Shown here: positions 1 to 39,497 of the stretch, piece by piece | How positions within the stretch are numbered: the first letter of the stretch is position 1 | How the letters are laid out: each line of letters begins with the position of its first letter | Assembly: GCA_020048435.1 (NCBI GenBank) | Contig: JAIFMO010000062.1 | Coordinates: forward strand, 1 to 39,497 | Reading direction: 5' to 3' | Origin: Sulfuritalea sp. | GTDB lineage: Bacteria > Pseudomonadota > Gammaproteobacteria > Burkholderiales > Rhodocyclaceae | Length of the DNA stretch: 39,497 nucleotides | Made by a program: the position numbers and the translations under genes | The notes under the pieces: generated by a model | What the model was told of the DNA's origin: nothing | Database searches by the model: none | Seen by the model: only the letters and a program-made list of their open reading frames with translations

Positions 1-124
1 GTGCTGCCGAAACTGCTGTGGCTGGAGTTGCTGCGGCAACCTCTGCCCCCATGATCGACAGTGCCAGGCCACACAGTGCTGCAAAACAACCCCTGACCGC
101 AGCAAACATCAGCATATTTCGCAT
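1..124 (-). CDS. Partial CDS (N-terminus only), secreted/membrane protein with signal peptide; runs off the window start
   Basis: Minus strand ATG at 124 preceded by GGGAGGGGAGAT (strong SD); translation MRNMLMFAAVRGCFAALCGLALSIMGAEVAAATPATAVSAA looks like a signal peptide plus Ala-rich region. Identity (possibly AmtB-like) cannot be determined. Confidence 0.55.
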   Translation of the reverse strand, partial: MRNMLMFAAVRGCFAALCGLALSIMGAEVAAATPATAVSAA

Positions 125-266
125 ATCTCCCCTCCCAAAGGTCAATAAACAGCCATCAAGATCACTATGCCACAACCTCGCCAGCGGAGAGGTTGCGGAG
201 CAATGCCCTTGAATCGAATCGGGTTCGCCTGTTAAAGGCTCGAATTGAAGATTCGCTGAAGCCAGT

Positions 267-2342
267 TCAGGCCGGGGCCGCATAAGCCAGCACCGCATCT
301 GCCGGCACCGGACGGGAGAACAGATAGCCCTGCATCAGGTCGCAGCCATGACGTTGCAGGAATTCGCGCTGAATCTCGGTTTCGACGCCTTCGGCCACGA
401 CTTCAAGGCCCAGGGCGTGGGCCAGGGCGATGGTGGCGGAACTGATGGCGGCGTCATTGGCATCGATCTCGATATCCTTGACGAAGCTGCGGTCGAGTTT
501 GAGGCGCTGGATTGGCAGCAGTTTGAGATAGGCCAGCGATGAATAACCCGTGCCGAAGTCGTCGATGGCCAGTTCCACGCCAAGTTCGCGCAGGCTGTCC
601 AGCACGCGAATCGTTTCCTGCGGATTTTTCATCGCGACGGACTCGGTGATTTCGAGTTCGAGTTCATGGCCCGCCAACTGGTGGCGTTCGAGCAGTTCCG
701 CCACGGTGCCTACCAGACGCGGGCTGTGCAACTGGTGCTGCGAGATATTCACCGCCATGCGCAAGTCCCGGTTGCCCTGATCGCGCCAATGCCGCAACTG
801 CGCGCAGGCGGTGGCCAGCACCCATTCGCCCAGCGGCACGATCAGGCCCGACTCTTCGGCCACCGGAATGAAACGATCCGGCCCGATCATGCCCTGGGTG
901 GGATGCAGCCAGCGCACCAGCGCCTCGACGCCGACCAAACGGCCGGATTTCGGCTCGACCTGCGGCTGATAATGCAACAGGAACTGTCCGGCAGAGAGGG
1001 CTTCGTGCAGGCTGTTTTCCAGAAGCAACCGATCCGTCGCCGTCTTGTTCATCTCGTCGCTGAAAAACTGGAAATTGTTGCGACCGAGCGACTTGGCGTG
1101 ATACATGGCCGTGTCGGCATGCTTCATCAGCGCATCGATGTTGTCACCATCGAACGGAAACAGGCTGATGCCGATGCTGGGTGTCGACCGCAGGGTATGT
1201 TCTCCGATATGGTAGGGCTGGGCCAGTTCGTCGAGAATCTTCTCGGCCACGTGAACGGCGCTGCGCTCGACCTCATGCCCCGTTAACGCCACCACGAATT
1301 CGTCGCCACCCAGTCGCGCCAGCAGATCGCTGCCACGCACGCAGCCTTGCAGCCGGCTGGCTACATCGACCAGCAAACCATCGCCGACGTGGTGGCCCAG
1401 GGTGTCGTTGATGACCTTGAAGCGATCGAGATCGATGAACATCACGGCCGCCTGCATGTCTTCGCGTCGCGCCGCCGCCAGCATCTGATCGAGTCCAATC
1501 TTCAGGTACAGCCGGTTGGGCAGGCCCGTCAGCGCATCGTGGTGCGCCACATGGCGGATGCGGTCTTCGGCGGCCTTCAGTTGCGAAATATCGGTGAAAC
1601 TGGCGATGAAATATTCGATTTCGCCATGCAAATCGCGCACCACCGAGATGGTCAGCAATTTGGGATAGATCTCGCCAGACTTGTGGCGGTCCCACATTTC
1701 GCCCTGCCAAAAGCCGTTTTGTTGCAAGGCCTGCCACATCGCCGCATAGACTTCGCGCGGCGTGCGGCCGGACGAGAGCATGCGCGGATCGCGACCACGC
1801 ACCTCGTCCGGCGTATAACCGGTCAGGCGCTCGAAGGATTGATTGACTTCGAGGATGTGATTTTTACGGTCGCTCACCATGATGGCTTCGCCGCTGTAAT
1901 TGAACACATGCGCTGCCAGGCGTAACTCGGCCTCGGCCCGCTTGCGTTGCAGAAGGTTGCGCACGCGCGCCAGCAGCACCGTGGTGACCACCGGTTTGGT
2001 CAGGTAGTCGTCGGCGCCCAGTTCGAGGCCTTCGAGCTGACTCTGCTCGGAATTGTCGGCGCTGACGAAAATCACCGGAATGTCGGCCGTCGACTGCCGG
2101 GCGCGCATCTGGCGCAGCACCTCGATGCCGCTCATACCCGGCATCATCACGTCGAGCAGCAGCAGTTGCGGTTTGTCGTCAAGGGCCACCAGATCCAGCG
2201 CCGCCTGGCCGCTGGTGGCGATCTTGATGCGGTATTTGGTCTTCAGCGCCGCGGCCAGCACATGCAGGTTGGCCGGCACGTCATCGACCAGCAGGATCAG
2301 CGGTTTTTCGCCCGTGGCCAAAATCATCCGATCATCCCTCAA
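267..2342 (-). CDS. Response regulator with PAS, GGDEF and EAL domains (c-di-GMP turnover)
   Basis: N-terminal REC (ILLVDDVPANL...LLLDVMMPGMSG...DDYLTKP), PAS, intact GGDEF (ARLGGDEFVV) and intact EAL motifs (GVEALVRW, ELEITES, DDFGTGYSSL). Confidence 0.95.
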   Translation of the reverse strand: MRDDRMILATGEKPLILLVDDVPANLHVLAAALKTKYRIKIATSGQAALDLVALDDKPQLLLLDVMMPGMSGIEVLRQMRARQSTADIPVIFVSADNSEQSQLEGLELGADDYLTKPVVTTVLLARVRNLLQRKRAEAELRLAAHVFNYSGEAIMVSDRKNHILEVNQSFERLTGYTPDEVRGRDPRMLSSGRTPREVYAAMWQALQQNGFWQGEMWDRHKSGEIYPKLLTISVVRDLHGEIEYFIASFTDISQLKAAEDRIRHVAHHDALTGLPNRLYLKIGLDQMLAAARREDMQAAVMFIDLDRFKVINDTLGHHVGDGLLVDVASRLQGCVRGSDLLARLGGDEFVVALTGHEVERSAVHVAEKILDELAQPYHIGEHTLRSTPSIGISLFPFDGDNIDALMKHADTAMYHAKSLGRNNFQFFSDEMNKTATDRLLLENSLHEALSAGQFLLHYQPQVEPKSGRLVGVEALVRWLHPTQGMIGPDRFIPVAEESGLIVPLGEWVLATACAQLRHWRDQGNRDLRMAVNISQHQLHSPRLVGTVAELLERHQLAGHELELEITESVAMKNPQETIRVLDSLRELGVELAIDDFGTGYSSLAYLKLLPIQRLKLDRSFVKDIEIDANDAAISSATIALAHALGLEVVAEGVETEIQREFLQRHGCDLMQGYLFSRPVPADAVLAYAAPA

Positions 2343-2595
2343 GATTCAGCTTCGCAACCAATTGCGCGATTGTAGCCAAGGCGCCATCGTGGTCAAAGCG
2401 GTCGATCTGGCCGAGCAGTCGGGCCAGCAGCGGGATTTGTGGCTGTCCGCGAACGATGGCGCGCAATTCCAGCAGCAGATCGTCCGCGACCAATTCACGC
2501 TGTTCGAGATAGGGCGAAATTCCGTCCATAACGCGCTTGAGCGCCATTGTGTCGAGTTCAGTCGCGGCGGGTGTCATGGCGGCGGTCTCCGCCAC
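2332..2595 (-). CDS. 87-aa ORF resembling the C-terminal tail of hybrid kinases (possible remnant of the upstream kinase)
   Basis: GTG start at 2595 overlapping the end of the upstream kinase in another frame; sequence ...LLELRAIVRGQPQIPLLARLLGQIDRFDHDGALATIAQLVAKL resembles tails normally found after REC domains. Confidence 0.45.
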   Translation of the reverse strand: MAETAAMTPAATELDTMALKRVMDGISPYLEQRELVADDLLLELRAIVRGQPQIPLLARLLGQIDRFDHDGALATIAQLVAKLNLEG

Positions 2596-5500
2596 ACCCT
2601 ATCGATCATGCCGGCCGCCGCGCAGCGATCACGGTCTTCCTGCATCACTGCCGCGGTCATGGCAATGATGGGCAGGTCGGCGGCCCCCGGCAGGGCATGA
2701 ATGCGGCGGGTGGCTTCAAGGCCATCCATCACCGGCATGTGCAGGTCCATCAGCACGGCATCGAAGCCCGGACCGCCCGCCCGTTGCGTGGCGGCCACGG
2801 CATCCAGGGCTTCCTGGCCGTTCACGGCCAGCGTGACCTGAACGCCGGATTTTCTCAACAATTCAGACGCGACCAGTTGATTGGTGGCGGTGTCTTCCAC
2901 CAACAGGATGTGGGCGCCATGAAATTGCCGTACCGCTAGCGCCGACTTTTTGGGGAGTTTGGCTGTTTCCCCACCCGTCTCGCCACCCGCCTCGCCGGGC
3001 GTGGGCTGTGACTGCGGTGCAACGCCGACCAGGACAGTAAAGGAAAAAGTCGCGCCCTGCCCCGGATTGCCCGAGGCCGTAATTTCGCCACCCATCAACC
3101 CCACCAATTTCTGGCAGATGGTAAGACCCAGGCCGGTGCCGCCGTACTTGCGGGTGATGCTGCTGTCTTGCTGGGTAAAGGCCTGAAATAGTTCGGCGAC
3201 CTTATTCTTGTCGATGCCGATGCCACTATCGCGCACGGCGAAGCGCAGGGTCAATAAGTTGGCGGCGGCGTCAACGTAGGCAACTTCCGCCTTGAGATTG
3301 ATTGCGCCCTCTTCGGTGAATTTGATGGCATTGCCGACCAGGTTGTTGAGTACTTGCGCCAACCGCAGCGAATCGCCCAGTACTTGCGCCGGCAGGTCGG
3401 GCGCAATGTCGATGGAAATATCCAGCCCTTTTTCGGCGATGCGGGCGCCGAACAACGCAGCGACGTCGTGCAGCAATCCCTCGACCGAAAATGGCAGCCG
3501 CTCGATATCGAGCCGGCCCGCCTCGATCTTGGAATAATCGAGAATATCGTTGAGGATACCCAGCAGCGCCAGCGACGACTGATGGGCCTTGCGCAGGAAA
3601 TCCTCCTGCTTCGGTGCCAGCGGCGTATCCAGCACCAGTTGCGTGAGGCCGATGATGGCGTTCATCGGCGTGCGGATTTCATGACTCATGTTGGCGAGGA
3701 ATTCGGATTTCGCCCGGTTGGCCGCTTCGGCCTCGCCGGTACGCATCCGCAGTTCCTCGTTGAGCAGTTCAAGCCGGGTCTGGGTCTGCTTGAGTTCGGT
3801 GACATCAGCGATCATGACGAAGAATCCCCGTACCTCGTCTTCCACCACGTTGGGCAGGTAATGGGCCCAGGTATAGCCAGTGCTGCCGTCGGCCTTGACC
3901 AGCGTCCGCTCGAAATGCTGCGTTTCGCCACGCAGGGCGGCGCGGATAAAGGGCTCGTTCTGGCGAAACAGTTCTTCGCCCATCAGTTCCTGGATGCGGA
4001 TGCCGTGCATCTGCGCCTGCGTCTTGCCAAACCACTTGAGGTAGTGGGCGTTGGCAAAACCGCAGCGCAGTTCGGCATCCCAGTAGCCGAGCATGCCAGG
4101 AATGATGTCGGCCAGCGACAGCAGGAAGTGTTCGGAGTCTTTCACCGCATTTTCGGCCAGGGTCTGCGCCGTCACATCCTGCACCGTACCGATGCCCGCC
4201 GCCAGATTGCCATCGCCGTCAAAAACCAGTTCGGCCTGCTCGCGTACCCATTTCACCGCGCCGGCGACGACGATGCGGTGGGTGATGTCATAGACCGCGC
4301 CGTGCAGTGCCGCCTGCCAGGCGCCATCGACGGCCGCGCGGTCGTCCTCATGCACGCAGGCAATAAAGTCGTCGTAGGCCAGCGGCGTACCGGTCGGAAT
4401 GCCGAAGATGTGGCAGGTTTCGTCCGACCAGGTCAGCCCGTTGCCGGCAAGATCGAGATGCCAACTGCCGATGTGGGCCACGGCCTGGGCGCGGCGCAGC
4501 GTCGATTCGTTCTCGCGCAGCGCTTCCTGGAAACCGCGGGTTTCGGTGACATCGCTCATCACGCCATTCCAGACGCTATCACCGATGTCCATGGGCGTGG
4601 GTGTGGACTCGATGCGCAGCCAGCGCGTCGCGCCGCCGATAACGAAACGGCCTTCCCAGAAGAAGGGCTGGAGACGGCGCGCTGCCGCGTGGTTAAGCGC
4701 GATGAAGTTATCCCGTTCATCCGCCTGTACCTGGGCGAAGGCGCAGGCGGCATCGGCGAGAACATCGGCCTGGGTCAGCCCGAGAATCTGGCAGAAACGG
4801 GGACTGACGTATTCAAAAGCCATGCTGCCGTCAGCGCGAATGCGGAAGCTGTACACACCGACGGGAATGCGGGCGGTCAGTTCTTCGTAACGGGCCTGGC
4901 TCTGCCGTAACTCGTGGGTACGCACCACCACCCGCTGCTCCAGCGAAGACTGTTCATCGACCAACTGGTCGGCCATGCGGTTGAAGCTGCCCGCCAGTTC
5001 GCGAAACTCGTCGCACCCCGAAGCTTCCGCGCGGCGGTCGAATTCGCCCGCGGCGATGCGGCGGCTGGCGAGCGTCAGGGCGCGAATCGGCCTGACCAGG
5101 CTGCGGCCGAACAACAGCGCAAAAATGCCTGCGGCAAGCAACACCAAAACCAGCATGGCCAGCGTCTGACTGCGCAGGGCATGGGCCGGCGCCAGCGCCT
5201 CGGCCACGTCGATCTTGACCACCATGCCCCAGTTGAGCGCCGGCAAATGGCGCCAGACGGCAAGAATATCGACGCCGGCATAGTCGCGGGTAAGGCCGTG
5301 GCCGTGGCCGCCGGCCAGCGCCGCCTGCATCGGCGCGGCTGCGACCGACAAAGGCTGGCGATGACGGAAAGCGGCATCGGCAACCCGCCGCAAGGGCCCG
5401 ACATAAAGCACCTCGTCGCCATCGCGCTGCGCCAGCACCGTTTCTCCGGTAAAGCCGAGTCCGGTGGTATCCACCGCCACCTGAGTAAGTCGATCGAGGT

Positions 5501-6152
5501 CCATTTGCAGGGCGATCGAGCCGAGCAAGCGGCCCTGATACAGCACCGGCGTCACGATGAAGACCGCCGGCCGGTTGCTCGACGCGGTATAGCGCGCCAC
5601 CGGCGTGATCTGGGTATCGAGCAGTGCCAGCGCCTCGCGGTGGGCGCGCGCCAGCGGCGTGTCACGGAAGGGGCCGCTATTAAAGTTGGTACCCAGATCC
5701 GGTTCGTGCAGGATGGAAAACACAACATTGCCGGCGGTGTCGGTCAGCAGCAGGTCGTAGTAGCCGATGCTTTCGATGAGATTGAGATAATAGTCACGGT
5801 AGGCGGTCGCCAGTTCCTGCTGACGAGGAGTGCCGATTGCCGTCCGATCAGTTACTTGAGTTGATGCTCTAACCACGGGATTGCTCAGTTCGCGCAAGGC
5901 TTCACGCGTAACGGCCGACTTGGCCAGCAGTTCGCTGTTGGTCAGGCGCTCGCCCAGATAGGCATCGATCTGGTCCGCCTTCTTGTTGGCGATCGAGGCA
6001 AGGTTAACCTGAGCCGTTTCACTCATGCTGCGCTCGAAAGCCTGAACGTAGAGGAAGGCGAGCCCGGCCAGGGGCAGCGAGGAGACGAGCAGGAAGCCGG
6101 CCAGCAGCCGCGGCACGATACGGGTGAACGTTCCCGCGCGGGTGAAGGTCAC
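2574..6152 (-). CDS. Membrane hybrid histidine kinase (periplasmic Cache-like sensor, HAMP, PAS repeats, HisKA, HATPase, truncated REC)
   Basis: TM and periplasmic sensor, HAMP, PAS, HisKA (EFLANMSHEIRTPMNAIIG), HATPase (GGTGLGLTICQKL), REC (HILLVEDTATNQLV...DAVLMDLHMPVMDG). Start placed at GTG 6152 (GTGA overlap with the upstream gene) rather than ORF start 6431. Confidence 0.9.
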   Translation of the reverse strand: MTFTRAGTFTRIVPRLLAGFLLVSSLPLAGLAFLYVQAFERSMSETAQVNLASIANKKADQIDAYLGERLTNSELLAKSAVTREALRELSNPVVRASTQVTDRTAIGTPRQQELATAYRDYYLNLIESIGYYDLLLTDTAGNVVFSILHEPDLGTNFNSGPFRDTPLARAHREALALLDTQITPVARYTASSNRPAVFIVTPVLYQGRLLGSIALQMDLDRLTQVAVDTTGLGFTGETVLAQRDGDEVLYVGPLRRVADAAFRHRQPLSVAAAPMQAALAGGHGHGLTRDYAGVDILAVWRHLPALNWGMVVKIDVAEALAPAHALRSQTLAMLVLVLLAAGIFALLFGRSLVRPIRALTLASRRIAAGEFDRRAEASGCDEFRELAGSFNRMADQLVDEQSSLEQRVVVRTHELRQSQARYEELTARIPVGVYSFRIRADGSMAFEYVSPRFCQILGLTQADVLADAACAFAQVQADERDNFIALNHAAARRLQPFFWEGRFVIGGATRWLRIESTPTPMDIGDSVWNGVMSDVTETRGFQEALRENESTLRRAQAVAHIGSWHLDLAGNGLTWSDETCHIFGIPTGTPLAYDDFIACVHEDDRAAVDGAWQAALHGAVYDITHRIVVAGAVKWVREQAELVFDGDGNLAAGIGTVQDVTAQTLAENAVKDSEHFLLSLADIIPGMLGYWDAELRCGFANAHYLKWFGKTQAQMHGIRIQELMGEELFRQNEPFIRAALRGETQHFERTLVKADGSTGYTWAHYLPNVVEDEVRGFFVMIADVTELKQTQTRLELLNEELRMRTGEAEAANRAKSEFLANMSHEIRTPMNAIIGLTQLVLDTPLAPKQEDFLRKAHQSSLALLGILNDILDYSKIEAGRLDIERLPFSVEGLLHDVAALFGARIAEKGLDISIDIAPDLPAQVLGDSLRLAQVLNNLVGNAIKFTEEGAINLKAEVAYVDAAANLLTLRFAVRDSGIGIDKNKVAELFQAFTQQDSSITRKYGGTGLGLTICQKLVGLMGGEITASGNPGQGATFSFTVLVGVAPQSQPTPGEAGGETGGETAKLPKKSALAVRQFHGAHILLVEDTATNQLVASELLRKSGVQVTLAVNGQEALDAVAATQRAGGPGFDAVLMDLHMPVMDGLEATRRIHALPGAADLPIIAMTAAVMQEDRDRCAAAGMIDRVWRRPPP
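2926..2951 (-). repeat. Dispersed 26-bp repeat, copy 1
   Basis: Minus strand AAAAAGTCGGCGCTAGCGGTACGGCA, inside the hybrid kinase HATPase-REC linker. Confidence 0.9.
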
Positions 6153-7399
6153 GGCGCGCCACCGCTGGCGGGTGCGCCCACAATTTTTCGCCAGTCCTCG
6201 CGGCTGCGATAAAACGGCCACGGCGCCGGTCGCATGGGTATGCTGGAGGACATCACCTCGGTGAATTGGCCGTCTCGTCCAGCCTGCCCGATCCGTACCA
6301 TTTTCCACAAATGGCGGGTGGCGGCATCCACCGAAACGATGGCTGAGGGTGCGCTGAGGCTTTGCCGTAACAGGGTGGCATTGACCCGGGCAGGTTCGGG
6401 TGAGCCGGCATCGCTTACCGCCTGCGCCCATAGACGAACCCCGACATAAGCGGCTTCAACCGGATCGCTGGTGACGCGCGTGGCGCCGAAACGCTGCTGG
6501 AAAGCCTGGACGAAGCGGCGGTTTTCGTCGCGCGGCAGCGACTGGAAGTAGCTCCAGACGCCGAAATGGCGGCCAAGACGGCCACCGCCCCAGGCCGCCA
6601 TTTCGGGTTCGGCCACGCTGAACGAAACCAGCGGCATCGCGCCCTGCCCCGCCTGTTCAAGGGCGGCAAAGAATGCGGCGTTGCTGTCGCCGTTGATGGT
6701 ATTCAGCACCACGTCCGGCTTGAGGCGGCGGATTTCTTCGATCACGGTGGCCACGTCGGTCGCTCCCAGCGGCAGGTAGCGCTCTGCCAGCACCTCGCCG
6801 GCGCTCGCCGTGACCAGGTCGCGGATGATGCGGTTGGCGGTGCGCGGGAAAACATAGTCGGAACCGACCAGGTAGATGCGCTTGCCGAAGGTTTCCATGG
6901 CCCAGCGGGTACCTGGCACGATCTGCTGGTTCGGCGCCGAACCGGTGTAAAGAATGTTGGGGGACTGTTCCAGCCCCTCGTATTGCACGGGGTAGAACAG
7001 CAGGTGCCGGTGCTGTTCCACCACGGGTTTTACGGCTTTGCGGCAGGCCGATGTCCAGCAGGCAAACAAGGCGCTGACCTTGTCCACAGCAATCAGTCGC
7101 TCGGCCTCGGCGGCAAAGTGCGACCAGTCGGAACGGCCATCCACTACTACCATTGCCACCGGCCGCCCAAGCAGTCCGCCCGCGGCGTTGATTTCTTCCA
7201 CCGCCAGCCGCACGGCATCGACCAGCGGCTTTTCGCTCACGGCCATGGTGCCGGTGAGCGAATGCAGCACACCGATGCGGATGGGGGGCGCCGCTGTCGC
7301 CCGGTTCAGCACCTGAAAGAAACCGAACAACAGCAAGACCGCTACCAACAAGGCGAGGCCGATGCGAGGAAACGCGGGGGGATTCGAGCCCAGGTTCAT
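6149..7399 (-). CDS. Periplasmic substrate-binding protein, urea/short-chain amide type (UrtA/AmiC/FmdD-like)
   Basis: N-terminal TM/signal; IRIGVLHSLTGTMAVSEKPLVDAVRLAVEEINAAGGLLGRPV... FYPVQYEGLEQSPNILYTGSAPNQQ typical of urea/amide ABC binding proteins. No permease or ATPase genes nearby. Confidence 0.85.
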   Translation of the reverse strand: MNLGSNPPAFPRIGLALLVAVLLLFGFFQVLNRATAAPPIRIGVLHSLTGTMAVSEKPLVDAVRLAVEEINAAGGLLGRPVAMVVVDGRSDWSHFAAEAERLIAVDKVSALFACWTSACRKAVKPVVEQHRHLLFYPVQYEGLEQSPNILYTGSAPNQQIVPGTRWAMETFGKRIYLVGSDYVFPRTANRIIRDLVTASAGEVLAERYLPLGATDVATVIEEIRRLKPDVVLNTINGDSNAAFFAALEQAGQGAMPLVSFSVAEPEMAAWGGGRLGRHFGVWSYFQSLPRDENRRFVQAFQQRFGATRVTSDPVEAAYVGVRLWAQAVSDAGSPEPARVNATLLRQSLSAPSAIVSVDAATRHLWKMVRIGQAGRDGQFTEVMSSSIPMRPAPWPFYRSREDWRKIVGAPASGGAP

Positions 7400-7465
7400 G
7401 GCGGCAGGAGACGGATCAGGGTATGCGCGAAAGGAGGGATGACCCCGATGGCGAACAGCATGCGC

Positions 7466-8587
7466 TCAGGTCAGTTGTCCCAGCAGTTTGCCCAGTTCCT
7501 GCATCGATTCATGCGTCTGCTCGCCTTGGTCAAGCAAATCCACCAGTTCCTTCATGAAGCCGTGGACCAGGTCGCCCAAATGGCGTTCCTGGTCTTCACT
7601 AAGACCGAGATGGACAAAGGCCTTGGCCAAATCCTGTTCCATCCGCACAAAGAGATCGGAACTGGCGGCCCGATCACGCAAATGGGCCTGCCCCAGCGCC
7701 TCCGTCATGGCGCGAACACGCTCCAGCACGCCGCGGATGCCAGCCTGGCTGCGCTGACTCGCTTCATCGGTTTCCAGTGCGCGCAACCGCGCCTCAGCGG
7801 ACTCGGCGGCGATGCACAGATGATCGCGCAAGCGGCCGCAGTAGTCCGGGTCGTCCAGCGGCATGTTGCTGACCATCATGGTCAGCCGCTCGTAGTTGTG
7901 CACGCTGCGATTGCGGAATTCAAAGATGCGCTCCAGACCGCGCACATGATTCATTATGGAGGTTTCCAACGGAATATTGGTGCCTTGCGCGCTCTGCGTC
8001 AGCGTGCGCCGGGAAATCCTGGTCTGTACCACGCCATTCAGACGATAACGCTGCATCATTTCCAGCAGGCCAGCAGCGATTTCCTGCTCGTTCTCCCAGG
8101 AAATCAGCTCGCGAATGAAGCGGACGAGGATGGCGTATTCATCCATGTTGGCCATCACCAGCGAGGAAAGCAGTTCGGAATCCGCCAGTTGTTGAAGCAG
8201 CGTGCGCTTATCCTGGACAATTTGCCGCGCGACCTGCACCTTGCGCCGCACCTCTTCGGCCTCGAAGGGCTTGACGATGAAGTCCTCGCCGCCGGCATCG
8301 TAGCCCATCAACCGGGCGTCGATGGTGTCCTGGCTTGAAACGAACGTAACCGGGATCTGCCGCAAGCCGGCAGTGTCCTTGATTTCGCGACAAAAAGCGT
8401 AGCCATCCTTGTCGGGCATGCGCACGTCGAGCAGGAACATGTCGGGCTGTTCCACCACCAGCCTTTGCTCACAGGCTTTCACGCTATCGAAGGTTTCGAC
8501 TGCGTAATCGGGAGCCAGAATGTCACGAATCACGTCAAGGACGAAGGCGTCGTCGTCGACGACAAATACCCTGAAGGCAGAACTCAT
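7466..8587 (-). CDS. Response regulator, REC plus uncharacterised helical C-terminal region
   Basis: MSSAFRVFVVDDDAFVLDVIRDIL...MFLLDVRMPDKDGY...FIVKPFEAEE; start at ATG 8587 overlapping upstream TGA (ATGA). The ~240-aa C-terminal half shows no output domain I recognise. Confidence 0.85.
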   Translation of the reverse strand: MSSAFRVFVVDDDAFVLDVIRDILAPDYAVETFDSVKACEQRLVVEQPDMFLLDVRMPDKDGYAFCREIKDTAGLRQIPVTFVSSQDTIDARLMGYDAGGEDFIVKPFEAEEVRRKVQVARQIVQDKRTLLQQLADSELLSSLVMANMDEYAILVRFIRELISWENEQEIAAGLLEMMQRYRLNGVVQTRISRRTLTQSAQGTNIPLETSIMNHVRGLERIFEFRNRSVHNYERLTMMVSNMPLDDPDYCGRLRDHLCIAAESAEARLRALETDEASQRSQAGIRGVLERVRAMTEALGQAHLRDRAASSDLFVRMEQDLAKAFVHLGLSEDQERHLGDLVHGFMKELVDLLDQGEQTHESMQELGKLLGQLT

Positions 8588-9714
8588 TTTGGATTTTCCT
8601 TGTTGCTTTGTTCGCCATCGTCGCTGTACTGCGCGGCGATATCGCGGAAGGCGTCGGCATCGTCCAGAAAGCAATCGGCCAGTGCCGGATCGAAATGCTT
8701 GCCACGGCCGTCGCGGACAGCCTCGACAGCGGTCGCGTGCGGCAAGGCCGGCTTATAAACCCGTTTGCTGGTCATGGCGTCGTAAACATCGGCAAGGGCC
8801 ATGATGCGCGCCGCGAGTGGAATCGCCTCCCCGCCGAGACCTTCCGGATAGCCGCTGCCATCCCAGCGTTCATGATGGGCGTAGGCAATGTCCTTGGCCA
8901 CGCCAAGAAACGAGCTATCCGAACCCATGCGAATTTCCGCCGTTTGAATCGCATCCCGGCCGATCACGGGATGGCGCTGCATCAGCGCAAACTCATCGGC
9001 GGTCAGTTTGCCGGGCTTGAGCAGGATGTGATCGGGTATGCCTATTTTGCCAATATCGTGCAGCGGGGCGGATTTCCAGATCATCGCCCATTGCTCGGCC
9101 GTGACGCTTTCCCGGTAGCGCGGCAAAGGCGCCAGCCGTTGCGCCATGATCTTGACGAAAGCGCGGGTGCGATGGATGTGGTTGCCGGTTTCATTGTCAC
9201 GCGTTTCGGCGATCGATCCCAGCGCGACGATGGCCAAATCCTGACTGAGTTGCAACTCGGCGGTTCTGGCCTGAAGGTCGCGCGTGCGTTCATTCACCAG
9301 CGATTCGAGGTGCAGGTTCTGGTCGCGCAGGAACTCGCCGGCTTCGCGCAAACGCAGATGCGTCTTGACGCGGGCCAGCAGGACGGGCGCAGCCACCGGC
9401 TTGCTGACGTAATCGACGGCGCCGAGTTCGAAGCCTTGCGTGATGTTGTCAACATCGGTGTGGCTGGTTAGGAATATCACCGGTATCTCGCGGGTGAGTG
9501 CCTCTTGCTTGAGCGCCCGGCAAATATCGTAGCCGTGCATGTCCGGCAGTTTGACGTCAAGCAGGATCAGATCGGGCAAGGGCCGCAGGCGCGCCAGTGC
9601 CAGACCCTGCAGACCCAGCGTGGCGATGCGCACCTGGTAATACGGCCGCAGGGTCTGCTTGAGGATACCCAATACCAGGGGATCGTCATCGATCAGCAGG
9701 ATCAGTTTTTCCAT
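8584..9714 (-). CDS. Response regulator with HD-GYP phosphodiesterase domain
   Basis: REC (LILLIDDDPLVLGIL...LILLDVKLPDMHGYD) followed by HD-GYP motifs HDIGKIGIPDHIL and HHERWDGSGYPEGL. Start at ATG 9714. Confidence 0.93.
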   Translation of the reverse strand: MEKLILLIDDDPLVLGILKQTLRPYYQVRIATLGLQGLALARLRPLPDLILLDVKLPDMHGYDICRALKQEALTREIPVIFLTSHTDVDNITQGFELGAVDYVSKPVAAPVLLARVKTHLRLREAGEFLRDQNLHLESLVNERTRDLQARTAELQLSQDLAIVALGSIAETRDNETGNHIHRTRAFVKIMAQRLAPLPRYRESVTAEQWAMIWKSAPLHDIGKIGIPDHILLKPGKLTADEFALMQRHPVIGRDAIQTAEIRMGSDSSFLGVAKDIAYAHHERWDGSGYPEGLGGEAIPLAARIMALADVYDAMTSKRVYKPALPHATAVEAVRDGRGKHFDPALADCFLDDADAFRDIAAQYSDDGEQSNKENPK

Positions 9715-12700
9715 GCACACTCTCCATATCCGGCGCTTGCCGGTCGCCCACCAGCAGACTGATGGCGGCGGCGAAGTCAAAAATCCTGATAAAACTCTGC
9801 GCTTGCCGCAGATGCGGCGCCCAAGGCGTGTCTTCAAGTTCCATCAGGCCGTCGGTGACTAATATATCGCAGTCGCTGTCGCCGGCTTCGAGGCGGGCGA
9901 TCAGCCTCGCCACGGCGGCTGGCGGCAAGCCCGACGGCAACTTTTCCGGGAGGGGGGTGGCCAGCGGGGCTGCGTTGCTGGCGGGGCCGAGTCCGCACTG
10001 GATTTCCATACACATGGCGGCGATGCCCTGTTGCAACGCTTGCAGCAATGCAGCCGTCGGCTGGCCGCCATCAATCGCAGCTTCCAGCGCCCCCGCGGCG
10101 CCGTGCAGTTCTTTCATGCCGAGCAAGCCGGTGCGTCCCTTCAGAATGTGCGCCGCCATGCTGGCCGGTTCGCGCTCGCCGGTTGCCAGGGCGTCCAGTA
10201 TCTTGTTCAGCGCCAGGGGCGCTTCAGCGATGAAGTCGCTCAAGGCCTGACGATAGCGCGCCTCATTGCCCAGCAGCAGGGCCAGTCCGGCGCGGGTATC
10301 GACGCCACTCAGGGGCGGCAGGTTATGCGTGCGCGCCGGATGCGCCGTGCCGACGATCAATGGCTGTTGTTTGCCCGGGGGTATCCACTTGGCGATCAAT
10401 CGATAGAAATTGCCTTCATCGAAGGGTTTGCCGATATGGTCATTCAATCCGGCGGCCGTAGCTTTCTCTAACTCGTGCACCATCGTATGCGCCGTCATCG
10501 CGATGATCGGCAATTGCGCAAACCCCTCCAGTTTGCGAATTACTCTTGTGGCCGTAAGACCGTCCATCACCGGCATCTGGATGTCCATCAGCACCAGATC
10601 GAAACCGTCGGCCGCGTCCGCCAGGATGTCGATGGCTTCCTGGCCATTGCTGGCCAGTTCCGGGGCGATGCCGACCACGGCGAGCAAGCCGGCGACAACG
10701 TCGCGGTTGAACGGTTGATCATCGACCACCAGTACGCGCGCATCCTGATAGCGTATCTGCGCCGATTCCTGACCGGATTCTTCGGCGGACGGCAATTCGG
10801 CCGGATTGCCCAGACCAAGCCAGAGCATGACGTGGAAGGTGGTGCCCTGGTCGGCGCGGCTGGTGACGCTGATGTCGCCGTCCATCAATTCGGCCAGGTG
10901 TTTGCAGATCGCCAGCCCGAGACCGGTGCCGCCAAACTTGCGCGTCACCGATGAGTCGGCCTGGGAGAATGGTTTGAAGAGCAGCGCGATTTCGTCTTCG
11001 CGCAGGCCGATACCCGTGTCTTCGACCGCGATGTCCAGACAGATGCGCCGCTCTTCGCGGGCGTGCAGGCCTATGCGCAGTTCGACATGGCCGGCCGTCG
11101 TGAACTTGACGGCGTTGCTCAACAGGTTGAGCAGGATTTGTTCGAGGCGCAAGGAGTCGCCGAGCAGGACATCGGGAATCTCCGGGTCGATCCGCTCGAC
11201 CAGCGCCAATCCCTTTTCTTCCGCCTTGAAGCTGATGAACGAGCCGCTGCGCGCCACCAACTGGCGCAGACTGAAAGGATTGATGTCGAATTCCATGCGT
11301 CCGGCGACAATCTTCGACAGGTCGAGCAGATCGTCGATGATGCTGGCCAGCGTCTTGCCGGCGCTATTGACCTTGTCGAGGTATTCGCGCTGGCGGACAT
11401 CCGTGCAGAAAGGCCGCGCCAGGCTGGAAAAGCCGATCACGGCGGCGAGCGGTGTACGCAATTCGTGGGTAATGTTGGCGAGGAAGGCATCCTTGGCGCG
11501 GTCGGCGATCTTGGCGGCTTCCAGCGCCTCGCTCAGTTCGGCGGTGCGCTGCAAAACCTGGTCTTCCAAATGGGCCTGGTGCTCTTCCAGTTGCGTCTCA
11601 AGCTGCTTGCGCTCGGTGACGTTCTCCTTGACTGCCACGAAATTGGTGATTTCGCCCGCCGCGCCAAAAATTGGCGCGATCGACATTTCCTCCCAGATCT
11701 GATCGCCATTCTTGCAGCGGTTGCGCAATATGCCGCGCCAGATCCGGCCATCGAGGATGGTGTGCCATAGTTCCTGATGCGTGGCGAGGCTGGTATGTTC
11801 GGTTTTCAGCATTCGCGAGGTCTGGCCGACAGCTTCATCCCGTGTGTAGCCGGTTACCCGGCTAAAATTCGGGTTGACATATTCGATGACGCCGTTGCGA
11901 TCGGTGATGACGATCGAGATCGGACTTTGCTCCACCGCCCGCAGCAACTTGCCGGATTCCAGCTCGGCACGCCGCCGTACTGAAATATCGGCGCAAATCC
12001 AGATGACGCCGGCCTCGGGATGGCCGGGATCGATGGCGCTGCCGTGGAGCAAGCCCCAGAACGGGCTGCCATCCTTGCGTCGAAACAATACCTCTTCGCT
12101 GTAATTGCCGGTATTGCGCAGCCCGCCGTAGGCGCGCTCGCCGAACGCCAGGAAGTTCTCGTGGCTGTCACACAGCAATTCGGTTGAGGCGCCGACCAGT
12201 TCGCCGGGCGCGTAGAGAAAAAGTTCCTCGAAGCGGCGGTTGCAAGACACGACGCATCGCTGTATTACATAGACGATGCCGACCATGGCATTGCGCAGTA
12301 TCGTTTCGTTTTCAACCAGCAACTGACGGGTTTTTTCCTCGGCTTGTTTAAGCTGAGTGATGTCGGTGTGCGTTATAACCACGCCTTTCCTGGCATCTTG
12401 CCCCAGCGGCGTGACGATCATCGAGAACCAGCGTTGCTGCCCGGGTGAATGGCACGCATACTCCTGGCTGAAGCTGGGCAGCCTGGCGTCCAATACAGCC
12501 CGAATGCCAGCGTTGGCATCCAGCGCGTCAGGCGACAATGGGGTGTCGTCTTGGCAAGAAGCAGCCAGATAATTGGCGCCAATGAAAGAATTCGGCGCGG
12601 GATTGCCGCCCTCGGTGCTGTTTTCCGCCGCAAAGCGCCGCCACGGTTCGTTGACCGCCAGGATGGTTCCCGCGGCATCCAGCACGGCAATTTCGGCGGT

Positions 12701-13942
12701 GACGGAATTCAGGATGGTAAGGTTGAAGGCTTCGCTCTCCCGCAAGGCCAGTTCCCGTTCCACCACCAGTTTGATGAGTTGCGTCTGATCTTCCAGAAGC
12801 CCGGCTTCAGCTTGCTTGCGTGAGGTGATGTCACGCAAAAAGCCGAAAAACTGGCCGCCAGCAACATCACTGTAGGAGGTGCTCACCTCGACTTGCCATA
12901 ACGACCCGTCCTTGCGGCGATGGGTGGATTCAAACCGGTCACTGCCATTCTTGATAATGCGCTGAACGTGGGCTGCGGTTTGGCCGGAACTTTCAACCGC
13001 TTCCAGATTGGTGATGCACAGGCCAAGCAATTCGTCGCGCGTGTAGCCGGACTGTTGGCAGTAGGCGGGATTGACGTCGAGCAGACGGCCTTGAGCATCC
13101 AGGTGCCAATAGCCATCGATGGAGGTTTCCAGAATGGTGCGCAGCGTCTCGTGGCTTAGGCGCAGCGCGTCCTTGGCCTGGGCGTTCTCCTTCAAGTCGG
13201 TGATCACCAGACAACTGAATTGTTGCAGGTCGGTGGCAATCTTCTGCAGCGACAGGCGAACCGGTAAGGGCCCGTCAAACGCATTGAGCGATACCTCGCA
13301 CGCCGCGGCGGCGGTGCTGGCAAGCAGGTCCGCCACGCGCGAACGATCCGCCGAGGCGAAGCAATCGACCAGGGATGCGCCGCACAGCATTTCCTGCGGT
13401 CGTCCTATCATGACCGCGAAGCGCGAATTGCCGTGCAGAATCGAGCCATGGCGGTCAATAGTGACGCCGCCTTCATTCATGACATTGAAGAAGGTGACAT
13501 AAGGCCGCTCGGCGCCGTTCAGGTGAACAACAATCCCCTCCTCGCCGATGAAGGCGTCAACTTCTCCCGAGCGTATGGCATCAAGCACCGCCTCGCCCTC
13601 GGCATGAAAGGAAAGCGACTCGGAGAGTTGCAATCCCTCCAGCGTTTTTTGGGAATCGGCAAGGTCGCCGATGATCTTGAGAGACGGTTGGGGATGGCGC
13701 CTGACCAGGGTCGGGATGGCGATGATCTTGTCGTCTTCGGCTAACTCCGGCCGTTCCAGCAGATCGATGACTTCGATTTCAAACCGATTGGCCAGGTGTT
13801 CTTCGCAAATCCGTTGCAAATTGGCCATGGCGACCAGCGACTTGGCTGTCTGGCCGGCAATGTAGAGACGCAGACGCCAGATTTCGGTCAGCGTTCTGGT
13901 TGAGTCGGTAAGATCGTGTTGGAAATGACGCACCGCACTCAT
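9686..13942 (-). CDS. Hybrid histidine kinase with N-terminal KaiB-like domain, multiple PAS, HisKA, HATPase, REC and HPt
   Basis: N-term LRLYIAGQTAKSLVAMANLQRICEEHLANRFEIEVIDLLERPELAEDDKIIAIPTLVRRHPQPSLKIIGDL matches the KaiB/SasA-N pattern; HisKA FLANITHELRTPLAAVIGF; HATPase GGTGLGLAICKHL; REC LVVDDQPFNRDVV...LVLMDIQMPVMDGL; HPt AAHILKGRTGLLGM. Confidence 0.92.
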   Translation of the reverse strand: MSAVRHFQHDLTDSTRTLTEIWRLRLYIAGQTAKSLVAMANLQRICEEHLANRFEIEVIDLLERPELAEDDKIIAIPTLVRRHPQPSLKIIGDLADSQKTLEGLQLSESLSFHAEGEAVLDAIRSGEVDAFIGEEGIVVHLNGAERPYVTFFNVMNEGGVTIDRHGSILHGNSRFAVMIGRPQEMLCGASLVDCFASADRSRVADLLASTAAAACEVSLNAFDGPLPVRLSLQKIATDLQQFSCLVITDLKENAQAKDALRLSHETLRTILETSIDGYWHLDAQGRLLDVNPAYCQQSGYTRDELLGLCITNLEAVESSGQTAAHVQRIIKNGSDRFESTHRRKDGSLWQVEVSTSYSDVAGGQFFGFLRDITSRKQAEAGLLEDQTQLIKLVVERELALRESEAFNLTILNSVTAEIAVLDAAGTILAVNEPWRRFAAENSTEGGNPAPNSFIGANYLAASCQDDTPLSPDALDANAGIRAVLDARLPSFSQEYACHSPGQQRWFSMIVTPLGQDARKGVVITHTDITQLKQAEEKTRQLLVENETILRNAMVGIVYVIQRCVVSCNRRFEELFLYAPGELVGASTELLCDSHENFLAFGERAYGGLRNTGNYSEEVLFRRKDGSPFWGLLHGSAIDPGHPEAGVIWICADISVRRRAELESGKLLRAVEQSPISIVITDRNGVIEYVNPNFSRVTGYTRDEAVGQTSRMLKTEHTSLATHQELWHTILDGRIWRGILRNRCKNGDQIWEEMSIAPIFGAAGEITNFVAVKENVTERKQLETQLEEHQAHLEDQVLQRTAELSEALEAAKIADRAKDAFLANITHELRTPLAAVIGFSSLARPFCTDVRQREYLDKVNSAGKTLASIIDDLLDLSKIVAGRMEFDINPFSLRQLVARSGSFISFKAEEKGLALVERIDPEIPDVLLGDSLRLEQILLNLLSNAVKFTTAGHVELRIGLHAREERRICLDIAVEDTGIGLREDEIALLFKPFSQADSSVTRKFGGTGLGLAICKHLAELMDGDISVTSRADQGTTFHVMLWLGLGNPAELPSAEESGQESAQIRYQDARVLVVDDQPFNRDVVAGLLAVVGIAPELASNGQEAIDILADAADGFDLVLMDIQMPVMDGLTATRVIRKLEGFAQLPIIAMTAHTMVHELEKATAAGLNDHIGKPFDEGNFYRLIAKWIPPGKQQPLIVGTAHPARTHNLPPLSGVDTRAGLALLLGNEARYRQALSDFIAEAPLALNKILDALATGEREPASMAAHILKGRTGLLGMKELHGAAGALEAAIDGGQPTAALLQALQQGIAAMCMEIQCGLGPASNAAPLATPLPEKLPSGLPPAAVARLIARLEAGDSDCDILVTDGLMELEDTPWAPHLRQAQSFIRIFDFAAAISLLVGDRQAPDMESVHGKTDPADR

Positions 13943-13992
13943 GGTTACTCCACCTAAGTTATGTTGGCTTGTTCACGGAATGGGCGTAACAA

Positions 13993-14922
13993 CTACAAAC
14001 CATCGAGCCAGGCGTCGCGACGGGTCCGCGCCATGCTGAACATAGCTTCCAGCCCGTCGGCATCGGCGCCGGCCAGCAGCACGCGGGTGCGCAGCAGTTC
14101 GGCGATGTAGGCGTCGAGTTCCTTGAGCAGCGCGCCGCGATTGGCGACGCAGATGTCGCGCCACATTTCGGGATGGCTGCTGGCAATGCGGGTGAAATCG
14201 CGAAAGCCGCCAGCGGCGAAACTGAATAATTGCGCGGAGTTGTCGCGGTTGGCGAAATCGTGCACCAGCGCGAAGGCGAGCAGGTGCGGCAGGTGGCTGA
14301 CCGCCGCGAACACCGCATCGTGTTCGGCCGGCGCCAGTTGCGACACGCGGGCGCCGCAGGCTTCCCATGCGGTACGGACGCGGGCGACCGCGGCATCGGC
14401 GTTTTCAGGCAGTGGTGTCAGCACCACGCGGCGGTCGACGTACAAATCGGCGCTGGCCGCGGCGACGCCGCTTTTTTCAGCGCCGGCAATGGGGTGGCCG
14501 GGCACGAACTGGCCGATCTTGTCGCCCAGCGCGGCACGCGCCGCCGCCACGACGTCGGACTTGGTGGAACCGCCATCGGTGACCACGGTGCCCGCTTGCA
14601 GGTGCGGCGCCATTGCCGCCATCACCGTTTCCATCTGGCCAACAGGCATGGCCAGTAGCACGAGATCGGCGGGGTTGGGGCCACCGAGCGCAGTGGCCCA
14701 GTCGGCGGCGATGTGGTCGATGACACCGAGTTGCAGGGCCTGTTCCAGCGGCGCGCGGGTGCGGCCGATGCCGGTAATGCATACTTCCTGCCGTACCGCT
14801 ACCGCCGACTTTTTGAGCGCCAGAGCAAACGAACCACCGATCAGACCGACACCGCAAATAACAACATTTTGGGTTACATGATTAACAACCCCGTTGGCGA
14901 CCGCGTTGGCAGCCATCAGCAC
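13993..14922 (-). CDS. tyrA: Prephenate dehydrogenase
   Basis: NVVICGVGLIGGSFALALKK... DGGSTKSDVVAAAR...FVPGHPIAGAEKSG...; located next to hisC and pheA. Confidence 0.93.
   Translation of the reverse strand: MLMAANAVANGVVNHVTQNVVICGVGLIGGSFALALKKSAVAVRQEVCITGIGRTRAPLEQALQLGVIDHIAADWATALGGPNPADLVLLAMPVGQMETVMAAMAPHLQAGTVVTDGGSTKSDVVAAARAALGDKIGQFVPGHPIAGAEKSGVAAASADLYVDRRVVLTPLPENADAAVARVRTAWEACGARVSQLAPAEHDAVFAAVSHLPHLLAFALVHDFANRDNSAQLFSFAAGGFRDFTRIASSHPEMWRDICVANRGALLKELDAYIAELLRTRVLLAGADADGLEAMFSMARTRRDAWLDGL
14789..14814 (-). repeat. Dispersed 26-bp repeat, copy 2
   Basis: Minus strand AAAAAGTCGGCGGTAGCGGTACGGCA inside tyrA. Confidence 0.9.
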
Positions 14923-16016
14923 GACTTGTCCAGCGCGTCGAGGAAGCGGGCATTTTCGGCTTCGAGGCCGATGGTGACGCGCAGATGATTCGGCAGGCCA
15001 TAGCCGCCGATGGGGCGGACAATGATGCCCTGCTTCAGCAACTTCTGGTTGACCGCGCCACCGTCGCTCACGGCAAAAGTGACGAAATTGCCATGCGAGG
15101 GAATGTGATCGAGGCCGAGACGCTTGAGTCCCGCCACGATTTGCTCCATGCCGCGCCGGTTCAGTTCGTAGCTGTCGGCCAGGAACAGATGATCGTCAAG
15201 TGCCGCGCGAGCCGCCGCGATGGCGAGATTATTGACGTTGAAGGGCTGGCGCACGCGATTGAGCAGGTCAGCCACTTCGGGCGAAGCCACCGCGAAGCCG
15301 ACGCGCAGGCCAGCCAGACCGTAAATTTTGGAGAAGGTGCGGGTAACGATCAGGTTGGGGAAATGCTTGAGCCAGGCGACGCTATCGACGCGCTCGGCCG
15401 GCGGCAGATAGTCGTTATAGGCCTCGTCGAGCACCACGGCGACATCCGGCGGTACCTGGCGCAGGAAGGCCTCGACTTCGCCATAAGGCAGGAAATTGCC
15501 GGTGGGATTGTTCGGGTTGGCGATCCAGACCAGGCGGGTTTCGGGACGCGCATTAGTCACAATCGCCGCCTTCATCGCCGCCAGATCGTGACCGTAATTG
15601 CGCGCCGGGGCAACGATGCATTCGGCCCCCGCGCTCATGGTCGCCAGCGGATAAACGGCGAAAGCGTGCTGCGAAAACACCGCCGAGCGCCCCGGCGCGA
15701 GAAAAACCCGCGCGACGAGGTCAAGCACGTCATTGGAGCCGTTGCCGAGCACGATCTGGCCGTGGGCCACACCCAGCCGTTCGGCCAGGGCGGCGACCAA
15801 TTCGAACTGGTCCGGGTAGCGTTCGATGCCAGAAATGGCTTTTTCGACGGCAACACGCGCCTTCGGGCTCATGCCCAACGGATTTTCGTTGGAGGCAAGT
15901 TTGACAATACGCGCCACCGGCAGACCCATTTCACGGGCCAGTTCGGTAATCGGCTTGCCCGGAACATAGGGCGAAATAGCGCGGATATAGGCCGGCGCCT
16001 GGGCTGCAATGGTCAT
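14916..16016 (-). CDS. hisC: Histidinol-phosphate aminotransferase
   Basis: KLASNENPLGMSPKA...VLDEAYNDYL...VTRTFSKIYGLAGLRVGFAVA; class II HisC-type aminotransferase. Confidence 0.93.
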   Translation of the reverse strand: MTIAAQAPAYIRAISPYVPGKPITELAREMGLPVARIVKLASNENPLGMSPKARVAVEKAISGIERYPDQFELVAALAERLGVAHGQIVLGNGSNDVLDLVARVFLAPGRSAVFSQHAFAVYPLATMSAGAECIVAPARNYGHDLAAMKAAIVTNARPETRLVWIANPNNPTGNFLPYGEVEAFLRQVPPDVAVVLDEAYNDYLPPAERVDSVAWLKHFPNLIVTRTFSKIYGLAGLRVGFAVASPEVADLLNRVRQPFNVNNLAIAAARAALDDHLFLADSYELNRRGMEQIVAGLKRLGLDHIPSHGNFVTFAVSDGGAVNQKLLKQGIIVRPIGGYGLPNHLRVTIGLEAENARFLDALDKSC

Positions 16017-16026
16017 GGGGAAACCC

Positions 16027-17166
16027 TCACTGGCTGGCGCGGGGATACGAACCCAACTCTTTCAGGAAACCGACGCAGCCGCGCAGGTCTTCGAACGCCG
16101 CGGCTACACGCGGCTCGCTGCGGTGGCCTTCGACGTCGACGAAAAAAACATATTCCCAGCGGCTGCCGCCAAAGCCCCGCGCCGGACGCGATTCGAACTT
16201 GGTCAGCGAGACGCCGTGCTGCTTGAGCGGGGTAAGCAGATCATGCACCGCCCCCGGTTTGTTTTGCGCCGAGCAGACAAAGGAGGTGCGATCCTGGCCC
16301 GACGGCCCGGCATCGTGGCTTGCCAGCACGAGGAAGCGGGTGGTGTTGTTGGGGTCGTCTTCGATATTGGCGGCAAGAATCTTGAGGCCGTAACGCCGAG
16401 CGGCCGCTTCGCCGGCAATGGCGGCGGATTCGGCATCTTCGGCCGCCAGCCGCGCGGCTTCGGCATTGCTCGCCACCGGCACCCGCGCCAGACCGGTAAG
16501 GTTGCGGTTAAGCCATTCGTGGCACTGGGCCAGCGACTGCGCGTGGGAATAGAGCGTCTTCACCCCGGCCAGCGATTCCGACTGCGACAGCAGGTTCTGG
16601 TGGATGCGCAAATTGATCTCGCCGCAGATTTGCAGGGGCGAGGACAGCAAGAGGTCGAGGGTGCGGCCGATGGCGCCTTCGGTGGAATTTTCCACCGGCA
16701 CCACGCCGTAGTCGGCATTGCCAGATTCGACGGCGCGAAAGACATCGTCGATGGCGCCGCAGGGCGTCAGCGCTGGCGCCGAGCCGAAATGCTTCTTCGC
16801 CGCGCTTTCCGAAAAGGTGCCGGCCGGACCGAGATAGGCGATCTTGAGCGGCTGTTCGAGCGCGAGGCAGGCCGACATGATCTCGCGGAAAATGGTGCGC
16901 ACCGCCGTTTCCGGCAGCGGACCGCCGGCTACGGCGCTGGCCTCGGCCAGCCGCCGCAATACCTGCGCCTCGCGCTCGGGCCGGTAGATGTTGCCGTGCT
17001 TGATCTCGCCGATACGGTGGGCAAGCCGGGCACGCTCGTTGGCCAGTCGCAACACCTGGTCGTCGATGGCGTCGATGCCCTGCCGCAGGCAGCCGAGTTC
17101 TTCCTGCTCACCCTGGGTCGGCTGAGTTGGCTGGGTTGGCTGGTTCGGCTGCGCCGGATCAGCCAT
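16027..17166 (-). CDS. pheA: Bifunctional chorismate mutase/prephenate dehydratase
   Basis: CM domain (LRQGIDAIDDQVLRLANERARLAHRIGEIKHGNIYRPEREAQVL), PDT (AYLGPAGTFSESAAKKHFG...VVPVENSTEGAIGRTLDLLL), ACT (FESRPARGFGGSRWEYVFFVDVEGH). Confidence 0.95.
   Translation of the reverse strand: MADPAQPNQPTQPTQPTQGEQEELGCLRQGIDAIDDQVLRLANERARLAHRIGEIKHGNIYRPEREAQVLRRLAEASAVAGGPLPETAVRTIFREIMSACLALEQPLKIAYLGPAGTFSESAAKKHFGSAPALTPCGAIDDVFRAVESGNADYGVVPVENSTEGAIGRTLDLLLSSPLQICGEINLRIHQNLLSQSESLAGVKTLYSHAQSLAQCHEWLNRNLTGLARVPVASNAEAARLAAEDAESAAIAGEAAARRYGLKILAANIEDDPNNTTRFLVLASHDAGPSGQDRTSFVCSAQNKPGAVHDLLTPLKQHGVSLTKFESRPARGFGGSRWEYVFFVDVEGHRSEPRVAAAFEDLRGCVGFLKELGSYPRASQ
17116..17151. repeat. Short imperfect tandem repeat (9-nt unit, GTTGGCTGG-like) in the pheA N-terminus
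   Basis: gtcggctgagttggctgggttggctggttcggctg; encodes the QPNQPTQPTQPTQ tract. Confidence 0.7.
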
Positions 17167-18350
17167 CAGTCACCGGCGGGCAGATAGCGCACCGCCAGCA
17201 CGCCATCGATTGTTGCGATGGCGGCAACGACATCTTGCGGCACCGGGCTATCGACATCCACCAGCGTGTAGGCCACATCGCCCTTTGACTTGTTCATCAT
17301 GGTGTGGATGTTGAGCTTGGCGCCGGCCATGACGGTCGAAATCTGGCCAACCATGTTGGGCACATTGGCGTTGACGATGGCGAGGCGGAACTTCGACTCA
17401 CGCGACATCGTTACATTCGGAAAATTAACCGCATTGACGACGTTGCCGTCGAGCAGGTAATCGCGCACCTGGTCGGCCACCATGGTGGCGCAGTTCTCTT
17501 CGGCTTCGCGGGTCGATGCGCCCAAATGTGGTAACGCGATGACATGGGGATGATTATTGACGTGAGCGCCGGGGAAATCGCAGACATAGCAGCCGAGCTT
17601 CTTGGTATCCAGCGCAGCCAGCACCGCCGCCTCGTCGACCACGCCTTCGCGGGCGAAGTTGAGCACCACCGCGCCGTGCTTCATGTGGTCGATGCTCTCG
17701 GTGTTGATCATCTTGCGCGTGGCATCCACCAGCGGCACGTGCAGGGTGAGGAAGTTGGCGTTCTTCAGCACTTCGGTCATGTTGGCCGCCCGCTTCACCT
17801 GCGACGGCAAGCTCCAGGCCGCATCGACGGTGATCTCGGGGTCGTAGCCGATGACGTGCATGCCCAGCTTGATGGCGGCGTCGGCGACGAGGCAGCCAAT
17901 CTTGCCGAGACCGATCACACCCAGCGTGTGGCCAGCCAACTCATAGCCGGCATAGGTCTTCTTGCCGCCTTCGACCTTCTTCTCCATTTCCGCGTCGGCC
18001 GGATCGAGGCCGGAGACGAATTTGATGGCGCCGCCGATGTTGCGCGCCGCCATCAGCATGCCGGCCAGCACCAGTTCCTTGACGGCATTGGCGTTGGCGC
18101 CAGGGGCGTTGAACACGGGCACCCCACGCGCGCTCATGGCTTTCACCGGAATATTGTTGGTGCCGGAACCGGCACGACCGATGGCCAGCACGGACTTGGC
18201 GATGTCCATGCCGTGCATGTCGGCCGAACGCAGCAAAACGGCGTCGGGCACGGCGATGTCCTTGCCGCAGGCGAAACGCTCGGCCGGCAGGCGCGACAAG
18301 CCCTTGGCGGAGATGTTATTCAGTATCAGAACCTTGAACTGTTCGCTCAT
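17166..18350 (-). CDS. serA: D-3-phosphoglycerate dehydrogenase family protein with ACT domain
   Basis: GRAGSGTNNIPVKAMSARGVPVFNAPGANANAVKELVL...LGVIGLGKIGCLVADAAIKLGM...; C-terminal ACT-like region. Start at ATG 18350. Confidence 0.88.
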   Translation of the reverse strand: MSEQFKVLILNNISAKGLSRLPAERFACGKDIAVPDAVLLRSADMHGMDIAKSVLAIGRAGSGTNNIPVKAMSARGVPVFNAPGANANAVKELVLAGMLMAARNIGGAIKFVSGLDPADAEMEKKVEGGKKTYAGYELAGHTLGVIGLGKIGCLVADAAIKLGMHVIGYDPEITVDAAWSLPSQVKRAANMTEVLKNANFLTLHVPLVDATRKMINTESIDHMKHGAVVLNFAREGVVDEAAVLAALDTKKLGCYVCDFPGAHVNNHPHVIALPHLGASTREAEENCATMVADQVRDYLLDGNVVNAVNFPNVTMSRESKFRLAIVNANVPNMVGQISTVMAGAKLNIHTMMNKSKGDVAYTLVDVDSPVPQDVVAAIATIDGVLAVRYLPAGD

Positions 18351-18354
18351 GGCA

Positions 18355-19437
18355 TCAACCCTTCTGCGCGGCAAATTCTTTCATGTACGCCAACAGCGCC
18401 TGGACACCTTCGACGGGCATGGCGTTGTAGATGGAGGCGCGCATGCCGCCGACCGAGCGGTGGCCCTTCAACTGAACCATGCCGCGGGCTTTGGCGCCCT
18501 TGAGGAATTCCTCGTCGAGCGTCGCATCCTTCAGCGTGAACGGCACGTTCATGCGCGAGCGGTCGGCCTTGTTGACCGGATTGTGATAAAAGTCGGTAGT
18601 TTCGAGGTAGTTGTAGAGCAGATTGGCCTTCTCGATATTCTTCTGCTCCATAGCGGCGATGCCGCCATTCTTCTTGAGCCACTGGAAAACGAGGCCGGCG
18701 ACATAAATACCAAAGGTCGGTGGCGTGTTGTACATCGAGGCGGCATCGACGTGGGTCTTGTAGTCCATCATGGCCGGCGGCGTGGGTTGGCCCTTGCCGA
18801 CGAGGTCTTCGCGGATGATGACGATGGTGAGGCCGGCCGGGCCGATGTTCTTCTGCGCTCCGGCGTAGATCAGGCCGAACTTGGAGACATCGAACACACG
18901 GGAAAGGATGCTCGACGACATGTCGCACACCAGCGGCACCTCGCCGGTCTCGGGCGTCCATTGGAATTCGACGCCGCCGATGGTTTCGTTGGCGGTGTAA
19001 TGGACGTAAGCGGCATCCTTGTCGAGCTTCCAGGTTGATTGCGCCGGGGCATAGGTAAAGCTCTTGTCTTCGGCACTGGCGACGACGTTGACGTTGCCGA
19101 ACTTTTTGGCCGCCTTGATCGCTTTCTTGGCCCATTCGCCGGTATGAACGTAGTCGGCGGACGCCTTGCCACGCAGCAGGTTGATCGGGATCATCTCGAA
19201 TTGCAGTGAAGCGCCACCTTGCAGGAACAGCACCTTGTAATTGGCGGGAATACCCATCAGTTCGCGCAAGTCTGCCTCGCAGGCATCGGCGATGGCGATG
19301 AAATCCTTGCCGCGGTGGCTCATTTCCATGACCGACTGGCCGGAACCATGCCAATCGAGCATCTCGTCGGCGGCCTGTTTAAGAACTTCTTCGGGCAGCG
19401 CGGCAGGACCGGCGCTGAAGTTGAATACGCGTGCCAT
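18355..19437 (-). CDS. serC: Phosphoserine aminotransferase
   Basis: VFNFSAGPAALPEEVLKQAADEMLDWHGSGQSVMEMSHRGKDF...LFLQGGASLQFEMIP. Confidence 0.97.
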   Translation of the reverse strand: MARVFNFSAGPAALPEEVLKQAADEMLDWHGSGQSVMEMSHRGKDFIAIADACEADLRELMGIPANYKVLFLQGGASLQFEMIPINLLRGKASADYVHTGEWAKKAIKAAKKFGNVNVVASAEDKSFTYAPAQSTWKLDKDAAYVHYTANETIGGVEFQWTPETGEVPLVCDMSSSILSRVFDVSKFGLIYAGAQKNIGPAGLTIVIIREDLVGKGQPTPPAMMDYKTHVDAASMYNTPPTFGIYVAGLVFQWLKKNGGIAAMEQKNIEKANLLYNYLETTDFYHNPVNKADRSRMNVPFTLKDATLDEEFLKGAKARGMVQLKGHRSVGGMRASIYNAMPVEGVQALLAYMKEFAAQKG

Positions 19438-19442
19438 GATGA

Positions 19443-22037
19443 TTACTCCTCGGTTTCGTTGTCAGTATCGGTTTCGGCTTCGGCGCCAGCTTCAGCGCCC
19501 GTTTCAGTTTCAATGACTTTTTCGATGCCGGCCAGCTTGGTGCCGTCATCCAGATTAATGAGCCTGACGCCCTGCGCCGAGCGGCTGGTCTCGCGCACCT
19601 GCACGACTTTGCTGCGAATCAGCACGCCGCCAGTGGAAATCAGCATCACCTCGTCGGTTTCCTGCACCAGCACAGCGCCAACGACTGCGCCATTGCGCTC
19701 GGAGGTGCTGATAGCGATCATGCCCTTGGTGCCACGGCCATGCTTGGTGTAGTCGGCAATCGGCGTGCGTTTGCCGTAACCGTTTTCGGTCGCTGTCAGC
19801 ACGTTCAGCACCTCGTCCTCGGCAACCAGCATGCAGATCACGGCTTGGCCATCTTCAAGCATCATGCCACGCACGCCGCGCGCCGCGCGACCCATCGGGC
19901 GCACGTCGTCTTCGGCGAAACGGACGGCCTTGCCAGCGTCGGAGAACAGCATCACATCGCACTTGCCGTTGGTGATGGCTACGCCGATGAGGAAGTCGTT
20001 CTCGTCCAGACCGACGGCGATGATGCCGGCCTTGCGCGGGTTGGAGAAATCGGATAGCGGCGTTTTCTTGACCGTACCCATGGCGGTCGACATGAATACA
20101 TAATGATTCTCGTCGAACTCCTTGACCGGTAGCACGGCAGTGATCTTTTCTTTCTCTTCGAGTGGGAAGAGGTTGACAATCGGCTTGCCACGACTGGTGC
20201 GGCTGCCTTCCGGGACTTCATAGACCTTGAGCCAATAGACGCGACCCCGGTTCGAGAAGCACAGGATGTAGTCGTGCGTATTGGCGATGAACAACTGGTC
20301 GACGAAGTCATCATCCTTGATGTCGGCGGCCTTTTTGCCACGTCCACCATGACGCTGCGTGCTGTAGTCTTCGAGGCGCTGGCGCTTGACGTAACCGGTA
20401 TGCGACAGCGTCACCACCATGTCTTCGCGGGTGATCAGGTCTTCGAGGCTGATGTCGGCCGTTTGCAGGACGATCTCGGAACGACGCTTGTCGCCGAACT
20501 GGGTTTTGATCGCCGTGAGTTCGGCGACGATGATCTGGGTAATGCGCTCGGGACGGGCCAGGATGTCGAGCAGATCGGCGATCTGTTCCATCACTTCCCG
20601 GTACTCGGTGACGATCTTGTCCTGCTCCAGCCCGGTCAGGCGCTGCAAGCGCAGTTCGAGAATCGCCTGGGCCTGCGTGTCGGAGAGCAGGTAGCCCTGG
20701 CGCGACATGCCGAATTCGGGCGCCAGCCCCTCGGGACGCGATGCCTCGGCCGAGGCACGCGCCAACAGTCCTTCGACCAACGTCGACCGCCAGGTGCGCG
20801 CCATCATTTCGCGCTTGGCGTCGGCCGGAGTTGGCGCCGCCTTGATCAGCGCGATGATCTCGTCGACGTTGGACAGGGCCACCGCCAGACCTTCGAGAAT
20901 GTGGCCGCGCTCACGGGCCTTGCGTAATTCGAATACAGTGCGCCGCGTCACCACTTCGCGGCGATGCGACAGGAAGCATTCGAGCAGTTGCTTGAGGTTC
21001 AGCAGTTGGGGGCGACCATCGATCAGCGCCACCATGTTCATGCCGAAGGTGTCCTGCAACTGCGTCTGCTTGTAGAGATTATTCAGCACCACCTCGGGCA
21101 CTTCGCCACGCTTGAGTTCGATCACCACGCGCATGCCGGACTTGTCGGACTCATCCTGAATGTGCGCGATACCCTCGATCTTCTTCTCATGCACCAGTTC
21201 GGCGATCTTTTCCTGGAGGGTCTTCTTGTTGACCTGGTAGGGCAGTTCATCGACGATGATGGCCTGCTTGCCGCCTTTTTCGAGATCCTCGATATGGGTT
21301 CGCGCACGCATGATGACGCGACCGCGACCGGTCAGATAGCCATCCCTGACGCCAGCAACGCCGTAAATCAGTGCTGCGGTCGGAAAGTCCGGCGCCGGCA
21401 CGATTCTGATCAGGTCTTCGATGTCGATGGCCGGATTGTCGAGCACGGCCATGCAGGCGTCGATGACCTCGTTCAGGTTGTGTGGCGGAATATTGGTCGC
21501 CATGCCCACTGCGATGCCAGCACTGCCATTGATCAGAAGGTTGGGAATCCTCGCCGGCAGAATCAGTGGTTCCTGCTCGGAACCGTCATAGTTGGGACCG
21601 AAGTCGACGGTTTCCTTATCAATGTCGGCCAGCAGTTCGTGGCCTATCCGCGCCATACGTACTTCGGTGTAACGCATCGCCGCCGCGTTGTCACCGTCGA
21701 CCGAGCCGAAGTTGCCCTGACCATCCACCAGCATGTAACGCAGCGAAAAATTCTGTGCCATGCGGACGATGGTGTCATAGACAGCCGTATCGCCATGAGG
21801 GTGGTACTTACCGATGACATCACCGACGATGCGCGCCGACTTCTTATAGGCCTTATTCCAGTCGTTACCAAGTTCGTGCATCGCGAAGAGCACGCGACGA
21901 TGCACGGGCTTGAGTCCATCGCGCGCATCCGGCAGGGCCCTGCCGACGATCACGCTCATGGCGTAATCAAGGTAGGAGTGACGCATCTCCTCTTCAAGGC
22001 TGATGGGGAGAGTCTCTTTGGCGAAGGATGTGGTCAT
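19443..22037 (-). CDS. gyrA: DNA gyrase subunit A
   Basis: [95 protein letters not shown]; acidic C-terminal tail. Confidence 0.99.
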
Positions 22038-22365
22038 CAGTCTTTCATCGTAAGTCTATGGTGCTGGCCGCGGGGAAAGCGGGGGGTTAGAGAACCGCAT
22101 TGTCCGCGGATGGGCCAAAAAGGGACGGATTTTATCACGCACCGAAAGCCAATCACCCCGATAAACTCAAGCGCAAGTCGATTGAATTCACCCTCGCTAG
22201 AATCTATCAAATTAGCGAGTTTATGGCATAATTGAAAGACATCATCGTGGCAGATCGACATTCTCGACATGCGCAATTATCTGAAACATAATGTTACATG
22301 GTCGATGTGGCGGTCGATATTCGTGATACCGTGACCGTGTTTACTTTTTACCAACGAGGGAGCTT

Positions 22366-23034
22366 ATGATCAATAACACTTTAAAAATTTCTCTGCTGGC
22401 GGCCACCCTGCTGGGTATCGGCGCATCTGCTATCGCCCAGACTCCGGGTGTAGACACCAAGGGCACCGTCGGTTACGTCATCGACCAGCGCGGCTATGTC
22501 GCCAAGAGTGGTTACGGCCTGTGCTGGCGCACCGGTTACTGGACGCCGGCAATGGCCGTTCCGGAATGCGACCCTGACTTGGCGAAGAAAGAAGCCGCCA
22601 AGCCCGCCCCGGCGGCACCGGCAACTCCTGTCGCAACACCAAAGCCCGCAGCTGAAAAGATCACCTTGGCCGCCGACACTCTGTTCGACTTTGACAAGGC
22701 CACGCTGCGTCCCGCTGGCCATCAGGCGCTGGATGACCTGGTTAATAAGAGCAAGGATATCAAGCTTGAGGTGATCATAGCCGTCGGTCACGCTGACCGC
22801 ATTGGCAACGACGCTTACAACCAGAAACTCTCGGAAAAGCGTTCGGCATCCGTCAAGGCCTATCTGGTGAGCAAGGGCATTGAAGCCAATCGTATCTACG
22901 CCGAAGGCAAGGGCGAAAAGCAGTCCGTGACCGGCGACAAGTGTGGCAAGAGCGAGAAGCGCAGCAAGCAGTTGATCGACTGCCTGCAACCTGATCGTCG
23001 CGTCGAAATTGAAGTGATCGGCACGAAGAAATAA
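22366..23034 (+). CDS. ompA: OmpA-family outer membrane protein
   Basis: Signal peptide; C-terminal OmpA-like domain ([22 protein letters not shown]...[32 protein letters not shown]...[10 protein letters not shown]). Confidence 0.93.
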
Positions 23035-23047
23035 TTGCACCCGCACG

Positions 23048-23079
23048 AAAAAAGCCCTGCGCTAGCAGGGCTTTTTTTT
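23048..23079 (+). terminator. Rho-independent terminator downstream of ompA
   Basis: aaaaaagccctgcgctagcagggctttttttt: perfect GC stem plus U-tract. Confidence 0.92.
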
Positions 23080-23108
23080 CGCCAAAAGTCATTTCGATCC
23101 AGGACCAC

Positions 23109-23825
23109 ATGACCGCTACCACCAATCAGTCACATAACGCCGACCCACGTGAACTGGCGAAATTCAGCGACCTCGCCCACCGCTGGTGGGATCCGAATTC
23201 AGAATTCAAACCATTGCACGACATCAATCCACTACGTCTTGACTGGATAGAAAGCTGCTGTGGTATTGCCGGCAAACGCGCCCTTGATGTTGGTTGTGGT
23301 GGCGGACTGCTATCCGAGGGCATGGCAGCAAGCGGCGCCAAAGTTACAGGCATCGACTTGTCGGACAAGGCGCTGGGCGTGGCACGTCTGCACCTGCTTG
23401 AATCCGGTCACCAGATCGACTACCGGCATGTCGCCGCCGAGCAGTTCGCCATCGACAATCCCGCCAGTTTCGATATCGTTGCCTGCATGGAAATGTTGGA
23501 GCATGTGCCCGACCCCGCCAGCACCGTCCGCGCCTGTGCCCGACTGGTCAAGCCCGGTGGCCACGTTTTTTTCTCAACCATCAACCGCAATCCCAAGGCC
23601 TATCTTTTTGCGGTAATTGGTGCCGAATACCTGCTGAACCTACTTCCGCGCGGCACCCATGATTACGCCAAATTCATCAAGCCATCGGAACTGGCTCGCA
23701 TGACCCGCGAGGCGGGTCTCGAGGTCGATGAGTTTATCGGCATGTCCTACAATCCCCTCGCGCAACGTTATGCTCTTGGCACGGATACCCGCGTCAATTA
23801 CCTGATGCACGCAACAATCCCGTAA
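23109..23825 (+). CDS. ubiG: Ubiquinone biosynthesis O-methyltransferase
   Basis: [29 protein letters not shown]...[32 protein letters not shown]...[44 protein letters not shown]. Confidence 0.97.
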
Positions 23826-23917
23826 TCTATTTATCCGTCGCACCGCCAACACTGGTGAAATGGTCGTATGATTTGTCCCGAAACCTCACCGTATTCACTT
23901 ATTCTCAGGAGTTGCAG

Positions 23918-24214
23918 ATGAATAAATCGGAACTTATCGAAGTTGTAGCCAAGGAAGCCGACCTCACTAAGGTTGCTGCCGAGCGCGCCCTCTCCGCCAT
24001 CATCGATACCATCGTCAAAGCCGTTGCCAAGGGCGATCCGGTTTCTCTCGTTGGATTTGGTTCATTCAAACCCGCCAAACGGGCCGCTCGCACAGGAAAA
24101 AACCCAAAGACGGGCGAAGTCCTCAAGATTGCGGCCACCACCGTGCCAAGATTCTCCGCTGGTGCCACCTTTAAGGTCGCCGTAGCCGGGAAAAAAGCCG
24201 CCAAGAAGAAGTAG
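23918..24214 (+). CDS. hupB: HU-family histone-like DNA-binding protein
   Basis: MNKSELIEVVAKEADLTKVAAERALSAIIDTIVKAVAKGDPVSLVGFGSFKPAKRAARTGKNPKTGEVLKI; Lys-rich C-terminus; start 23918. Confidence 0.92.
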   Translation: MNKSELIEVVAKEADLTKVAAERALSAIIDTIVKAVAKGDPVSLVGFGSFKPAKRAARTGKNPKTGEVLKIAATTVPRFSAGATFKVAVAGKKAAKKK

Positions 24215-24304
24215 GCCCCATAAGTAGGCCCACTAGGCCCGCTTTTATGGGCCTTGATGGTTAAACAGGCCGCAGCGCCTAGACGCGAACATGTGCCAGT
24301 CACC

Positions 24305-24601
24305 ATGAACACCGAACAGCAAATACCCCCGCCCCCTGCCCCGCCCGTTGATCCGCGTCGTCGCCTGAAAGAATTGCTCGCCGTGCCAGAGCGCGACAGA
24401 ACCGAAGAACAGTGGGATGAAATTGTCGAACTCGAAATACAACTCGCGCCAGGCAACCGCATTGGCCCGCCAACTGCCGGTGGCGGCAGCGGTGGTAGTC
24501 TTGGCGGTGGCGGCAAACCGCAACAACCACAGAAGAAGAGCCGCTCTCGCTGGGCAGGTGGTGGCCGGCCACCTCAAAAGAAACCGCAAGGGACGACGTA
24601 G
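24305..24601 (+). CDS. Small Gly/Pro-rich protein of unknown function
   Basis: MNTEQQIPPPPAPPVDPRRRLKELLAVPERDRTEEQWDEIVELEIQL...; sits between HU and icd on the same strand; alternative start at 24254. Confidence 0.55.
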   Translation: MNTEQQIPPPPAPPVDPRRRLKELLAVPERDRTEEQWDEIVELEIQLAPGNRIGPPTAGGGSGGSLGGGGKPQQPQKKSRSRWAGGGRPPQKKPQGTT

Positions 24602-24619
24602 GGCATACGTGTTCCCTGG

Positions 24620-25660
24620 ATGAATTCGACTCAGACTCTCATTCCTGCCACGCTGATTCCGGGCGACGGCATTGGCCCGGAAATAACTGAAGCCACGCTC
24701 GTGGCGCTCGATGCCATTGGTGCACCGTTTCAATGGGATAGGCAACTTGCCGGCATGGCAGGGGTTACCTCTTGCGGCGATCCTCTGCCCCCCGCCTGCC
24801 TTGACAGTATCCGCCAGACACGTTTGGCGCTGAAGGGGCCGCTGGAAACGCCCGTGGGTGGGGGCTATCGCTCATCGAACGTGCGCCTGCGTGAGGAATT
24901 CAAGCTCTACGCCAATTTGCGGCCAGCCTGTACCATGATCCCTGGCGGCCGCTACGAAAATATTGATCTGGTGTTAGTGCGCGAGAACAACGAAGGCCTC
25001 TACATGGGCTACGAACACTTCATTCCGATCGATGGCGATCCGCACGCAGTTGGCATGTCGACCGGCATCAATACCCGCCAGGGTTGTCGCCGCATCATCA
25101 ACTTTGCCTTTGACTACGCAATCCGCAAGGAACGCAAGAAGGTGACCGTGGTGCATAAGGCCAATATCATGAAGGCGCTGACCGGCATCTTTCTCGAGAC
25201 CGCGCGCCAAATTTACGACGAGAAATACAAGGGGCTCCTCGATTTCGAGGAAATTATCGTTGATGCCTGTGCGATGAAACTGGTGATGAACCCGTGGCAA
25301 TTCGATGTGCTCGTCACCACCAATCTATTTGGCGACATTCTTTCCGACGAAATTGCCGGCCTCATCGGTGGTCTCGGCATGGCGCCTGGCGCAAATATCG
25401 GGGAGCATGCCGCCATTTTCGAAGCGGTGCATGGCTCCGCACCGGACATTACCGGAAAAGGCATTGCCAACCCTATTGCACTGATGCTGGCGGCAGCCCT
25501 GATGCTCGATCACGTCGGTCGTGCCGATCTTGGCGACCGCCTGCGCCAAGCGATCGACGCCACGCTAAACATCGACAAGGTACGCACTGGCGATCTCGGC
25601 GGAACAGCCAGCACAAAACAGTTTACTGCCGCCTTGTTACAACGTATTCATGCCGCTTGA
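24620..25660 (+). CDS. Isocitrate dehydrogenase, NAD-dependent type
   Basis: ATLIPGDGIGPEITEATL...RSSNVRLREEFKLYANLRP...VRENNEGLYMGYEH...NLFGDILSDEIAGLIGGLGMAPGANIG...EAVHGSAPDITGKGIANP. Confidence 0.92.
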   Translation: MNSTQTLIPATLIPGDGIGPEITEATLVALDAIGAPFQWDRQLAGMAGVTSCGDPLPPACLDSIRQTRLALKGPLETPVGGGYRSSNVRLREEFKLYANLRPACTMIPGGRYENIDLVLVRENNEGLYMGYEHFIPIDGDPHAVGMSTGINTRQGCRRIINFAFDYAIRKERKKVTVVHKANIMKALTGIFLETARQIYDEKYKGLLDFEEIIVDACAMKLVMNPWQFDVLVTTNLFGDILSDEIAGLIGGLGMAPGANIGEHAAIFEAVHGSAPDITGKGIANPIALMLAAALMLDHVGRADLGDRLRQAIDATLNIDKVRTGDLGGTASTKQFTAALLQRIHAA

Positions 25661-25776
25661 TCCATTACAATGCAACCACTCGTGAAAACGCTGGATATTT
25701 CGAGGCAGATGTAGCACTGATTCAATGCAGTCGACATGGAATTTGGTGATGGGTCGGTCTGTATAATTTACAAAAT

Positions 25777-26086
25777 GGAAGGTTGGCAGAGCGGTTGAAT
25801 GCACCGGTCTTGTTAAATCGAGCGCTGATGTGGAAACGCATCAGATGTAAGGAGTCAAATTCGGCGAAGCCCCTGGGTTTCCGAGGTAATGCCGAGCGAA
25901 GCCTGGTCTAGGTCAGGAACGTGTAGAGACTTGACGGCTCCCACCTAAGGCTGAAAAGCTAGGGTGAAGACAAAGTCCAGACTTTCAAACAGGCAGCGTT
26001 ATGGCCTGGTGGCGAAAGCCATAGAGGTAAGGAAAACCGGCGATGTCGTAAGGCATCCGTGAGTTCGAATCTCACACCTTCCGCCA
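25777..26086 (+). tRNA. tRNA-Ser(UGA) interrupted by a group I intron; exons 25777..25811 and 26032..26086 (CCA encoded)
   Basis: Acceptor stem GGAAGGT/ACCTTCC; D-arm GGCAGAGCGGTTGAATGC; spliced anticodon arm CCGGT-CTTGAAA-ACCGG (anticodon UGA); long variable arm; T-arm GTGAG-TTCGAAT-CTCAC; G then CCA. Spliced length 90 nt, as expected for a class II tRNA-Ser. Confidence 0.95.
25812..26031 (+). ncRNA. Group I self-splicing intron (small, ORF-less, IC3-like)
   Basis: P2 hairpin 25825..25844 (CTGATGTG-GAAA-CGCATCAG), core blocks AGTCAAATTCGGCGAAGCC and GTGTAGAGACTTGACGGCTCCCACCTAAGG, AGGGTGAAGACAAAGTCCAGA, P9 with GAAA loop (TGGC-GAAA-GCCA at 26010..26021), terminal G. Strong resemblance to the Azoarcus tRNA-Ile intron as I remember it. 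Confidence 0.93.
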
Positions 26087-26092
26087 AAAATT

Positions 26093-26127
26093 AATCTAAC
26101 AAATTGATTTTGTTGGATTTATTTTTT
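26093..26127 (+). terminator. Terminator downstream of tRNA-Ser
   Basis: AATCTAACAAA-ttgat-TTTTGTTGGATT stem followed by tatttttt. Confidence 0.75.
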
Positions 26128-26213
26128 CAAGCATCAGCGACTATCAACTCCAGTTTGGCCGGCATCAATTACAAGTTCCGGTACTTCCGGCGCCTCATAG
26201 GGCGCATCGATAT

Positions 26214-27335
26214 ATGAATACCATGGAAAGAAGCGGAGGAAACCTGGCCAGTCCAGCCATGCTTACCAATGTTGCCGCCCGCTGGTGGCACGCCCTGCCT
26301 GATGGCCGCATCCAGTGCGATCTGTGCCCGCGCGACTGCAAACTGCATGAAGGCCAGCGCGCCGCCTGCTTCGTGCGTGCCATGGAAAAAGGACGGATGG
26401 TGCTCACAACCTACGGCCGCAGTTCCGGATTCTGCATCGACCCGGTCGAAAAGAAACCACTAAACCACTTTTACCCTGGTTCAAGCATTCTTTCCTTCGG
26501 CACCACCGGCTGCAACCTCGCCTGCAAGTTCTGCCAGAACTGGGACATTTCCAAGTCGCGCGAGATGGATACACTGATGGACGAAGCCAGTCCGACGGCC
26601 ATTGCCCACGCCGCCCAACGCCATGGCTCGCAGAGCGTGGCCTTCACCTACAACGATCCGGTGATCTTCGCCGAATATGCGATGGACACAGCCGACGCTT
26701 GCCATGCGCTCGGCGTCAAGACCGTGGCGGTTACCGCCGGTTACATGCACGCCCAGCCGGCACGCGAGTTCTACGCCAAAATGGATGCCGCCAATATCGA
26801 CCTCAAGGCGTTCACGGACGATTTCTATGTCAAGCAATGCGGCGGCCACCTGCAACCGGTGCTCGACACCCTCGCCTATGTCTGGCACGAAACCCGCTGC
26901 TGGCTGGAGATCACCACGCTGCTGATTCCCGGCCACAATGATTCGGACGAGGAATTGAAGCGTCTTTCCGCTTGGTGCGCCACGGAACTTGGTCCCGACG
27001 TGCCGCTGCACTTCTCTGCGTTCCATCCCGACTACAAGTTGCTCGACGTCCCAGGCACGCCACCAGCAACGCTACAGCACGCCCGCCGGATCGCCATGGA
27101 TGCTGGCTTGCGCTACGTCTACACCGGCAATGTGCATGATCGCAGTGGCGACGCCACTGTCTGTCCCGATTGCGGCAAGGCCGTGATCGAGCGCGACTGG
27201 TACGAGATTCTCAGCTACGCTCTCGACGACACGGGCCACTGCCAACACTGCGGCGCCACCATCGCCGGACGCTTCGGCCACTTTGGCAAGCCCTTCGGCG
27301 CCCGCCGGATGCCCGTTGCGTTGCATTCCGCTTGA
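26214..27335 (+). CDS. amrS: AmmeMemoRadiSam-type radical SAM enzyme (AmrS-like)
   Basis: CDLCPRDCKLHEGQRAACFVR...GCNLACKFCQNWDISKSRE (CxxxCxxC)...FTYNDPVIFAEYA...C-terminal Cys pairs CPDCGK, CQHCG. Confidence 0.88.
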   Translation: MNTMERSGGNLASPAMLTNVAARWWHALPDGRIQCDLCPRDCKLHEGQRAACFVRAMEKGRMVLTTYGRSSGFCIDPVEKKPLNHFYPGSSILSFGTTGCNLACKFCQNWDISKSREMDTLMDEASPTAIAHAAQRHGSQSVAFTYNDPVIFAEYAMDTADACHALGVKTVAVTAGYMHAQPAREFYAKMDAANIDLKAFTDDFYVKQCGGHLQPVLDTLAYVWHETRCWLEITTLLIPGHNDSDEELKRLSAWCATELGPDVPLHFSAFHPDYKLLDVPGTPPATLQHARRIAMDAGLRYVYTGNVHDRSGDATVCPDCGKAVIERDWYEILSYALDDTGHCQHCGATIAGRFGHFGKPFGARRMPVALHSA

Positions 27336-27383
27336 GTGGTCGGTCTGTCTTACCGCGACCCAGCCATTCCCCCTACTCCCCGT

Positions 27384-28325
27384 TCAGGTAACCCGATCCG
27401 GATCGGGCGTGCGTTGCGCGCTTTCGCCGCCGAACATGTCGTGCTGGGCAAGTTGACAAATGGCAGCGATGACCGGATGGGTCAGCTTACGTTCCGTGGT
27501 GATGGCATAGACCTGTTCGCGCACGACGTCGATTCTGCCGACGATCCGCACTTCGTGCTGGCGGACGATGTACGTTTCAATCGCTGTTGGCGCCACGAAA
27601 TAACCCGCGCCGGCCTGGCCGAAAGCCATGAGCAAAGCGCTATCGTCGAATTCGCCAACGATGCGCGGGCGCAGGCGCCTGGACTCGAACCAGCGCATCA
27701 AGCGAGGATACAACGCCACATCCGCTCCGGGCAACAAAAAGGGCGCACCGTCCAGCATGTCAGGAAAGTCATCCCCGGATTGCCCGGTCAGTGCTTCCGA
27801 ACCAAAGACGCTGACACCACTTTCGCCCAGAAAATGCTCATAACCACGAACATTGAGATTGTCTGGCATGGGCCGGTCGGCGATCACCATGTCGAGACGA
27901 TGCACCGCCAGATCGGCAAGCAGTGGGGTCAAGCGCCCTTCGCGACAGATCAGGCGAATCGGATCAGCGAGGCCAAGGGACGGCTCCACCAGCCGGTAGG
28001 CCACCATTTTCGGCACCGAATCGGCAATACCGACCCGAAACGGCACGCTCTGCGGCGAGGATTCATCGCGAATGGCGTCAAGCATTTCTTCGCCCAGCAC
28101 AAAAATCTGTTCAGCGTAGCCCAGCAGGCGCTGGCCACTGTCCGTCAGTTCCAGTCCGCGCCCGACGCGCCGAAACAACTTGATGCCAAGCACCGACTCG
28201 AATTCACTCAACTGACCGCTGATCGACTGAGGGCTAAGATGCAATTGTTCGCTGGCGCGGGCGATGCTGCCCGCTTTCGCGACCATCCAGAAATAGCGCA
28301 GGTGCTTGTAATTGAGGTTTGCCAT
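27384..28325 (-). CDS. nhaR: LysR-family regulator, NhaR-like
   Basis: NLNYKHLRYFWMVAKAGSIARASEQLHLSPQSISGQLSEFE...RPMPDNLNVRGYEHFLGESGVSVFG typical of NhaR. Confidence 0.88.
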   Translation of the reverse strand: MANLNYKHLRYFWMVAKAGSIARASEQLHLSPQSISGQLSEFESVLGIKLFRRVGRGLELTDSGQRLLGYAEQIFVLGEEMLDAIRDESSPQSVPFRVGIADSVPKMVAYRLVEPSLGLADPIRLICREGRLTPLLADLAVHRLDMVIADRPMPDNLNVRGYEHFLGESGVSVFGSEALTGQSGDDFPDMLDGAPFLLPGADVALYPRLMRWFESRRLRPRIVGEFDDSALLMAFGQAGAGYFVAPTAIETYIVRQHEVRIVGRIDVVREQVYAITTERKLTHPVIAAICQLAQHDMFGGESAQRTPDPDRVT

Positions 28326-28436
28326 CGCAATCTATACGTCAGTTTTTTGGATGTATATTTCAATAATATTCGATTTGCGCGATGTCTTGACATCCCCTAG
28401 ACTTCAGTTTGTGTCACTCTTTGAGGGAGCTATCTC

Positions 28437-29318
28437 ATGAAACGAATCATGCTGCTTATCGGTACCAACCTGGCGATCATGGTTGTGCTGGGTATTGTCA
28501 CCACACTGACCGGCGCCAACCGCTACTTCACCAGTGCCGGCCTTGACCTTGGCAAATTGCTGTTTTTCGCCGCCATCATGGGTTTTGGCGGCGCCTTCAT
28601 GTCCTTGTGGATGTCGAAGACCATCGCCAAGTGGAGCACGGGGGCGCGGGTGATCGAATCGCCGCAAAACTCCACCGAGTTCTGGCTGCACGACAGTGTG
28701 CGCCGCTTCTCCGAAAAAGCCGGCTTGGCCATGCCGGAAGTCGCAATCTATGAGGGAGAACCCAACGCTTTTGCCACCGGTTCCAGTCGCAACAACTCGC
28801 TGGTCGCTGTGTCCACCGGCCTCTTGCAAACCATGTCGCGCGAGGAAGCCGAGGCGGTGATCGCCCACGAGGTGGCGCACATCGCCAACGGAGATATGGT
28901 GACGCTGACGCTGATCCAGGGTGTGGTCAATACCTTCGTCTTCTTCCTCGCCCGGGTGGTGGGCTACCTGGTTGATTCCTTCCTGCGCAAGGGTGACCAG
29001 GAATCATCCGGCCCCGGCATCGGCTACATGGTTACAGTGCTGGTCTGCGACATTGTCTTCGGTATTTTGGCAAGCGTTATCGTCATGTATTTCTCGCGTC
29101 AGCGCGAGTTTCGTGCCGATGCCGGCTCGGCCCGGCTGATGGGTACGCCGCAACCGATGATGGCCGCGCTGCGCCGACTGGGCGGACTTGAGGCTGGCGC
29201 ATTGCCGCAAAATATCGCCTCCGCCGGCATCAACGGCCGCCCCGGCTGGATGGCGCTATTCTCCAGCCACCCACCGCTGGAAGAGCGCATTGCCTCCCTG
29301 GCCCGTTCGCGTCAATAA
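28437..29318 (+). CDS. htpX: Membrane zinc metalloprotease HtpX
   Basis: [21 protein letters not shown]...[34 protein letters not shown]...[16 protein letters not shown]. Confidence 0.97.
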
Positions 29319-29390
29319 CGAATCCACCCGTTCCTTATTCACCGATTTCCCGATCCAGCCAACACGTTGTTCCATCGCAAGGAGAATCAG

Positions 29391-30077
29391 ATGACAAACC
29401 CGAACGTCGTATCCATTGCCAATTCCAATACCGGCGCCGGCGCCGAATCGCTGCTCGCCACCAACCGGGTGATCCGCAACACCTACATGCTGTTGTCGAT
29501 GACGCTGCTGCTCGCCGCCGTCACGGCCGCCACGTCGGTGGCCCTGAAACTACCGCACCCCGGCCTGATTCTTACGCTGGTCGGCTACTTCGGCCTGCTG
29601 TTCGCCACCACCAAGCTGCGTAATAGTGGCTGGGGGCTGGTGTCGATCTTCGCGCTGACCGGCTTCATGGGCTACACGCTCGGCCCCATCATCGGTCACT
29701 ACCTTGGCCTGCCCAATGGCGGCCAGACGGTGATGATGGCCATGGCCGGCACCGCCGCCATCTTCCTTGGCCTTTCCGGCTACGCGCTGACCACGCGCAA
29801 GGACTTCAGCTTCATGAGCGGCTTTCTCATGGTCGGCATCCTGGTGGCCTTCCTTGCCGGTCTCGCCGCGATCTTCTTCGAAATCCCGGCGCTGTCGCTG
29901 ACCGTGTCGGCCGCCTTCGTGCTGCTGATGTCCGGCCTCATCCTGTTCGAGACCAGCAACATCATCCACGGCGGCGAAACCAACTATGTAATGGCGACGG
30001 TTTCGCTGTTCGTCTCCATCTTCAATCTTTTCACCAGCCTGCTGCAACTGCTCGGCTTTATCGGCAGCAGCGACTGA
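29391..30077 (+). CDS. Bax inhibitor-1/YccA family membrane protein
   Basis: Multiple TM; VIRNTYMLLSMTLLLAA...ILFETSNIIHGGETNYVMATVSLFVSIFNLFTSLLQLLG; start likely at MTNPNVV (29391). Confidence 0.93.
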   Translation: MTNPNVVSIANSNTGAGAESLLATNRVIRNTYMLLSMTLLLAAVTAATSVALKLPHPGLILTLVGYFGLLFATTKLRNSGWGLVSIFALTGFMGYTLGPIIGHYLGLPNGGQTVMMAMAGTAAIFLGLSGYALTTRKDFSFMSGFLMVGILVAFLAGLAAIFFEIPALSLTVSAAFVLLMSGLILFETSNIIHGGETNYVMATVSLFVSIFNLFTSLLQLLGFIGSSD

Positions 30078-30149
30078 GGCATCTTTACCGCGCAGAAAAA
30101 CCGGGCCGGCAAACTGGCCCGGGAACACCACACAAACCACTGACCGATC

Positions 30150-30902
30150 ATGATCGAACTCCTGCTCACCCCTGAAGTCTGGATTGCTTTCTTCACGCTG
30201 ACGGCGCTGGAGCTCGTTCTTGGTATCGACAACATCATTTTTATTTCCATCCTCGTCGATAGGTTGCCCCGCGAGAAACAGGAGATCGCCCGGCGGCTGG
30301 GCCTTTTCCTGGCGATGTTCATGCGTATCGGGCTACTGCTGGTGCTGTCGTGGATCGTCGGCCTGACCGAACCCGTACTCTCGGTCATGGGCATTGATAT
30401 TTCCGGGCGCGATCTGATCCTGATTTCCGGTGGCCTGTTCCTGATCTGGAAGAGCACCGGCGAAGTGCATCAACTGCTCGAAGGCGAGGAAGGCGAAGAA
30501 TCGCGCAAGGTGGCATCGAGTTTCTTCGCGGTCATCGCCCAGATCATGGTGATCGACCTCGTTTTCTCGCTCGATTCCATCATCACCGCCGTCGGCATGG
30601 TGAGCGAAGTAGCGGTAATGATTGCCGCGGTAATTGCCTCCGTGGGCTTGATGATGCTGTTTGCCGGCGCCATCGGCCGCTTTGTCTCCGACCACCCGAC
30701 GATCAAGATGCTGGCGCTGTCCTTCCTCGTCGTCGTCGGCGTCGTGCTGATTGCCGATGGTTTCGGCCACCATGTGCCCAAGGGTTACATCTACTTCGCC
30801 ATGGCCTTCTCGGTGGGTGTCGAGATGCTTAACATCCGCATGCGCAAGAAGAAGGTGAAGCCCGTTGATCTGCGCGAACCCTACGTGCGCGAGGCAAGCT
30901 GA
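30150..30902 (+). CDS. TerC family integral membrane protein
   Basis: FFTLTALELVLGIDNIIFISILVDRLP...QIMVIDLVFSLDSIITAVGMV signature TerC motifs. Confidence 0.93.
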   Translation: MIELLLTPEVWIAFFTLTALELVLGIDNIIFISILVDRLPREKQEIARRLGLFLAMFMRIGLLLVLSWIVGLTEPVLSVMGIDISGRDLILISGGLFLIWKSTGEVHQLLEGEEGEESRKVASSFFAVIAQIMVIDLVFSLDSIITAVGMVSEVAVMIAAVIASVGLMMLFAGAIGRFVSDHPTIKMLALSFLVVVGVVLIADGFGHHVPKGYIYFAMAFSVGVEMLNIRMRKKKVKPVDLREPYVREAS

Positions 30903-30916
30903 AGCCTTGGCCCTGT

Positions 30917-30942
30917 AAAAAGTCGGCGCTAGCGGTACGGCA
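30917..30942 (+). repeat. Dispersed 26-bp repeat, copy 3 (intergenic)
   Basis: AAAAAGTCGGCGCTAGCGGTACGGCA; identical to copy 1; 14 nt after the terC stop. Confidence 0.92.
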
Positions 30943-31108
30943 AATTTCGGCAATGCATGATCACTGAATGCAATAATTGCCAGCAGTTTTTTGCCGGTCC
31001 TGCCGTTATATCTGGCAAGCTTGGCCTCGATACATCACGGCTTGACCGGTTACGGTGGCGAAAAATCTCAGAACCTGGAACCATTCGCCACCAGAATTAA
31101 TTCAATCG

Positions 31109-31124
31109 TGGCACGTCCTATGCA
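31109..31124 (+). promoter_or_regulatory. Putative sigma54 (-24/-12) promoter
   Basis: TGGCACGTCCTATGCA versus consensus TGGCACGNNNNTTGCW; GG and GC dinucleotides 10 nt apart; about 65 nt upstream of the ORF at 31188. Confidence 0.65.
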
Positions 31125-31187
31125 TGCCTTGAGGCCAGGATAGCGGGGTTACAACTCCTGGGTATCCGGATCATAAGGAGGCAAATC

Positions 31188-31412
31188 ATGTTCCACGTTC
31201 TCGATCATGCTGATGTCGTTTACAGCGGTGAACTTTCCCAAACGACACAATTCGTCCTCGAACACTATGGCAAGAAGCTTGATGACGCCCTCCGCTCTGG
31301 CATCAAGATTCTTTACTCCGACGCACTACACAGCTTGAACGAGGCCCGGCAGGCCGTATTGGGGCAATCCAGGAATTACTGGAACCCCATCGAAGATTGG
31401 CAGATCGACTGA
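31188..31412 (+). CDS. Small conserved-looking protein of unknown function (74 aa)
   Basis: ATG preceded by AAGGAGG; MFHVLDHADVVYSGELSQTTQFVLEHYGKKLDDALRSGIKILYSDALHSLNEARQAVLG... Confidence 0.7.
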   Translation: MFHVLDHADVVYSGELSQTTQFVLEHYGKKLDDALRSGIKILYSDALHSLNEARQAVLGQSRNYWNPIEDWQID

Positions 31413-31416
31413 ATCG

Positions 31417-32427
31417 TTAGCGCGCGCTCTTCTGTACCGTCACTTTCCCATACGGGAAAAAGTGGTCGAACACGGCGTTTTGACCGGCCACCGATGTATC
31501 GACGCGGGTAGCCGAAACGGTGACGGAGGCATAGTAGCGGCATTCCGGGCTGCGCCCCTTGCTCCATTCAAGCACCGGCCGGGCAGCGGCATGAAATTCA
31601 GCAGCCGACAGCGGCTTGCCTCCGCCAGTCAACACCTTGATGTTCGGTATCTTCATAGCCTCATCTTCACGCTCGGCAGGCCACCCCGGACGCACCACCA
31701 GGCCCTGATCCGTGACCTCGACGGCAATCAGGCGCTGGCTCCGACCGCCATTGGCAACCCAGCACGGCGGCGGGCCGAAGCCCCCCTTGTTGCCACTGAT
31801 ATTTCCGCTCATGCTTTCCATCTGATGGCGCAAGAAAGTGACCTGATTGATCAGGTTCTGACGCTCTTTTTCCAAAGCATCGCTTTTGGCCTGGGCCGTG
31901 ACGCAATTCCAGCCCTGCTTGATGGCGCTGGCACTGTCCAGCCTCTTTCCCGCCGCGTCCTCAAAGGCCTTTTTGAAGGCCATGGCCGTGGCGAGTTCGT
32001 CCGCAACCGCCTGAGTTGCATCCTTTCCGGCCAGCGTCTTCATTGCCTGTAAAAAAGCCGCCAGCGAACCGATCTGTTGTTCCAGTTCGGCGATCTTGAG
32101 CTTCATGTCACGATTTTCCGGTTCGAGCGCGGTGCAACGCCGAAGGTCTGCAATCACGTCGTCGGGCCGATATGTACCGCCTTTGTAGGCATCGAGCAGC
32201 GTCTGGACTGATTTTTCCGACTTCTGCCTCAACTGCGCCGCCTCTGCGGTCTTCGCAAGTTCAAGCCGGGTTTGCTTAAGCTTTTCAGTGGTCTCGTGGG
32301 CCCGCTTGTCGGCGTCTAGCACCATCCACCCCGTGATCAGCATCATAAGGAAAACCAGCATGAACGCCAGTTCCGTCAGCGAAAGCTGAAAGACCTGATC
32401 GTTCTTTTTTGACAGGGGAAGCGGCAC
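31417..32427 (-). CDS. Single-TM protein with coiled coil and C-terminal domain; candidate stator/ExbD-ZorB-like partner
   Basis: N-terminal FQLSLTELAFMLVFLMMLITGWMVL TM, long charged helices, then a globular region starting PPPCWVANGGRSQRLIAVEV; located 12 nt downstream of the MotA/ExbB-like gene. Confidence 0.75.
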   Translation of the reverse strand: MPLPLSKKNDQVFQLSLTELAFMLVFLMMLITGWMVLDADKRAHETTEKLKQTRLELAKTAEAAQLRQKSEKSVQTLLDAYKGGTYRPDDVIADLRRCTALEPENRDMKLKIAELEQQIGSLAAFLQAMKTLAGKDATQAVADELATAMAFKKAFEDAAGKRLDSASAIKQGWNCVTAQAKSDALEKERQNLINQVTFLRHQMESMSGNISGNKGGFGPPPCWVANGGRSQRLIAVEVTDQGLVVRPGWPAEREDEAMKIPNIKVLTGGGKPLSAAEFHAAARPVLEWSKGRSPECRYYASVTVSATRVDTSVAGQNAVFDHFFPYGKVTVQKSAR

Positions 32428-32439
32428 GGCGAATACCCC

Positions 32440-33789
32440 TTAAATGTTCGTCGTCCGCCTGGCGGCAATCACCTGTTCCATTGCCAGCGCAAGACGATCC
32501 ATTTGCGTCGACAACTGGCGGGAGGCAGCCGTTTGCCCGGAGGCAATATCCTGCAAGACGCGATGATCCGTCGTTACGGTAACCACGGCGGCAGCCAGAT
32601 CCGTCACCGCCTTGCGCTGTTCATCAAGCCCGGACATCGCCCGTTCGAGCGCGATTTCAAAATACTTCACGTTGTTCGCCAGTTTCAGCAGCACCTCTTC
32701 CTGGGCATTTACCTTGTCGATGGTCTTCGACTGCTGGTCGACAGCCTTGCGAATTTTTTCGGTCGCCGCCGATACCGAGTCCGGCACCGCATGCAGGGAA
32801 CTGGCAATTCGCCGCGACTCGGCTTCAAGGTTGCCGGCAAATCCGTTGACCTGCGCGACGACCGTTGCAAGTGAGTTCCGAAGTTCCAGGGTGGCGGGCT
32901 TTATCTCGTCGGCGAACAACTGGGCCGGAAAAGTCAGGCCGTTCAAGTTCTTGTTGAGCGCGGCCGAAAAATCGTCAATCTTCTGCGTCAAGCCGGTCAG
33001 CGAGCTGCCGATTGCATAGGAGAAGGTATCCACCTTGCCGGTCATATTCTCTGAAAACTGGTTTAGCTTCGCCTCGTGGTGCTTGGCCGTGACGACAAGC
33101 GAAGTGGCGTAGAGTTGAAGCGACTTGCGCAGATCCGCCGACGAAGCATCCAGGTTTTGCAAAGACCGTTGCGACGATTCGGTGATCTGTTGGCCGATAT
33201 TGTCGAAGAGTCGCGTGAACTCGGCGGTATTGGACTTTGCCGTCTCCTCGATGGAGAGTTCCATCCGCGACACCACTTTGCGGGCAGCTCCGTCAACGAC
33301 CTCGTTAAACTCGTGCAACTTTTCGACGGCCGCACCCAGGTGCGTGCGGAAAACCCGTTCCGCTTCTAGCAGGTCATCTTCGATCGCTCGCGTGATGTCG
33401 CCAATATCCTTGCGGAAGCTGACCAGATAAACGCGCACGATCAGGCCGAACACCGTGCTGACCATGGCGGCGCCAAAGCGCACTGCGATGTCTTCCAGTT
33501 TCCCGCCAGTCTGCAACCCGGGCAGATCGAACAAGCTAACGATGATCGAGCTGATGGTGAAGATGAAACCAAGGTAGTAGCAACTATCGGCGAATTTTTC
33601 ATCCGAGACCGCCTCCTTGTCCCGCCACCACAGCCCACCAAAAACATAGGCGCTCATGATCAGCAAAGGAACAACGAAGCTGAGAATCCACCGATCACCG
33701 AGCCACCAGCCGAGCAGGGTGGCGCCGATCTTCAGGACAATGGTGTAGATGAACAGTTCCTGAACGGAAATCTTCCCACGATGTTTCAT
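32440..33789 (-). CDS. MotA/TolQ/ExbB-like membrane protein with long coiled-coil tail (ZorA-like architecture)
   Basis: N-terminal TM cluster incl. FADSCYYLGFIFTISSIIVSLF and IAVRFGAAMVSTVFGLIVRVYLV (ExbB/MotA-like TM pair), then ~280 aa of helical heptad-like sequence. Start at ATG 33789. Confidence 0.7.
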   Translation of the reverse strand: MKHRGKISVQELFIYTIVLKIGATLLGWWLGDRWILSFVVPLLIMSAYVFGGLWWRDKEAVSDEKFADSCYYLGFIFTISSIIVSLFDLPGLQTGGKLEDIAVRFGAAMVSTVFGLIVRVYLVSFRKDIGDITRAIEDDLLEAERVFRTHLGAAVEKLHEFNEVVDGAARKVVSRMELSIEETAKSNTAEFTRLFDNIGQQITESSQRSLQNLDASSADLRKSLQLYATSLVVTAKHHEAKLNQFSENMTGKVDTFSYAIGSSLTGLTQKIDDFSAALNKNLNGLTFPAQLFADEIKPATLELRNSLATVVAQVNGFAGNLEAESRRIASSLHAVPDSVSAATEKIRKAVDQQSKTIDKVNAQEEVLLKLANNVKYFEIALERAMSGLDEQRKAVTDLAAAVVTVTTDHRVLQDIASGQTAASRQLSTQMDRLALAMEQVIAARRTTNI

Positions 33790-33857
33790 GGTTATCCCTC
33801 GGGTTATTGAACTCGGCTGGCGCAATGACTGAAAACTGACTGACTCGTAAAATGACG

Positions 33858-33876
33858 ACGGGAGCCGAAGCTCCCG
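33858..33876 (-). terminator. Hairpin at the end of the tmRNA coding piece
   Basis: GGGAGC-TTCG-GCTCCC on the minus strand followed by a weak T-tract (gtcgtcatttt). Confidence 0.65.
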
Positions 33877-33921
33877 CCGATAGCCATTCTGTTTATTGGA
33901 CGGCTACATCCTCAGCATGCC

Positions 33922-33954
33922 TTAAGCGGCAATTGCGAAACGCTCATCGTTGGC
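33922..33954 (-). other. tmRNA proteolysis tag ORF (ANDERFAIAA*)
   Basis: Direct translation on the minus strand; ends AIAA-stop like known tags. Confidence 0.95.
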
Positions 33955-34191
33955 GTTTGTGGTTTTGCGCGGATTACGTCCGTCGCCTCTCGAGCCGCCT
34001 GCTTACCTTCTACGCCCTGTCGAAACCAGTACACCCCCCCAGTGGTGGAGGTGGCGGGAATCGAACCCGCGTCCAGAACGCTTCCGGGTCGCCGGAATTA
34101 CGACCATGCCCGGATTATGAGGCTCCGCGGGCTCGAATTCAAGTTGCGTTGAGATATTTTGCTCGATCAGGGCTGTGCGCTGGTGCCGCGG

Positions 34192-35793
34192 TTAGAAGCC
34201 CTCCAGCGGCAGGGCAACGGCGCCGTCGGGTTCGGGTTCCGCTTGTATAGTTGCCGCCTCATCCTGGGCGAAGGCATCCATCGTGACGTCACTCAAGTCG
34301 CCGCCATCACCCGTGGCCTCCGTACCATTTTCCCCGGCCATGCTGACGCTCTGCTGCATCAGGGCGTTGTAACGCTGCTCGATATCCTTGAGGCGGTTGG
34401 CCCGATCTTCCGCCACGATGGTTTCTTCATCGAGACGGCGCTGGGTCGACTCCGCCTTTTCTTTGGCGGCGGCGAGTTGATCCATCAGCGCCATTTTTTC
34501 CTGACGGGCAGCATCGAGTTGGGCGGCAACAGATTCCTGCATTGGAATCAATGAGTTGGCCAGATCGGCAATTTCACCGCGTGCACCGGTGGGCAGCACC
34601 ACGTCGGCATGGCCATGCGTGATCGAGGCCACGGCGGCGGTCAGTTGCCGGAGCGGAACAAGAATCGACACACGCACCTGTCGCGCGATGAACACCAGTA
34701 TCAGCAGCCCGCAAAACAGCGCAATACCGCCCACAAGCAACGCCGAACCAGGCGCGCCGCCCTTGATGCGGGCATTGGGCACCAATACGGCCAGCGTCCA
34801 GGGCAGCTTGCCCAGGGTGGCATAGACGGCATACTGGCCACCCACGGCATCGTGCACACGGCCAAGCGTCTCGCCGTGGGCCTGAATGGCGGCGATGGCC
34901 GAAGCCGCCGAAGGCACGGCCCCCTTCTTGTTATCATCCGCCTTGAGGCTGCCGCCCGAGGCTGCGATGTCGTCGGTACGGCCGCTCATGGCGATGATCG
35001 ATCCATCGGTTCCAAACACCAGGCGCGTCAAGCCGGCCTCGCTGCCCGTCTCGTCGAGAACCATGGCCTCCGCCATGCGCAGCAGCGGCACATCCTCGGC
35101 AATGACACCGATGAAGCTATCACCGACATACAACGGCAGGCTCAGCGTCACCGAACTGGTCTTGCCGCTCGGGTCGACGCGGGCCATGCCCCACACCGGC
35201 CCCTTACCCGGATTCTTGGCCGGCGCGGCACCCGCGAACCAGGCCTCGCCAGCCAGCTTGTGCCCGGCGGCAAGCTTTTCCGTCCAGGGGTAAACCGGCC
35301 AATAGGCCACCAGCCAGCCCTCGGGCCCGGCGAACCAGATATTGGAATAATCCTTGCGCCACGCCTGGCCAAACAGATTGGCGGTGTCGCGGAAAGTCAC
35401 GATGCGGTGCTTGAGGTCTTCGTCGAGTTCCAGTCCGGCGGGCGCAAAAATACCCGGCTCCCATTTTGGATCGAAGCGATCCTCGCGCGAGCGCAAGCTG
35501 CCATCCTCGCGCACGACCGTGTCGTGGCCCAGGCGAATCGGCGAATCCTCCTTGCGCTGTCCATCCAGGCGCGCCAGCGCATCATCGCGGGCGAGCTCAA
35601 GGCGGCGCAACGCTTGCAGGAAGGTCTCGTTCAGCACGCGGGCACGGTTTTCGATCATCACCTGTTGCCGGCTCAGCTCCTGCTCGCGCGACTGCCGCTC
35701 GAACAGGAAATAGCTCGCCACCGCCAGCGCGGCGGCGGCAACAACCAGGGCAAGGGCCAGCGATACCAACAGGTATCGATTGATGGTTTTCAT
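34192..35793 (-). CDS. Membrane sensor: periplasmic Cache-like domain, HAMP and coiled coil; no recognisable catalytic output
   Basis: N-term TM, large periplasmic region (WFAGPEGWLVAYWPVYPWTEKL...), second TM (ALLVGGIALFCGLLILVFIARQV), HAMP (LVPLRQLTAAVASITHGHADVVLP), then coiled coil and an acidic tail. Confidence 0.85.
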   Translation of the reverse strand: MKTINRYLLVSLALALVVAAAALAVASYFLFERQSREQELSRQQVMIENRARVLNETFLQALRRLELARDDALARLDGQRKEDSPIRLGHDTVVREDGSLRSREDRFDPKWEPGIFAPAGLELDEDLKHRIVTFRDTANLFGQAWRKDYSNIWFAGPEGWLVAYWPVYPWTEKLAAGHKLAGEAWFAGAAPAKNPGKGPVWGMARVDPSGKTSSVTLSLPLYVGDSFIGVIAEDVPLLRMAEAMVLDETGSEAGLTRLVFGTDGSIIAMSGRTDDIAASGGSLKADDNKKGAVPSAASAIAAIQAHGETLGRVHDAVGGQYAVYATLGKLPWTLAVLVPNARIKGGAPGSALLVGGIALFCGLLILVFIARQVRVSILVPLRQLTAAVASITHGHADVVLPTGARGEIADLANSLIPMQESVAAQLDAARQEKMALMDQLAAAKEKAESTQRRLDEETIVAEDRANRLKDIEQRYNALMQQSVSMAGENGTEATGDGGDLSDVTMDAFAQDEAATIQAEPEPDGAVALPLEGF

Positions 35794-36950
35794 GGGGTTT
35801 CGCTCTCGGGCGCATCGGAAAGGGTGTAGGCGTGCGTCTCGAAGCGACGATGCGCACTGGCAAGATATTCGTGCGAACCCATCTCGGCGAGGCGCGAGAC
35901 GGTACGCTGGAATTCGCTGGATTGCGTCCCGCGCGTGTAGAGGGCTTCGGCGGGAACGGCGGCGGTAAGAATCAGTTTCACACGATGATCATAAAGCACA
36001 TCGACCAACCAGGTGAAACGGCGCGCGGCGGCAGCCTGTTCCGGCGCCATTGCCGGCACGCCGGACAGGAAAACGGTGTGAAAGGTGTGCGCAATATCCA
36101 GGTAGTCGTTTTGTGAGCGCGGCCCGCCGCAGAGCGTGGCAAAGTCGCACCAGAGCACGCCGGGCGCGCGGCGGATCACTTGGAGTTCGCGCTGCATGAG
36201 CATCAACGGCTGTGCATAGCCTTCGCCGCCGGCGATCTGTATGAAGGCGGCGCGCAGCCGTTCTTCACTGGCGGCGTCAATCGGTATGTGGAAAACCGCA
36301 GCGTGCTCGAGAGTGCGCAAGCGGTAGTCGATGCCGGCATCGATTTCGATGACGTCGAGCCGCTCGTTCAACAGCGCGAGGGTCGGCAGCAGCCGCTCGC
36401 GCTGGAGTCCGTTGGGATAAAGGCCGTCGGGGGGATAGTTGGACGTGATGCAAAACAGCACGCCGGCTTCGAACAGCGCCGCCATCAGGCGGGCGAGAAT
36501 CATGGCATCGGCGATGTCGGCGACGTGGAATTCGTCGAAACACAGCAACCGGGTTTCCCGCGCCACCCGCGCCGCCACCCGTGCCAGCGGATCGGCCTCG
36601 TTCCTGTGGGCGCGCAAACGTTCATGCACTTCGCGCATGAAGGCGTGAAAATGCACCCGCCGCTTGCGCCGGTAAGGCACCGCGTCGAAGAAGCAATCCA
36701 TCAGGAAGCTCTTGCCGCGCCCGACGCCCCCCCAGAACCAGACGCCCTTGGGCAATTCCGGCCGCAGGAACAGCTTCCGGAGCTTCGTGCGCCGCGTCGC
36801 CTTGAATGCAAGTAGGTCGTCGTAGAACGTTTGCAAGCGGGTGGCGGCCGCCTGTTGCGCTTCGTCTGCCACAATACCGCGCCCGTTCAACGCGGCATTG
36901 AAAGCCAGGATCACGCCGTCTTTCGGGACGTTGAGAATATGGTGGGGCAT
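35790..36950 (-). CDS. zapE: AFG1-family ATPase ZapE
   Basis: KGVWFWGGVGRGKSFLMDCFFDAVPYRRKRRVHFHAFMREVHERL...LLCFDEFHVADIADAMILARL; start at ATG 36950. Confidence 0.94.
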   Translation of the reverse strand: MPHHILNVPKDGVILAFNAALNGRGIVADEAQQAAATRLQTFYDDLLAFKATRRTKLRKLFLRPELPKGVWFWGGVGRGKSFLMDCFFDAVPYRRKRRVHFHAFMREVHERLRAHRNEADPLARVAARVARETRLLCFDEFHVADIADAMILARLMAALFEAGVLFCITSNYPPDGLYPNGLQRERLLPTLALLNERLDVIEIDAGIDYRLRTLEHAAVFHIPIDAASEERLRAAFIQIAGGEGYAQPLMLMQRELQVIRRAPGVLWCDFATLCGGPRSQNDYLDIAHTFHTVFLSGVPAMAPEQAAAARRFTWLVDVLYDHRVKLILTAAVPAEALYTRGTQSSEFQRTVSRLAEMGSHEYLASAHRRFETHAYTLSDAPESETP

Positions 36951-39497
36951 CAGCTCAGCGTTGCTTCGATCATGTCCCAGCGCTTGTCGCGCACCATAAC
37001 GAAACGGCAGCGCCCATCGGATAATTCGGCCCACAGGTCGCCGATCAGCCGGTCGTCCGCCGCGTCATTCCAGCGATCCGCCCCTTTGTATTCGACCACC
37101 AGTACCGAGCTGTCCGGCAGCAGACAGACAAAATCCGGGTAAAAACGGCCCTGCGCCTTTTGCAGGAAGAACGCACAACCCTCGCGGCGCACCAAATTAC
37201 GCACCCAGAAGCGGATACGCCCGGCCTGCGCCCACTGGTCGAGCTGCACCGCGCAGGCGAACTCCTCTTCGCTATCGAAGGCGCCGACGCGGCCGTAAAA
37301 GTGCTTGCGGAACACCACGCCGGTCGCTTTCGGATCGTAATCGCGCGTCGGCGCATAAGCATGCGGGTGGAACTCGAAGACCTGCGCCGCGCTTACCGCC
37401 ACGCGGGTCGCACGATCGTCGCCGAACAACACGCTTTGGTAAGTCAGCGCGATGGCCGACAGGCGCAAGGCCTTCACTCGCGCCTCGATCAAATCGCGCA
37501 GGAGATATTTCTGCAAATTGGCGCGTGCCAGATCGAATCCAGGCTGGTGCAAGAGTTCGCCCAGCCAATGGGCGATGAAGGCCTGTTTGGCCGCGTGCGT
37601 TAGCGACGGCTCAGGCAGATTCTTCGCCAGCCAGGCTGCGAGCTTCACCGCATCCCAATGCTCGGGACGATAGACGAGGCCCAGGTCGCGTTGCAGGTCG
37701 GCGATGAAATGTTGTTGCAGTGTGCCGGTGGCCGCGTCGAAGTCAATCTCGCCGCCCTCGCTCACCTTGAGCCCTACGCTCAGCCGTTGTAGGTCGTCCG
37801 CCGTCGGTGCCGCATCGTAGGGCGATAAATCCCACGGATATTCCAGCACCTCGGGGTCATCGAAAAGTGTCGGCTGCGCACTCGCGTCATGGCGCAAACA
37901 CAAGTGCGGCACCACGAAACGCTCGCCCAACTCGGCCGGCGTCTGGAAAAACTCGATGGCCGTCGTTCGACTTTGCAAAGCGGCAGCGGCAATCGCCTCC
38001 CGCGCCGGGATGGAAACCACCGTTTGTTGCAACGCAGCGGTTTCCGCGCCATCGAGCGGTCGCGCAATCGTCAGCGTCGCGGCCAGATCGTCCCAGGCAA
38101 GCTTTTCGCGCAATGGCTTTGGCAGTGCCTTTATTTCCGGCTTTTCCGACAAAGCCACGACGACAGGATGCAGCGTCGCCCGCTCGCCCCAGCCAGCCAG
38201 ATCAAGCAGCGCCTGATCGGACTTGGCGGCGGTAACAAACTCGCGCACCTCGCGCCGCTCGAAGCCCGCACCGGCAATCAGCCGCTCGCGCAGATGTGCG
38301 GCCGTCTCGGCGAAGTTGGCCGAGACGACGAAGGCATAGGCGCGGTTGAGCGCCGCATTCTCGAAGTGCCGCGCTTGCGGCTGGCGCAACACACGGCCGA
38401 GCAACTGCTCGACGGCGGTGGAGGAATGCACCGCCGCCATGCTCACCAGAATATAGGCATGCGGGCAATCCCAGCCCTCGGCCAGCGCCTTTTGCGTGAT
38501 GATGAAACGCACCGGGCACGCCGGGTCGGCAATCCCTAGCGGATACTTCGCGTCGATTTCTTCCAGCCCGTGCTCTTCGCCGGTGGCCACGACAATCTGC
38601 TCGGCCGGAATGCGCTGATTGTCGTGGATCAACACGATGGGCCGCAGATAGCGTCCCGCCGAAAAGTCGGCGGTAGCGGTACGGCGCAATTCCTGCTCGG
38701 CCAGCGCCTGCAAGCCTTCCCGCCGCGCGATGGCATCGGCCAGGCACTGCTGCCAGTTCGGCTCCGCTTCCAGCAACACCGGCAGCTTGATCATCTGCTC
38801 GGCCTTCAATTCGCCGGCAGAAACACTGTGCAGCACATTGGACGGCGTCCGCTCCAGATCCGGCGTCGCGGTCAGTTCCAGCACACCCGACGGATTGAAG
38901 CGCGCCAGCATGTCGAAGGCCAGCGGCGTGCGGTTGTTGTGCGCCTCGTCCACGATGACGAAGGGGCGGCGCAGACGCAGCACGTTGGCCAGCGAATACG
39001 GCGTCGTCTCGCCTTCCTGCAACAGGCTTGCCCGTTGCACGGTGGTCAGGCCGTCGAAATGGTGCATCAACGCACCGGATGACTCATACACCTTGCGGCT
39101 TTCGGCATCTTCCACCTGAAACGCCTGGCGCGTGGCGACGATTACCACGGTCGACGTGTCCAGCGTCGCGAGCGTCAGGCTTTTCGCCTCGTCCAGATCG
39201 AGCACCGTCACCGGCCCCGCCTCGCGCAAGGCGGTGTGATACGGATGCTCGCGCCCCTTGAGGCCGCGCAAGGTCTGTTCGCGGATCGGCTTCGACGGCA
39301 CCAGCCACAAAATCACGCTGCGCTCGCAACGCAGCAACTGGTCATTCACCAACTTCAGGCTCTTCGCCGCCAGCCAGGTCTTGCCACCGCCCGTCGGCAC
39401 CCGCAGGCAAAAATACGGCATCGCGGCAGGGAAACCCGTCAGCGGCCGATACTTCTGCCCCTCGCCCCACAGCGCCTTTGTCGTCGCATAAAACGCC
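36950..39497 (-). CDS. Type III restriction Res-like DEAD/SF2 helicase with C-terminal PD-(D/E)XK-like nuclease; 5' end outside the window
   Basis: Walker A VPTGGGKTWLAAKSL, DEAH (VIVDEAHNNRTP), SF2 C-terminal motifs (EGWDCPHAYILVS...QLLGRVLRQPQ), C-terminal FYPDFVCLLPDSSVLVVEYKG. Frame stays open to the window edge upstream of M 39421. Confidence 0.88.
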   Translation of the reverse strand, partial: AFYATTKALWGEGQKYRPLTGFPAAMPYFCLRVPTGGGKTWLAAKSLKLVNDQLLRCERSVILWLVPSKPIREQTLRGLKGREHPYHTALREAGPVTVLDLDEAKSLTLATLDTSTVVIVATRQAFQVEDAESRKVYESSGALMHHFDGLTTVQRASLLQEGETTPYSLANVLRLRRPFVIVDEAHNNRTPLAFDMLARFNPSGVLELTATPDLERTPSNVLHSVSAGELKAEQMIKLPVLLEAEPNWQQCLADAIARREGLQALAEQELRRTATADFSAGRYLRPIVLIHDNQRIPAEQIVVATGEEHGLEEIDAKYPLGIADPACPVRFIITQKALAEGWDCPHAYILVSMAAVHSSTAVEQLLGRVLRQPQARHFENAALNRAYAFVVSANFAETAAHLRERLIAGAGFERREVREFVTAAKSDQALLDLAGWGERATLHPVVVALSEKPEIKALPKPLREKLAWDDLAATLTIARPLDGAETAALQQTVVSIPAREAIAAAALQSRTTAIEFFQTPAELGERFVVPHLCLRHDASAQPTLFDDPEVLEYPWDLSPYDAAPTADDLQRLSVGLKVSEGGEIDFDAATGTLQQHFIADLQRDLGLVYRPEHWDAVKLAAWLAKNLPEPSLTHAAKQAFIAHWLGELLHQPGFDLARANLQKYLLRDLIEARVKALRLSAIALTYQSVLFGDDRATRVAVSAAQVFEFHPHAYAPTRDYDPKATGVVFRKHFYGRVGAFDSEEEFACAVQLDQWAQAGRIRFWVRNLVRREGCAFFLQKAQGRFYPDFVCLLPDSSVLVVEYKGADRWNDAADDRLIGDLWAELSDGRCRFVMVRDKRWDMIEATLS
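38661..38686 (+). repeat. Dispersed 26-bp repeat, copy 4
   Basis: GAAAAGTCGGCGGTAGCGGTACGGCG; 24/26 identical to copy 2; antisense to the helicase gene it lies in. Confidence 0.88.

Follow-up and report, generated by a model that had tools for sequence, protein, structure and literature searches.

What kind of element repeats an almost identical 26-bp sequence at four places in less than 40 kb, three of them inside genes? The window, i.e. the whole stretch of 39,497 nucleotides that was analysed, is contig C198 of the source genome G000 (3.05 Mb, 247 contigs), a bin that is 92% complete. The four copies were found with exactly the coordinates, strands and sequences given in a preliminary description, and it was borne out that one copy is intergenic and three lie in genes. 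Copy 1 (AAAAAGTCGGCGCTAGCGGTACGGCA, 2926..2951, minus strand) is located within a hybrid histidine kinase gene (2574-6431, minus strand), before the receiver domain (KKSALAVRQ), and the peptide encoded at the motif is AKLPKKSALAVRQF. Copy 2 (AAAAAGTCGGCGGTAGCGGTACGGCA, 14789..14814, minus strand) lies in a length-variable part of tyrA (prephenate dehydrogenase, 13993-14922, minus strand) close to the N-terminal end, where the peptide is LALKKSAVAVRQE. Copy 3, again AAAAAGTCGGCGCTAGCGGTACGGCA (30917..30942, plus strand), is intergenic and follows an ORF ending at 30902. Copy 4 (GAAAAGTCGGCGGTAGCGGTACGGCG, 38661..38686, plus strand) lies within a helicase gene of the opposite strand (36950-39421, minus strand); the peptide is ELRRTATADFS, the motif itself being read as RRTATADFS. 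Chance had been dismissed as an explanation in the preliminary description, and 100 dinucleotide shuffles of the window indeed yielded 0 matches at three or fewer mismatches. The window also contains a tmRNA gene (33853-34156, minus strand; Rfam beta_tmRNA, 238 bits).

Copy number and sequence of the motif

The earlier guess of hundreds of copies across the genome proved correct, and a genome-wide lack of further copies, named in the preliminary description as refuting evidence, is clearly contradicted. The 26-mer is present in G000 in 139 exact copies and in 484 copies with five or fewer mismatches. For the 20 fixed positions, 335, 120, 49 and 23 copies with 0, 1, 2 and 3 mismatches, respectively, were counted, and beyond that only background was seen. 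The corresponding numbers from a single order-5 Markov simulation with the same genome size were 0, 0, 0 and 2. A sharp gap in the mismatch counts separates the motif copies from chance matches, and the genome total is about 500 copies, of which the four in the window are a small sample. Among the 12-mers of the genome, words of the motif show by far the strongest over-representation. Another frequent word, GCCAACATGAGCCACGA, represents the H-box of histidine kinases and was set aside as ordinary homology.

The consensus, AAAAGTCGGCGnTnGCGnnACGGC, has a length of 25 bases, and the signal over 497 copies is AAAAGTCGGCG[C/g]T[A/g]GCG[G/a][T/c/g]ACGGC[A/g]. Its blocks are near-invariant, and the mismatches gather in a small number of free columns. 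The flanks of the 497 copies carry almost no information and reveal no target preference beyond a weak composition. The information content of the site is 41.7 bits, and 13.6 bits would be enough for locating it. The motif is asymmetric, and searches for a stable hairpin or fold and for an Rfam match at the motif found none.

Placement, orientation and spacing

Gene prediction relied on a simple hexamer model, and by this approximate measure 304 of the G000 copies are inside predicted genes, 174 are intergenic and 25 span a boundary. The expected shares of these three classes are 83%, 13% and 4%; the observed share in genes is about 60%, and the intergenic copies are in 2.6-fold excess. Two reading frames with an in-frame TAG are almost unused by the in-gene copies, and all four others are used. 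A repeat at the protein level was rejected, since the copies use every stop-free frame of either strand. The two strands carry similar numbers of copies in G000 (184/190), and the relative orientation of adjacent copies is random (166 same, 140 opposite). Four large stretches of the genomes G001, G098 and G022 were also devoid of a clear strand bias. A polar replication signal was rejected on the basis of this lack of strand polarity in G000 and in the stretches of the other three genomes.

The spacing of the copies in G000 is more even than random, with a coefficient of variation of 0.76 versus 1.00, and 36 pairs are less than 1 kb apart versus 73 expected. Even spacing was also significant in three of the four large stretches of G001, G098 and G022. 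The numbers of copies per contig in G000 are under-dispersed, without clustering by region, and a search for close inverted pairs in this genome found none. A structured RNA or terminator was rejected in view of the lack of an Rfam match, a stable hairpin and close inverted pairs. A repeat of the REP, BIME or terminator-like type was likewise discarded, as the motif has no stable fold and 60% of the copies are inside genes. In a small test with part of G001, the copy density was 0.08-0.10 per kb in non-conserved regions versus 0.15-0.17 in conserved regions, a depletion that is only modest.

Origin of the copies at orthologous sites

Loci with and without the motif were compared, as the preliminary description had proposed. 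An alignment to a quarter of the genome of G001, which belongs to the window's own genus, spanned 81 sites of G000, and at 52 of them the motif was retained without gaps. Identity at these 52 sites was 96% in the fixed columns and 78% in the flanks. At column 13, 45 of the 52 G000 copies have an A, and 45 of the 52 G001 copies have a G. The same orthologous copies have been re-spelled together, i.e. the dialect has changed in a concerted manner between G000 and G001. A trans-acting factor with lineage-dependent specificity has worked on all copies. Thirty-six orthologous sites without the motif were mostly of equal length or differed by small multiples of three, and the larger length differences among them were broader deletions or insertions. 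Judged from these alignments, in-gene copies arise by substitution.

The tyrA copy of the window is the clearest case of substitution towards a species-wide target, rather than of insertion. The motif, or a form of it with one or two mismatches, is found at the orthologous site in G087, G134, G003, G002, G004, G143, G011, G001, G098 and G022. G064 and G278 carry it there in their own dialects, so that the carriers are 12 other species in all. The site in G259 contains a decayed form of the motif, and in motif-less genera the motif is missing and the stretch is mostly shorter. Two sequences were observed to be nested inside motif copies of G001 (loci L132, L138, L148, L152 and others). One is CACCCCAAGGGTACTTCCTGCGGGGCGC, found three times in 800 kb. 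The other, also found three times, is an in-frame stretch of 24 bp that resembles TATGCGTAGTGGTATCCATGCGGA and is flanked by AAAAAGT and CGGCGCTGGCG.

Distribution, dialects and losses

The copy numbers in 401 genomes of Rhodocyclaceae were bimodal, with about 100-590 copies in six genera (g1, g2, g9, g20, g55 and g80) and almost none in the others; close sister genera lack the motif. The 388 genomes sampled from other families of the order contained 0-5 copies each. By their titles, the public records holding the motif are mostly from Rhodocyclaceae, e.g. Sulfuritalea, Sulfurisoma and Rugosibacter, and Sulfurisoma sediminicola BSN1 is one of the carriers. Motif-bearing JAHJEO01 records are labelled Gammaproteobacteria, which is probably wrong; they would rather belong to Rhodocyclaceae. 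Four genomes of other genera or families without enrichment (G074, G101, G434 and G482) have a few consensus copies, sometimes several per contig, as expected of imported tracts or of bin contamination. The rare copies in other families, sometimes two per contig (G434, G482), look like imported tracts.

The motif exists in at least four lineage dialects; the dialect columns of the 25-mer are positions 4, 8, 13, 19 and 24, counted from 0. The dialect in G000 is CTAGCG, and that of most carriers is CTGGCG. G064 and G278 seemed to be poor in the motif because each of them uses another dialect: GTCGACG in G064 (full form AAAGTCGACGCTGGnGnnACGGC) and AAACTCGG...GCGGC in G278 (full form AAACTCGGCGCTGGCGrGGCGGC). 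Losses have taken place inside carrier genera, completely in G264 and almost completely in G259. A replacement motif was not seen in 396 kb of G259 and 173 kb of G264. Other repeats were noticed in the genomes of this set: G259 contains tandem repeats (L276-L295) with a GACGGTATCCAC end, e.g. units of TATGTCCTCGGGCACTTGGCCCGAGGACGGTATCCACCCGGA, and about 58 copies of a repeat with CATGCCCTGATTTCAAAGGGATTAAGAC in G022 (C1:1-400000; L296-L315) are probably a CRISPR array.

Competence genes and candidate receptors

ComEC was detected in 38 of 38 genomes examined, PilQ is present in motif carriers, and both occur throughout the family. Minor pilins and minor-pilin operons are also present across the family. 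The window's own bin contains ComEC, but PilQ only as a fragment at a contig end, and a search for a minor-pilin operon in this 92% complete bin found none; the incompleteness of the bin is perhaps the cause of both gaps.

Pilins of the ComP_DUS family were found in 39 of 42 genomes, motif-bearing and motif-less alike, and neither ComP_DUS-type nor GspH pilins separated carriers from non-carriers as a receptor marker. In G001, a ComP_DUS-type pilin adjoins FimU (L148), and the same pilin type occurs in motif-less relatives as well. The ComP_DUS-type pilin is a candidate receptor class. Among 44 genomes, close homologues of a pilin-like gene of G000 (C154:2242-2718) were seen in just two, G278 (C22:11966) and G259 (C94:4660), at 64-67% identity, and the motif of both species deviates from the form in their genus. 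The comparison was post hoc and a resolvase-like gene is located on the same contig of G000, so that the gene is only a lead in the search for the receptor.

Interpretation as a probable DNA-uptake sequence

The most likely explanation is that the motif is a DNA-uptake sequence, i.e. a self-recognition tag for natural transformation, to which we assign a probability of about 80%. It is based on the motif itself, its number and distribution, its origin by substitution, the concerted change of dialects, the lineage-specific losses and the competence genes of the family. From these we infer a receptor that binds the tag, a preference in uptake and the kind of protein that the receptor is. At the cell surface, double-stranded DNA with the 25-bp tag would be bound by a receptor, for which a type IV minor pilin is the most likely candidate; retraction of the pilus would draw the DNA through PilQ, and ComEC would pass one strand into the cell. 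Homologous recombination would then incorporate fragments with the tag into the chromosome at a higher frequency than fragments without it, and near-matches would thereby move towards the consensus at all sites where the sequence permits this. A shift in receptor specificity would be followed by the whole set of tags and appear as a dialect, and after a loss of specific uptake the tags would decay.

The other readings were weighed against the same data. The preliminary description had proposed a short, non-autonomous mobile element; one of only about 26 bp that inserts into genes and intergenic DNA would leave near-identical copies by the hundred at unrelated sites. However, the 36 motif-less sites are mostly not shorter by the length of such an element: they differ mostly by nothing or by a few codons, and the large differences are broader events. 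The flanks lack a target preference, the mismatches are concentrated in few columns, the copies change their dialect together between species, and the tyrA site is re-spelled in each dialect. Transposition is refuted as the main process, and a mobile origin is extremely improbable. Another alternative is a sequence favoured by biased gene conversion, or a HIP1-like motif linked to a methylase or to DNA repair, with no part in uptake; biased conversion would also lead to accumulation in genes by substitution and to concerted change. However, HIP1 is a short palindrome and the present motif is long and asymmetric, no known system of this kind reads 25 bp, and the shortage of copies less than 500 bp apart would have no obvious cause. 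We regard this possibility as very unlikely.

Somewhat less remote, but still unlikely, is a binding site of a protein for chromosome organisation, segregation or recombination (compare matS, SlmA sites, KOPS, Chi and AIMS) that is kept for its effect on the chromosome. Even spacing and a concerted change of dialect would also be compatible with a DNA-binding protein that acts in trans on many sites. However, the copies exhibit no strand polarity and, with under-dispersed contig counts, no clustering by region, and the motif has been lost in single species of a genus and is absent from close sister genera. Its 41.7 bits are also far above the 13.6 bits that suffice, and one would not expect the coding sequence of hundreds of genes to be reshaped by a nucleoid protein. 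The preliminary description had suggested an uptake or architecture motif, or a protein-binding site. The hallmarks shared with known uptake sequences favour uptake over architecture, and protein binding may well be the molecular step, with a pilus receptor as the more likely partner than a chromosomal architecture protein.

A paper of 2025 states that uptake tags are known only in Neisseriaceae and Pasteurellaceae (PMC12616744). Our literature search found no report of uptake sequences in Rhodocyclaceae, Rhodocyclales, Betaproteobacteria or Burkholderiales and no match to the letters of the motif; preprints and most subscription papers were outside the search, so that an earlier report is possible. 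Sequence-specific uptake has probably evolved independently in a third family, the Rhodocyclaceae, with a rigid 25-bp tag, at least four dialects and separate losses that allow a receptor search by comparative genomics. No continuous uptake sequence in the literature examined is as long as this tag. If confirmed by experiment, this would be the third bacterial family with self-DNA tags, and self-tagging would have evolved again outside host-associated pathogens, since the family is environmental in its named members. Harmless cultured species would be available for experiments, the dialect shifts and losses would help to find the receptor and would test the molecular-drive theory of uptake sequences, and the motif would predict which DNA these bacteria exchange.

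Comparison with known systems

HIP1 of cyanobacteria, a palindrome of 8 bp that occurs thousands of times, is restricted to certain lineages and lies to a large extent inside genes. The Rhodocyclaceae motif resembles it in its genome-wide over-representation, its presence in some lineages only and its location largely in genes, but it is 25 bp long, asymmetric and divided into dialects. With KOPS, Chi and AIMS it shares over-representation and a spread around the chromosome. However, those sequences are short and strand-biased along the replichore, whereas the orientation of the present motif is without strand bias and does not follow the direction of replication.

The DUS of Neisseriaceae is the most over-represented word of the genome, with dialects by lineage, both orientations and locations in and between genes, and some species of the family lack it (PMC3630211). 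The Rhodocyclaceae motif is similar in all of these features. However, the DUS has about 10-13 bp, is recognised by the minor pilin ComP as receptor and is present in roughly 2000-6000 copies per genome, whereas the 25-bp motif of Rhodocyclaceae is unrelated in sequence, about twice as long and found about once per 6 kb. Close inverted pairs, which are common in Neisseria, are absent.

For the USS of Pasteurellaceae, a location inside ORFs of 65% (in Haemophilus influenzae), an excess in non-coding DNA, no orientation bias, even spacing and accumulation by point mutation have been reported (PMC1939737). The Rhodocyclaceae motif is like the Pasteurellaceae USS in its even spacing, its location mostly in ORFs with a non-coding excess, the lack of orientation bias, the origin by substitution and the long footprint. 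The USS has a 9-bp core (AAGTGCGGT or ACAAGCGGT) in a 32-bp extended motif with loose A+T-rich tracts, and its predicted receptor is ComN/PpdA. In contrast, the core found here is the unrelated sequence AAAAGTCGGCG.T.GCG..ACGGC, a single block with about 20 of 25 positions near-invariant. Compared with DUS and USS generally, the motif is sparser (about one per 6 kb) and longer (25 bp, 41.7 bits). It shares with both the hundreds of copies, the asymmetry, the use of both orientations, the origin by substitution, the dialects and the losses, and the competence machinery is present in carriers, albeit only partly found in the window's own bin. In summary, the motif appears to act like DUS and USS, yet it belongs to neither by sequence or taxon.

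Follow-up and report, generated by a model that had tools for sequence, protein, structure and literature searches.

The window, i.e., the whole stretch of 39,497 nt analysed here, derives from a draft genome of Sulfuritalea sp. and carries on its forward strand a tRNA-Ser(UGA) gene of 310 nt (25777-26086), in which both tRNA halves are legible and the CCA end is present. This gene lies just downstream of an isocitrate-dehydrogenase-like gene (24620-25660) and comprises, with its immediate surroundings, the following features:

25762..25767, +: possible -10 box TATAAT, 9 nt 5' of the tRNA, proposed from the sequence
25777..25811, +: 5' exon, with the acceptor 5' strand, D arm, 5' anticodon stem and C32 U33 U34 (ARAGORN)
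25812..26031, +: group I intron of IC3 type, 220 nt, ORF-less, 3' end G (RF00028, covariation and clade)
26032..26086, +: 3' exon, with G35 A36, 3' anticodon stem, long variable arm and T arm (ARAGORN), closing with the acceptor 3' strand, G73 and CCA
26093-26103 and 26109-26119, +: 11-bp arms of an AT-rich hairpin with a T run after it, a candidate terminator proposed from the sequence

A consensus scan near the tRNA gene did not find a full sigma-70 pair, and the hairpin (26093..26119) was not called by a G+C-rich terminator scan. With introns allowed, ARAGORN returned a tRNA-Ser(tga) of 90 nt once spliced, with a 220-nt intron after CUU|G, which bears out the earlier note, where the locus had been read as a tRNA-Ser(UGA) split by an insert of about 220 nt; the spliced molecule shows the cloverleaf, the long variable arm, G73, CCA and the UGA anticodon. 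The exons are conserved among carriers, strongly so for the 5' exon. When run without introns, ARAGORN was silent at the locus, as had been foreseen for standard callers, and a tmRNA was its only call in the window. Since annotation tools miss the gene, carriers would seem to be without an essential tRNA. As a side observation, a permuted two-piece tmRNA of betaproteobacterial type (RF01850, 238 bits) is present at 33853-34156 on the reverse strand.

The insert was covered by the Rfam group I intron model RF00028 over its entire length (1-253) with a score of 49.0 bits (E 2e-11, 651 bases), and genome-wide (E 2.2e-11) it was the sole RF00028 match in the 3.05-Mb draft genome. The Intron_gpI match asked for in the earlier note is thus significant, though 1 bit short of the RF00028 gathering score of 50 bits, which is a curated threshold and not a biological feature; as such, a default Rfam scan misses the intron. 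In the window's family, 20 of the 25 genomes with an RF00028 match also stay below 50 bits, and the matches examined were plain tRNA introns. Traits of IC3 tRNA introns were recovered, namely a length of 220 nt, the lack of an ORF, a location in the anticodon loop and GNRA loops, here GAAA, on both P2 and P9, the caps and the missing ORF being exactly as first read; in the tree, the window intron grouped with Leu, Ile and Arg tRNA introns. On these characters, the insert is assigned to the ORF-less group I introns of the small IC3 tRNA type. Chance is excluded since the same gene with the same interruption occurs elsewhere (77-91% intron identity) with a covarying structure.

The group I fold was written out for the window and then tested on an alignment of 43 distinct relatives, with the following elements:

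25809..25822, +: P1, exon CUU plus G with CGAG, U•G at the 5' splice site, guide GAG; unchanged in 43/43 aligned carriers
25825..25844, +: P2, 8 bp with GAAA cap; compensatory changes at 6/8 pairs, GAAA loop invariant in the 43
25851..25856, +: P3 5' strand GGAGUC, partner 25936-25941
25861..25895, +: P4 (25861-25865 with 25891-25895) and P5 inside it; paired cells 97.7% and 99.5%, respectively, in the 43-sequence alignment
25896..25922, +: P6 and P6a; compensatory changes at 4/4 P6a pairs
25928..25932, +: P7 5' strand GACUU, guanosine-binding helix, partner 25973-25977
25936..25941, +: P3 3' strand GGCUCC, partner 25851-25856
25942..25966, +: P8 with a CCUAAG...-type element; 4-bp base paired in 100% of cells, compensatory changes at 4 pairs of P8 and its extension
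25973..25977, +: P7 3' strand AAGUC, partner 25928-25932
25981..26028, +: P9.0, P9a and GAAA-capped P9; compensatory changes at 6/9 P9a/P9 pairs

Across the alignment, 98.3% of cells were paired versus 29-43% when partners were slid by 1-3 columns, a gap inflated by the derivation of the fold from one of the aligned sequences, which leaves the compensatory changes unaffected. Changes on both sides occurred at 25 of the 78 pairs, i.e., in P2, P5, P6a, P8, P9.0, P9a, P9 and the T stem, and none of 500 shuffles reached any of these measures. P3 and P7 are nearly invariant within the Ser set and covary across Ser, Leu, Ile, Thr and Arg hosts: about 12 different fully paired 6-bp versions of P3 and four main versions of P7 (GACUU/AAGUC, GACUA/UAGUC, GAGCA/UGCUC and GAUCA/UGAUC) were counted, in a pattern reading where two P3 readings were mis-parsed and nine sequences left unparsed. 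In the distant Ser intron L324, compensatory change was seen in both P3 (GGAAUC/GGUUCC) and P7 (GAUCA/UGAUC). The conserved P3-P4-P6-P7-P8 core, including the P3/P7 pseudoknot, is thereby found in the Rfam match and the covariation alike, which upholds the core blocks reported earlier. As to the elements that may form the L2/P8 and L9/P5 tertiary contacts of IC3 introns, the P8 element reads CCUAAG...UAGGG in the window versus UAUGG in many relatives, and the P5 element of the window is unlike that of Ile introns. Minimum-energy folding without pseudoknots failed to give the catalytic fold, as is common for group I introns folded in this way.

Regarding the splice sites, intron base 1 and exon 2 base 1 are both G, so that two junctions yield an identical spliced product, of which only U34|G35 sets a U opposite the guide G. 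This U•G pair (precursor positions U35 and G44) is formed in 43/43 aligned carriers, and exon CUU, guide GAG and the terminal intron G are kept in all 53 distinct Ser(UGA) introns collected; CUU/GAG was also present in 15/15 Leu introns. Together with the ARAGORN model, these elements place the insertion between U34 and G35, where the earlier note had put it. Very probably, the tRNA-Ser(UGA) gene is functional and its interruption is a group IC3 intron with autocatalytic activity. Ordinary group I self-splicing is the most likely mode of intron removal; we infer splicing, its chemistry and serylation. In the transcript, the intron would fold into a P3-P9 core with the guanosine site in P7, and P1 would arise from exon C32-U33-U34 and the guide GAG, U34•G lying at the 5' splice site; this site would be attacked by GTP. 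The freed U34 would then attack after the terminal intron G, by which U34 would be joined to G35 and the UGA anticodon restored, and the joined tRNA would be matured and serylated.

Concerning distribution, RF00028 matches were found in 25 of the 201 genomes of the window's family, with tRNA-Ile(CAU), Leu(UAA), Thr(UGU) and Ser(UGA) as hosts, and tRNA-Ser(UGA) is intronless in most relatives with a recognisable gene. Carriers of the Ser intron include G000, G011, G125 (UBA1934), G096, G361, G403 and G297, as well as Achromobacter aloeverae, Pusillimonas sp. MFBS29 and a Methyloversatilis MAG, and the complete gene was present in 54 metagenome contigs, the window's own contig JFJP01001769.1 (L283) included; near-identical copies of the window's gene occur among these metagenome sequences, e.g., L289 and L260. 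The range extends beyond Burkholderiales, one carrier being outside the order (G897/L324). The pattern scan of genome contigs is no census, 116 of 120 among the matches listed being chance matches outside tRNAs. Plasmid and phage collections contained no Ser(UGA) intron; their matches were core-like ones in Bradyrhizobium and Tritonibacter plasmids, plus tRNA exons. Some ARAGORN calls were rejected as misplaced junctions in tRNA-Ile(CAU)-like backbones, namely Ser(aga), Arg(acg), Pro(cgg), a Ser(tga) with 256 nt, and some Leu(taa) calls with shifted junctions. In three trees built on 68-73 tRNA introns, the Ser introns formed one clade (98/100; 100/100; 98/88 with L324), a result that could hide divergent, independent Ser introns as the searches were mostly seeded with the window's sequence; the Arg(CCU) introns L206 and L327 fell outside. 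From these trees, the Ser(UGA) introns are taken to be one lineage, the neighbour of which differs by tree.

The history of the locus can be approached from a genome of the window's genus (G001), where an intronless tRNA-Ser(UGA) occupies the corresponding position downstream of the isocitrate-dehydrogenase-like gene. The window exons differ from it in the acceptor stem (GGAGGCG in G001) and in the variable arm, and acceptor GGAAGGT was found in 52/53 intron-bearing genes versus 2/16 intronless ones, the latter being a small sample. Taken together, the exon differences and the common GGAAGGT favour replacement of the whole gene. Since this distinctive acceptor stem is common to most carriers, the intron would also appear, less certainly, to have spread mainly with whole tRNA-Ser genes and not by repeated independent insertion. 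An insertion of the intron's own into the window's tRNA-Ser, by reverse splicing at the CUU site, which is also present in tRNA-Leu(UAA) and tRNA-Thr(UGU), would agree with the 34/35 position and the CUU/GAG guide pairing that Ser, Leu and Thr introns have in common and with the one tree that puts Ser with a tRNA-Leu(UAA) subclade (86/86). Local insertion is nonetheless unlikely here, as the window exons resemble those of other carriers rather than those of G001 and the Ser introns form one clade, while another tree sets Ser beside Azoarcus-type Ile introns, the founder thus differing by tree. Where this process can account for something is in the first founding of the Ser lineage: the 34/35 site and CUU/GAG being common with tRNA-Leu(UAA) introns, any C32-U33-U34 tRNA gives the same guide match, which may be the route by which the lineage first reached tRNA-Ser. 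In G003, the corresponding locus holds a 5' remnant and then a replacement intronless copy. More generally, gapped 146-nt matches in G003 and G034, considered as shorter introns, were rejected as they are 5' tRNA remnants, lying about 150 nt upstream of an intact intronless tRNA-Ser(UGA) (L049 in G003, L050 in G034); from these remnants, tRNA-Ser(UGA) looks like a recurrent integration site.

In Methyloversatilis-type genomes, an inserted trio-recombinase element broke the native tRNA-Ser(UGA), both halves of which survive:

L217/L218 (G096:C18 about 31680-51950); L219:4609-7138 (G125); L255; L171 with L310: integrated element

In G096, G125, metagenome contig L255 and the Methyloversatilis MAG, the break in an intronless tRNA-Ser(UGA) falls within the T-loop, the split ends reading ...CGTGAGTTC|TTATCT... 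on one side and ...GATAA|GAGTTCGAATCTCAC... on the other. A 6-bp core, GAGTTC, stands at both ends of the element, and joining the halves at this core gives a perfect tRNA-Ser(UGA) in G096, G125 and L255. An intron-bearing tRNA-Ser with a different T stem (CCAGG) is enclosed by the halves and stands about 80 nt from one end. The element is about 20 kb in G096, where its first gene encodes a 477-aa tyrosine recombinase (PF00589), followed by a protein of 1179 aa, in which the C-terminal motifs are recombinase-like, and one of 217 aa; PF00589 was not found on the latter two, and NCBIfam trio models scored far below cutoff, GmtY and GmtZ likewise staying under theirs. G125 and L255 hold a 2.5-kb remnant. 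Compared with the Tn554, SE and GInt elements (PMC10214605), the Methyloversatilis element appears similar in gene order and 6-bp footprint but differs in having the T-loop of a tRNA as its site and a complete intron-bearing tRNA as cargo. It is this carrying element, more than the intron, that is unusual.

Because an intron-bearing tRNA-Ser resides inside the element that split the native gene, the intron is probably passed on together with whole tRNA genes. Both the Methyloversatilis element and the conserved exons suggest that a mobile element transfers the tRNA gene in its entirety, which bears on the old question of how introns devoid of a homing endonuclease move. The integrase of the Methyloversatilis element occurs in only a few genomes of the order and not in the window genome, and the window itself is free of such an element, so that an origin of the window's copy via the element is not claimed, and two genomes with related integrases (G201 and G418) have no intron-bearing tRNA beside them. 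In G215 (L356:2869-11800; G215:C218:327500-342500), a distant relative of the recombinase trio was seen upstream of a tRNA-Thr(UGU) that bears an intron, the first recombinase gene being about 7 kb from this tRNA. A 24-nt tRNA-Thr-like 3' end comes after the tRNA; the opposite end of the element was not found within the 27 kb searched, and G215 may represent another case in which a substitute tRNA bears an intron. That ORF-less tRNA introns are in general passengers of elements splitting the T-loop of a native tRNA and supplying an intron-bearing substitute with a different T stem can be put forward only tentatively and is rather doubtful, and an extension of this route to tRNA-Thr(UGU) and to the window's copy would be just as tentative.

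The number of tRNA-Ser(UGA) copies bears on function. When the spliced tRNA was compared with the window genome, its two exons were the only matches, and the tRNA list comprises Ser(cga) and Ser(gct) with no other Ser(tga); the intact second copy that the earlier note would have counted against its reading was not found in this assembly, which is 91.6% complete in 247 contigs and could be missing one. This absence is weak evidence since several common tRNAs are also missing from the draft. Other carriers give stronger evidence: in G297, a single contig rated 100% complete, as well as in Pusillimonas sp. MFBS29 and Achromobacter aloeverae AVA-1, the exons of the intron-bearing gene were again the only matches, with no intact tRNA-Ser(UGA), and the additional match in Methyloversatilis universalis FAM5 (G096) is the broken gene. 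By standard decoding rules, UCA codons need a U34 tRNA, so that removal of the intron would be required for cell survival. That the window's copy is instead a decayed relic, with splicing lost or poor and UCA read by another tRNA, could draw on the draft state of the genome, the RF00028 score slightly below cutoff and the UAGGG variant in P8. Such decay is very improbable given the intact splice-site determinants, P3, P7 and tRNA cloverleaf, the lack of another Ser(UGA) copy in the window genome, the near-identical copies in other metagenome contigs and this decoding requirement. As for a protein-spliced intron of archaeal type or an unrelated insertion, with only the anticodon-loop position in its favour, it is already refuted by the group I fold and deserves next to no credence, considering the full-length model match, the P3-P9 covariation, the 220-nt length and a site at 34/35, not at 37/38 as in enzymatically spliced introns (PMC4033280).

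With a self-splicing intron as the favoured reading, comparison with known systems indicates that, as RNA, it is of a known kind and that, as host, tRNA-Ser(UGA) is unreported in the open-access literature searched. Crystal structures have been reported for the group IC3 intron of Azoarcus pre-tRNA-Ile(CAU) (PMC3984707). The window intron is like it in size (about 205-220 nt), lack of ORF, anticodon-loop location, core, GAAA-capped P2 and P9 and beta-proteobacterial host, and it can be aligned throughout with the Ile(CAU) introns found in the window's family. It differs in host tRNA and guide sequence, the Azoarcus site being after the anticodon and the Ser site inside it, and Ser P5 is devoid of the CCUAAG...UAUGG element of Ile introns. 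The site between U34 and nucleotide 35 is as in tRNA-Leu(UAA) introns, in the statement of PMC8450103 citing Paquin et al. (1997); the proteobacterial Leu introns found here have the same CUU/GAG guide pairing, and one Leu subclade has P7 GACUU/AAGUC. Unlike these, the Ser introns have another host tRNA and exon sequence and form a separate clade. The introns of tRNA-Arg(CCU) and tRNA-fMet belong to the same class of small anticodon-loop ribozymes, with another host and another site. Intron hosts named in the literature are Leu, Ile, Arg and fMet, besides doubtful 22-49 nt 'introns' in Arg, Gly and Lys (PMC3984707, PMC8450103, PMC4033280, PMC5733544). No bacterial tRNA-Ser group I intron was met in the open-access literature searched, subscription papers and intron databases lying outside this search, and priority is not claimed. 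The host that had seemed unfamiliar in the earlier note is thus unreported within that scope, and with 53 distinct introns it is no one-off; tRNA-Ser(UGA) joins the short list of bacterial tRNA hosts of group I introns with a distinct lineage in many genomes.

Other hosts came to light alongside. Group I introns were located in tRNA-Thr(UGU) (L025:1472-1762, L046:1503-1785 and L212), a host likewise not met in the open-access literature searched. Introns of tRNA-Arg(CCU) were seen in genomes of the window's class (L206, L327 and L328), and in other genomes of this class (L339, L342, L344 and L348) the tRNA-Leu(UAA) introns reach about 690 nt, with room for an ORF.

Follow-up and report, generated by a model that had tools for sequence, protein, structure and literature searches.

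The window, the whole stretch of 39,497 nucleotides analysed here, carries a tmRNA gene on its minus strand at 33853-34156. The gene matches the betaproteobacterial permuted tmRNA family of Rfam (beta_tmRNA, RF01850) with 238 bits against a gathering threshold of 84 (E 5e-76) and covers the full model, positions 1-331. The tmRNA_permuted model of Rfam matches the same locus at 160 bits, and ARAGORN independently called a permuted tmRNA at 33831-34135 (-) with the tag ANDERFAIAA; together these calls are far beyond chance. Read along the minus strand, the gene has its acceptor half (T-arm, CACCTCC, A and CCA; 34053-34043) ahead of the coding half, which starts with GGGGGTG at 34038. The halves are complementary over seven pairs with G3-U70 and A73, and the tag frame ends in hydrophobic residues followed by a stop (ANDERFAIAA*). 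The reading as a permuted two-piece tmRNA, put forward in a preliminary description of this DNA, therefore holds, and the four nucleotides CTGG that it placed between the encoded CCA and GGGGGTG (34042-34039) are real; a spacer of this length recurs in relatives. The sequence features argue that the locus very probably encodes a functional two-piece tmRNA of the known betaproteobacterial family, in a recurring form with a minimal spacer. The features are listed in Table 1; the promoter motif CTTGAA...CATAAT is also found upstream of many relatives' tmRNA genes.

Table 1. Features of the permuted tmRNA gene, in window coordinates
Feature	Position	Strand	Basis
Sigma-70-like promoter TTGAAT-17 nt-CATAAT, directly upstream of the acceptor piece	34114..34142	-	9/12 positions fit the consensus; motif match only
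Acceptor (3') piece, tRNA-like half with T-arm, CACCTCC, A and CCA	34043..34107	-	Rfam, ARAGORN and sequence reading; 5' end is the start site predicted from the promoter
Acceptor 3' strand CACCTCC	34053-34047	-	Sequence reading
Discriminator A	34046	-	Sequence reading
Encoded CCA	34045-34043	-	Sequence reading
Intervening segment CTGG, 4 nt	34042-34039	-	Sequence reading; equal length in 30/135 family genes
Coding (5') piece: GGGGGTG, tag frame and 3' hairpin	33853..34038	-	Rfam, ARAGORN and sequence reading
Acceptor 5' strand GGGGGTG	34038-34032	-	Sequence reading
Tag reading frame GCC...TAA, ANDERFAIAA*	33922..33954	-	ARAGORN
Terminator-like hairpin, 10 pairs, then TCATTTT, after the coding half	33856..33879	-	Sequence pattern only

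Genome context and partner genes

The assembly is a draft of 3.05 Mb in 247 contigs and is 92% complete. ARAGORN finds one tmRNA gene in the whole assembly and RF01850 likewise one copy. The one-piece model RF00023 gave no match above its cut-off anywhere in the genome, an absence that is not absolute at 92% completeness. A second, conventional ssrA, named in the preliminary description as a finding that would speak against it, was thus searched genome-wide with both models and ARAGORN, and none was found. SmpB lies on contig C108 (tblastn, 48% over 149 amino acids, E 1e-44, with an E. coli query), and further E. coli queries gave matches to RNase PH, the CCA-adding enzyme and RnpA. The RNase P RNA of the genome is of class A (284 bits) and contains CGGGUAG, the L15 element whose GGU pairs with the RCC of the substrate.

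The window is chromosomal, with gyrA, serC, pheA and hisC-like genes. It also encodes a type III restriction enzyme Res-like protein (36950-39421, -), and the protein adjoining the tmRNA gene (32440-33825, -) has a weak match to MotA/ExbB/TolQ (ZorA-like).

Spacer length in relatives

A survey of the family began from RF01850 matches, without selection on the spacer, and covered 401 family genomes, of which 167 have a permuted tmRNA above the cut-off. From these genomes 135 genes were parsed. The distance from the discriminator to G1 is exactly 7 nt (CCA + 4) in 30 of the 135, spread over 11 genera, which is probably an underestimate because the lowest-scoring genes are under-represented and tend to have short spacers. 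The distance is 23-51 nt in 105 genes and 8-22 nt in none. CCA is encoded in all 30 short genes, in the pattern CCA-C-[T/A/G]-[G/A]-N, so that the spacer is always C-N-R-N. Most long-spacer genes instead read CCNAAG...CTTNGGT without CCA, and their acceptor helix is extended through the CCA positions, typically by 10-14 pairs. Nine long-spacer genes begin with CCA, and three of these, all from genus g20, read CCACT followed by a segment that does not continue the helix; these three could be intermediates. G3-U70 and A73 are present in every one of the 135 genes, acceptor position 5-68 is occupied by three standard pair types, and the tag is kept alike in short- and long-spacer genes.

The comparison across relatives that had been called for in the preliminary description thus shows the 4-nt spacer to be a recurrent state of the family. 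The idea that it is unique to this genome is rejected by an identical spacer length in 29 other family genes, and this recurrence also rejects chance or artefact as its source. A conserved locus position among the short-spacer genes was also considered and rejected, as the flanking proteins were unmatched in the loci compared.

Pattern scans for short spacers use exact motifs, which undercount and give biased length distributions; read with this limit, the scan of named genomes returned 29 loci, 27 with exactly 4 nt and two with 3 nt, including many Accumulibacter and Dechloromonas sp. H13. A corresponding exact-motif scan of Alphaproteobacteria found CCA followed by at most 14 nt in 35 of 401 genomes, two of them with 2 nt, both confirmed as alpha_tmRNA. 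Across the sequences compared, very short spacers recur, and a fixed length of 4 nt typifies the window's family.

Some single loci deserve mention. Permuted tmRNA genes with spacers of 3-5 nt occur in L237 (G1381; 1307-1631), L049 (Hydrogenophaga aromaticivorans; 3-290) and L039 (4909-5212). G1381 belongs to the same order as the window's organism but lies outside its family, and its tmRNA and that of Hydrogenophaga score little above the RF01850 gathering threshold and are therefore divergent. A record titled Mycobacteriaceae (L065) has a Rhodocyclaceae-like short-spacer tmRNA and is probably misbinned or mistitled. In L016 (G028; 427-704) the beta tmRNA match is without T-arm and acceptor 3' strand owing to an internal deletion in the acceptor piece, probably an assembly error or a pseudogene.

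Predicted structure of the connecting loop

Folds of the T-arm, acceptor and spacer together separate the two spacer classes. In the long class, positions 73-76 are for the most part paired, with mean probabilities of being unpaired of 0.04, 0.20, 0.04 and 0.14, whereas in the short class A73 and A76 are almost entirely unpaired (0.97 and 1.00). C74 and C75 of the short class are predicted to pair mainly in the spacer variants that end in GG, of which the window's CTGG is one: RNAfold pairs both Gs of the spacer with C74 and C75, whose probabilities of being unpaired are 0.09 and 0.11. The acceptor stem capped by a tiny loop that was proposed in the preliminary description is thus recovered as a predicted loop of 8 nt, with the qualification that CC:GG pairing may close this loop, ACCACUGG, to a triloop with A73 bulged. 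For most other short variants an open loop is predicted. Pairing within the short loop is rejected as a general, conserved feature, since CC can pair with GG only in the CTGG and CAGG variants.

Evolutionary history

A gene tree built without the spacer places 25 short genes, including the window's, in one supported group and the other five in four places. The tree is unrooted and rests on about 300 columns with long branches and unsettled bootstrap, and it is with these limits that the approximately unbiased (AU) test rejects a single clade of all 30 short genes (p = 0.012) and a single group of the four tmRNA genes of the window's genus (p = 8e-5). A single origin of the short spacer is accordingly disfavoured. 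These sequences suggest either repeated changes of the spacer state or replacement of genes between lineages, and on an unrooted tree the short form may also be the ancestral one.

Proposed maturation and alternative explanations

The gene anatomy, the spacer and its conservation, the single copy, SmpB, the RNase P RNA and the matches to RNase PH and the CCA-enzyme are observed, and from them we infer transcription ends, RNase P as the cutter, an order of steps and activity. The reading that we favour, with a probability of about two in three, is that of a functional betaproteobacterial two-piece tmRNA with a minimal spacer that is matured by one RNase P cut and 3' trimming. A single transcript would run from the promoter immediately before the acceptor half to the hairpin that follows the coding half. 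The precursor would fold with GGGGGUG paired to CACCUCC and with the loop A-CCA-CUGG as a cap. A cut by RNase P before G1 (between 34039 and 34038) would be the sole endonucleolytic cut needed; it would free the coding piece and leave the acceptor piece with a CCA-CUGG end. Trimming of the 4-nt tail to the encoded CCA could then fall to a 3' exonuclease, for example RNase PH, so that a second endonuclease and CCA addition would be unneeded. The halves would stay paired, be charged with alanine by way of G3-U70 and act with SmpB in trans-translation. In favour of this reading are also the CCA encoded by every short gene and the contrast in the folds, with A73 and A76 normally free in the short class but positions 73-76 largely paired in the long one.

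Searches for other processing enzymes bear on this route in both directions. Canonical RNase Z (TIGR02651) reached the cut-off in none of 33 family genomes, whether short- or long-spacer, and distant metallo-beta-lactamase matches were found in every genome searched. Because canonical RNase Z falls below the cut-off in all 33, the route of cutting and trimming is the simpler one, and since this applies to both spacer classes, it points to a single endonuclease in the family. For the same reason, the idea that the short form was driven by loss of RNase Z is unsupported. Canonical RNase T (TIGR01298) reached its curated cut-off in none of 33 Rhodocyclaceae genomes, which counts against the proposed route. 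With both enzymes below cut-off, tRNA 3' maturation in these 33 genomes may rely on enzymes other than RNase Z and RNase T.

We know of no experiment in which RNase P cuts a substrate whose leader is joined to the CCA by 4 nt. In favour of the proposal, maturation of a two-piece tmRNA in Orientia by cleavage of the connecting loop is documented by Northern blot and RNA-seq (PMC7335160). Pairing of leader N(-2)N(-1) with the RCCA slows E. coli RNase P, most of all for GG, which nevertheless occurs in 5 of 87 natural E. coli precursors (PMC9433436). The window's leader, G(-2)G(-1), belongs to this slowest class and its CC:GG pairing is predicted, which counts against the proposal.

That slowing would suit a different order of events, which we consider rather unlikely: the loop is opened first by another nuclease, which could be RNase E/G or an RNase Z relative of the metallo-beta-lactamase type that acts after the CCA, and RNase P then trims only the 5' end. 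The distant metallo-beta-lactamase matches would supply a candidate, and a review proposes RNase P together with tRNase Z for permuted precursors (PMC3985003). However, this order is weakened by RNase Z staying below its cut-off in all 33 genomes and by a loop of 8 nt, or of three unpaired nucleotides if CC:GG forms, that is not AU-rich. It is very improbable that the locus is transcribed but unseparated, or is a decaying copy, with rescue left to another factor. The very short spacer could be read in that way, but the genes parsed from both spacer classes retain the paired stem, G3-U70, A73 and the tag, spacers of equal length recur across 11 genera, with Dechloromonas sp. H13 and many Accumulibacter among their carriers, and this is the sole tmRNA gene in the genome. 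Moreover, charging of tmRNA requires a free CCA end.

Least credible is an artefact in which the spacer was lost in the draft or the contig came from another species. A draft of 247 contigs would fit such an error, as would the separation of the gene from its counterparts in three genomes of the same genus (the AU result above), yet the identical spacer length in 29 other family genes, a contig whose composition is highly typical of the assembly (rank 6 of 60) and a neighbouring ZapE-like protein closest to that of a same-genus genome (G003, 77%) largely exclude it.

Beyond maturation by one RNase P cut and trimming, it may be, though we put this a little below even odds, that the CCA-encoding 4-nt spacer constitutes a distinct mode of maturation, gained or retained on several occasions. 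RNase P would here act on an 8-nt loop with the leader covalently joined to the CCA, and one cut would replace the multi-step removal of the long paired spacer and the CCA addition of relatives.

Comparison with known systems

The permuted form of tmRNA is itself long known. Two-piece tmRNA in Betaproteobacteria was reportedly described by Sharkady and Williams in 2004, as cited in PMC11915505 and PMC3985003. No description of the minimal-spacer form was found in the literature searched, a search without the original papers (Sharkady and Williams 2004; Mao et al. 2009), in which an earlier remark on short spacers is possible. The route by which the joining segment is removed is mostly assumed, although permuted tmRNA genes are well catalogued, with 11,946 unique sequences (PMC11915505). 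Among close relatives, even in a single genus, some genes have a long paired spacer and lack CCA, and others have a 4-nt spacer and encode it. The two forms are natural substrates for the question of whether leader and CCA end must be free for RNase P to act. The contrast also bears on the smallest loop that RNase P can open, and if the distinct mode is true, a single cut stands in for several steps.

Compared with the betaproteobacterial family RF01850, the window's gene is alike in gene order, tRNA-like domain, tag and 3' hairpin. In most members, however, discriminator and G1 are 23-51 nt apart, CCA is mostly lacking and the acceptor helix is extended, whereas the window's gene has a 4-nt spacer and an encoded CCA. 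Alphaproteobacterial permuted tmRNA (RF01849) shares the permutation, and some members have short spacers, down to 2 nt, but it is a different sequence family with graded spacer lengths where the window's family has a fixed 4 nt. Permuted tRNA genes of algae and archaea also have their halves reversed around a short spacer in the acceptor loop (PMC3978253). In Thermofilum pendens this spacer is a single nucleotide, and its removal was called intriguing by the authors, who stated the question as open (PMC3978253). The halves of these permuted tRNAs are rejoined, by way of a circular RNA, into a single tRNA (PMC3978253), whereas two-piece tmRNA stays in two pieces.
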